Translations under genes and position numbers: made by a program
Notes under the pieces: generated by a model
What the model saw: the letters and a program-made list of their open reading frames with translations, nothing else
What the model was told of the DNA's origin: nothing
Databases searched by the model: none
Shown: in pieces, positions 1-64,000 of the stretch
Layout of the letters: every line of letters starts with the position of its first letter
Numbering within the stretch: the first letter of the stretch is position 1
DNA from: Norana najaformis
Lineage: Eukaryota > Annelida > Clitellata > Crassiclitellata > Hormogastridae
Assembly (NCBI GenBank): GCA_964023275.1
Contig: OZ029913.1
Location: 56,297,358 to 56,361,357, forward strand
Length of the DNA: 64,000 bases
Direction of reading: 5' to 3'

Positions 1-1334
1 GGCCTTTGTAACCTATATCTCCTTTAACACCTGCACAAAATGTTAGGCTTTACTGTATATCTGAAAAATTGCCTGGAAACAGTTTACTTTTAAATCATGT
101 GGTGATTATGTTGCAAGGGGTTCTATCTAGAAAAAGTATGGGAGCAAATTGAGCAATCGCTTACCGGTGGCGTACTTCCTTTGTCCAACTTACAAGTGCG
201 TTTTGAGAGGGTTATGAAAATGTGGCGCACTGATGTTCAGGTGCAATAGTGTGGGTCAATAGTCTCTATATGTACATTAACCCTTCTTTTTTACCTTTTA
301 CTTCTTGATAAATCCAGTAGCCAACATGCATTAACGCAAGTTTACACATTTCAGCTTATTTTATATGAATTTTTGTACAAGGATTAAAACTGACCCAACG
401 ACCTGGATCTTTCAGACTTGACATGATATAGCGCCGTCATTTCAGCTGATCTTCCTGACGCGGTTTTTATATGGTACTGAGAAATACCAGAGATTTTCTG
501 CCATACATTACACGCAAAGGATCATGAGTTTCATCTTTTTTACAATATCTTTTATTTTAGTTTTAATGAACTGTATCAAATGGACGAATATAATAATACT
601 TTTATGGATTACAGTCAGATAGCCTATATATAAACCGATAACCGTAACAGTTTATAAAAATTTTATTGTAGCAAAAAACAACAACTATTTATTTTAAAAC
701 TTTATCCGAACAAGGGCTAGTGGCGATATAAACGAATAGTCACTCGGGGAAAGCAGCAGAATTTAACTCTATTACTTTTAAAAGGCTTCTGGAGCAGGTC
801 ATGACCTGTACAACAAGGCTTTAAAAGTATTGCATTTATATATAGTTTTTAATTGTTTCATTGCCATTGCGTTGCTCTGACGTTCATTCTTATAACAATC
901 ACAAATGTTTCAACATTAAATTCCAAGTAGAAAAGATTCTTAGCATCCTGGTACATTTTGAATTAAACGTATATTGAATATGTTTTACTCTTCGATTAAT
1001 TACAGCTTAATCGACCATCTTTAAAATAACATTTGGATAGAACTTCGGTATTATGTTAACACTTAGCTCTACAAGTGAGCATGTAAATGTAAATGTACAC
1101 GGTTTTATACATAGCGACCCTATAGCCTCGACCCTTCTCATTTTCAATGAAATGATCGGGTGAGATCCTTCATCACCGCTGCCCGTTTAAATGGTCGCTC
1201 CGCCATTTAAGATCCCTGTGCACGGGCCGTGCTAGCCAGCATTAATTAAGCGCTCACAGTTTCACAAGCAGGCATCTTAAAGGCTATTTTGAATCACTTA
1301 CTACCTTATAACAGCAGGCCTATAGTTTGTGCTG
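1..1334. other. Intergenic, no gene seen
   Basis: AT-rich sequence downstream of the minus-strand gene at 1335-3254. I see no coding exon that I can support. The only structure is a repeat at about 1090-1240 that recurs at 42490-42610. Confidence 0.6.
1090..1240 (-). repeat. SINE-like repeat, truncated (same family as 42490-42706)
   Basis: This stretch shares several blocks, in the same order, with 42490-42610, among them tagcgacc, gtgagatccttca, accgct and gccatttaag. At 42490-42706 the same body continues into a tRNA-like head read on the minus strand, so this copy is probably a 5'-truncated SINE. A short aaatgt tandem at 1083-1100 sits where the 3' tail would be. Confidence 0.55.
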
Positions 1335-3254
1335 TTAAAGTCGTATGCGGATGCGCCAGGCCATTTCAAGGAAGACGTGATGACAAGAAAAAAGATGTAA
1401 GCGAAACTTACAGGTTTCGCAGTGTGTGTGGAAGCCAGTTTTAGCCTCAGTGAACAATGTCATGTCGCCAAGTCTATGTGAACACTGTAACCGAATATAA
1501 TGAAGGAAGAGTTCAGGGCAGGTACAGAACTCGAAGATCCCTCCATCGCCCCGAATATGTTTACATAACCAGATCAATCCAAGAACTTCTTGTACATTTT
1601 CGTCGAACAATGATGCAAGTTCAGGATAGAATATCATTGGAAAGAGTTCGGTATTATAAGCATTTGCTGCAAGAATGTGCTCCATTTCCGCTATTTTGTG
1701 GCCCTCCTCAAATTGTCCAGTTGTGTAGTAGTAGTTACTCAGATAGGCTGCAGAAATCAAGTGTGATGGATTCAGCCATCTCTCGTAAAATTTTCCATTC
1801 TTCTCATACCAGGGAACATTCCAAGACTTTGCGGAATAAAAGCATCGGAGTTTCGTACAACTGATTGTTGCAGAAGCATCCCACTTATTCCTTCCTTCCA
1901 CCATTGTGGATAATTCAACATTTTCCAAGGATTCGTAAAAAGCTGTTATTGCATTCACTGAAGCACGATTCGACAGCGCTACACGTTTCACTTTCAGTGG
2001 CTCTACACATGAAGTCGCATTCAGAAAGTGTTGTTTTGCAGCCTCGTAGTAGTGGTTTTGTCCCTGTGTTTTTGCCAATTGCAGTTTGTGGATACCGTTC
2101 ATAAGATTATCCAGCTCTTCGTCAATCAATTTTTCGACTTTGTCAAGCTTCGGGCGATTAGCCTGAAATGGGTAACCAAACCTATCCGCCGACAAATGAA
2201 TGTAAAGCGGCATTTCTACAGGAAAGGAAAAAGAAATACGACATTCCGGACACAATTTTGGAGGCAGATCAACAACTCTTGCAAACATTAATATCGTTTC
2301 AAGTAGACCTGAGTCTACTGCACTTCTGAAAACGTCTTCATCTAAGTTGCCTTCGATGATGTTGTTATCCTTCAAGAAGTAGTTTGGAAAGTTTCTATTG
2401 ATAAAACGTTGTCCAACTTGTTTCAAAAGTTCGCCTACGCATGTCATTATGTTACTGTCTTTCCAAAATTCAGCGGGGTTTTCCTCACACGCCCAAAACA
2501 TCTGAGTCTTGAAATGATAGGTACGGAGGCTGGTCATCTCCTTACCACCACAATTGTCAACAATCTTCGACTTTATCAGTCGCAGAACATGGTAAACGTA
2601 CTTTTGTGAATCGGTCCAGTTGGAAATCAACCTCACTTCAGCTTTTGAGAATGAATATCTCCACTGAGTTTCATCATCATGCATGTCATTTGGGTGTGAC
2701 TTGCCCACGCAAAAGCATCCCTCACTGACGATTTGATCAATCAAATCTTTCGATGGCCAACCGTGAGGACGATGACGTGTCTGCCATTCCAAGGCCTCTG
2801 GCGGCCAGTAAGGACATTGCAACGAGAACACTCTGTCGAATGTTAAAGCGCTATGATCAAATGACCATCCAACATCCGTCGTAATTGCTGGGCCATTTAC
2901 GCGGTCAAAGGAAAACTTCTGCAGCTGCTTCTCATAATCCTGTTCATAGGCTGTACTTTCACTTTGCAATTTTGACTTTCTTAACCTCATGTATCCGGCT
3001 GAAAGACCTTGCATCTCAATTATCAATACATCACCTCTGAAGTCATTCGGAGGCTGTGCATTCTTCGGGATTGCCAAGACGTCTGTATTGTACATCATGA
3101 AGTCGAAATCCGTGAGGTTGGTGAAGAAATAGACCCCTGGAATCTCGACTGAGCTGCCGGATAAGAAAGCTCTGTCGTTGTATTGTAAAGATTTCATGCG
3201 TCGTCGGAGGCAGTCTATAAACTTCGTTTCTTTCCTTTCGTTTCTTTTGCTCAT
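1335..3254 (-). CDS. Mab-21/cGAS-like nucleotidyltransferase (cGLR-type), single exon
   Basis: The 639-aa uninterrupted frame encodes a Mab-21-family protein. Near the N-terminus a G-S-S turn (residues 33-35) is followed by D49-F-D51, the arrangement of the metal-binding G-S and [D/E]-x-D motifs of cGAS and cGAS-like receptors; a third candidate acidic residue is D140 in TFDRVFSL. Residues about 121-260 carry the usual Mab-21 signatures: GPAITTD, CPYWPPEALEW, RPHGWPS, LIDQIVSEGC, then RLIS, LRLIK and LRTYHFKTQMFWACE of the helical half. The last ~200 residues are the helical tail (LSNYYYTTGQFEEG, VQEVLGL) common in marine-invertebrate members. Family knowledge: cGLRs make cyclic (di)nucleotide second messengers after sensing nucleic acid, but many Mab-21 relatives are inactive. 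Activity here is inferred from the motifs only. No intron is visible. ATG at 3252-3254, TAA at 1335-1337. Confidence 0.85.
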   Translation of the reverse strand: MSKRNERKETKFIDCLRRRMKSLQYNDRAFLSGSSVEIPGVYFFTNLTDFDFMMYNTDVLAIPKNAQPPNDFRGDVLIIEMQGLSAGYMRLRKSKLQSESTAYEQDYEKQLQKFSFDRVNGPAITTDVGWSFDHSALTFDRVFSLQCPYWPPEALEWQTRHRPHGWPSKDLIDQIVSEGCFCVGKSHPNDMHDDETQWRYSFSKAEVRLISNWTDSQKYVYHVLRLIKSKIVDNCGGKEMTSLRTYHFKTQMFWACEENPAEFWKDSNIMTCVGELLKQVGQRFINRNFPNYFLKDNNIIEGNLDEDVFRSAVDSGLLETILMFARVVDLPPKLCPECRISFSFPVEMPLYIHLSADRFGYPFQANRPKLDKVEKLIDEELDNLMNGIHKLQLAKTQGQNHYYEAAKQHFLNATSCVEPLKVKRVALSNRASVNAITAFYESLENVELSTMVEGRNKWDASATISCTKLRCFYSAKSWNVPWYEKNGKFYERWLNPSHLISAAYLSNYYYTTGQFEEGHKIAEMEHILAANAYNTELFPMIFYPELASLFDENVQEVLGLIWLCKHIRGDGGIFEFCTCPELFLHYIRLQCSHRLGDMTLFTEAKTGFHTHCETCKFRLHLFSCHHVFLEMAWRIRIRL

Positions 3255-4120
3255 TTCTAAAATTAACAGCTGGTTTTAAGACGTGTTTAACTGTGCGACT
3301 ATCGGCATAGAAGAGTCTGAATTTATTGATCTAGTTTTCTTTTACACTGAAAGCTTTGAATTCTACAAGTCTTGCTAGGCCTCGGAAAATACAGAAACGC
3401 CTTTTTCTTTTATTCACTTTCGAATCTGACAGGCAGCCTATTATCTTAAAAGCTTTTATGACCTACATTTGATTCCGACTGACAGGCTTAGAGGAGGTCG
3501 TTTATGTCAAATATAAATTATACGTTCTACCACAGCTATAAGATGCAAGAAATGTAAGAGCGAGATAAAGGAGGCCTAGGCCTATGTATTTATGCAACGC
3601 TGTGTCGTGGCAAGACGCTGAACAGTAACCGCATGATGTCGATACCGAGGAGGGAGCGTAGGGCGTAGGAGAGTGGCTGAAGGATGCCAAGTCCATTGTT
3701 AGAACAGTCTAAGGTCTGCACCAGTCACATAAACATCTACTTCCACAGTTCAGGCATCAAGGGTTCTGCTCAACATACGCGAGTTTGGCCTGCCATCCGA
3801 GAGAAATGTCCAGAAAGTCGATGGACTTTTTGACAAGAACCATCCTCAATCTGTTAATCGGGAATCAAGAGATGCCACCTTTCTTTCTTCTACGTTTTGG
3901 CAATCGTAATAGTAAACTCCAAATTTCCAAAGCCCTACTATAAAGCTAAGCGCAGACACCACCTTATTCACTAGCGATGTGTCAAGGCAGTTGGGTTGTC
4001 CGAAGATGCCATGTCAAGAACCAAGTCTAGAACCAAGAACAGCGCCCTTTTACGGCCGAGGCCGAAAAAGGCGCTGTAAATGTATTTTGTAAAGTACTAC
4101 AGCACTCTATAATTCTGCAG
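3255..4120. other. Intergenic between divergent genes; possible promoter region
   Basis: This 866-bp gap separates the start of the minus-strand cGLR-like gene from copy 1 of the plus-strand monooxygenase array. It probably holds both promoters, but I see no convincing TATA box. It does not resemble the promoter region of copies 3 and 4. A polypyrimidine-type acceptor, ttctgcag, ends at 4120 just before the copy 1 ATG, implying an upstream 5' UTR exon not located. Confidence 0.5.
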
Positions 4121-5000
4121 ATGTCTACAGGGATTTTACTGAGCGTCCTGTTTGCGCTCTGCTCGGAATCAAAAGCCCATTCAACGTTTCAAGCAAAGAT
4201 GCCCAATGGAGACAGGGTACCAAACCCATGCACTCCGTCGAGCATTTGGTCTGGAGTCGGACACGAGAACAGTGGAGGGGGAGGTCCACTAAATCCATTC
4301 GGACTAGACTTCCTGGCTAATAACATCGTAAATCAATTTTCAGCGTTTTTCATATATTATTATTTACCTCAACTCGATGCAATTTTAACATAATAATTGT
4401 TAGTACTTTGACATACTTAACCAGTTCCTGATAAAAATTTAACAGCATTTTTGCCGTAATTTTTGCAGCATCTTAGGTATAGTGGCTTGATGATTTTATG
4501 ATGGCGCTGGGAGTTAACTTAAGCAATGCTGAGCCTGATTAGATCCTGGAGTGCATTCTTTTCATGATACCTGCATTCTTTAGATGCCTTGTCTAAGATT
4601 CAAGTTCTAGCTCATCATGTGAATTCAGCAATAAACTTTGGGTTTGTTTTTGGGATCAATCACCATATAGGAAATAGATAGTTGCACTTTTGCTTATCGA
4701 TTCTTTCCAATTCCAATAACTCTGACACCTGTTAGGTCTGGAACCGAACTCTTTGCGAGAAGGATTCAGATGGAGACGGACTGACCAAAGGTCAAGAGTT
4801 CGGTGACCCAAACTGCACATGGACACTTGGAAGCACTCCTACGTTCAGTACCAACCTCTCACATCCAGGTTTAATTTATATTTCATTACACTTTATTAAC
4901 ATTTTCATCATCGTTGTCAAAACATTTCTATCATGAGTGTGAATAGTCGGAATGTTTTAAATTGTCGTTTCCTGTTAAAACTATTGATAAAAGGATTCTA

Positions 5001-5150
5001 GGACTATAGCACATAGGCTTTCCGCACATAGGACTGTGACTCATAGGACGATCGCACATAGGACTGGAACTCATAGGACGATCGCACATAAGACATTCGC
5101 TCATAGGGCTTTCACTCATAGGGCTTTTGCTAATAGGACGATCACTCATA
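5001..5150. repeat. 15-bp tandem repeat, left MULE terminus
   Basis: Ten consecutive 15-bp units of the type ggacgatcgcacata, each ending in cata, catA or aata, with no spacers. The inverse array lies at 5754-5887. Confidence 0.9.
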
Positions 5151-5320
5151 TTTGTACTATTTGAACCAATTTATTAAGCTTCCAACATAAAAAACATAGA
5201 ACACCGATTATGAAAAAAATTAATATTGGCTATTGTTATTGTTATTCATATTCATATTTTTATTAACTGCACGTAGTATTTAATGATATAAATGTTCACC
5301 GTTACAAGTTTAGAAAATAT

Positions 5321-5680
5321 CTAGTTATACGATAAGTACGCCATGGAACGGAGGTAGGTTAGAATATCTGTTTGCCCATAAGTGGCTACTGCCCTCATTA
5401 CGCGATCTCGAAGGATTCGGTAGCGTTTGACGGCTGGTTGTTCTGTACCTGTTGATCCCTGTAGAAATGATGCCTTCTGCTTCGAACAGTCGTTCTTGAG
5501 TTCTGATAGGAATTTCCACAATGTCGGGTGACTGCACTGCAATAAAACCTGTAGGCCGTGGTGCCAACCTTCCACAATGTTCGTCGTTCTTGCTAAACCA
5601 TCAGCGGCAGCGTCACGCTGATTCCATGATATCCGCCCGAGTACCCGGGCGATGTTGCCTTCTAATGACCTTCGTGCCAT
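5321..5680 (-). pseudogene. MULE transposase C-terminal remnant
   Basis: A 119-aa frame contains ARTTNIVEGWHHGLQ followed by HPTLWKFLSELK. The pattern N-x-x-EGWH...HP-x-W-x-F is typical of the C-terminal part of MULE transposases in animals. The N-terminal zinc-binding part and the DDE core are absent, so the element cannot move by itself. It is framed by the inverted tandem-repeat termini, which supports the assignment independently. Confidence 0.7.
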
Positions 5681-5753
5681 CGGTTGAATTCAAATCTGTT
5701 GAGTTCACTTCAAAGCGAACGTATCTCCAGCGTTCATTTATTAGCTAACGTCT

Positions 5754-5887
5754 TATGAGCGATAGTCTTACGAGCAAACATCCTATGTGCGAAGGGTTTA
5801 TGTGCGGTGATCCTATGAGCAACAGACCTATGAGCGAAAATCTATATGGGATAGTCCTATGTGTGAAAGTCCTATGTGCGATCGTCC
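5754..5887. repeat. 15-bp tandem repeat, right MULE terminus
   Basis: Nine units of the type tatgtgcgatcgtcc (one of 14 bp), the reverse complement of the left array. Together they form the long inverted termini of the element. Confidence 0.85.
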
Positions 5888-6359
5888 GGATACCGATAAA
5901 AGATAGTTCCCTAATACCAAGGATTAATATCCAAATAGTGGTTTAAAAATACATAAGCGATATCATTCTGATTACTTTTTTCTAATTATATAGTCATTTA
6001 AGTTTCATGGCCATTACAGCCCTGGCTGTCACAAACTCGCTCAGTAATGTAGATCCACTTGCAGAAACATTGTAGTTTGAAGTTTTATCTTAAAATGATC
6101 GATTGACTGCTGGTGGATACGGATGCCAGGCTCGAAGGTCGTAGGCTATTTTAGATAGATACAGTATACCTAACAACTGCGAACTACATCGTCTCTTTCC
6201 CATTGCTGGAATATGGAATGTAAACTGTATGATTTGTGATATTGTAACCATGGAAACCTTCAGCTCGTTCTATTTTCGATTGGCGTTCAGAGAAATTAAA
6301 GCTTTAAAGTCACACGAGGCATTCGAAGTCTGCGGATACACGATGATCTCTTGTTTAAA

Positions 6360-6515
6360 GTGGTGGGCTGTCAACTGATAGGTCGAGGTTCAAACACCGG
6401 TCCAGGCAGAAAGATATTTTGAGAGTTCTGCTTCTTTTGCGATTCCTAACAAGCTCAGCTAAAAATTAGTGCACTGACTGTATGTTGCCAGTGAAAAACC
6501 AAACCGCGAGAAAGA
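6360..6515 (+). repeat. tRNA-derived SINE fragment in intron 2 of copy 1
   Basis: A B-box-like ggttcaaac is followed by the same downstream sequence (gaaagatattttgag, ttctgcttctttt) seen in the equivalent introns at 35150-35480 and 53870-54115. The 3' part is replaced by an ATT microsatellite. Confidence 0.55.
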
Positions 6516-6592
<77 letters not shown>

Positions 6593-6641
6593 CCAAGGTA
6601 GAAACAATCCCCAGGAACTAAAATTATTATTATTATTATTA
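6515..6641. repeat. (ATT)n microsatellite
   Basis: About 25 uninterrupted ATT units to 6590, then a short gap and a second run of about seven units at 6621-6641. Confidence 0.95.
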
Positions 6642-7339
6642 TTTGACCTTACCTTCCAATCCTCTCTCTTCTTCCCAAAATACAAAACACATTCTGATGT
6701 TGACCTAATTATTATGTTTATGATGCTGTGGGTGCACAAAGTCGAGCAAGCTTCGCCTTTATTTCATTCACATTGTAGGCTACCATACTTTACAATTTGA
6801 TAAGTCACATTAGTGGTTGCTGTCTGTAAATCCATATGGAAATTGTTGACCATGATAACGGAAAAATAGTCTGTTGCTTATAATTTTAACAATTGACACC
6901 CCGCTTCAAAGTCATTGATAGAAAAGTGCAATCTTTAATTTTGATAATCAAGTGAATTGAGTGTCCGAAAATCTTTCTGAATGTTACAGGAATCTGTGAG
7001 CCACTTGATTCGTCTCAATGCTCAGGAAAGAACTCTTGGCTGGAGAACTGTGGTCCGGTAAAGCTGAATTGTCCGGCAATCGACGCATCAGGTGAACCTA
7101 TAGCAGACAATAATTACAAAGTCCGTTTTACCGAAGCAAAGAATAGGCCCATTAATAGTTGGTAAACAAGCATTTACAAGGCAAAGTAAATTTATCAGAC
7201 AATGAAGAAATGCATTATGTGACTAAGAGAAAACAAGACATACTTTTCTCTGCAGAACTCTACGCTAAAAACAGACGTGTTGGAATTCACTGAAAAAGTT
7301 CACGCCACTTGATTAACAAACCGTTTTAATTAAAATAAA

Positions 7340-7810
7340 GTCAAGTGCCGAATTGCAATCGCCAGATCCTATACGACCTCCGTGAATAATACATCCAGTA
7401 CTCTACAACTGAGCGAAATACTAAACTGCGATCATAACTGCACATGCTGCAGGTACTCTGGTACATTTGCGAGACTTGTACCAGTACAGAGTCTCACAGT
7501 AAGCATCTCAACATCTTTGATATGTGGAGCCTCAGGAGAATTTTGCAGATTTCCTGTACGGACCATGGAAGCAAAGAGGAGGTTAGGAGAAGTATCTGCC
7601 ACAGTCCAAAATCTCAGGCTAAATTTCTTCTGGCAGAAAACGAGTACCACTGAAGAACATTAACGGCCACAATGCACAAACTCTTGAGGTTGACCTAAAA
7701 CCAAGAAGTCTAAATTGTAGAGTAGTGTAAAAAGATCTGACATCATTGAATATCGACCTTCATACCGAGTGGAAGAGGGCAAAGGATAGATCATCTTGGG
7801 GCCGTATTTC
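7340..7810 (+). mobile_element. LINE reverse-transcriptase C-terminal relic in intron 3 of copy 1
   Basis: Broken frames read HLNIFDMWSLRRILQIS, then TDHGSKEEVRR and further on WKRAKDRSSW, the order found in the C-terminal part of several non-LTR retrotransposon ORFs downstream of the RT. The same relic lies in intron 3 of copies 2, 3 and 4, so it predates the array's expansion. I cannot assign the clade. Confidence 0.65.
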
Positions 7811-10421
7811 TGACATGGTCAGTCCGCAGCGCAAACGAGTGAATGCGGATTCGAATCTGCTCTGTGTAACGACCCTTCGCAAGAATGTTTACGGAGACAT
7901 GCCTCTGTCATCAAGGAGTATAAATTGTATCGGCTTAAGATGGGAGGTAAGTAGATACCTTGGCCTCGTGCTCAGGATCTTGAGAATCGTTCACTGCCGC
8001 TCAATCGTTGAAGATCATGAAATGAGCGTCTCTTCTATTTTACACTATGGACAACATTTACGATTTGCGATTTACTTTCTCAAGGCTATACTTTAACTAC
8101 CGAACTTTGACTTTCTGTATTACGTCGATGTTGAAGTGACAGGTGAAAACTGGTCTGTTGGCAATTAGGCTCATTGCTATCAAACAGCTTTATGGACTTA
8201 TCTCTACATAATATAAATTATAATTGTATGCCTGCGCGAAATTAGAATAAGCTATAGTGATAAATTGCCACTGTACTTCTCTTCAATGCAGCTAGTAATT
8301 AGCATCGTGCATAACCTCTATGGATGAAAACACCCGGCACTCTACAGTTGAGCGGAACATTAAGCTGCTCAATGTCACAGAACATGACTTTAATTGCAAT
8401 CTACCCATAGTGAACACGTCACAAGATATCTGAAAATATTGCTAAAATTTATTTAGTTTTTGATTCATCTTCACCAGAGATCGAGATAGAGCAGAATAAT
8501 TTTGATTCAAGTGCTAACAATTGTACTATTCTCTTGCCACATCAGGAACGTTTATGATATCATACAGGCAAATGCTCATAAAATAGTCAATCATGTTGTG
8601 ATTTTGTCAGAATAACTCGTTCTTGGTTAACATTTTAATAAAATTAAAGATATAATAATACAATGAAACAACAGTATTGCTCGAACATTTAAGTGAAATT
8701 GCCACAAATGAAACAACACAAACCATTTTTCTCAACACATAAAAAATCGTGTATCTCAGTTTCGAAAGTGTGGACATAAGGCAGTATAATTCGATGGACG
8801 CGATATGTATGGCCTTTTAGTGGCTGGAAAATAAATACGCCCGTATTTCAACTCTATGCTATGCCTCTGAAACAGTGGTTGAGGTATTTTGATTTTTAAA
8901 GAATGCTGTAAAATACGATAAAATTATATAGACCAGTTTACAGCTTGTGGCAAAGTAATGCTATGTATGTTTTTGTCGGGAATAATTAATGATCTCTATA
9001 AATTCAGCCCTATTACAAAAATTTGCAATAGGGTTAAACTGCAAGAATATACTGTTGTCGTTCCTCCTTCTTTATGCAACTCAGGGGTAGTATCTCTGAA
9101 CATTGTGTCGTCTGTCAACACTGGATGGGAATCCGTTGGATGGTTTCTGCATGCTTGCGCGTAGCCCTCCCCAGGTGGCGTCTCTTGTAGGTTGGAGAGC
9201 GTCTCTGCTTAGTTTCTTTTGAAGAGGAGCTTTATCAATTTCTAACAAATTACAGCTTAAAGTATTTCGAAAGAAAATTATCAAGATATGATAACATTGT
9301 CTGATATTTCTGTAGGCGTACAAGACTATACGATGCGATTTCCTGTGACGCCTGTTCCCGCCAAAGAGACGACCTGCATCTGCAATCAATTCGCTTTGCC
9401 CAAAGACTCCGTGTCTGACATCATAGCCATCGAACCAGTCATCGACAACGCACATATACTGCACCACATGCTCCTATACGGATGCACCGATGAACATAAG
9501 GGTAAGTTATAATGAACATGAAGGATAACGGAAGCAGAAATTAATACTTTCAAAAGCAATCAAAGTCAAAAGCCGCTCAAATAGGATTTGAAATATGCGT
9601 AAAGCATACAGTAACTGCCCACTCACAAATGCATGCACTCCAGAATACGAACACAAAATAAATTTTTGGGCTTCCATAGATAAAAGAACACACGTGCTTG
9701 AGACTCCGGCGTCTTGTGGAGGGGCAATGACTCTAACAGCTTAGGAAAATGTTTTAGCAGCTGATGTCGGATCTGATGATTCCTATCTGGCCGCCTTAAT
9801 GCTGTCGCTCCAGGCTTAACATTCATATCTCCCCCTTTTAGAGCAGGCGTTGGTGATTAGAGGCAGCAGGAAATGATACAGAGCTAGATTACTTTTATTT
9901 CGATTTTGCCAGACAGCCAGGTGCATTTCAACTCTTTCAGTGGCCTGTTATTCAATTTTCGTCCAGTTCGTAACTTTAGAAATCTTTGGACTACAATAAT
10001 CAGCTAATAACAAGATGAAATTTGCTGCGATATTTCAGACCATTCAGCTAACGATACTTATGAGTGTGGAATGAACAGCTGGGTATCTTGTCTGTCGTTG
10101 ATTGGAATCTGGGGAGTGGGAGTCGCTGGCCAGTGTCTGAACAGTCAGCTTGGAATCAGAATTGGACCAGGTGGTTTCCAGTATGCGATCATAGAGGTGA
10201 TCAAAACCGGCGATGGAAGCGAGGAATTCGATGATCAAACTATTTTGTCACCGTTAGAGCTTTTTACTTCTTAAAGCTTTGTAATACTTTCAACAACTTT
10301 CTCCTTAAAGCTTTTCAAAACTTTCTATATCTTTTCTTACTTTTAGATGCATACAGAGATACAAATAGAAAGAATCAGAGGAAACCGGTAGAGCAACTGT
10401 ATCAAAAGCAAACTGCAATAT

Positions 10422-10436
10422 TATTAATATTAATAT

Positions 10437-10472
<36 letters not shown>
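10422..10472. repeat. (ATT)n/(ATA)n microsatellite tail of LINE
   Basis: Mixed ATT/AAT triplets. It lies at the predicted 3' end of the minus-strand LINE and fits the microsatellite tails of that class. Confidence 0.8.
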
Positions 10473-11831
10473 CACGAAGATTTTTAGCGCGCGTGAGGTC
10501 ACGCATAATGCAAATCCGAGGCGCGGTTAGTCAGTCGCCAGTTGAAAAACAGAACCGTAAACATCGAGGTGTTTGAAAGTCAATAAGAAATAGTTTTTAG
10601 GCGTTTCTTGAAGGAAGGAAGAGAGTTTGAGCCTCGAAGAAACATTGGCAGTCGGTTCCATTCCTTCGGAGCAGCAGCGTGGAATGTAAGAGAGCCCAAG
10701 ATAGTTCGGCATCGTGGATCGGTTAGGAGACCGAAGATCAAAGGTTGCGAGCTGGGATGTAAGGAGAAGCTAGTGATTGAAGGTAGGCAGGAGTGCTCAT
10801 AGTTAGGATTTTATAAGTCAGGCAGATTAGTTTAAATTTTATCCGGAATTTCACTGGAAGCCAGTGCAGCTGGCTTAAAAGGGTTAAGGAATTTATGCGA
10901 GGAGGTTCACGCAGTACCACACAAGCCAAGGTAGCCTACTGAGTTCAAGATCCGAGATACCTGTAAAACCAAGTTAGCATAATCAAGACGAGAACATATC
11001 AGAGAATAGGCTATTGTTTGTGCCATGTCTTTGGTAATATATGAACTGATGTGACGTAATGCCCTGATATGATAGAAGCAAGATTTGCAGAGGTTTGTAG
11101 TGTGTAATCGACATGTGAGATTGCTGTCCAGAATTACCCCAGGTGTTTTGACAATGTTTGAAAGCGGGACATCAGTGCCAGCTAGGTCAATCCTGGAAAC
11201 AGAAGAGAGAGAGAGAGAGCGCGCAGACGTTGGTGTGAGTCAAACATGATTGACTCACATTTATCTGGGTTTATGGCCAAACCATTGAAACAAAATCATG
11301 CATGAATAGAAGAGAGACACTCTACAAGTTTCAACTTGCCTGACTGATCAGTGGGTGACAGAGCTATGTAAAGCTGAGTGTCATTAGCGTACTGCTATAC
11401 CTGGACTCAAAATTGGTTGGCTCTGCAGTTGAATGGTGAAGTGAAGATTGTAAATAATAAGGGTCCAAGGACAAATTCTTGGGGGACACCAGCTGTGCAG
11501 AGAGAAGGATCCGACCGAGCAGAACCAATATGCACCTGATGATATGATATGATAATTAGAGTTAAGAATCTAGCCAGTTTAAGGCAGTCCCAGACACACA
11601 CTTCTGCTCATTCTAGAAGGAAGTAGTTGGTGGTCAACAGTGTCAAAAGCGGCATAAAGTCAAGGCGCACTGAAAGGCACGCCTCTGTATATTGTATCTC
11701 AATATATGAGAAGAATTTTTTTCCATTGTGAAGGCAAGAGCAGTTTCAGTCAAGTAACCTTCACGGTTAGCCGATTGGAAAGGACTGAAGTTAGGAGATA
11801 AAGAAATGTGTTTCTTAATCCGTGTCATGCC
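10422..11831 (-). mobile_element. LINE of CR1/L2 type, inserted in intron 5 of copy 1
   Basis: Reading the minus strand, degraded frames give in order TETALAF near 11745, GVPQEFVLGPLLFTIFTSP near 11450, QYANDTQLYIALSPTDQSG (RT YADD box with D changed to N) near 11370, DLAGTDVPLSN near 11170, and LHWLPVKFRIKFKLICLTYK near 10840. These are the RT and thumb signatures of CR1/L2-like elements. The 3' end (low coordinate) runs into an ATT microsatellite tail at 10422-10472. Introns of the other copies lack it. Many stops make it inactive. Confidence 0.75.
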
Positions 11832-14800
11832 TTCCAATTTTTATATTTCTACCAATATTATTCAAGTATTATGTATGTAAAAGCCAAGAACATAAATTAC
11901 TGTTATATAAGTTGCCGTTACATAAAAGACGTCCGTATCGCGAAGATTGGGACCAGTACATAAAGTTCACAACAGAATTATCTTCACTGGAACATTTATT
12001 CTATGAGGGAACTCTAGGAAACCTTAATTCTATTGTAATCGTGCAAATTATTGGTGTTCATAACTACTGGTTAACTGAGTACTTGTTAAGCGTTGCCTAA
12101 TTAGGTCGACATTGTCTTACGAAACCGTATGTACACCAATTCAAATTCTACTGATGTCATTGTATTAGAATTATTGGTAAAATTATAATTTCATTTGCCC
12201 TGATTCAAAATGTTTGATTTCCTCACTCGTGTCAGAAATATTGTTAAGCTAATGATTCACCTATCGGCAGCTACACTGAAACAATCTGGAACACAAGTTG
12301 AATCTCACGGACTCTTCTGGAATGAGGATCTACCACACAACCGAGCTCCGTCCCAATCCTGGTCAGATTGCAATCATTGGGCAGAGTTACCTGGAAATTC
12401 CTCCTGGTCAGAAGGAATTGACAATTACGGGCTCCTGCGCTTCCGCGTGTAGGCTACAAAGGAACTGCCGCAGTCGATCTTTCTAACCTCCACTATCCTT
12501 CACATGCACATATTAGGTAAAAATGTACAACCCCTCGTAAAAATTGACACAGATCGAATGAGCTCATGTTTCTTGATATTTCATGAAAGCACTGCGTGTT
12601 TATAATAGATTATAAGACGTTAAACTTTATCTGTAAATCAGTACAGATTATGTATGTTTCTCATAGAATTTCTATCATGACTGTTTGACGCTGCCTATTG
12701 CTACAATCTTGTAGGCGCTTCAACAGCTAAATCTTGTCTGATTCTTCACATAGCTTTTTTGTCTGCTAATAGTTACACAGTTACACAGAACATAGTCTAT
12801 TAAACTTTCATATAACCGTATCCATCAATAAGTTTCAAAATCATCATTGAAGTTTGTCAGTGTTGTACAGTATTTGTGTAACCGAAGTAGGTACATTATA
12901 GCAAATTCCCGATACTTCGATGCTTTTGCTTTTGTAGGCAAGTCTGGTGAGATCCGCTTACATCGAAATGGAAATCTGTTGCGAATACTGGACAACGTTA
13001 CTGAATACGACTACAACGATCCGAAATTTTCCGAATGTGTATTCAGAGCCACTCAACAGCTTTTAATCCCTGCGCAAGTTTCTGATAGTCTAAACGATTC
13101 AATCTGATCTGGAAACCTCTGTAGCGTCGATATCGTATCGCGAAAGTGCAAAGGCAAGAATCGATGGTCGCTTCTAAGAAAAATTGCATTCCAAGAGCAC
13201 ACATAATTCACTGAACAGAACCACTCGAGACACATGAGGCATCAGAGACCGAAAGACAGGCTACGGAGGAGGATAAGCAATCTAAACAAGGCGAGTTATG
13301 AATCAATATTTTCATTGCGAAGTTACAATTTAGTGGTCATAAAATAACTGTCGCACCTTAAATAACATTGCCCTGACTGGTGATGCATCTAACCCTTATG
13401 AGGTAATTTGACAAAACAGTGTAATACAGCTCTTTAAATATCTCCAGAAATATCTTCTTGATTTCCAAAATGATGTTGGTATTCGTTAAGAACAATAAGT
13501 TCAACTGTAGGCGAATAATGCTTCAATAACTGGAAGTCATCACTCTCTGGCAATCGCGTACACATAGGACACAGACCACGGATTCTCTTGCAGAGTTGAC
13601 AACTGAAACCATATTCAGAGCTTCAGAGTCTGTGTCGTGCTGAGAGAGAGGAATTAAAACAGCCGAATGCAATTCACAGTACATGACTATGCTCAAGACT
13701 GGAACCCTTATAGATGGTAGAAGATGCGCATAGGGGTATATTCCTCAGCCCATAAGATCTGTGCTGGACAGGCATTCGTAAATAGCCAACCGATTGGTCG
13801 TAGATCATATCCGCATTCGACGGTCGACCATCACCCTCTCTCTCTTGCCACAGCACTGGCGAATCCCAGATTTTATATCATTTCAATTTACAAAGTGTTC
13901 TTTGTTATACAATAGCGAAATAAACAAATTCACGAGTCCTGATAACAGAGCAAAAATGAATCTTCTTTGTGGTCTCAATCTTTTAGTTTTGATGATCCAA
14001 TTGAAATGAAACCAGGAGATGAAGTCCAAGTTAAATGCGTCTATCAGTCGACCCAAAAGAATTCGACAACATACTTCGGAGAGGGGATTTCCGAAGAGAT
14101 GTGCTTTAGTTTCTTCGCTTACTAACCGCTACTTGAAAGCTTCACCTACTGTGATCAGTGGAAAAGCATCAACCAATGCAACGACAAGGGTGACGTCAAG
14201 TTTGAACCCTGCCACTTAGACACTTTTCTAAAGCTTCTCAACTTCAGTACATATGTACTGAGAATTGCACATCGACCCCTTGTGCTTTAATTCTGGATGG
14301 GATGTACGCCACCAGATGCCACAACTACCCGGATGTGAAGTCATATATTGACACTTTCATATCCGACTATGCTGGATTATTCGATAAGTGCGCATTGGAC
14401 AGGCCATTGAAACCAACATCCACACCATCCACACCACAAAGCCCAGTCAGTCATTCCCCTGGCCAAGGTGCCTCTTTAGGTTTTGTCCTCGTACTCACCC
14501 TACTGGCTCTCGCTGCTTACTATTAAATTCTTTAAGAACTCTTGGTGATTCAGGAGATTAAATTTTAGGACTGCTTTTGTGATTAACTTTATATTACATA
14601 TAGATAATTTTAATTTAACAAGAATTATAACAAACATTTTAGAGAATGTGAACTTTAAAATTTTACGATATCTTGATCATTCTGGTTTTCAGCTAATCTG
14701 TTAAAACCAGATTCAACATTCATAGGATTATCATGAAGGCAAAGAATTATTTAAGCTATGCATATTTTGTCTCAGAAATATATATGATTTCGTTTTGTGA

Positions 14801-16559
14801 GTTTATAGATCGCACTTTCGTGGTGGACAAGTTGTTTTCTTGACAAAAGTTTAATAAAGGCCAACATATACTACTACAGCATACATCTTATAACAATAAG
14901 CAAATACGACGGCAAAGTATTGAGAATGGAAGCCAAGTTAGGATTTCCAGAGGGGCGAAGTCCAAGACGTACCCCTTGGTTGCAAACGATTTTGATGCTA
15001 TTAAAGGGCGATGGAAAAATTTGGTATCTTTTAGCAGCAAATCAATTTTTATGGATATAAGTATTTGACCACGGAGTTGCATTTCAAGGTACACTTATGC
15101 ATTTGTTTTCTCAGCGAGGTTCGGGATGGATATCTGGCTGCCATCAACTTTACTGAGTTACATTTGCACCAGTGACAGATAGTGAGATCTAAAAGGCAGA
15201 TGGATCGAAAGACAGGACCACTTCAAAGCCGATGGTTGTGTGAACCCCGTACAGTGCGATCAAACGACGCAACTTTAAGCCACGTCCATAGTGCATGCAT
15301 AAGCTAGTATATACTTTACGGATATAAACCTGCAAAGACTTTGTGTTGAGAGGTCATATAAAAAGAAGAATTGTCATCAGATTACGAGCAGTCTGAATGC
15401 AAAATCTGCAAACAGATAAATACGTTGATGCACTTATTTTTCAGGTTGGTCATAGAGTATCTAAACGATCTACCTATGCTTTACGACTATCGAGAAATGT
15501 TCAGGAACGTGTTGAGCCTAGAGCAACCAGCGTAATCTGTGTATACGGGCCATTCACATGACAACTGCGAATTGGAAATGTTACCTTACCACTCACTTAT
15601 TCACTGAGATTTAAGAGAATTTTGCATACAAATGCATTGAAGCGAAAGCTTGTTAATTATAATATGAGACTAGAAGCAAATTAGGAATCCACCTGGCTTC
15701 ACCAGTGGCTTCGCCACTTGCTTAAGATTTCACGGCAGGCCGCTTCAATACAAACGCAGAACAATTAACTTATTAAATTAAAAGCAATTAAATTAAACTC
15801 AGAACAGAACTCAGAATGTATATGCCGACAGACGATCGGACCAACCAAAGGCAATTGCACAACGCATCGAAATGCTGCTAAGTAAAATAGGCCCAATAAT
15901 GCACTCGCACAGCAGCCACAAAAAGACTTTTGGTCTAGACTTGAAGTCTTATATAACTTCATATTTAGACACGTTCACCAAGACATATACATATGAGTAA
16001 CTGTGCTAATATAAGCAACGTTGAGCAAGTGTGAAAAGTTATAGTAGGCCTGTATATCTATGTATGCATGTATCCAAGAACGTATTTATGAACCTCATAA
16101 ACAAAGCGCTACAACATGACTATCTAGCAGTTCTAAAAGGGTGCATTTTTAAAATAAACCGAGAGCGTTTCCTGAGCTGCTTGATATGGAAGAGTTCGAA
16201 TTTTTAGTGGAAGATTGTTTTAGAAGGAAGTTCATATATAGTGCCGTTACCATAATGTACCAGGCAACAATCGATGCATTGTGTATTATGATTTATATAT
16301 ACAATGTATTTTTACATAATTTATATATACATAGCAGATACAATTTATGGCCTGAATTTTCGTATGATATGACTTTGCAAAATTCAGGCAACATGTTTAT
16401 GTCGATTGTCACATTCAAAATTGATCTAACAATAAACGCACGTGAATAGCACTGAAAAGCTGCAGCAGAATGATTTACAGTGACTCGAAATTTTGTTATG
16501 ATATTTATACGCCTCCATTATATACGTGGAAAAAGTTGCAAAGTATGTCTGTTTATGAA

Positions 16560-16690
16560 TAACTGAAGGAACGAGCGAACGATTGGACGAACGAATGAAC
16601 AAAGCAACGAATGAACCGTGGAACTAAAGAGAAAGGAAGCGAATTTTTTAATGAATAGGCGGCCAAGAAGTGAACGAACGAACACTAGAA
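16560..16690. repeat. Degenerate (GAAC/GAAT)n repeat
   Basis: Runs of gaacgaacg and gaatgaac. Paralogous runs lie at 31200-31270 and 49605-49735 in the other spacers. Confidence 0.8.
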
Positions 16691-17869
16691 AACCTAACAT
16701 TAATTTTATGATTGTTATATTGATCACAAATTTGTTAACCGCGTTTATCACATGTACTGTCTTTTCATACGCCGAGGATGGCTGATGGTTGTGATAGCTA
16801 ATGCGGTTTTGTTATTTTTCTATATTTGTTTCGTCTTTATGTTATTTATATATATATTTGTTTAGTCTTTGTTATTTATATATATTTGTTTAGTCTTTGT
16901 TATTTATATATATAGCACTTACAGTTTTGGGCTAATGAGCTAAGTCAGTGAAGCGTGACACTATGCTTATAGGGTGCTTTAGTACACTCGACTTATCCAC
17001 AATAACTAAGGCTTGTTGAGACTCAGTAGTGTGCTTGGACAGAGTAGCATTTGGACAGACAGGAATTTGGTTGATCTGTTGCTTGCTAGCAATATTTTCT
17101 GTAAACTCAAACTACTGTGAAAATCTATTCGCCAAAGTTCACGAGTTGCAGATGTTGCTGCCGGCGAAAAAATCAAACTACGAAGTTTAGCAATCATCGA
17201 AAGTAGACAAAACAGGCCAAGCTATGAACGCCCAACTTCAGGAAGCAGCCAACACAGTTAAAGTTCTTCCACAAAAAGACATTCGCCAAAAATGACTTAC
17301 ATTGGACCATTTCCTACACTTGTCCGCATCTGTTCACAATTGTTATTACCTTCCCCACCCCTTTTGCGGGCGTCCGCACTCCAGTGAGTACTAAGGCCTA
17401 GATTAGGCTGTCTTGTAATCTTGCCCGGCTAACGGTGCTGTGAGGTGGGGCATTCTCATGCTGCCGCATCCAGCAGAGACTTATTATATCCCCATAACAA
17501 AGACTGTCTGTTGTCTGACTTAAGTTGGTGTTTCCCAAACGCTATGCTGAAATACCTGCATGTACCAAATTAGCTGCGGACGTCCTCATTGGGTTAAAAT
17601 GTTGCCAATCCTTCACAAATGCGTCATTTCGGGTACCATATCACGAGCACGGTAAACAGGTATCATTGAATTTTTTAGACTACTTTTATTGGCCATTGTT
17701 GAGTTTTAATTCACCATATTTGCTTCCGAAAACAATCCATTTTGACAAATGGCAAGCTGTGAACCGTGCATAGTTTTTATGGCGTGATGTGCCGCGGGTG
17801 TGAATGACGATGATGCACTCGAGTTAGCAATTATTGTGCCATTTAGTGTCGTTAGTCTGTTCTGGTTAG

Positions 17870-18150
17870 CGTGTTGGACAGTCAGAGCAGAGGTCAGAAG
17901 TTCAAATCCCGGCCAGCACTGAAATATATCTCAGTTTCTTTTACACTTGCGCTATCGATTCAATTCGGTAATGAGTGCCGTACGGTACACCGTCGTTGGG
18001 AGATCAGGCGGCGCTGGAGAGGACTGGCCTTGCATCCGCCCTAACTTGCCGAGGCTAAGAAAGATGAAGTCGCTAACACTTCTTACTTATAGCTGCCTCT
18101 CGGGCACTGTTCTTCTTCTTACCTTTATGGAATACATTTATGTCTAATTC
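17870..18150 (+). repeat. tRNA-derived SINE with conserved body
   Basis: A tRNA-like head carries an A box (tggttagcgtgttgg, 17873-17887) and a B box (agttcaaatcc, 17909-17919). The body has a block gcgctggagaggactggcc followed by ccgaggctaagaaagatgaa. The same insertion is present at 50636-50905, and the body recurs in intron 2 of copies 3 and 4. Confidence 0.75.
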
Positions 18151-18389
18151 ATGTAATTTAAATATAATCGCTACGTCAGTCGATATTGTTTCATAGCATT
18201 GTATTTTTGGACAAAGTCCTCTGTTATGGAATTCTCGTCCTGTTACTTCAGCATACTTACCCTCAGTAAGCTTACTTAGAATTCAACTTAAGCGTTAGTC
18301 GTTTAATTTGAGACAGCAATAGTTTATATGTAATCTTAAACTCAGAGAGGCGAGGGAGCAGTTTCGTCCATCATGCATTCTCTCTTCCC

Positions 18390-18455
18390 ATAGCATCGCA
18401 TAGCATAGCATAACATAATATAACTTAACATAACATAGCATACATTAGCACAGCT
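18390..18455. repeat. Degenerate (GCATA/ACATA)n repeat
   Basis: Pentanucleotide-like run of gcata and acata units; the paralogous run is at 51176-51245, with a shorter trace at 32250-32280. Confidence 0.8.
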
Positions 18456-19158
18456 TGAGTCTTAAGTGGTTCAGAAGGCATTATGTCTGTTATAACCATA
18501 AGCAGACACATATATGCAGGTATTAGGCCTATACGTGGAAACACCACTAAGGTACTTAAGACATCGGTTAATGGTCACTAATAAGCAAAATTGTTGTGCA
18601 AGCCATATTTCAAGTTGAGTACGGTCAAAAGTCAAGATGGGATTGAGGAGACACGAAAACAGCCTGCGGAGGATATAATTCAGGAAGAAACAAGTTTTTA
18701 GTCGAGATCTGCCTACCGAGCGCTGTCTTTCTTCATCTTTTAGTTAGATTAAGACATTCAGAAGCCCTGGTCGAGTAGAGACAAGTCTGGGAAGCCAGCA
18801 TGTGGTGAAGAGTCTTGCATATGATTAGTCAGGTTTTGGAAATTGACTATTCTATCGGCAGATAATGCAATGATTTTAGGTTCGATCAGGTGTGTTCCAA
18901 TTTTGGAGTTCTAATGATGGCTTGGCTTTAACCATCCACGAAGCATGAACAGGTGCCATGGGCATATGAGTTGGGTGCATTAGATTTTGCATATGAACGT
19001 CTTGAAATGAACGGTTTTAACGCATATTTAAGAGAAAATTTTAGCTGAGTTCACGTGAACCTCGTTCATTTCTGAGCAACATGTGACTTAGGCCTATGTT
19101 TCAAAATGCGTATAAATGCAAGACGCTTCCGAAATAAAGTTCGTCGTGATTTTAATGC

Positions 19159-21790
19159 TGCCCTCTGCCTGAGGTTGACTTGAGCTATATTATGAATAGT
19201 CTACCTTATGTATAAGCTCCATCTAAGGCGCTGTATTTGAGGATTATATTGCCATGAATTTGGATAGTAGGGCCTATTTTAAAACTATGGGGCACAAGTC
19301 TGCATCAGATGTGTATATCACTTTATTTCACGTGCATGGTCAATATAACCACGACCAAAAATCTGATTATATTGGCCGCACCCTGATGAGAACGTCGCTT
19401 TAGTTTGTGACTGCTCATCGGCTAGAAGATACCGGATATCTGTGTAGCTCTGCCGAATTTTGAGGCGGTGCCACTGGATCAAATAAGAGACCTGCGCTCT
19501 GTATTGGTATGATCGGCGCCGCTACTGGACAGCAGGTCCTTAGTCACCAGGAATAAGCAGATGATGCCTAATACCTATATGAGATGTCAGAGATGATGCT
19601 TCTGGAGCTGGAAACGGCGGGTAGGGAGGCCTTCGGCCTGAAGATGAACTAGAAGAAGTCTAAGATCCAGATAATTGCGTATTGTCAGCCAGGTCAGCTA
19701 CTGCGTGTGATATGCTGGAGGTCGTGGATTTCCCCCTATATCTAGGTAGCCAAACAGTGAGTGCCCAGTTGATTCAGCGAACAAGAGATCAAGCGCCGAA
19801 CGCCAGCTCCCTCATGACCTCTCTAGGTAAAACACCCACATTCTACTATTGAAAGGAATACCAAGTTGCAGCTCCATAAACTGCACGTGATGCCACTCTC
19901 TTGTACCATTGCAAGAATTGTACTAGCACACAGGCCATCACTAAGAGGAGTAATCTGCGGAATCCCTACACGGACCGTGGCAGCAACTGGGAGGTTCATA
20001 GGAGAACAATCACTGTCCTGGTACCTGCCACAGTAACGCAAACTAAATTTCTTTGGGCAGAAACTGAGAACCACTGAAGAACCTTATTGACCACAATGAA
20101 CAAGGTCCCGAGGGATTGGAGAAGACCATGGGGTTGAGCTAAACCACATGGACTAGAGTCGTGTAAGAAGATCTGACACCCTTGAAAATCGACCTTAATA
20201 ACAGATGGAAAGAGGTCAGCTTGTTGGTCTGTCGCTTACGTGGCCTATCGGTAGCACAATCTAGCGATTGTGTAATCGACCATACTCAGAGACTCCATCT
20301 AGCGACCTTATACAAGACTATTCCGCACACATACGCTGTCTTCAGAGAGTACATTCTTTGGTTTCGGCTTATGATGAGAAGCCTACGGCAAGTATTGCGA
20401 TGCATCAGCATCTTTGAATTCGTTCACTCAAGGCTCAGTGGTTGAAGAGTATGAAGTGGGAGCCTCCCTTTCCTTTGCATTAGGGATATGGAAGAATAAC
20501 TCTGTGCTGGTTCAATTCCTACTGACAGTCTTTGACTTGAAGTGACAGATGCAAAACAGGTCTGTTGGCAATTAGCCAAAATGCTATCATGGAGCTTGAT
20601 GGACTTATCTCTGCATAATATTATTGCTTATCTGCATAAAACTAGACCATAGTATGGTGATAAATTTTCATTGATCGTTCCTTAATTGCAAGCAGTAAAG
20701 CTCAAGCTCAAAGAACATGACTTTAATTGCTTTCAATTCACGTTCAACACGTCACAAGATATTTGAAAATGTTGCCACAATTTGCTTAGTTTTCACTTTT
20801 CTTTATCATAGATCGAGATGATACAGTATAATTTTGAGTCAAGTGATCGCAATTATATTGTTCTCTTGGCACATCAGGGACGTATTTGATATCACACAGC
20901 ACCACATCCATAAAATATCCAACCCTGTCGCGATTATGTCAAAATTATTCGTAGGCCTCCTAGGCCTTTTATAATAATCTAAATAATATTAGAATAATAT
21001 TAATAATAAATAATAGAAATCATAATCAGATTAAAAATCAATAAAATACAACACCATTGCTCGAATATTTCAATTAGATTACCAGAAATAAAGCAGAAAA
21101 AGATTTTCGTCAGAAAATGTAAAAATCATTTTTCTCCGTTTTCTAAAATGTGGACACAGTGCCACAAAATTCTCAGGGCACGATATAACGGCTTATACTC
21201 GCTGATATATGAAATATATGTCCGTTTTCCCACTCTGTTCTATGCCTCTGAAACAAGGTTCGAGTTATCCTGATTGACAAGAATGCGGTGAGAAATGATA
21301 TAATTATATAGCCCAGTTCACAGCTTGTGGCAGCTTGTATGTTTTCGTTGTTGGGAATAATTAATACAAATGTTAAATTAAACCCTATAACAAATTTTTG
21401 CAATAAATAGAGCTAAGTTGCAACAAAATACGGTAGATCACATCGCCTGTTGTTGTTCCTCGTCCTTGATGCAACGCAGGTCTAGCATCTCTGAATTCTG
21501 TGTCGTCTGTCAACTCTAGATGGGAACCCGGTGAATGGGCCAAACATGCTTGCCGAAGACCACCAGAGGTCACTTTTCCTGTTTTCTTAGCATTGCAAGC
21601 TAACTGATGAGCTTTCTGTTTTTGATGACCATTAATATCGTTTAGGCCAGCTTGAAGAGCATCTCTGTTTAGTTTCTTTTGAAATGGCGCTATATGAATT
21701 CCTATTACAGTTAAAAATTACACATTAAAATTTAACGTGCTTCGGAAGAAAGTTATCAGGATATGAAAACATTTTATGATAATTCTGTAG
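19159..21790. other. Intron 3-derived sequence 5' of truncated copy 2
   Basis: From about 19158 the sequence matches intron 3 of copies 3 and 4 (from about 36350), whereas upstream it matches the pre-promoter spacer at 32930. Promoter, 5' UTR exon and exons 1-3 are therefore missing. No other gene is seen. Confidence 0.7.
19420..20230 (+). mobile_element. LINE relic in intron 3 of copy 2
   Basis: Paralogue of the relic at 55480-56260, with the same succession of degraded RT-proximal and C-terminal coding sequence. Stops and frameshifts throughout. Confidence 0.55.
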
Positions 21791-24700
21791 GCGTACGAAA
21801 CTATACGATGAGATTTCCTTTGACGACTGTCCCCACCAAAGAGACGACGTACATCTGCCATCGATTCACTTTACCCAACGACTCCGTGTCTGACATTATA
21901 GCCATCGAACCAGCCATCGACAACGCACGTGTACTGCACCACATGGCGATCTACGGATGCCCTAATGAACCACAGGGTAAGTTACAAACAACATGGATAA
22001 AACATAAGGAGAAAATCAGTATATTCAAGAGCAATCAAAATCAGAAGCAAGGCCTATAGGCTATAGGAAATGCATAAAACAGGCAGTAACTTCCCACTCA
22101 CAAATGCTCGTACGTGAGATTATAAACACAATTGCGCAGAAAATATTCGGGCATTAATTCTTCCATAAATAAAAGAGACACACTTGTTTGTGACTCTGGC
22201 CTTTTGGGTTGGGGCCGCATCTCCAAAAGCATAGGAAGAGTGTTTGTATCAACTAATGTAATGTCAGAACTGATAAATACCAAGCTGGCCGCGTTAGCGC
22301 TGCCGCTCCAGCATTAACATTTGTATCTGCCACCATTGTGCAGCTAGCTTGGTGATTACAGACTACATCGATATAGAAAAAAGAGTTGACTTTGATTTTG
22401 ATTCTGCGAGACAGGCACGTATTGTTGCTATCCTGTTATTCAATCTTCGTCCAGCTCATCACTTTTATAAATCTCTGGATTGCAAGAATCAGCTACAAGC
22501 TAGATGAAATTTGTGCAATGTTTCAGATCATCCAGCAAACGAATCTTTTGAGTGTGAAATGGGCGGCGGTACGTCTTGTCCGCCGTTGCTTGGAATCTGA
22601 GGAGTTGGATTCGTTGGCCAATGTCTCAACAGCCAGCTTGGATTCCGAATGGGACCAGATGGTTTCAAGTATGCACTCATACAGGTAAGTAAAACCGGTG
22701 ATACACGTAAGGAATTCGATATTTAAATATGTATTTTCACTGCATGATCTTTTCTTACCTCTTAAAGCTTTGCAATACTTTCAACAGCCTACATTGTAAA
22801 GTTTTTCAATACTTCTAAGTCTTTTCTCATTTTTAGTTTGTATATAAATATATAGAAAGAATGAGGAAAGCGTTAGAGTACCATTACCAAACAAACTACA
22901 ATATTTCGTGGATTCCAATTTTCATATTTCTATCATAAAATTTAAATAATATGGATGAAAAAACAAAGAACATAAGTGGGAGTGGCATGTATATCTGACA
23001 AGGTACGAGAAGTCAGGTCGAAAGGGCATGGTCATTTGATGAGGAGAGAGGAAAGCTGCGTCAAAAGAATTATGACAGCAGAGGTTTTCGGACGCCGCAT
23101 TCGGGGACGACAAAATAAGACATGGGAAGGCGTGATTCAGCAAGACTTAAAGTTCCTCAGACTGAAGAAAGAAGATCCTGGAGACAGAAACAATTGGAAA
23201 AGAAGGATTGTTGTGGCTGATCCCTCTCATAGAAGGAATTAATTCCAGCCAGAAGGAGAGAGAGGTAAAAACACAAGATGAAAGAACACAAGTTACAAAT
23301 ATATAAGTTGCAATTACCTAAAAGACGTGCAAATCAAGAAAATTAGGTCCAATCAACAAAGCTCACAGAAGGGTGAACTCCAGTGGCATTTTATTCAGTG
23401 GCAGATATTTGGAAAATTCTTAATGAAAAATACTTAGCGCTTGCTGTCATCGACTGAAGCATTTCGGTAGATATTGATGCTATGTCAAAATAACAAATAG
23501 CTAAATAAATATTTTCAAGTTCGTTTGATAGAGATTGGCATGATTACGCCTTTTACTTAACACTAAGCATAATTTTACCCTCACTATGAATGTTAATTTG
23601 CATACATCAGTGAACTCCTCAGAAAAGAATGTGAAACCATTTCTTGTCTGTTAGACCTTTTTCAGGCTATAAATCCACTTATCACCAAACAAACATGTCA
23701 TCTATTAATCCGTTACATGGCATATATGTGAAAATGGGTATTGATAATAACTTCTGGTCTGCGTTTTGACACGTAAACAGTGATAGATTCATACGAAAGT
23801 AATTTTACAAATAATTGTTGGTGTTCAAAATTGTAGGCAAAATTTCACTCCAGCGCTGCCTATTTAGGGCGACAATGTCTTGCGTTGGCGTCTGTACCCC
23901 AATTCAACTTCTTCCGATGTCCTTGTGTTAGAAGTTATTGGGAAGAGTAGAATTTTATATGCCCTGATTCAAAGTGTTTGAGTTTCACACTGGCGTGAGA
24001 TTCGTTGTTAAGCTAATTATCCATCTATTTGCAGCTTCACTGGAACAATCCGGAACACATAATGAATCTCACGGACTCTTCTGGAATGAGGATCTACACA
24101 ACCAAGCTCCGCCCCAATCGAGGTCAGATCGCAATGATGGGGCAATAATATCTGGAAATTCCTCCTGGTCAGAAGGAATTGACGTTAACGGGCACCTGCA
24201 CTTCCTTGTGTACAAAGAAACTGCCGCAGTCATTCTTTTTAACCTCCGCCATCCTTTACATGCACAAAACAGGTAAATATGTTCAGTGATGTAAATATAT
24301 ACATGCTGAAAGTTAATTGAGATCGAATATGTTTCTTGGTACATCCTAACAACACTGCTTATTTGAATCGGATTAGAGGACGGTTACAGAAGAGAAACTG
24401 GGTAGGGCAAGTTAAGATAAAGTTAGGCAATGCTTGCTGAAGTGAGACAAGATTTATTTCGCTTGGCGATCATCACAGTCTGCTGATCTCTTATTGCCAG
24501 CAGCTATGGCTACAACTGTTGATTCAGCCTTTCAGATTGCTGCCCACGTGAGTGGAACCACCTTACAGCATCTATTCAGGAGACCGAAAGTGTTCGAGTT
24601 TTGAATAAAAGCCACTGAAATTATATCTATTATGTAAGTCTTCGATCTGACGCTGACAACTGACACAGTGAAGCACCCTAGAAATAGCTCGTTACATAGG

Positions 24701-26673
24701 ATGCTGTATAAAGAGTCACCATGATATTTCATGACACTGATGTTACAAAGTCAAGACAAGAGACTAGCAATTAGACAAAGAATCTTTTATATACATCTAT
24801 GAGCAACATTCCTCAGAGTTTCATCCTGTAGTTGCGTACCCTGTACAGCAGGAAATTTCCCCACACTTACTCTTTTAAAGGTTTCGATTGTCGCACGTGA
24901 TTATCTTTAGCTTTCCCAGAATTCTACACGTACATGAAACTTCAAGTAAAAAATTTATGGATGATGTATTTTTCTCATAGAATTTATACCTATGACCATG
25001 TTTGGTATTGCCTGTTGTTACGATTTTCTACGTGCCTCAGCAGCTAAATCTTTTGTGATTCTTCACATTATTGCTATTCTCAGCTCATAATCACACAGGT
25101 ATAAATATATACGGACTATAATCGTTTTTACTTCTCGGATTTTCGTGTCTATGAATCCGTTTCAAAATCAACGTTCAAGTTTTTCAATGTCGTATTTGTG
25201 CAACTGAAATAATTACATAATAGTAAAATCCCGATGCTTTGATGACTGTGGTCATCCTAATCATCCCTGAAGCTGCGTTTTCTTTTGTAGGGAAGTCTGG
25301 TGACATCCGCTTGAATCGCAATGGAAACCTATTGCAAGTACTGGACAACATTACTGAATTCGACTACAACACTCCAAAATTGATCGAGTATGTATTCAGA
25401 GCCACTCAAAAGCGTTTAATCGATGATCACTCCTACGAAAAATCGCACTTTAACAAAATATATAATCCACTGAACAGAACGAATGAGATTCATGCGGCAT
25501 CTCAGACCATAAGACAGGCAAGGGAGGTGGACGAGCAATCTCAACAACAAGATGGGTTTAGGGTCGATATAGTGTAGGCGAGTTCCATAATCAACTTAAA
25601 ATTTAGTAGTCGTCAAGTAACGATCGCACACGAAGTCACATTGAAAATTGTCCTGACTAGTGAGACGTTTTACCCTTAGTGGGTTAGTCAGCTGCACGGT
25701 TTTATAGCACCCTCAAAGTACCTCCAGAAGGCGTGCCTTGATTTTCATATTGATGTTAGTGTACGCTACGCTAATGGTGAAAGACGCAGCGTATATGTAT
25801 CCATCAGATCATTAGGTCTGTGCAGAACAGGTATTCGTCAATAGCCGACCTAAGGATCGAAGAACCTGTCCACATTTGTCGGTCGATGCCATCCTTCTCT
25901 TTCTCGCCGTAGCATCAATGAATCTGAGGTCCTGATGCGCTGGCAATCGCTAGATAGGATGACAATATATAAAGTGTTCCTATTGCATCATAGCGAAAAT
26001 AAATAAATTTACGAGTCTAGAACACAGGTACATGTGTCTGACAATAGAGCGGAATGAATAAGCTTTTTGGTCTCAATCTTTTAGGTATGAGAACCCAATT
26101 GAAGTAAAACCGGGAGACGAAATCCAAATGAAATGTGTCTATCAGTCGACCCAAATGAATTCGGCAACTTACTTCGGAGATGCGACCTCCGACGAGATGT
26201 GCTATGGCTTCTTCACTTACTACCCGCTACTTGAAGGAGTCGAGTTCTGTGGTCAATGGAAAAGCATCAGCTATTGCAACAGAAATGGAGACATTCAGTT
26301 GGAAACTTGCGATTTAAGCACTTTCATAAAGCTTCTCGGCTTACTTCAGTACACATGTACTGAGAATTGCACATCGGCCCCTTGTGCTTTAATCATAGAT
26401 GGGATGTACGCCACCGGATGCCAAAATTACCCGGATGTGAAGTCATATATTGCCACCTTCATGCACGACAATACTGAAATATTCGAGAAGTGCGCATTTG
26501 AAAGGCCACCCAAAACACCATCCACACCATCAACACCATCCACACAATCCATACCATCCACCCCATCCACATCATCCACACCACAATGTCCAGTCAGTAA
26601 TTCCCCTGGCCAACGTACCTCTTTTGGTGTTGGCTTCGTACTCACTCTAATGGCTTATACTGCCTACTGTTAA
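21791..26673 (+). pseudogene. Temptin-copper monooxygenase copy 2 (5'-deleted pseudogene)
   Basis: Exons 4-8 remain: 21791-21976, 22527-22684, 24035-24272, 25291-25387, 26085-26673. The temptin exons are gone. Exon 4 keeps the first copper motif VLHHMAIYGC. Exon 5 carries TGA at 22598-22600 in place of a Trp codon, and exon 6 TAA at 24146-24148 plus an in-frame 3-bp loss. Exons 7 and 8 are intact with good splice sites. Exon 8 encodes the EMCYGF copper-ligand region, the Cys-rich C-terminal part, and a Ser-Thr-Pro stalk longer than in any other copy (PSTPSTPSTQ type), then a hydrophobic tail ending in YC. A polyadenylation signal AATAAA is at 26789-26794. With no promoter and two stops it should not make an enzyme. 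Confidence 0.85.
22970..23245 (+). mobile_element. LINE C-terminal relic (RTE-like) in intron 5 of copy 2
   Basis: A degraded frame reads KGHGHLMRREE, RIMTAEVFGRR, RGRQNKTWEGVIQQDL and WKRRIVVADPS. The pattern GH-x-MRR...GRR-x-RGR-x...W...ADP is the C-terminal end of RTE-like retrotransposon proteins. Paralogous relics are at 40020-40290 and, interrupted, 58676-59155. Confidence 0.7.
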
Positions 26674-28697
26674 ACTCTGTAAGATTGATTATTGATTCAA
26701 AAGACTAAATTACAGGGACTGCCTTTGTAATTAGCTATCACATAAATCATTTACCAAAGTTATAACAAATTTTTTTGACCATGTGAGAAATAAAATTTTA
26801 TGGGATCCTGAAATAACTGATTCTCATCAATTCGTGTTGTTATTATTATTGTTATTATTGTTGTTGTTATTATTATTATTATTAGTAGTAGTAGTTGTTG
26901 TTGTTGTTGTTGTTGTGGTAGTAGAAGTAGTAGTGGTAGTAGTATCAGTGGTAGTAGTGGTAGTCGTAGTAGTAGTAGTAATAGAGGTATTAGCAGTAGT
27001 ATAGTCATCATCATTTATTTTACCCGATATTCAAATTTAATTACGTTCTAATCATGTAGTACCAACTGTGCCTCTAGACGAGTACGAATAATAAAAAATA
27101 ATTCCAGAGTTTTATATTATACACGGAAAAATCGTATACTTTGCTTGATACCAATATAACTGCAGCTGTCTGTAGATGTATCCTTCTATGGTACCATTGC
27201 CAACCAAAAAGTCATAACGATATCGATGGGTAAATGTGCGTTAAGGACTTGCTGAAGATTCTGCACAACGAACAATATAAAGTGGGAAGCCCTTGCTTGC
27301 AGATGTGAATATAATTGTAATCGCTGTTTGGACAGCGCCACTTTAAGAGAAACAACTGAGAGGCGTCCCCCATCTAGCAACAGAAAACCTCTGTCAAACA
27401 AAACGAAGTGTTTACAGTAAAAAGGCCACGAAATAACAATTAACCTGCATTCTTTACAGTCTCCTGAAATTTTGAGGCATTTTACGAGAGTTGTAGCACT
27501 GGTCTGGCGTATGCTCAGTTGAAGGTTTGAGTAACATATATTGTTAATACTGTAAATTCGTGCATTCAGAAACTGTGGCGATTCAATCACTGTTGTTATT
27601 TAACTGTTCTTTTAATTATACCTAAGACAAAATCAAAGACTGCGTCTGTCTACTCGAGTTAACGCTACTATACGAATCAATCAAATCGACGGTTCGTAGC
27701 TCGATCATTGGCAGCTATGAAAGATCGTCTAAAATGATGAAGATGATCACAATGGTGATGATTATGGTTGTGTTGCATCTTAGACACCTATTTTTTACTT
27801 CTCTTCCTCGTATTTGTTGACAACGAGAAAAAAATGTCAACTAAACCTTGAAAATGATGGTGATGTTGACTTGATGCTGGTGCTGGTGACTAAAGGATAA
27901 CGATTACGATGATTTGATGCTTATGATGATGATGGTGACGATTTCATTATGAATTCATCGTAGAAGAAGGCTGTGAGTCTATTATGCTGGGAAGAGAAGA
28001 AAATTTAACAACATTGAAGACATTCAGCATTACTCTGATTTGCAGGGTATTAAAAAGTCTAAGTTATTTTATACAATCTTGATTTCAACCAGTATTGTTT
28101 GGACTGCACCAGAATCAGACATTTTCCTCATTTCTTTTTGATGCAGTGTTTATACGTCCATACTTATACCTACGCGAATGTTCATCAAGCCGCAGAGCCC
28201 TGAACTGAAACTCTTAAATCAGAAAACTTCGAAACTACCAGCAAAGGAATACGCTTCAAACAACTAAGATTAGGCTACCTCAGTTCAAATTTAGAACAAT
28301 TGAATTTATTTGGCGCCAGATCGGACCAACCGACAGTCATAGCACAATGTTAAGAATGTTAAGAAACGTAGGCCCGAATAAGTCACTCACACAACAGCCA
28401 CAAGAATTCTATTGGTCTAAACTTGAAGTATTATATGAGTTCATATTTAGGCACGTTTGTCATGCGTATCCACCAACAAATATACATATACGTATGTGAA
28501 AAGATATAGTAGGCCTATATATATATGTATGCATGTATACAGGTACGTATTTATGAACCTCATTAGAAATGTGCTGCAATATGATTTTCTAGCAGTTCTA
28601 AAAAGGTGGGTCGTAAGATAAACTGTGAACGTTTCTTGAGCTGTTTGGAGTGAAAGAGTTCGAATTTTTAGTGGAAGATTGTTCTAGAAGGAAGGTC
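26674..28697. other. 3' flank of copy 2; no gene
   Basis: The first part is the 3' UTR-like sequence shared with copies 3 and 4. It is followed by a triplet microsatellite and GATGAT-rich DNA that aligns to 44806-45590. A 134-aa minus-strand frame at 27186-27590 has no recognisable family and is not supported. Confidence 0.55.
26836..27003. repeat. Compound TTA/TTG/GTA triplet microsatellite
   Basis: Runs of ATT and GTT followed by GTA and GTG units. The open frames here on both strands are only Leu or Val repeats caused by the triplets. Confidence 0.95.
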
Positions 28698-28701
28698 TTA
28701 A

Positions 28702-30447
28702 CCCTCATCCACATTGGTCATGAAAGTCACGTTATTGCATACCTGGGGTCCGGCTGGACCCCAACGGTAAGAATGCATGCTTCGAGTGATATTTGCATTC
28801 CGACATCAAAATAGCTTAAGTTCTTCTTGAAACATAGTAACACACAGTAGTTTTCATTAAAGTAGGTCCTATGTAACTAGTCATGGCAAGAATATTTTTA
28901 TTACACAAATCAGGTACCCTGCCAATTTTATATAATGAATGTAACAGGTCGCTCCTCAAAGCAAACTGTTCAATTTAAGCTTAGTTTAATTCAAGAATTT
29001 CAATTGAATGAAGAAACTTATTAAGCTAAGCACAAATCCTGGTTTAATCTTCAGTGAATGTGTTTAGAGGTCGTCTGTTACATACACTTGGCCACATAAC
29101 GCCAGGTGTCGAGTGATCCATGCAGACATTTCTGCGGCAGAACAGTGCACTCTTGTTTCACCTTTCTGTCAGCACTGCGTGGAAAGATGTGGCAACGATG
29201 CTTTCTGGAAGGTTCTTTGCTGTCAAGGTTGCCTTCCACTTCAATCAATACACCCTGCATGTTGACATGATTGATAGCATTTCTCACTTCACCTTGCACA
29301 GCTCGGGGATTTGCAGCACGTACAGCAATTTGTTCGTGAACCAGCTCTCGGCCCAACTGTAACATGAATAGTCGACGACGGCGGCTCCCACTTCGAGATT
29401 CTCACTCTGGACAGTTGCATAGCCAGATAACAAGGGCTGCAATGCAAGCGACATCGACGATGTTGAAGAACAATGATAATGGCCATCGTTTGCATTTTCG
29501 TTTGCAGGAGTATGTTGCGGCAAGTTTGTCCATGTCTACTCCGCCCTTCTTGGAATTGTAGTGAAGTATGATAAGAGGCGTGTGATGGTCACCTGGTGTT
29601 GCACTGTCATGATGCAAAGAGGACAGCAAGATGACAGCATTTGTCTTCTTTGGGACATAAGTGTAATCTACAAAGTGTAACTTCTACAAAAGGCAAAAAT
29701 TGTTGATTTTTCTTCTCTGATTTTTCTTGCATTTCATATGGGATATCCGCCTTGTTTTTGCGAACTGTTCCCACATATGTAGTATGCCATTCAAACAGCG
29801 TCTTTACAAGAGGCAGGTTGGTGAAAAAATTGTCACCAATGATATTATGACCCGTCTTCATCCATGGCTTGGCGCCCACCTCGGCCACGTGCTGTACCAC
29901 GAGTTGCTGTTCTGCCACACACTCGTGCTGCAGGAAGTGCAGGTTCTTCAGCAGGCTCAAAGTCATCACTGTCAGCTTCTTCTTCGTCAGACACGTGATC
30001 AATTTCATCTTCTTCATCAATCATCTCATTGCTGCTTTCTTTGTTGCTCTGAACGTCATCTTCTTCGTCATGGAGTAGTATCTTCAGCGCTTCAGCAACA
30101 GTATAACCAGCACATCTTTGAGTCATTTTACATTTAAATGCCTAGGAACAGTTGCCAACCATTTATGTGCTCCATCATTTCCTTAAAATGGGCGCCTAAG
30201 TAATTTAATTTAGGTTTTTTCAATAGTGGGGTCCATCTGGACCCCAGGGGTCTCTATGGACCCCATAGGAAATTTTAAAATATTTCCTTTGCGAAATAAT
30301 TTGCTGACGTATAAATTCATGCACCTGTTGATTGATGAAGGGCTGACAATTACATCAAATAATAGTGTTATGCCATCTATGTAACAGAAGTCACACATAT
30401 TCTAAACTGGTTGTGGTCCGCTTGGACCCCAGGTATGTGGATGAGGG
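28702..30447. mobile_element. piggyBac element, internally deleted
   Basis: The ends are inverted repeats beginning CCCTCATCCACAT on both sides, flanked by the piggyBac target duplication TTAA at 28698-28701 and 30448-30451. Inside both ends lie palindromes of the form GGGGTCC(N)GGACCCC: one near 28749, two near 30228-30265, one near 30414. The transposase remnant is on the minus strand. The spacers at 16228 and 49245 show the uninterrupted sequence, so the insertion postdates the spacer duplication. Confidence 0.9.
29080..30126 (-). pseudogene. piggyBac transposase remnant (frameshifted, internally deleted)
   Basis: Pieces in order on the minus strand: an acidic N-terminus with HDEEDDVQSN and a low-complexity acidic stretch (ATG at 30126); then, after a deletion of the N-terminal catalytic part, GHNIIGDNFFTNLPL and TTYVGTVRKNKADIP; then YNSKKGGVDMDKLAATYSC with the following KRWPLSLFFN; then a helical stretch and a terminal Cys-rich motif near 29120. 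These are the second half of DDE_Tnp_1_7. At least three frame changes separate them. No active transposase can be encoded. Confidence 0.85.
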
Positions 30448-30683
30448 TTAAATAGAACCGTAACCATAATGTACTAGACAACAAACGATGCTTTGTATGT
30501 TATGATTTATATATACAGTGCATTTATACATAACAACAAACGCACGTGAATAGAATGTGAGTAGTGAAAAGACGCAGCAGATTGATTCACGGTGACTCGA
30601 AAAGTTATTTGATAGTTTATACGTCATCCAAAAATACGTAGAAAAAGTTGCAAAGCATGTTTGTTTATAAAGCCGTTGATGAC

Positions 30684-30812
30684 CAACGTCCAGAGGGGCA
30701 ACCGAATCCAGTGGACCCGGCGGTATTCGAGCTAGAGTTGTGAGATGTGGGAGAAAGTGCTGTTGAGCGATGAAAGCACCTTCTTCCTGTTTGGCAAACA
30801 GGCCCACACGTT
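30684..30812 (+). mobile_element. Tc1/mariner transposase fragment
   Basis: Degraded frame with WEKVLLSDESTFFLFG, the second catalytic aspartate region of Tc1-like transposases. The related fragment at 45580-46123 is longer, so this one has lost about 470 bp internally; the same flanking sequence follows both. Confidence 0.75.
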
Positions 30813-31199
30813 ATTTCATTTCAACACATTGTGCTATTCACAGAAGAAAGATGGGCCTGACATGCTTGTTTTTGACCTTTTCTATATCGGCATATTCACC
30901 GCATGGTAAAAAAATTAGTCATGTTAATTCAATATATATATACATAATTTGTATATACCTAGCAGATACATATTATAGGCTGCATTTTTATATTTTGTGA
31001 CTTTGAAAAGTTTATACAATATGCTTGAATTGACTGACGCTTTCCAATTGATCCAACAATAGACCTACGTGAACGAAATATGTGTACTGCAAAGACGCAG
31101 TAAAATAAGTGATGATGCCTCCAAAATTATTGTGAGTTTTGTATGCCACCCAAAAGCATTTATAAAAAGTTGCAAAGCATGTCTACCGTTGAAAGAACA

Positions 31200-31270
31200 A
31201 ATGAATTTATGAATAGGTCAAGGAACGAACGAACGAATGGATGAACGACTGAACAAAGGAACGAATGAAT
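31200..31270. repeat. Degenerate (GAAC/GAAT)n repeat
   Basis: Run of gaacgaacgaacgaat and variants in the spacer before copy 3. Confidence 0.75.
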
Positions 31271-33255
31271 ATTGGAACATACATAAATTTTATAATTCTT
31301 ATATGATCACAACTTTTTATAATGTGTCTGTCAATTGCAGTCCTTTAAACCTAATCATAAATGAAGGTTGCGTTATGGTTCTAATAGCTAATGCGAATCG
31401 TTTCGTCCTTTTGTTAATTAATTAAGCTAGCTAAGTCACTGAAGAGTGACGCTATGCAGGTAGCGTGCATTCGTACACTCGATGTATGTGCAATAGCTGT
31501 GGTGTGTTGCTTTGTCAACAGTGTGTGTCTGCACAGAGTGACATTTAGCAAGTTGTTCGGTCTGTTGCTTGCTAGGGATATTTTATACTTGGTCTTTGAG
31601 TTGATTTCCTACATTGAAACTTCTCAGAAACCTATTCGACAGAGTTCATGAGTTGCAGATGTCGCTGTCAGGAAAAACGAATCAAACTAAAAAGTTTAGA
31701 AATCGAAAGTAGACAGAACAGGCCACGATATCAACGCTCAACTTTATGGAGCAGCCAACACAGTTAAAATTCGTTCACAAAAAGACATCCACCAAAAATG
31801 ACTTACTTTAGACCATTTCCTCCACATGTCCACATCTGTTCACAATTGGCGTTACCCTTTTTGGACGTCCGCACTCCGGCTGAATACAAAGCCTTAGGTT
31901 AGACTAATCTTGCGCGGCTAAAGATGCTCTGGGGTGCGGTATTTTGATACTTCCGCATCCAGCAAAGCCACTGTTTAGATCCACGCAACAGAGACTGTCT
32001 GCTCTGTTACTTAATTGGTTTTTCCAAACGCTGTACTGAAATACCAGTATATACCAAATTACATTCGGACGTCCGCATTGCGTTATACTGCTCCCCTATT
32101 GGCAGTCTTTCAAATGCGTCATTTCAAGTGCTATGTCCTTCGCACGGCAAACAGCTACAATTGAATATTTTTTCACCCACGACAACCGGCCTTTGTTCTG
32201 TTTCATTCTTGCGTCAGCGTTTACACAAAAATCCATTGTGGCGAATGGCAAGCATAGCATAGTACAGCACAGCATGAATCTTCTGTGGTTCAGAGGACAA
32301 TTAGTCTGTTATAACTACAGCCAGAAACATATATATGCAGGTATTATACGTGGAAATACCTATAAGTTACAGATGTGAAACGAGTCAATGTCATATATCT
32401 ACAAAAGAACAGTGTTCGGTTGTTTGACTGCTGTCGTCGTCTTTGTACTGAAACACAAACTCACACATAGATAAATTAGTAATCAGTATTGATATAACAT
32501 AAATATTTATCAATATAGAACCCTATAAAACACTATGTATTATTCAGTAATTAGATATATGTACAAACTTGCGTAAAAATACATATATCAAACTCATCAT
32601 TCTATGAAACAACATTAGATTGTGAGTTCGAGTTTAAATTGTTGTGTTCTATTGACGGGGTTTCCTTATAGTGTTCAGGATGACAGCAATCTCATTCCTT
32701 GTTTTGAATAAATGATTTTTCGCCGATTTAGATGAGAGGAGAAAGCGTCTCATGTTGACCTTAACTTTTTCTACTGACTGCGTATGAAAATAAAATCATA
32801 ATCATGATCATTATCAACCTCTGTGAACATCGCTCACTTGCGTGCAACATGTGACATAGGTCTATGTTTAAAAAAACGTACAAATGCAAGACGTTTCCGA
32901 AATAATGTTCGCCGTGATTTTAATGCAATATCCAAACCAGTTCTTGTCTTTGAATAGACAAATAATCATACATGGCAAAACTGGGCACCGGAAAAAACGT
33001 GATTTGCAATGGTTCAAACACAGAATATGTGTCTTCGGAAACGTTTGAAACCCTAGTCAAGGCCTAGTTAGTCAGCAAAGCAGACGCGAAACAATTTTTG
33101 TAGGCCTTAGCACTTAATCTCCTGAAGGACGAATATGAATATGACTGGCGTACACCTACGCAGCTTACGTGAGGTCTGAATTTAGTCATCTCGACCAAGT
33201 CTAAAGGTACGAAAGAATGTGCGCATTGAAAATCACGTGAGCTCTCTTGGAAGCA

Positions 33256-33264
33256 TATAAAAAG
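33256..33264 (+). promoter_or_regulatory. TATA box of copy 3
   Basis: TATAAAAAG in a context shared with copy 4 at 52448-52456. Transcription would start about 25-35 bp downstream, near ttctgaaacaactggtc. Confidence 0.65.
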
Positions 33265-33284
33265 TCGTCTCTTTTAAGTTCTGA

Positions 33285-33351
33285 AACAACTGGTCGTTGA
33301 TTTGCGCGTCAGTTCAACATTGTGTGGATGCAACGTTCTTGCAAGAATAAG
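33285..33351 (+). other. Predicted 5' UTR exon of copy 3
   Basis: The segment ends in aataag followed by gtagga (donor at 33352). The next acceptor is ttctgcag ending at 33588, directly before the ATG. The same exon and donor occur in copy 4 (ending 52543). The 5' boundary is estimated from the TATA box only. Confidence 0.5.
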
Positions 33352-33588
33352 GTAGGATATTCGCCGGTTGACAATTTACTTGAGTGAATATCTTTTATGT
33401 TGAACGAGATTGAGAGATCTTACTTCTGACTGCAGCTTGGTTTTAGTGCGCCATCGGTTGATGCCCTGTGCATTTATACACCGGAGCCACAGAAATTGAT
33501 AATTATTACTAATAAATCCAACGTGATTTCTCTAGATGTATGTTACAGTTGCATATCTAAAACCCGTGTCTTTGATTATTTTCTGCAG

Positions 33589-36500
33589 ATGTCTGCAAGA
33601 CTTTTTCTGAGCATCCTGTTTGCAGCGCTCTGCTGTGAATCAAATGGGTATCCAAGGTTTCAAGAACAGATTCCCAACGGAGACAAGGTACCGAATCCAT
33701 GCAATCGGTCGACGATTTGGCCTGGAGTCGGACACCAAAGCACTTACGGGTCAGGTCCACGAAATCCATTCGGACTGGACTTCGAGGCAAACGAAAAAGT
33801 AAGTAAATTTTTAATTAAGATTTTGATTTAAAATAGTTATGATTTAGTTTGATTCATATTTAAATTTAAATTACTCTTGATAAAATATTTATAAAAGAAA
33901 TTTTACAGAATTTTGATATAATAATTCGCAGTACTTTACCTTTGTTATAACTTAACCTTATCCTTATATAATTTTAACAGAATTTTTGTCTCAATTTGTA
34001 AAGCATCTTGCGTATAGCAGCTTGATGCTGGTGATGATCCCTCTGGCAGTGAAATTAAGCAATGCTGAGTCTGGTTAGTTCTTGGTGTGTACTCTATCCA
34101 TGAAGCTTGCATTCTTTTTCTGCTTCGTCTAGGATTCAAGTTCTAGGGCATCATGTGAATTCAGCAATTAGGTTTGAGGTTTTTTGGGATCGATCATCAC
34201 AAGGGAAATAGATATTAGCACTTTCCAATGGCATGCAATTGCTTAAACATTCTTTCTAATTCCAATTATTGACATCTGCTAGATCTGGGACAGGACACTT
34301 TGCAAGAAGGATTCAGATGGAGACGGACTGACTAATGGCCAAGAGTTGGGTGACCCAAATTGCACTTGGTCACAAGGAAGCACTCCTACGTTCAGCACCA
34401 ACCTCTCCCATCCAGGTTTTATGAACATTTAATTACATTTAATAGACATTTTCATCCTTGTTTGTCAAGTCTTCCTATCACCAGTGTGAATAGTCAATAT
34501 CTTTTATTCTCGTACCTTGATAAACCTACTAAAACAAAAGATATGATTTTAACACTAAGAATTAATATTCAAATAAGGTTTAAAGAGTAGATAAGCTGTA
34601 TTATTTTCAGTATTAGGCCTACTTTAATTATTATTACATAGGCATTTAAGTTTAAAGGGCCTACAACATGGGCTGTTACGAACTCGCTCAGTCACGTGGA
34701 TACGCTTGAAGGAACACTAGTTTAAGTCCTACCCTAAATGAATTGATTTCATGCTGGTGTTTACGGTTTTCAGGAAGTAGGCTAAATCAGGCAGATAACT
34801 GTGCAACTGCACAACATTGTGAACCACACCTTGTAATCAAAATTGTAATCAAAAATTCATAAAGCGCCACTTCGAGGTAAACTCCTCAGAGGAACTCCCG
34901 GCCCTACAACACAGAAGCACTGGGAAATAAGAAGGTCTTCAAAGCTTGCGGAAAAGAGGGGGAAATAGACCTAGAAGTCTACACTGTCTATTTCTCGCTT
35001 ATTGAATGTGGAATGTAAACCAAGAGATTTATGATATAATGACCAAGAAAGTGTTCAGTTAGTTCTATATTCGACTGGCTCTCAGAGAAATGAAATTTCT
35101 AAGAATCTTTGGCACGAAGTATTGAACGTTTGCGAGTGCACAATAATTAAATGTTTAGCGAGCTAAACTGTCGAACAGAGCAGTCGGGATTCAATATCCG
35201 ACTAGAACAGAAACATATTTTGAGATTTCTGCTTCTTTTGTGATATCTAGCAAACTCAGCTATAAAATTAATACATTGACTTTCATTGCCGGTTTAAAAA
35301 GCGCCGGAAAGGAAAATCTTGCCATCCCCCCTCATAAATCGAGGATAAGAAAAATGAAGTCGCAACCATTTCAAATTGATGTTTGCCTCGGATTTGCTTA
35401 AGAGACTGATTCTTTTTCTTGTCTTCATTGTTCTTCATCATCATTTTCTTCTTCTTTTCTTCTTCTCCTCTTCCTTTTCTTCCTGCTTTTTCAAAACTCC
35501 ACGAAAACACTTTTGATCTTGGCTTAATGATTATGTTTGTGATACAGAGGGTCTATTATGCGGAAAGAATACCATCGTTGCTTGTTCCACATTGCATCAC
35601 ATTTTACACTATGACTCAAAGATTTTTTTAATAAGTCACATTGCTGATCGCTGATGCCACCGTCCGTAAATACAGAAGAAATGTAAATTGATGACCTTGA
35701 CAATTGTCTATTGTTCCCTTTTGGTTCAACCACTGATACCACGCATCAAAGTCATTGATAATAGCGTGCAATCTTTAAATTTGGTTGTGAATTGAGTCCA
35801 GGAATCTTTCTGAATGTTACAGGAATCTGTGAGCCACTTGGTTCGTCTCAGTGCTCAGGAAAGAACTCTTGGCTGATGAACTGTAGTCCTGGAAAAATGA
35901 ATTGTCCGGCAGTAATACAACCAGGTAAAACTATAGCATACATTAATTACAATCTTCGTCATAGGCCTACTTATCTCTTTCAGAACTCCACTCTATATAT
36001 TGACCCCACATCGTTGTTGGAATTCACTTATTAAAGTTCAAGACATTTGATTAAGAACCTCGTTTAGATAAAGCAACTAGGCCTACTTGTAGCATATATG
36101 TATGGCGAACATTCTGGAAGTCTACATTACTATGTTGTTTTCTGAAGAGAGTAGGCCCCTACATGCAGTTCTTCGTTTGTACCACTTTTTCACCTAACTG
36201 GCGTTTAATACATATATGTTACATGTAATTCTAGCCGTTACTCATATAACTTAGCACGAAAATCAGAATAGTAGACTATTGAGTTATGTTACTCTAAGTC
36301 CACTTAGTTGAAAAATCAACCTCATAATCAATATATCCTGCCTCAGGTTAACATGAGCTACGTTATGAATAGTCTACCTTATCTACAAGCTCCCTATAAG
36401 ACGCTGTAGTTGTGGATTATATTGCTTTATGTCCATGAATTTGGATAGTATTTTAAAACTATAGGGATACAAGTCTGCATCCGATAGTATATACCACTTT

Positions 36501-39500
36501 ATGTCACGTGCATGGTCAATGTAGCCACGATTAAATAACGTCTGATTATTTTATACGCACCATGATGAGAACGTCGCTTTAGTTTGTGACTGCTCATTCG
36601 CTAGAAGAACCCGCTTATTCCTCGGCTAAACTCATTCTCACAAGTCTTTTCACTACCCGCCACTTAGGGGTGATCTGTGTTACAGTGTAGCTCTGCGGAA
36701 TTTGTTAATTCAGCAAACACGAGATCAAGCGCCAAATTGCAATCGCCAGATCCTACATGACCTCTCTGGATAAAAACACCCACATTCTACTATTGAGCGG
36801 AATGCCAAAATTGCAGCTCCATAAACTGCACGTGTTGTCACTTTCTTGTACAGTTGCGAGACTTGAACTAGCACACAGGCCCTCCGTAATAATCTCAACA
36901 TCTTGACATATACAGCCTCAGGAGAGGAATCCCTACACGGACCGTGGCAGCAAAGGGGAGGTTAATAGGAGAACTATCACTCTCCTGGTATCTGCCACAG
37001 TAACGAAAACTAAATTTCTTTGGGCAGAAACTGAGAGCCTTATGGACAACAATAAACAAGGTCCCAAGGTATTGGAGGAGCCCATGCTGTTGACCTAAAC
37101 CACATAGACTAGAGTCGTGTAAAAAGATCTGACGCAATTAAATAACGACCTTAATAACAGCTGGAAAGAGCTAGACAGATCAGCTTGTTGGTCTATCAAT
37201 TATGCGCCCTATCGGTAGTGCAATCTAGCGATTGCGTAATCGACCATACTTAGAGACTCCCTCTAGCGACCTTATACTTTTTACCTTATAGACATTTGCT
37301 GTGGTTGGTCCCGCTTTTTGGAAATGGCTTCCTAATGACCAACGCCAGGAATTTTTTAGTCCTAGAATTTCCCAGTTTCTCCCCCCTCTTTTCCGCAAGC
37401 GCTTGTAAACCTTTTCCCCCAGTGCTTCTGGATTGTCGTAAGGGGAGCGCCTCTGAGGAATCTATCTTGAAGTGGCGCTTTATAAATTTTCGATTACATT
37501 ACATTACATTATACAAGATTTTACTGCACACATGCCGCTGTCATCAAGGAGTATAATTTGGTTTGTTTATGATAAGAAGCCTAAGTGATGCACCAGCCTT
37601 GTGTTCACCATCTTTGGATTCGTTCACTATCGACTCATCAGTTGAAGAGTAAGAAATGGGAGTCTCCCCTACGTTCCATTAGGGATATGGAGGAATTACT
37701 TTGGTATGGTTCAATTCCTACTGACGATCTTTGAATTAAAGTGGCAGGTGAAAAACTGGTCTGTTAGCAGTAAGACGTATTGCTACCATGGAGCTTGATG
37801 GACTTATCTCTCCATAATATTATTCCATATCTGCATAAAACTAGACTATATTATGGTGATAAAGTTTCATTGAACGTTCCCTAATTCCAAGTAGTACAGT
37901 CCAAGCTAAAAGAATATGGCTTTAATTGCACTCTATCCACGTTTAACACGTCACAAGATATTTGAAAATATTGCCACAATTTGCTTAGTTTTCACTTTTC
38001 TTTACCATACAGTAGATAGAGGCGGTACAGTATAATTTTAAGTCAAATTCTCGCAATTAAATTGTTCTCTTGACACATCTGGGAAGTATTTGATATCACA
38101 CAGCACCATGTCCATAAAATATTCAACCCTGCCGCAATTATGTCAAAATTATTCGTAGGCCTCCTAGGTTAAAATTATAATCAAATTGATCAAAAATCGT
38201 AAACAACAGTATTGTTCAAAATATTTTAATTAGATTGCTACAAATGAAGCAGGAAAAAGATTTGCGACAGAAAATGAAAAAATCGTTTTTCTCAGTTTTG
38301 TAAAATGTGGACATAGCCGAATGCAATATAATTCTGTGGGCGCTACATATAGGCTCATACTCGCTGAAATATGAAATATGTTCGTTTCTGCACTCTGTTC
38401 GATGCCTCTGAAACAAAGGTTCGAGGTATCTCGATTGACAAAGAATGCGATGATATATGACATAATTATATAGGTCACTTCATAGGAAGTCCAGCATATC
38501 TGAATTCTGTGTCGTCTGTCAACTGGATGAGAATCCGATTGATGGGCTAAATATGCGTGCCGGAGCTCGCCAGAGGTCACTTTTCTTGTTGTCTGAGCAT
38601 TGCATACTAACTGATGAGCTTTCTATTCTTGATGACAGTTAATGTCGTTCTCAGGCTAGCTTGGAGAACATCTTTGTTTGGTTTCACTGAAATGGCGCTG
38701 TATGAATATTCCTAATTATAAATAAAAATTACTCATTACAAGTCAACGTGCTTCGGAAGAAAGTTATCGAGATATGATAACACTGTATGATAATTCTGTA
38801 GGCGTTCTAAACTACACGATGCGAATTCCTGTGACGCCTGTCCCCACTGAAGAGACGACGTACATCTGCCATCGATTCACTTTACCCAACGACTCCGTGG
38901 CTGATATTATAGCCATCGAACCAGTCATCGACAACGCACTTGTAATGCACCACAAGGCGATCTACGGATGCAAAACTGAACCACAGGGTAACTTACAACA
39001 ACATGGAGAAAATATAAGTAGAAAATCAGTATATTGAAAAGCAATCAAAATCAATAACCGTTGAAACAGGATTTTAAAAATGTGTAAAGCACCCAGTAAC
39101 TTCCCACTCACAAATGCATGTACGTTACAACGTGAACACAACTGCGCACGTAGGGACGTAAATATTTTGGCCTGAAGGACTTCCATAATAAAAGAGATAC
39201 ACTTGCTCGTGACTATGGCGTCTTGGGGAAGGGCGGCGACTCAAGCAGCATAGGAAGAGTGTTTGTAGCAGCTGATCTCAGAGCTAGTAAATACTTAGCT
39301 GGCCGGGTTAGCGCTGTCGCTTCAGCGTTAACATTAATATCTGCCACCGTTGTGGAACTGGCGTTGGTGATTACAGGATGCAGGCTTCAATATAGAAGAG
39401 TTGACTTTGATTTTGATTTTGCCAGGCAGCCACATGCATTTGGAATCATTTTTATTGAATCTTCGTCCAGCTCATCACTTTTATAAATCTTTGGATTGCA

Positions 39501-42500
39501 AGAATCAACTTCAAGCTAGATGAAATTTGTGCAATGTTTCAGATCATCAAGCAAACGAATCGTTTGAGTGTGCAAAGGGCGGCGGGCCGTATTGTACGTC
39601 ATTGCTTGGATTCTGGGGAGTTGAATCCGTTGGCCAATGTCTCGACAGCCAGCTTGGATTCAGAATTGGAGCAGGTGGTTTCAAGTATGTAATCGTACAG
39701 GTAAGCAAAACCGGTGATATGCGCAAGGAATTCGATATTTAAACGTGTTTTTACTGTATGAGCTCTTCATATCTCTTAAAGCTTTGCAATTCTTTCAACA
39801 GCTTACTTTGTAAGGCTTTTCAATACTTCTAAATCTTTTCTTACTTTTAAGTGCATGCAGAGGTACATAGCAAATTGGAGGGAAGCGGAAGGGTACCAGT
39901 CCAAACAAACTACATTATTTCAGGGATTTCAATTTCAGGGATTTCAATTTCAGGGATTTCAATTTTCATATTTCTGTCATTACTATTTAAATAGTAGAAA
40001 TGTAGAAACAAAGAAAACAAGTGGGAGTGGCATGTATATCTGACAAAGTACGAGAAGCCAGGTTGAGATGGTATGGTCATGTGAAGAGGAGAGAGGAGTA
40101 AAGCTGCATTGAAAGAATTATGTCAGCAGAGGTTTATGGACGCGGCAGTCGGGGACGACAAATGAAGAGATAGGGAGACGTGAATCAGCAAGACTAACGC
40201 TCCTCAGACTGAAGATAGACAACACTGGCGTTAGAAACAAAAAGAAAAATAAAGATTAGTGTGACTGTTCATTCCCTAGGAGGGATTAATCCAAGGCAGA
40301 GGGAGAGGAAGACTGTGAAAACAATTAACACATGTTACAGTTATACAAGTTGCAGTTACCCAAAGGACGAGCAAATCACGAATATTGGGTCCAATTAATA
40401 AACTTCACAACAGGATGATCTGCATTGACTTTTTATTCCGTGTGAGATATATAGGAAATTCTTAATGCAAATTGCTTGGCGCTTGCTCTCATCGACTGAA
40501 GTGTGGCAGTAGATATTGTTGCTATGTTAATATAACAAATAGCGAAATAAATATTTTCGAATTCGTTTGATAGAGATTGGCATGATTACGCCCTTTTTTT
40601 AACACTGAACATAATTTTATCCTCATCATAAACGTTAATTTGCATACATCAATAAACTGTTGGAACAAGGACTTTGTAGCGATCCTCCCTTTAATTCGTG
40701 TTTCTATTTGGTTGAACTAAGCTAAGAATAGCTTACTTACCTACTTGCAGTAGTTTAATGTAGTTTGTAGTAGTAGATTTGTGTATAGAGGCTGTAATTG
40801 GTATAGTTCAGTAGGCAGGCCAACAGATGAGTAAGGTGGGATGAGTTGGACGGGGCAGACTTACCTGGAAATTCCTCCTGGTAAAAGCTAGATTTTAGGA
40901 CACGGCCAACTTAAGTAAAAAATGGGCTTAATAAATTGTATGGGACTATGCCACGTCAGCATCGGCGGATTATAGCCTACATGACGATTTCACAAAGGAT
41001 TAATCTGATATGACAGAGCAGATTTGAAAATTGAACATGGGCTGATGTCACGAGCAAACGACAATGGTAATGGACGGTTGGCAAAGGTCATGCGCAGATC
41101 AGCGATGACGGTTGGCGGCAATTGAAGACCAAACGAACTTTTACGGTATAAGAAGAGGTTTCCTGAGTTCAGTCAAAGAGCTACATGACGTCAAACAATT
41201 TCTTGTGTGTTAGTCCTTTTTCAGGCTATAAATCCACTTATCTTCAAGCAAACATGTCGCCTATTAATCCGCTACAAGGCATATATGTGAAAATCGATAT
41301 TGATAATAACTTTCGGTCTGCGTTGTGACAAGTAACAGTGATAGATTCATACAAAAGTAATTGTACAAATTGTTGGTGTTCAGAATTGTGGCCCTAATTT
41401 CATTCCAGCGCTGTCTATTTAGGGCGACAAGGTCTGCCATTAGCGTCTGTACCCCAATTCAACTTCTTCCGATGTCCCTGTGTTAGAATTATTGGCAGGA
41501 TTAGAATTTCAAATGCCATGACTCAAGTGTTTGATTTTCACAATGGTGTGAGATTCATTGTTAAGCTACTGTTTCACCTGTTTGCAGCTTCACTGGAACA
41601 ATCCGGGACATAAAATGAATCTTACAGACTCTTCTGGAATGAGGATCTACTACACAACCAATCTCCGTCCCTATGCAGGTGGAATGGCTTGGATGGGACA
41701 GACTTACCTGGAAATTCCTCCTGGTCAGAAAGAAGTGACGATAACGGGCACTTGCACTTCCGCATGTACAAAGAAACTGCCGCAGTCCTTCTTTTTAACT
41801 AACGCCATGCTTCACATGCATAAAACAGGTAAATATTTTCAGCGATGTAAATATGTACATCCTTAAATTAAATGAGATAGAATATGTTTCTTGATACATC
41901 TTAACAAAACTGCATATTTAAATAGGATTAGAAGACGGCGACAGAAGAGAAACTTTTTAATCGTAATCGTATTCGTAATCTCGAGATTTCTAAAGCTAAG
42001 TCGCGGGAACTAGCTAACTCACAGGCGCTCAGTCAAAACAAAATCGCTAGGCAAAAGGGTTCGGTTCCAGGTCAAGTTCCAGGAGTCAGGCAGTCAGACA
42101 GTTGGACGGGTAAGTTAAAGGTAAGTTTTAGGGCAAGTTAAGATAAATTTAGCCAATCCTGAACGAGGTAAGAGATGAATGACTGCGTTTCAGATCATCA
42201 CAGTCCGCCGATGTCTTCCTACAAGCAACTAATGGTAACACTGGCGATCCGGCATTTCAGGTTGCTGCCCACCTGAGTGGAACAGCCTGATGGCATTTAT
42301 TCAGGAGATCGAAAGTGTTCGCGCTTTTAAATACATCATGACAACAATTCGTCTTTAAATCCGATTAGAAGACGGTGACATAAGAGAAACTCGGTAGGGT
42401 TAGGGTTAAGGTAAAGTTAGCCAATGTTTGATGAAGTAAGACAAGATTGACTTCGCTTGGCGAACAACATAGTCTACGGATTGCAAAAAAATGAAAATTG

Positions 42501-44805
42501 TACACGTTTTTGTATAGCGACCGTATGGCCTCGAATCTATCTGGTGAGATCCTTCACCACCGCTACACGCCATTTAAGGTCCCGGTTCACGGACCGTGAT
42601 AGCCCGAGATTCAAATCTCTGAAGTAAGCCACGACCGGGACGCGAACCGGGGATCCTCACGTACAGTGGCTTCCTTGGCATACGCGCTTACCGATGCAGC
42701 TAACTTATTGCCAGCAGCTATGGCTACAACTGTTGATCGGGCCTTTCAGGTTGCTGCCCACGTGAGTGGAGCAACCTTACGGCATCTATTCAGGAGACCG
42801 AAAATGTTCGTGCTTTGAATTAAAACCACTGAAATTATATATATTATGTAAGTCTTAGCTCTGACTCCAACGACTGACCCAGTGAAGCACCCTAGAAATA
42901 GCTCATTACTTACTGTGCGATACAAAGAGTCATCATGATATCTCATGACACTGATGTTACAAAGTCAAGATAAGAGACGATTGCAAAGACAAAGAAACGT
43001 TTACACACATCTATGAGCAACATTCCTCAGATTTTCATCATGCGATTATTTGTTTTCTACAGCAGAAAATTTCCTCAAAATTACTCTTATAAAAATTTCG
43101 ATTGTCGCACGTTATCATCTTCAGTTTTTTCCAGAAAATTCTACACGTAAATAAAACTTCAAGTGAAAAACTTTATGCATTATGTATTTTTCTCATAGAA
43201 TTTATACCAATGACCATGTTTGGTGTTGCCTGTTGTTACGATCTTGTATGCGCCTCAACAACTGAATCTTTTCTGATTCTTCACATTACTGTTATTCTCA
43301 GCTCATAATTACACAGATCTATATTATACGGATTATAATAGTTTTTTTTCAGAAATATGTGTATATGAATCCGTTTAAAATCAACGTTCAAGTTTGTCAG
43401 TGTTGTATTTGTGTAATTGAAGTAAGCACATAATGGTGAAATCCCGATGCTTTGATGACTGTGGTCATCCTAATCATTCCTGAAGCTGCCTTTTCTTTTG
43501 TAGGGAAGTCTGGTGACATCCGCTTGAATCGCAATGGAAAACTATTGCAAATACTCGACAACGTTACTGAATTCGAATTCGACACTGCAAAATTCATTGA
43601 GTATGTATTCAGAGCTACTCAAAAGCGTTTAATCGATGATCGCTCCTAAGAAAGCTCGCATTCGAACAAAATGAACAGAACGAATGAGATCCATGAGACA
43701 GGCAACATAGGAGGATAAGCAATCTCAACAAGATGGATATAGGATCAACATGGTATAAGCTAGTTCCACAGCCAACTTAAAATTTAGTAGTCGTCAAGTA
43801 ACGATTGCACATGAAGTAACAATGTCCTGACTAGTGACACATTTTACCCTTAGTCGGTTAGTCAACTGAACAGTTTTACAGCACCCTCAAAGTTCTTTCA
43901 GAAGGCGTTTCTTGCTTTTCTTAATTATGTTTGCGAATGGTGAAAGACGCAGCGTAGGTATATCCATCAGACCATTGGGTCTGGGTAGAACAGACATTCG
44001 TCAATGGCCGACCGAATGATCGAAGTACCTATACACAGTTGTCGGTCGACGCCGTCTTTCTCTTCCTCGCCGTAGCATCACCGAATCTTAGATCATGATG
44101 ATCTGACAGTCGCTGTATAGCATGACAATATATAAAGTGTTCCTATTGCATTATAGCGAAAATAAATAAATTCACGAGTCTGGAAGACGTGAACATGTCT
44201 TTTTAATATAGGTCGAAAATGAATCAGCTTTTTGGTCTCAATCTTTCAGGTTTGAGAATCCAATTGAAGTGAAACCGGGAGACGAAATCGAACTAAAATG
44301 CGTCTACCAGTCGACCCAAAGGAATTCGACAACTTACTTCGGAGTTTCGAGCTCCGAAGAGATGTGCTATGGCTTCCTCACTTACTACCCGCTATTTGAA
44401 GCAGTCGAGTTCTGTGGTCAATGGAAAAGCATCGGTTATTGCAACAGATATGAAGACATTCATTTCGAAGCCTGCGACTTAAGCACTTTCATAAAGCTTC
44501 TCGGCTTACTTCAGTACACATGTACTGAGAATTGCACGTCGACCGCTTGTGCTTTAATCACCGATGGGATGTACGCCACCGGATGCCCCAACTACCCAGA
44601 TGTGAATACATATATTTCCACTTTCATATCCAACTATTCTAGAATATTCGAGAAGTGTGCATTGGAAAGGCCATACAATCCAACATCCACATCACAACGC
44701 CCAGTTTGTCTAGATCCCATTCGTTCCTCTAGCCAAGGTATTTCCATGGGTTTTGGCTTCGTACTCTCCCTAATGGCTTATGCTGCCTACCACGAATCTA
44801 TTTAA
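33589..44805 (+). CDS. Temptin-copper type II monooxygenase fusion, copy 3 (intact)
   Basis: Eight exons: 33589-33798, 34283-34415, 35823-35924, 38803-38988, 39543-39700, 41588-41828, 43504-43600, 44250-44805; 1683 nt, 560 aa, open throughout. Residues 1-20 are a signal peptide (LFLSILFAALC). Exons 1-3 (about 21-148) are a temptin-like module: IPNGDKVPNPC, GVGH, NPFGLDF, DSDGDGLTNG, ICEPLGSSQC. Exons 4-8 are the PHM/DBH/MOXD1-type core with all expected copper ligands: H198/H199, H265 (QLHWNNP), H339/H341 (HMHKTG) and M414 (EEMC). The usual Met after the His pair is Lys (MHHK). Several N-glycosylation sequons, a Ser/Thr/Pro stalk and a hydrophobic C-terminus suggest a secreted, possibly GPI-anchored enzyme; this copy ends in HESI after the hydrophobic stretch. 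Such enzymes hydroxylate small amines or peptide C-termini using copper and ascorbate; the substrate is unknown. Exon 4 donor gtaact is weak. Confidence 0.87.
35150..35480 (+). repeat. tRNA-derived SINE in intron 2 of copy 3
   Basis: B-box-like gggattcaatatcc, then ttctgcttctttt, and a body block gcgccggaaaggaaaatcttg followed by gaggataagaaaaatgaa that matches the SINE body at 17990-18070. The 3' part is a CTT-rich run. Confidence 0.65.
36700..37180 (+). mobile_element. LINE relic in intron 3 of copy 3
   Basis: Paralogue of the relics in intron 3 of copies 1, 2 and 4, shorter than in copy 4. Confidence 0.55.
37268..37515 (+). mobile_element. LINE (CR1/L2-type) 3' end in intron 3 of copy 3
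   Basis: A frame reads AVVGPAFWKWLPNDQRQ and ends LKWR, as at the C-terminus of CR1/L2-type ORF2, followed by gcgctttataaattttcg and a TTACA tandem tail. The same 3' motif ends the LINE at 10422-11831. Absent from the other copies. Confidence 0.65.
39919..39966. repeat. 15-bp minisatellite, three units
   Basis: Three copies of a unit containing cagggatttcaattt within intron 5 of copy 3; other copies have a single unit. Confidence 0.85.
40020..40290 (+). mobile_element. LINE C-terminal relic (RTE-like) in intron 5 of copy 3
   Basis: Paralogue of 22970-23245, with more frameshifts. Confidence 0.6.
40658..41197 (+). mobile_element. Possible solo-LTR-like insertion in intron 5 of copy 3
   Basis: A 540-bp segment absent from copies 2 and 4 starts TGTTGG and ends CAAACA, and has a TATA-like gtataagaag 50 bp before its end. 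No clear target-site duplication is seen, so the LTR reading is tentative. It contains a 48-bp piece matching exon 6. Confidence 0.35.
40835..40882 (+). other. Duplicated exon 6 fragment inside intron 5
   Basis: About 48 bp match the middle of exon 6 (the GQTYLEIPPG-coding part at 41675-41732), including an identical 20-bp run within the shared cagacttacctgg to cctcctggt region. It has no splice sites of its own. Confidence 0.75.
42490..42706 (-). repeat. tRNA-derived SINE in intron 6 of copy 3
   Basis: On the minus strand an A box (tagctgcatcgg, 42702-42691) and a B box (ggttcgcgtcc, 42648-42638) form a tRNA-like head; the body runs to 42490 and matches 1090-1240. The copy 2 intron (about 24505) is continuous here, so it is an insertion. 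Confidence 0.7.
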
Positions 44806-44912
44806 GATTGCTTATTTATTCAAAAGACTAAATTACAGGGACTTCTTTTGTAATTATCTAGCACATAAATCATTTACCCAAGTTATAACAAACATTTTAT
44901 GAGAATGTGAGC

Positions 44913-44918
44913 AATAAA
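44913..44918 (+). terminator. Polyadenylation signal of copy 3
   Basis: AATAAA 108 bp after the stop; equivalent signals are at 26789-26794 and 62403-62408. Confidence 0.65.
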
Positions 44919-45579
44919 AATCTGTCGGATCCTCATTCAACGGATTCTCAAAAATTCGTGTTATTATTATTCTTATTATAATTATTATTACTTTTATAAG
45001 CAGTAGTCGTAGTACTATTAGTATTAGTATTAGTAGCAGTAGATGATGATTATGGTTGCGTTGCATCTTCGACAACTCCTTTACTTCTCCTCCTCGTCTT
45101 TGTAGTCAACGAGAGGAACCAAATGTGTCAACTTCAACTTAACCTTGAAAATGATGATGATGTTGACTTGATCCTGGGGCTGGTGATTAAAGGATAACAA
45201 TTACAATATGATAATGATTTTATGATTATGTTGATGATGGTGATGACTTAACTATAAATATGATATCCAACATAGGAGAAGGCTATGAGTCTATAATGAT
45301 GGGGCTAGAAGAAAATTTAACAACATCGAAGACATTCGACATTACTCTGATTTGCAGGGTATGAATTAGTCTAAATTATTTTTGTACAATCTTGATTTTA
45401 ACCAATATTGTCTGGACTGCACCTGAATTGTACATTTTCCTCATTTCCTTCTGATGCAGTGTTTATGCATCCATACTCATGCCTACGCGAATGTTCATCA
45501 AGCCACAGAGCCCTTCATTGAAACTTAAATTATTTTACTTCGAAACTACCAGCAAGCAAATACCGCTTCAAACAACTAA

Positions 45580-46123
45580 GCTGGAGTTGTGAGATGTGGG
45601 AGAAGGTACTGTTAAGCGCTGCAAGTACCTTCTGTCTGTTCGGAAACTAGGCCAACACGTATGTGAGGAGGTTTCGTGGAGAAGATTTCAGGCCGGAGTG
45701 CCTTAACCTGACGGTAAAGCAACCCTCTGAAGATCATGGTCTGGGGCTGCATAGCCGTCAGTGGCGTCGGACGCCTGCATATCGTTGATGGAACGATCAA
45801 CACGACCATGTACATCGCCATACTGCAGAAATGCTTGGTGCCATCCGCACAGCAGTTGTCCCCTACCAGTTCTTTGTTGAAGATGACAATGCGCCATGCC
45901 ATCGCGCCAAAATTGTCACCAACTCGAAGCGCTAGAACAGCATCTGAAAGCTGTACTGGCCTGCCCAACACAGGATCTCAATCCCATTGAGAATCTCTGT
46001 CATAACGCAGCCTTGGAGATATCCAAGAGACATCTGACCACCAAGCGGGAGCTGCTCGATTCGCTAATCGCCGCCTGAAAACGTGTCGTCACCCATGACG
46101 ACCTCGTCCAACTGGTCCACTAA
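45580..46123 (+). mobile_element. Tc1/mariner transposase C-terminal pseudogene
   Basis: Broken frames give WEKVLLS, YVRRFRGEDFRPECL, MVWGCIAVSGVGRLHIVDG, QFFVEDDNAPCHRAK and TQDLNPIENL, then a stop at 46121. These are the second and third catalytic blocks of Tc1-like transposases (usually WGCFS, QDNAP-H, SPDLNPIE). At least two frame changes are needed, and the N-terminal DNA-binding half is missing. Confidence 0.8.
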
Positions 46124-46550
46124 ATGCCGATCATTCAACACGTTGTACTATGCACAAAAGAAGCATGGGCCTGTGACATGCTTGTTTTTGACCTTTTTCT
46201 TATCGGCATATTCACAACATGGTAAAAAAATATTGTCATGCTAATTCAATGTATATATACATAATTTGTATATACAAAGCAAATACATATTATGGGCCAC
46301 ATTCTTATATTTAATGACTTTGCAAAGTTTAGACAACATATTTGAATTGATTGCCGCATACAAATCGTTCTAACAATACACGCACGTGAATAGAATGTAT
46401 GTACTGCAAAGACGCGATATAACGTTGATATTGATAAAGTAAAATAAGTGATGATGACTCGAAAATTATTACGAGCTTTGTATGCCACCCGAAGCACTTT
46501 GATGTCTATAGTCAACTTATTAATTCCTAAAGCTACCGTTGGTTTTGTTG

Positions 46551-47590
46551 GAAGGTCTGGTGACATCCGCCTGAATCTTAATGGAAACCTATTGCGAGTA
46601 CTGGACAACATTCCTGAATACGATTATAATACCCCAAAATTGATCGAGTATGTATTCAGAGCCACTCAAAAGCTTTCAACTCTGTGCTAGTTTCTGTTAG
46701 TCTGATCTGTTCTGATCTAGAAATTTCTACAGCGTCGTTACGGTAACGCGCAAGCGCTCAAAGTAACGATCGACGGTCGCTCTTAAGAAAAATCTCATGC
46801 GACAATCATAATGCAGTCGACAGAAGCAGTTGAAATCCATGAGAAACCTCAGGCGAAAGACAGACTACGGCGGAGGATAAGCAATTGAAACAAAACGGAT
46901 TATGAATCGTTATGATACAGGCTAGTTCCATGTTGAAGTTAAAATTTAATAGTCCATTAGTAAGCCTAACTATCGCATTTTAGACAACATTGTTCTGACT
47001 AGTGACATATTTAGCCATTAGTGCGTTAGTTAACTGAAAAGTTTTATAGCGTCCTCTAAGAATCTTCAGAGGACTTTGAAACCCGGAGACGAAGTCCAAG
47101 TTAAATACGTCTAACAGTCAACCCAAAGGAATTCAGCAACTAACTTCGGAGAGGGGACTTCCAACGAGATGTGCTTGGGTTTCTTCGCTTACTAACCGCT
47201 ACTTGAAAGCTTCACCTACTGCGATCAATGGAAAAGCATCAACCAATCAACGACAAAGGTGACGCTAAGTTTGATGCCTGCGACTCAGAGAGTTTTCTAA
47301 GGCTTCTCAGCTTACTTCAGTACGCATGTACTGAGAATTGCACATCAACCCCTTGTGCTTTAATCATGGATGGGATGTACGCCACCAGATGCCACAACTA
47401 CACGAATGTGAAGTCATATATTGACACTTTCATATCCGACTATGCTGGAATATTCGAGAAGTGCGCATTGGAAAGGCCATTCAAACCACCATCCACACCA
47501 CAATGCCCAGTCAGTCTTTCCTCTGGCCAAGTTGTCTCCTTTGGCTTTGGCTTCGTTCTCACCCTAATGCCTTATGCTGCCTACTGTTAA
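46551..47590 (+). pseudogene. Temptin-copper monooxygenase relic (exons 7 and 8 only)
   Basis: Exon 7 is 46551-46647 with a normal gtatgt donor, but its acceptor AG is mutated to TG. Intron 7 and the start of exon 8 are deleted; exon 8 resumes near 47073 and ends 47590. Exon 8 contains TAA at 47112-47114 and TAA at 47193-47195, plus a small frameshift near 47245. The second TAA and its surroundings (gcttactaaccgctacttgaaagc) match copy 1 exactly, whereas copies 2-4 have a Tyr codon. The 3' flank matches that of copy 1 too, and both lack AATAAA. It is the 3' end of a copy-1-type gene. Confidence 0.88.
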
Positions 47591-49604
47591 ACGCTATATG
47601 ATCGGACATTGATTCAAAAGATTAAATTTTTAGAATTGCTTTCGTGATTAACTTTATATCACACATAGATAATTTCGTTTTGACAAGAGTTACAACAAAC
47701 ATTATAGAGAATGTGAACGTTACAATTTTAAAATTTTCTGAGCGCCTGATCATTCTGATTTTCAGCTCTTCCTGTTAAAAATCAGATTCAACATTCATAG
47801 GTTTATCATGAGAACAAAGAATTATTTAGGCTGTATGTGGATTTTTGTTTTAAACGTATATATGATTTGGTTTGTGTTAGTTTAGACAACACACTTGGGT
47901 TCAGATGTTTGATGGTGGACAAGTTGCTTGCTTTACAAAAGTTTAAAGGTCAACATATACTACTACAGGATATCTTAAAACCATGAGCAATGACGACGGC
48001 ACAGTTTTGAGAATGGAAGCCAAGTTAGGGATTTCAGAGGGGGCGAAGTCCTTGTGGTATTTCCTGGTCGCAAATCAATTTTGATGCTATTAATGGGTGA
48101 TGGAAAAATTTCTATATCTTGTAGCAGCGAAACGATTTTTAAGTATATAAGTATCTGACCAGGGAATTGCATTTCAAAGTATACTTATGCATATGTTTCT
48201 TCACCGGGGTTCGAGACGGAGAGTTAAGTTTACACCAACGACAGGCAGATCGATCGAAAGTCAGGAGCACTTCAAAGCCGATGGTGGGTATGCTGTATAT
48301 TTGGTTGACAATGCGATCAAACGACGAACCTTTAAGCAACGTCCATCGTACATGCATAAGCTACCATATACTTTGCGGTCAAACCTGCAGAAAAAACTTT
48401 GCGCTGAGAGGTCATATAACACGAAGAATTGTCATCAGATTACAAGCGAAATGAATGCGAAACCTGCAAATAGATAAATACGTTGATGCATTAAATTTAT
48501 TTTACAGGTTGGTCATAGAATATCTAAACGAGCTCCTTATGCATCACGACTATCGAGAAATGTTCGGGAACATGTTGAGCCTTAGAGCGACCAGCGTAAG
48601 CTGTGTATGCAGGCAATTCACATGACAACTGCGAATTGGAAATGTTACCTATAGATAAATATAAATATAATCACTCGCTTATTCACTATGATCTAAGAGA
48701 ATTTTGCATACAAATGCATTGAAGCGAAAGCTTTTTAGTGATGAGACTAGAAGCAAATTAGGAATTCACCTAGCTTCGCCGATGGCTTAAGATTTCGCGT
48801 CAGACCGCTTCGTGCCAAACTCAGAATAATTAACTTATTAAATTAAACACAATTAAATTAAACTCAGAACAGAACTCATAATAGATATGCCGACGGACGA
48901 TCGGACCAATCGACGGCAATAGCACAACGCATCGAAATGCTGCAAAGTATAGTAGGCTCAATAATGCACTCGCACAGCAGCCACAAAAAAACTTTTGGTC
49001 TAAACTTGAAGTCTGATAAAACTTCATATTTAGGCACGTTCACCAAGACATATACATATGAGTAACTATGTATTAATATAAGAAAATTTGAGCAAGTGTG
49101 AAAAGTTATGGTAGGCCTATATATCTATATGTATGCAAGAACGTATTCATGATCCTCATAAACAAAGCGCTACAACATGATTATCTAGCAGTTAAAAAAG
49201 GGTGAGAGTTCGAATTTTAAGTAGAAGATTGTTCAAGAAGAAAGTTCATATATAGTGCAGTTGCCATAAAGTGGGCCTACTAGACAACAATCGATGCTTT
49301 GTATAATATGATATATATGCATTGTATAATAACATAATTTATATATACATAACAGATACAGTCTATGGGCTACATTTTTATATGCTACGACTTTGCAAAA
49401 TTCAGACAACATGTTTATTCCGATTGTCGCATTCAAAACTAATCTAAAAATAAACTCACGTGAATGGAATGTGAGCACTGAAAAGGCGAGGCACAATGGG
49501 TCACGGTGACTCGAAAATTTGTTATGATATTCATACGCCATCCCAAAGTACGTAGAAAAAGTTGCAAACATTGTCCACCGTTGAAAAAACCAAAAAATGA
49601 ATAA

Positions 49605-49735
49605 CTGAAGGAACGATCGAACGATTGGACGAACGAATGAACAAAAACGAACCAATGAACCGCGAACTCAGGTGAGTGCAAGTGAACAATTGAATTAATA
49701 GGCGGCGAAGAAGTGAACGAACGAACACTAGAAAA
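49605..49735. repeat. Degenerate (GAAC/GAAT)n repeat
   Basis: Paralogue of 16560-16690. Confidence 0.75.
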
Positions 49736-49879
49736 CCTAACTTTTATGATTGTTATATTGATCACAAATTTGTTAAGTGCTTTTTTCACATGCACTGTCT
49801 TTTTATACGCCGAGGTTTGGTGATGGCTTTGATAGCTAATGCGATTTTGTTATTTATATATATTTGTTTCGTCTTTATG

Positions 49880-49906
49880 TTATATATATATATATATATA
49901 TATATA
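49880..49906. repeat. (TA)n microsatellite
   Basis: About 13 TA units. Confidence 0.95.
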
Positions 49907-50635
49907 GCAGATACAGTTTTTGGTCTCATGAGCTAAGTCACAGAAGCGTGACGCTATGCTTAAAGTGTGCATTAGTACACTCGACTTATCCACAATAACT
50001 AAGGTTTTTGAGAATTCAGTAGTGTGACTGGACAGATTAGCATTTGGACAGACAGGAATTTGGTCGATCTGTTGCTGCTAGCAATATTTTCTGTAAAGTA
50101 AGACTACTGTGAAAATCTATTCGCCAAAGTTCACGAGTTGCAGATGTTGCTGCCGGCGAAAAATCAAACTACGAAGTGTAGCAATCGAAAGTAGACAGAA
50201 CAGGCCAAGCTATGAACGCCCAACTTCAGGGAGCAGCCAACACAGTTTAAGTTCGTCCACACAATGATATTCGCCAAAAATGACTTACTTTGGACCATTT
50301 CCTCCACTTGTCCGCATGTGCTCACAATTGTTATTACCTTCCTCATCCATTTGCGGGCGTGTGCACTACAGCTGAGCACTAAGGCCTAGATTAGGCTGTC
50401 TTTTAATCCTGCACGTCTAACGGTTCTGAGGGGTGGGTTATTTTGATACTTCCGCATCCAGCAAAGATTTTAAACAGCTCCCACGCAACACAGACTGCTC
50501 TCTGACTGCAGTTGGTGTTTATCCAAACGCTGTGCTGAAATATCTGTATGTACCAAATTACACGCGGAAGTCCTCATTGGGTTATACCCCCCTTGTTGAC
50601 AGTGTTTCAAATGCGTCATTTGAAAGGATGCCAAC

Positions 50636-50905
50636 AAGGTTAGCGTGCTGGACAGTCAGAACAGAGCTCAGAGGTTCAAATCCCGGCCAGCACTGAAAAA
50701 TATCTCGAAGTTTCTTTTCCACTTGCACCCTCTAGCTAACTCGGCAATAAAATGAATACTGTGACGGTACACTGTTGTGGGAGATCAGGCGCTGGAAAGG
50801 ACCGGCCTTGTATCCTCCCTCATATGCCGAGGCTAAGATAGATGAAGTCGTTAACACTTCATACTTATAGCTGCCTCTTGGGCACTGCTCTTCTTCTCAC
50901 CCTTA
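50636..50905 (+). repeat. tRNA-derived SINE, paralogue of 17870-18150
   Basis: A box at 50638-50651 and a better-preserved B box, ggttcaaatcc, at 50673-50683, with the same body and flanks as 17870-18150. Same insertion, copied with the spacer. Confidence 0.75.
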
Positions 50906-51175
50906 TGGCATATACTTATGTCTAATCATATAATTTGAATATAGTCGCCACGTGAGTTGATAGTGTTTCATAGCAGTGTATTTTTGGACAAAGTCCTGTG
51001 TTATGGAACTCTCTTCCTCTTACTTTAACATATGTATATTCTTCAAGTTTATTTAAAATTCAACCTAATTCAACGTTACTTTTTTAGTTTGACAGCAATA
51101 GTTTATATGGAGTCTTAAAATCAGAGAGGTGAGGGAACAGTTTTGCCCATCATGGATTCATGCACTCGGTCTTCC

Positions 51176-51245
51176 CATAGGATCGCATAGCATATCATGA
51201 CATAATATAACTTAACAAAGCATAGCATAATTTAGCAGAGCATGA
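51176..51245. repeat. Degenerate (GCATA)n repeat
   Basis: Paralogue of 18390-18455. Confidence 0.75.
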
Positions 51246-52447
51246 CTCTTAAGTGGTTCAGAAGACATTAAATCTGTTAAAACCATAAGCAAACACACAG
51301 ATATGCAGGTATCATACGTGGAAACAACTCTAAGTTGTAGATGCCAAAACGAGTCAATATCATATAGTCAACATGAGAACAGTGTCCGCTTGTTTGATTG
51401 TCGTCGTCGTGTTTGCACTTCAGTCGAAAGATCATTCAAACCCGGTCTTCGCCTATGAGTAGGCTTTATGGAAGTATGTAAGCAAGTATAGGTTTTTACC
51501 ATACGCTTAATATATTTGCTACATATATGCATGCTATGTGTAATTATATATAGATTTATGTAGTGATGCACGAACTCACACTTACATATATTAGTATTCA
51601 GCGTTGATAGAACATAAATATATATCAATGTGGAACATTATATAATACTATTTATAGTTCATTAATGAGATATATGTACAAATTTGTACAAATACATATA
51701 TCATACTGAACATTCTATGAAAAACATTAGATTGTGAGTTCTTGTTTCAATTGTTGTGTTCTATTATCGGGCTTGAGCTGCAAGAGTAGTCGTCAACTGC
51801 GATGCGATAAATTTTCCAATGCCCACGCGTATCAAGTTCACTAAAACAAGTAGGCCTAGTTCTTTTTGCCGCATCGTTATATTGTTCAGGATGACAGCAA
51901 TCTCATTCCTTGTTTTGCATAAATGATTTTTCGCGGATTTAGATGAGAGGAGAAAACGTCTCATGTTGACCTTAACTTTTTCTACTGACTGCACATGAAA
52001 ATAAAATCATATTCATGATCATTATCAACCTCTGTGAACATCGCTCACTTGCGTGCAACATGTGATGTAGGTCTTTGTTTTAAAAAACGTAAAAATGCAA
52101 GACGCTTCCGAAAAGAAGATCGCCGTGATTTTAATGCAATATCCAAACCAGTTCTTGTCTTTGAATAGGCAAATAAGCATACAATGCAACAATGGGTACC
52201 GTAAATCAAAGTGATTTGCAATGGTTCTAACACAGAATATGTGGCTTATGGGCCACTTGAAACTCTGGTTATGGCCTAGTTAGTCCACAAAAGCAGGAGC
52301 GAAACAATTCATGTAGGCCTCAGAGGTAAATCTTCTGAATAACAAACATGACTGGCGTACACCTAAGAAGCTTAGTTGGGGCCTGAATCTAGTCATCTCG
52401 ACCAACTCTAACAGTACGAAAGAATGTGCGCATCAAAATTGGAAGCA

Positions 52448-52456
52448 TATAAAAAG
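52448..52456 (+). promoter_or_regulatory. TATA box of copy 4
   Basis: TATAAAAAG in the same context as copy 3. A small indel lies just upstream. The matching 5' UTR exon ends at 52543 (aag|gtagga). Confidence 0.65.
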
Positions 52457-52781
52457 TCGTCTCTTTTAAGTTCTGAAACAACTGGTCGTTGATTTGCACG
52501 TCAGTTCAACATTGTGTGGATGCAACGTTCTTGCAAGAATAAGGTAGGATATTTCGCTGGTTGACAATTTACTTGAGTGAATATTTTTTATGTTGAACGA
52601 GGTTGAGTGATCTTACTTCTGATTGCAGCTTGTTTTTAGTGCGCCATCGGTTGATGCCCTGTGCATTTATACACCGGAGCCACAGAAATTGATAATTATT
52701 ACTAATAAATCCAACGTGATTTCTCTAGATGTATGTTACAGTTGCATATCTAAAACCCGTGTCTTTGATTATTTTCTGCAG

Positions 52782-55700
52782 ATGTCTGTAAGACTTTTTC
52801 TGAGCCTCCTGTTTGCAGCGCTCTGCTGTGAATCAAATGGGTATCCAAGGTTTCAAGAACAGATTCCCAACGGAGACAAGGTACCGAACCCGTGCAATCG
52901 GTCGACCATTTGGCCAGGAGTCGGACACCAAAGCACTTACGGGTCAGGTCCACGAAATCCATTCGGACTAGACTTCGAGGCAAACGAAAAAGTAAGTGAA
53001 TTTTTTAATTAAGATTTTGATTTAAAATAGTTCTGATTTAGTTTGATTCATATTTAAATTTAAATTACTCTTGATATAATATTTATAAAAGAAATTTTAC
53101 AGAATTTTGACATAATAATTCGCAGTACTTTACCTTTGTTATAACTTAACCTTATCCTCATATAATTTTAACAGCATTTTTGTCTCAATTTTAAAAGCAT
53201 CTTGCGTATAGCAGCTTGATGCTCGTGATGATCCCTCTGGCAGTGAAATTAAGCATTGCTGAGTCTGGTTAGTTCTTGGAGTGCACTCTATCCATGAAGC
53301 TTGCATTCTTTTTCTGCTTCGTCTAGGATTCAAGTTCTAGGGCATCATTTGAATTCAGCAATTAGGTTTTGGGTTTATTTTCGGGAATCGATCATCACAC
53401 GGGAAATAGATATTAGCACTTTCCAACGGCATGCAATTGCTTAAACATTCTTTCTAATTTCTATCATTGACACTTGCTAGATCTGGAACAGGACACTTTG
53501 CAAGAAGGATTCAGATGGAGACGGACTGACTAATGGTCAGGAGTTGGGTGACCCAAACTGCACTTGGTCACAAGGAAGCACTCCTACGTTCAGCATCAAC
53601 CTCTCCCATCCAGGTTTTATTCACATTTCATTATATTTAATTAACAATTGCATCCTTGTTTGTCAAGGCTTCCTGTCACCAGTGTGAATAGTCAGTGTCT
53701 TTTATTCTCGTTTCTCGATAGAGATTGGTGATATTATGACCAAGGAAATGTTGAGTTAGTTCTATAGTTGACTGGTTCTCACAGAAGTGAAATTTCATAG
53801 AATGTTTGGCACGTGGCATTGAAATTTTGCGAGTACACAATAATCAAATGCTTAGCAAGCTAAAATGTCACCAGAGCAGTCGGGATTCAAAATCTGACTA
53901 GAACAGAAAAATATTTTGAGATTTCTGCTTCTCTTGCAATATCTAGCAAACTCAGCTAAAAAATTAGTTCATTAACTGTACATTGCCGGTTTTAAAAAGC
54001 GACAGTAAGGAAAATCTTGGCCACCCATCCTTATATATCGAGGATAAGAAAAATGACGTCGCAACCATTTCAAATATATGTTTGCGCTGGATTCGCTTAA
54101 GAGACTGATTCTTTCTCTTGCCTCCGTTGTTCATCATCATCATTTTCCTCTTCTTCTTCACCTTCTTCTTCTCATCCTTTTCTTCCTCCACCTTTTTCAA
54201 AACTCCATGAAAGCATTTTTGATCTTGGCTTAATGATTATGTATGTGATGCAGTGGGTCTATTATGCGGAAAGAATACCACCTTTGCTTGTTCCATATTG
54301 CATCACATTTTACACAATGACTCAAAGATTTTTTAATAAGTCACATTACTGATCGCTGATGCCACCGTCCGTAAATACAGAAGAAATGTAGAAATTGATG
54401 ACCTTGCCTGAAGGAATTTGTTCCCTTTTGGTTCAACCACTGATACCACGCATCAAAGTCATTGATTGAAACGTGCAATCTTTATATTTGGATGTGAATT
54501 GAGTCCATGAATCTTTCTGAATGTTAAAGGAATATGTGAACCACTTGGTTCGTCTCACTGCTCAGCAAAGAACTCTTGGCTGAACAGCTGTAGTCCGAAG
54601 AAACTGAATTGTCCGGCAGTAACTGAACCAGGTAAACCTATAACAGACATTAATTACAAACTGCGTTATATCTAAGTCATTGTTATTATATCAAAGCAAA
54701 AGAATATTAAAAGTTGTTAAACAATGCAAAGTAGATTTATCAGATAATCAAGGTATATATTATGTGATTGAGACAAAACAAATCATAGGCCTACTTATCT
54801 CTTTCAGAACTCCATTCTATATATAGATCCCACATCGTTGTTGGAATTCACTAAATAAAGTTCAAGACATTTGATTAAGGATCTCGTTTATTAAAGCAAC
54901 TAGGTCTACTTGTCGCATACATGTATAACAAACATTCTGCAAGTCTATATTACTATATTGTTTTCTGAAGAGAGTAGGCCCCTACATGCATTTCTCCGAC
55001 TGTACCACTTGTTCAAATAAATGGCGTATAATATATTACATATAATTCTACCAGTTACCCACATATCTTTGTAGCACTAAACTTAATATAGTAGGCAATT
55101 GAATTATGTTACTCTCTTCATTGAAAAATCAACCTCATTATCAATGCATCCTGGCTCAGGCTTACATTAGCTATTCGCTGTATTTGAGGATTATATTGCT
55201 ATATGTCCATGAATCTGCATAGTATATTAAAACTATAGGGACACAAGTGTGCATCAAATGTATATATCACTTTATGTCACGTGCTTGGTCAATGTAACCA
55301 CGATTAAATAACGTCTGATTACATTGTACGCACCCTGATGAGAACGTCGCTTTGGTTTGTGACTACTCATTCGCTAGAAGATCCCGCTTATTTTGCAGCT
55401 AACCTCATTGTTATAAAATCTTTTCACTATCCGCCACTTAGGTATGATCTGTGTCACAGCGCAGCTCTGCCCAATTTTGAGGCAGTTCCACTGGATCAAA
55501 TAATGGACTAGCGCTGCGTTTTGGTATGATCGTTGCCGATGCTGGACAGAAGGTCCTCAGTGACCAGGAATAAGCAGTTGATGCCTAATTGCTGGAGTGG
55601 ATGGCAGAGATGTTGCGCCTGGCACTGTAAACGTCGGGCAAGGAGGCCTTCAGTCTGAAGATGAACTAGAAAACTAAGATCCAGACCATTGCATATTGCT

Positions 55701-58700
55701 TGCCAGTCCAGTTACTGCATATGATATGGATGTCCCCAAATATCTACGTAGCCAAACAGTGAGTGCCCAGCTGATTCAGCAAACACAAGATCAAGCGCCA
55801 AATTGCAATAGCCAGATCCTACATGACCTCTCTGGATAAAAACACCCACATTCTACTATTGAGCGGAATACCAAAATTGCAGCTCCATAAACTGCACGTG
55901 CTGCCACTACTCTTGTACAGTTGCAAGACTTGAACTCGCAGACAGGCCCTCAGTAAGAATTGCAACATCTTTGACATGTTCATCCTCAGGAAGAATCTAC
56001 GAAATCCCTACACAGACCGTGACAGCAACGAGGAGGTTCATAGGAGAACTATCATTCTCCTGGTGTCTGCCACAGTAACGCAAACTAAATTTCTTTGGGC
56101 AGAAACTGAGAACCACTGAAGAACCTTATTGATCACAATGAGCAGCTCCCGAGGGATTGGAGAAGACCATGCGGTTGACCTTACCACATATACTAGAGTC
56201 GTGAAAAAACGATCTGACACCCTTGAACATCGACCTTAATAACAGCTTCAAAGAGCTCGATGGATCAGCCTGTCGGCCCTCTATCATTTATGTGGCCCAT
56301 CGGTAGCTGAATCTAGCGATTGTGTAATCGACCATACTCAGGGACTCCATCTAGCGACCTTATACAAAATTTTTCTGCACAACATACTAGTAGTAGTAGT
56401 TACAATGTTTAAAACAGCTTATGGCATCAAAGGCCGTTGGCAGCGCCCTCCTCTTTTTATCCAGTCTTTGGACTGGCACTATCCCGAAAAAGTCAGTGGC
56501 AAAGTTAAACATGCACAACTTGCTGCTGTCATCAGGGAGTATAATTTGGTTTCGGCTTATGATGAGAAGCCTACGCAAGTTCTGTGATGCACCGGCCTCG
56601 TCTTCAGCGTCTTTGGATTCGTTCACTCAGGACTCAGTGGTTGAAGAGTATGAAGTCGGAGCTTCCCCTGCGTTCCTTTATGGATATGGAAGAATTTGTT
56701 ATGGTTCAATCCACTCTGAAGGTCTTTGAATTGAAGTGACAGGTGAAAAACTGGTCTGTTAGCAGTAAGACGTATTGCTACCATGGAGCTTGATGGACTT
56801 ATCTCTCCATAATATTATTCCATATCTGCATAAAACTAGACTATATTATGGTGATAAAGTTTCATTGTACGTTCCCTAATTCCAAGTAGTACAGTTCAAG
56901 CTAAAAGAACATGGCTTTAATTGCACTCTATCCACGTTTAACACGTCACAAGATATTTGAAAATATTGCCACAATTTGCTTAGTTTTCACTTTTCTTTAC
57001 CATAGATAGAGGCGGTACAGTATAATTTTGAGTCAAATTCTCGCAATTATATTGTTCTCTTGACACATCTGGGACGTGTTTGATATCACACAGCACCATG
57101 TCCATAAAATATTCAACCCTGTCGCAATTATGTCAAAATTATTCGTAGGCCTCCTAGGTTAAAATTATAATCAAATTGATCAAAAATCGTAAACAACAGT
57201 ATTGTTCAAAATATTTTAATTAGATTGCTACAAATGAAGCAGGAAAAAGATTTGCGACAGAAAATGAAAAAATCGTTTTTCTCAGTTTTGTAAAATGTGG
57301 ACATAGCCGAATGCAATATAATTCTGTGGGCGCTACATATAGGCTCATACTCGCTGAAATATGAAATATGTTCGTTTCTGCACTCTGTTCGATGCCTCTG
57401 AAACAAAGGTTCGAGGTACCTCGATTGACAAAGAATGCGATGATATATGACATAATTATATAGGTCACTTCATAGGAAGTCCAGCATATCTGAATTCTGT
57501 GTCGTCTGTCAACTGGATGAGAATCCGTTTGATGGGCTAAATATGCGTGCCGGAGCTCGCCAGAGGTCACTTTTCTTGTTATCTGAGCATTGCATGCTAG
57601 CCGATGAGCTTTCTGTTCTTGATGACAGTTAATGCCGTTTTTAGGTTAGCTTCGAGAGCAGCTTTGTTTAGTTCCTCTGAAATGGCGCTGTATGAGTTCC
57701 CAATTACAGTAAAAAAATTACACATTACAAGTCAACGTGCTTCGGAAGAAAGTTATCAAGATATGATGACATAGTATGATAATTCTGTAGGCGTTCGAAA
57801 CTACACGATGCGATTTCCTGTGACGTCTGTCCCCACCAAAGAGACGACGTACATCTGCCATCGATTCACTTTACCAAACGACTCCGTGGCTGATATTATA
57901 GCCATTGAACCAGTCATCGACAACGCACTTGTAATGCACCACAAGGCGATCTACGGATGCCCAAATGAACCACAGGGTAAGGTACAAACAACACAGATAA
58001 AACATAAGTAGAAAATCAGCATATTCAAAAACAATCTCAATCAAAAGCCATTCAAAAAGTATTTTAAAAATGTGTAAAGCACACAGTAACTTCCCACTCA
58101 TAAATGCATGTACTGTACGTTACAACGTGAACACAATTGCACAAGTAGGGATGTAAACATTTTGGCCTGAAGTACCTCCATAATAAGAGACACACACGTG
58201 TTTGTGAAATTTATGGAATGTTTCAGATCATCCAGCAAGCGAATCTTTTGAGTGTGAAATGGGCGGCGGGCCATATTGTACGTCATTGATTGGATTCTGG
58301 GGAGTTGATTCCGTTGGCCATTGTCTCAAAAGCCAGTTTGGATTCAGAATTGGACCAGGTGGTTTCAAGTATGCAATCATACAGGTAAGCACAACCGGTG
58401 ATACACGCAAGGAAATCGATATTTAAACTTTTGTTTTCAAGTGTGAGCTCTTCATATATCTTAAAGCTTTGCAATACTTTCAACAGCTTACTTTGTAAAG
58501 CTTTACAATACTTCTAAATCTTTTCTTACTTTAATGTGCATGCAGATATATAGACAAAATAAGAGGGAAGCGGTAAGATTACTAGTACAAACTATATTAT
58601 TTCATGGAATCCAACTTTTATATTTCTATCATTATTATTTAAATAATATGGATGTAAAAACAAAGAACATAAGTGGGAGTGGCATGTATATCTAACAAAG

Positions 58701-61700
58701 TACGAGAAGCCAAGTTGAGGTGGTATGGTCATGTGATGAAGAGAGAGGAGGAAAACTGCACTGAAAGAATTATGACAGCAGAGGTTTACGGACGCGGCAG
58801 TCGGAGACGACAAATGAAGAGATGGGAAGATGTAATTAATGTAATGTATGTAATGTAATGTAACAAACACTTATATAGCGCTCTTCAAGTATCTCTCAAA
58901 GCGCTGATGACACGGCTATCCCACCGATCTAAACAAGTGCGTTTTCAAGTTAACAGAGAATGAATGTTGAATTAAACAAAGTGGAAAAGTACGAATGTTT
59001 AAAGGGAGACTGTTCCAGAACGAGGGACCAAAAATGATTCAGCAAGACCTAAAGTTCCTCAGACTGAAGAAAGTAGATACTGGAGACAAAAACAAATGGA
59101 AAAGAAGGACTAGTGTGGCTGACCCCTCCCTAGGAGGGATTAATTCCAGCCAGAAGAAAAGAAAGAGATGTAAAAACAGAGCACACAAGTTACAGTTATA
59201 CAAGTTGCAGTTCTTTAAAGGAGGTGCAGGGCATGAAAATTGGGTCCAATTAATAAATTTCATAGCAGGATCATCTGCAGTGGCATTTTATTCCGCTGCC
59301 TTTTTAGGGCGACAAGGTCTGGCGTTGGCGTCTGTACATCAATTCAATTTCTTCCGACGTCCCTGTGTTAGAATTATTGGCAGGATTAGAATTTTATATG
59401 GCATGACTCGAAGTGTTTGATTTTCACACTCGTGTGAGATTCATTGTTAAGCTAATGCTTCATCTATTTGCAGCTTCACTGGAACAATCCGGAACACATA
59501 ATGAATCTCACGGACTCTTCAGGAATGAGGATCTACTACACTACCAAGCTCCGTCCCAATGGAGGTGGGGTCGCAATGATGGGGCAGACTTACCTGGAAA
59601 TTCCTCCTGGTCAGAAGGAAGTGACGTTAACGGGCACCTGCACTTCCTTGTGTACAAAGAAACTGCCGCAGTCCTTCTTCTTAACTTCCGCCTTCATTCA
59701 CATGCATAAAACAGGTAAATATTTTCAGCGATGTAAATATGTACATCCCAAAAATTAATTGAGATAGATTGCTTCTTGTTACATCTTAACAACACTACGT
59801 ATTTAAATCTAATTAGAAGACGGCGACAGGAGATGGAAAGAGTTCGCGCTTTCAATTAAAAACCACTGAAATTATATCTATTATGTAAGTCTGACGCTGA
59901 CAGTGAAGCACCCTAGAAATAGTTCGTTACATACAATTCTGCGTAAAGAGTCATCATGGTATCTCATGGCACTGATGTTAAAAAGTCAAGACAAGAAACG
60001 AGTATGAGACAAAGAATCATTTATATATATTATATATATATATATATCTGTAAGCAACATTCCTCAGATTTTCATCCTGCAATTGTGAGTTTTCTGCCTC
60101 AAGAAATATCCCCACAAGTTCCCTTTTAAACTTTCGATTGTGGCTCCCTATCATCTTTAGCTTTCCCAGAAATCTACACGTGCAAAACACTTGAACTGAA
60201 AAACTTTGTGGATTATGTATTTTTCTCATAGAATTTATACCCATGACCATGTTCAGTGTTGCCTGTTGTTGCGATCTTGTACGCGCCTCAACAACTAAAT
60301 CTTTCTGATTCTTCACATTATTGTTATACTCAGCTCGTAGTTACACAGGTTGCTGCAAGTTCGTCTAGAGGTAGTAACAAACACCCGCAGTAGTCTTAAA
60401 ATGGCATATATTTACAAGCAAACAGACTCTCGAGAACACAGAAAACGGCCACAGCGGTCCAACGAACATCCGATTCTGGACAAGACACAGCGTCCACTTC
60501 ACAGAAAAAGGTCATCCACGACGGGAGACAGGATCAACTTCAAAACTGTTTTCAAAACGAGCACCCTCAAAAGAAAATCTCCGGAGTCCGGCCACTGAAC
60601 ACAGCAACACGACCAACAGGGTCAAACCAGAAACCGGAGTGACCTTAATTCACACTCGCGCCTATTTATAGGCTGGAGTTCACGCCGGAAAAGGGACACT
60701 CCTATTCTAATATCTGTTGCGGATGGCACTTGCAGGCGGCATTCTAGCCTACCCGCCCACGCGTGCCACCCCGCAACAAGGTATATATTAAACAGATTAT
60801 AATCGTTTTTTACCTTTCGGATATCGTGACTATGAATCAGTTTAAAAATCAACGTTCAAGTTTGTCAGTGTTGTATTTGTGTAATTGAAGTAAGCACATA
60901 ATGGTGAAATCCCGATGCTTTGATGACTGTGGTCATCCTAATCATTCCTAAAGCTGCCTTTTCTTTTGTAGGGAAGTCTGGTGACATCCGCTTGAATCGC
61001 AATGGAAACCTATTGCAAATACTCGACAACGTTACTGATTACGACTTCAACACGGCAAAAATGATCGAGTATGTATTAAGAGCCACTCAAAAGTATTTAA
61101 TCCATGTTTGCTCCTAAGCAATATCGCATTCTAACAACATACATAATACACTAAACAGAACGAATGAGATCCATGAGACATCTGAGACCATAAGACAGGC
61201 AACATAGGAGGATAAGCAATCTCAATAAGATGGATGTAGGATCGATATGGTATAAGCTAGTTCCATAGCCAACTTAAAATTTAGTAGTCGTAAGGTAACG
61301 ATTGCACATGAAGTAACATTGTCCTAACTAGTGACACATTTTACCCTTAGTTGGTTAGTCAACTGAACATTTTTATAGCACCCTCAAAATTCTTCCAGAA
61401 GGCGTTCTTGCTTTTCTTAATGATGCTTGTGTTCGCGAATGGTGGAAGACGCAGCGTATATGTATCCATCAGACCATTGGGTCTGGGTAGAACAGGCATT
61501 CCTCAATAACCCGACCTAATGATCGAAGTACCTATACACAGTTGTCGGTCGACGCCGTCTTTCTCTTCCTCGCCGTAGCATCACCGAATCTTAGATCATG
61601 ATGATCTGACAGTCGCTGTATAGCATGACAATATATAAAGTGTTCCTATTGCATTATAGCGAAAATAAATAAATTCACGAGTCTGGAAGACGTGAACATG

Positions 61701-62287
61701 TCTTTTTAATATAGGTCGAAAATGAATCAGCTTTTTGGTCTCAATCTTTCAGGTTTGAGAATCCAATTGAAGTGAAACCGGGAGACGAAATCGAACTAAA
61801 ATGCGTCTACCAGTCGACCCAAAGGAATTCGACAACTTACTTCGGAGTTTCGAGCTCCGAAGAGATGTGCTACGGCTTCTTCGCTTATTATCCGCTACTT
61901 AAAGGAGTCGAGTTCTGTGGTCAATGGAAAAGCATCAGCTCTTGCAGCAGAAATGGAGACATTCAGTTGAAAGCATGCGACTTAAGCACTTTCATAAAGC
62001 TTCTCGGCTTACTTCAGTACACATGTACTGAGAATTGCACATCGGCCCCTTGTGCTTTAATCATTGATGGGATGTACGCCACCAGATGTCAAAACTACCC
62101 GGATGTGAAGTCATATATTGCCACTTTCATACAGGACAATGCTAAAATATTCGAGAAGTGCGCATTGGAGAGGCCATTCAAACAACCATCCACACCACAA
62201 TGCCCCGTCAGCAATTCCTCTGGCCAAAGTACCTCCTTTGGTGTTGTCTTCGTACTCACCGTAATAGCTTATGCTAGCTACTACTAA
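52782..62287 (+). CDS. Temptin-copper type II monooxygenase fusion, copy 4 (intact)
   Basis: Eight exons: 52782-52991, 53481-53613, 54530-54631, 57791-57976, 58227-58384, 59474-59714, 60972-61068, 61753-62287; 1662 nt, 553 aa, open throughout, with exon phases identical to copy 3. Signal peptide MSVRLFLSLLFAALC, temptin module (exons 1-3), then the PHM/DBH-like core with ligands H198/H199 (again followed by Lys), H265, H339/H341 and M414. Sequons include NLT, NVT, NST and NCT. The C-terminus is a short Thr/Pro stretch and a hydrophobic tail ending SYY, which fits a GPI signal better than copy 3. The exon 3 acceptor is ttaaag rather than ttacag. Intron 5 is shorter than in copies 1-3 and holds younger insertions. 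Expected to be secreted; substrate unknown. No peptidyl-alpha-lyase domain is fused, so it is not a complete bifunctional PAM, and no DOMON domain is seen. Confidence 0.87.
53870..54115 (+). repeat. tRNA-derived SINE in intron 2 of copy 4
   Basis: Same insertion as 35150-35480, with gggattcaaaatctgac at the B-box position and the gaggataagaaaaatgac body block. Confidence 0.65.
55480..56260 (+). mobile_element. LINE relic in intron 3 of copy 4 (longest copy)
   Basis: Degraded frames include EAFSLKMN and KTKIQTIAYC, later RSYMTSLDKN, then NIFDMFILRKNLRNPYTDRD followed by EEVHRRT. The order fits the region from the RT palm end to the C-terminus of a non-LTR element. Confidence 0.6.
58676..59155 (+). 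mobile_element. LINE C-terminal relic (RTE-like) split by a later insertion
   Basis: 58676-58836 reads KLRWYGHVMKREE, RIMTAEVYGRG and RRRQMKRWEDV; the text resumes at 59035 with IQQDLKFLRLKK and WKRRTSVADPS. The 198 bp between them have TAATG tandem units on the left and a block with tatagcgctcttcaa and ctcaaagcgct. Confidence 0.7.
58837..59034 (+). repeat. Short insertion with TAATG tandem end
   Basis: Absent from the paralogous relics in copies 2 and 3. The tatagcgctcttc...ctcaaagcgct pattern resembles short interspersed repeats, but I cannot name the family. Confidence 0.5.
60024..60048. repeat. (TA)n microsatellite
   Basis: About 12 TA units in intron 6 of copy 4. Confidence 0.85.
60352..60778 (+). 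mobile_element. Solo LTR in intron 6 of copy 4
   Basis: The 427-bp insertion starts TGCTGC and ends GCAACA (TG...CA), and is flanked by a 4-bp duplication AGGT (60348-60351 and 60779-60782). Intron 6 of copy 2 has cacaggtata with no insertion. A TATA-like tatttataggc lies at about 60663. A 4-5 bp duplication fits a Ty3/gypsy or BEL-type LTR retrotransposon. No internal coding part is present. Confidence 0.75.
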
Positions 62288-62402
62288 ACTCTTTAAGATT
62301 GCTTAATGATTCAAAAGACTAAATTACAGGGACTGCCTTTGTATTTATCTAGCACATAAATGATTTACCCAAGTTATAACAAACATTTTTAAGCATGTGA
62401 GC

Positions 62403-62408
62403 AATAAA
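62403..62408 (+). terminator. Polyadenylation signal of copy 4
   Basis: AATAAA 116 bp after the stop, conserved in position with copies 2 and 3. Confidence 0.65.
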
Positions 62409-62450
62409 ATTTTCTGGAATACTGATCCAACTGATTCTCCGCAATTCGTG

Positions 62451-62454
62451 TTAC

Positions 62455-62522
<68 letters not shown>

Positions 62523-62640
62523 TTAGTAGTAGTAGTAGTAATGGTAGTCGTAGTGGTGGTGGTATGGTAGTAGTAGTAGCAGCAGCAGCAGCAGCAGTAG
62601 TAGCAGTAATATTAGTGATTGAGGTATTAGCAGTAGAATA
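62451..62640. repeat. Compound ATT/AGT/AGC triplet microsatellite
   Basis: ATT units pass into AGT and then AGC units; the paralogous site after copy 2 (26836-27003) is also a triplet repeat. Confidence 0.95.
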
Positions 62641-63246
62641 ACACTGGCCAACAGAAAAAAATTTTTTTCTTGTTGCCTTCGGTTTTAGACCTGTTCTTGG
62701 GGTAATTTTGGGCGCTGATTCAGAAAATGTCATTGGATTGAGTGCATCAGGTCTAGTTTCTCAGATATCGTCGATTTTGTAAAGAAAACCCAGTCCACTC
62801 TTTAAACGATGTCTTTGACAAAACTAAAATGTCATAATAAGCTTTATTTATGGCTAATTATAATTCTTGCTGATTCATATAATGCCTACATCCTTATAAT
62901 GTAAAATCAGCATATCTTGCCGCGTGCTGAGATATTGCTGATTCAACGAAATAACTATTCCGTAGCCTACAGCTTACTCAGCACTAAATTCATGGCCTCA
63001 TTTAGAATTTATTTGTGCTTATACAGCGTTTCATGGTTTCGAACTATGTAAATAGATTATGCTGAAGTCAGCATTTATAGCCTAAATAAACCGCCTCCTG
63101 AAAGCTAGAGCAGCCGCAGTCGTCTTAGGGCATATTAAGAGTTGGTCGCAAGAACAATCTGTGAATGTGAACATTAAATAACTACATGTTCTTACTATTT
63201 TTTAGGTTAGTCACTTAATTCCTCAGATGCGAACATCCTTAAGGTT
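62641..63246. other. Intergenic; end of the array
   Basis: Similarity to the other copies' 3' flanks fades here. I see nothing coding. The acceptor-like ctattttttag at 63195-63205 could precede the exon starting near 63247. Confidence 0.5.
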
Positions 63247-64000
63247 ATGGCTACTTCCAGACGGAGCTGCATTAACCATCCAGACATATTCTGCTACATT
63301 TGTGGGGAATACACACTAAAAGCAAACAGGAAACCGATTTCTGAGTTTGTAAAAAGAGCATATGTAGGTTATTTTGGTGTCAAACTTGGAGATCAAGATA
63401 AGCAATGGGCTCCTCATACAGTATGCAAAACTTGTATTGAACAATTGCGCCACTGGACAACTGGAAAGAGAAGCTGCCTGAAATTTGGTGTACCGATGGT
63501 TTGGAGGGAACAGATAAACCACTTCGACGACTGTTACTTTTGTATGGTTAATATCATAGGCATCAATCGAAATAATCGTCACAAGTTGTCTTACCCTGAT
63601 ATACCTTCAGCCAGGAGACCTGTTCCGCATTCGGATATTGTACCAGTTCCACCTTTTCGCGAACTACCTCAGCTCTCAGACGATGACACTTGCATGTCCA
63701 ATATCGGACAAGATGACGAAAGTGAAGAAAGTGGGGGCAGTGACAGTGATTTCCAATCAACTTCACACAGTGAACGTTTTGACCAAAAAGAGTTGAGTGA
63801 TCTGATCAGGGACTTAAATCTTTCCAAAGAGTCCTCTGAATTGCTTGCGTCCAGACTATAGGAAAAGAATGCACTTCAGCCTGGAACGAAAATTACAATT
63901 TATAGAAACAGAGAAAAGGATTTGCTGCCATTCTTTACCGAAGACAACAACCTAGTATTCTGTAATGACATCAGCAACTTATTGAAGAAAATTGGTCTGT
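63247..64000 (+). pseudogene. Cys-rich conserved-family gene, interrupted by TAG, runs off the window
   Basis: The first frame encodes 204 aa with paired cysteines C16-x2-C19 and C60-x2-C63, a WAPHTVC motif, GVPMVWRE, and a second pair C96-x2-C99, so probably zinc-binding. I recognise the layout (FCYICG, LGDQDK-x-WAPH, FGVPMVWRE, YPDIPSA-RPVPH) as a multicopy uncharacterised family of invertebrate genomes that may be transposon-related; its function is not known to me. An acidic linker and DLIRDLNLSKE follow. TAG at 63859-63861 ends the frame, but the same frame continues without a stop to the window end (ALQPGTKITIYRNREKD, PFFTEDNNLVFCND), which belongs to the family's next conserved segment. 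The stop is thus probably a CAG or AAG codon lost by mutation. Start chosen at the first ATG, which begins MATSRRS as in relatives. Confidence 0.7.

Follow-up and report, generated by a model that had tools for sequence, protein, structure and literature searches.

A tandem array of probable temptin/DBH-like copper monooxygenase genes in the annelid Norana najaformis

Closest described proteins

Proteins in which a temptin module precedes a copper monooxygenase have been in print since 2009, when a "Temptin/mono-oxygenase hybrid gene" was reported from Pomatoceros, Aplysia and Lottia (PMC2762978). According to that paper's account of the hybrid, temptin is followed by two monooxygenase domains and occupies the position that DOMON has in the DBH-like family, both parts lie in an annelid EST clone that was entirely sequenced, and the authors call the hybrid a lophotrochozoan synapomorphy. 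The sequence-only reading of the present DNA had left it open how widely such a fusion was described, and this account settles that it already was. Among the matches listed for temptin and monooxygenase together, PMC2762978 was the only one that held temptin, and other such papers are possible. Our literature search gave no paper on temptin with tandem gene duplication, and in the temptin literature searched no tested function of the fusion was found; one may still be in print. For Biomphalaria, the relevant part of PMC5685644 gives DBH-like monooxygenases and a temptin-like gene as responding to schistosome infection, in separate entries. Aplysia temptin itself is presented in PMC3484142 as a single 10.9-kDa secreted product without an enzyme; unlike it, the proteins described below carry an enzyme core, and they share with it the Temptin_C family name and domain, a likeness at the level of the domain and not of its own sequence. 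A supposed relationship of copper monooxygenases to the "developmentally regulated albumen gland protein" of snails was dropped, since the literature, where it treats that protein, says LBP/BPI; no paper on albumen gland with copper type II was found in the search. Two short peptide patterns, used as a weak test for bacterial or archaeal relatives, matched 128 times, but none of these matches was confirmed as a relative.

Structure and divergence of the array

The window is the whole stretch of DNA analysed, 64,000 nucleotides (64 kb) of contig OZ029913.1. It contains an array of two intact-looking copies (3 and 4) and three damaged ones, namely a full copy, a copy of exons 4-8 and a 3' remnant (Table 1), so the tandem array proposed earlier is borne out, with copies 1 and 2 and an extra remnant broken. 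The observation region extends from 33589 to 62287, the start and end being correct as first proposed, and holds two tandem genes, copy 3 (33589-44805) and copy 4 (52782-62287). Exons were located by reading frames and self-comparison and then joined at splice sites. As GT-AG borders, present in 14 of 14 introns, served as a selection criterion, the real test of the models consists only of phases and the absence of stops. On paper, the eight coding exons of each gene join with consistent phases and no stops arise, and the eight-exon structure suggested before could thus be rebuilt. The predicted products are 574 aa (copy 3) and 567 aa (copy 4) long, instead of the 553 and 560 aa given by the sequence-only reading, whose splice sites must therefore differ from ours in places. 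Both products have a signal-peptide-like start, in agreement with the signal peptide claimed there. An acceptor-like sequence stands immediately 5' of the start codon in both copies (ttttctgcag in copy 3), and a further upstream non-coding exon is therefore possible in each.

Table 1. Positions of the array copies, their fragments and the coding exons of copies 3 and 4 in the window.
Feature	Position	Strand	Description
Copy 1, broken	4121..14526	+	All 8 exons matched in full or in part; exons 6 and 8 each carry an in-frame stop and a frame break
Copy 2, broken	21791..26673	+	Exons 4-8 only; exons 6 and 8 each carry an in-frame stop
Copy 3 exon 1	33589..33798	+	Signal-peptide-like start, first part of temptin module
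Copy 3 exon 2	34283..34415	+	Remainder of temptin module, DSDGDG motif
Copy 3 exon 3	35823..35924	+	Final Temptin_C residues (match ends at residue 116), Cys-rich linker
Copy 3 exon 4	38802..38987	+	Copper domain 1 begins, ligands H198 and H199
Copy 3 exon 5	39543..39700	+	Copper domain 1
Exon-6 fragment	40834..40882	+	49 bp, inside copy 3 intron 5
Copy 3 exon 6	41588..41828	+	Ligands H265, H339, H341
Copy 3 exon 7	43504..43604	+	Copper domain 2
Copy 3 exon 8	44212..44805	+	Ligand M428, Cys-rich region towards the C-terminus, then a hydrophobic tail of GPI type and the stop
Remnant, broken	46550..47590	+	Exon 7 with an incomplete exon 8; stops present
Copy 4 exon 1	52782..52991	+
Copy 4 exon 2	53481..53613	+
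Copy 4 exon 3	54530..54631	+	Acceptor ttaaag, weaker than that of copy 3
Copy 4 exon 4	57791..57976	+
Copy 4 exon 5	58227..58384	+
Copy 4 exon 6	59474..59714	+
Copy 4 exon 7	60972..61072	+
Copy 4 exon 8	61715..62287	+

In self-comparison, copies 3 and 4 were close duplicates, 78-92% by block over 32663 to 45042. The homology of copy 2 to copy 3 starts within intron 3, and one copper-ligand His of copy 2 is changed to Tyr. Exon 8 of the same copy holds a 9-bp tandem repeat (26515-26583), which encodes a Thr-Pro-Ser run exceeding that of copies 3 and 4 by 18 residues. The remnant matched two different copies: its exon 8 and 3' flank are closest to copy 1, in a 3.7-kb block of 79.9% identity (14007-17629 against 47077-50621), while its exon-7 part (46497-46679) is closest to copy 2 (84.2%). 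Judged by these identities, the remnant is an apparent mosaic from recombination or conversion. The 3.7-kb block, shared by the end of copy 1 and the remnant, suggests that units exceeding a single gene were duplicated.

Between copies 3 and 4, 474 of 567 aligned residues are identical. The ratio dN/dS, obtained by a Nei-Gojobori-type count with bootstrap from small numbers of replacement changes (14 to 51.5 in each part), was 0.60 overall, 0.29 in the temptin part (bootstrap 0.12-0.64), 0.58 in the copper core (0.37-0.97) and 0.98 in the C-terminal region (0.53-2.10). By these estimates temptin appears constrained and the core only moderately so, the C-terminal region giving no evidence of constraint. 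Constraint is thus weak outside temptin, and one of the two copies may be decaying.

Several other features were recorded in the window. A long single ORF on the minus strand (1335-3275) encodes Mab-21 nucleotidyltransferase and HhH/H2TH-like domains (E 6.5e-12 and 1.7e-11); the Mab-21 family includes cGAS-like proteins. At 29610-30020 on the minus strand lies a fragment of a DDE_Tnp_1_7-family transposase (E 1.2e-07), and an ORF at 63211-63861 (+) has a zinc-finger-associated (zf-AD) match below cut-off (E 0.0012). What we take, by its motif, to be a decayed Tc1/mariner transposase end is found at 45887-46078 (+), and the minus-strand ORF overlapping it gave no Pfam match when scanned. Rfam gave no match at gathering scores within the window.

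Domains, copper core and possible role

Temptin_C and both copper domains scored above the curated Pfam cut-offs in both products, with temptin N-terminal and far beyond chance. Temptin_C covers residues 19-116 (profile 2-98 of 98; E 1e-38 in copy 3 and 1.6e-38 in copy 4), Cu2_monooxygen (PF01082) residues 155-271 (6.1e-18 and 1.1e-17), and Cu2_monoox_C (PF03712) begins at residue 295 (9.2e-23 and 4.6e-22). A temptin module had been assigned to exons 1-3; the module is present, and its match falls almost wholly in exons 1-2, exon 3 adding a Cys-rich stretch after it. At the DSDGDG motif, a match to the bacterial TSP3 repeat stayed under its cut-off. DOMON (PF03351) gave no match up to E 0.01 in either product. 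Among solved structures, copy 3 was best matched by DBH (6.8e-31), followed by PHM (1.6e-21), which narrows the "PHM/DBH-type" assignment made from the letters to DBH-like.

Against DBH (PDB 4zel), 93 of 305 aligned residues of copy 3 are identical and all nine core cysteines checked are kept; the C-terminal region past the core is without alignment, and DBH has DOMON where these products have temptin. All six copper ligands are also kept, as the first reading had it: H198, H199, H265, H339, H341 and M428 of copy 3 correspond to what we take to be H262, H263, H333, H412, H414 and M487 of DBH, a numbering whose offset puts the published core cysteines on cysteines. The cysteine numbering is that of the DBH structure paper (PMC4846438), and PHM ligands equivalent to those of DBH are named in a passage of PMC6123673. 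Copy 4 has the same six ligands unchanged. PHM (PDB 1opm) shares the copper core and ligands and gives the weaker match; at the positions that we take to bind peptide in PHM, R240, N316 and Y318 (names absent from the PHM paper searched), copy 3 has M337, Y430 and F432, so these residues are not kept. Because of these replacements, peptide amidation is unlikely. Enzyme activity of the core is predicted from the retained ligands, which alone are not proof of it.

The most probable product is a DBH-like hydroxylase, either secreted or held by a GPI anchor, in which temptin takes the place of the DOMON domain of DBH. A secreted or GPI-anchored enzyme with a temptin module had been proposed before, and it fits a signal-peptide-like start and a hydrophobic tail that are both predicted by inspection. 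The tail stands right before the stop at five of five loci (hydropathy, by inspection) and ends in the polar residues HESI in copy 3. We infer that the intact copies are transcribed, in which case their products would enter the secretory pathway and probably be GPI-anchored or released. The temptin module, in DOMON's place, would then probably dock the enzyme to a partner or matrix, and the two-copper core would use ascorbate and oxygen to hydroxylate a small substrate, as DBH does. We hold this combination of docking and hydroxylation to be evenly poised between right and wrong.

Two readings of the role, in a shell matrix and in pheromone signalling, are each compatible with the temptin/DBH-like architecture. 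Temptins have also been linked to shell formation in the literature, as far as the accounts consulted extend, and by these accounts the literature supports a role in the shell matrix no less than one as a pheromone. The protein could be an enzyme of the shell matrix or mantle whose task in biomineralisation is to modify matrix components. In favour of this, a Haliotis laevigata shell protein that bears a signal peptide and is entered under the name "Similar to tyramine beta-hydroxylase/temptin" was found in six of six nacre fractions and in none of four prismatic ones (PMC6003135). However, the listing in that paper leaves the monooxygenase core of the abalone protein unstated and a disordered C-terminus is reported, and the zebra mussel account, in the portion consulted, is without mention of a monooxygenase. 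We consider this role possible, if doubtful.

Alternatively, the enzyme might make or present a water-borne chemical signal, with temptin as part of a pheromone complex. Temptin is reportedly called the "glue" of the attractin complex in a paper title that we know from reference lists. The pheromone data, in the papers as consulted, concern temptin proteins and not the fusion; the window shows no sign of pheromone release, and the tail speaks for anchoring in the membrane, which together leave a signalling enzyme unlikely. Very improbable, finally, is a set of fast-changing surface enzymes in which temptin would anchor a pheromone or matrix complex, the copper core would produce a small hydroxylated signal right there, and divergence of the C-terminal region, where dN/dS is near 1, would change partner or substrate.

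A probable single gene and its family

By far the best reading of the sequence is that the temptin and monooxygenase exons form a single gene. Followed upstream from exon 4, its reading frame runs in all four copies into a stop, at the 7th to 27th codon, and by eye nothing signal-peptide-like occurs in the open stretch before exon 4 in any of them. The last eight bases of the exon-4 acceptor, ttctgtag, are identical in all four. Where exon 3 is read on into the intron that follows, the resulting tails are different in all three copies. An annelid EST clone of the related hybrid joins both parts. It is therefore hardly credible that two adjacent genes were wrongly joined, for which one may cite the existence of temptin-only proteins, the length of intron 3 (2.9 kb in copy 3) and ATGs within exon 4 and, in three of four copies, just upstream of it. 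Because of those same ATGs, a shorter, non-secreted core may also be made. A start of exon 4 upstream of the conserved acceptor was ruled out by an in-frame stop there in copy 4, and a temptin-only isoform through exon 3 read-through by its unlike tails. In copy 3 intron 3, no DOMON was found up to E 1 in the 10 plus-strand ORFs scanned of 11 of at least 40 aa, and one of the 10 had a sub-threshold bHLH match.

Compared by published description, in the extent quoted above, the single gene resembles the hybrid of Pomatoceros lamarckii (GQ381308), the Aplysia DBH-like protein (AAY42041) and the Lottia model in having an N-terminal temptin followed by PF01082 and PF03712, and like the hybrids of PMC2762978 it has temptin in place of DOMON. 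In contrast to the hybrids of these three animals, it forms a tandem array with broken copies. With regard to both family and architecture, the array very probably belongs to the known lophotrochozoan family of temptin/DBH-like copper monooxygenase hybrids. The fusion itself is not new; the family gains a further member here, one that has undergone tandem duplication. The kinds of protein known are left unchanged by the array; to a family known since 2009 it adds exon structure, tandem duplication, copy decay and per-domain constraint.
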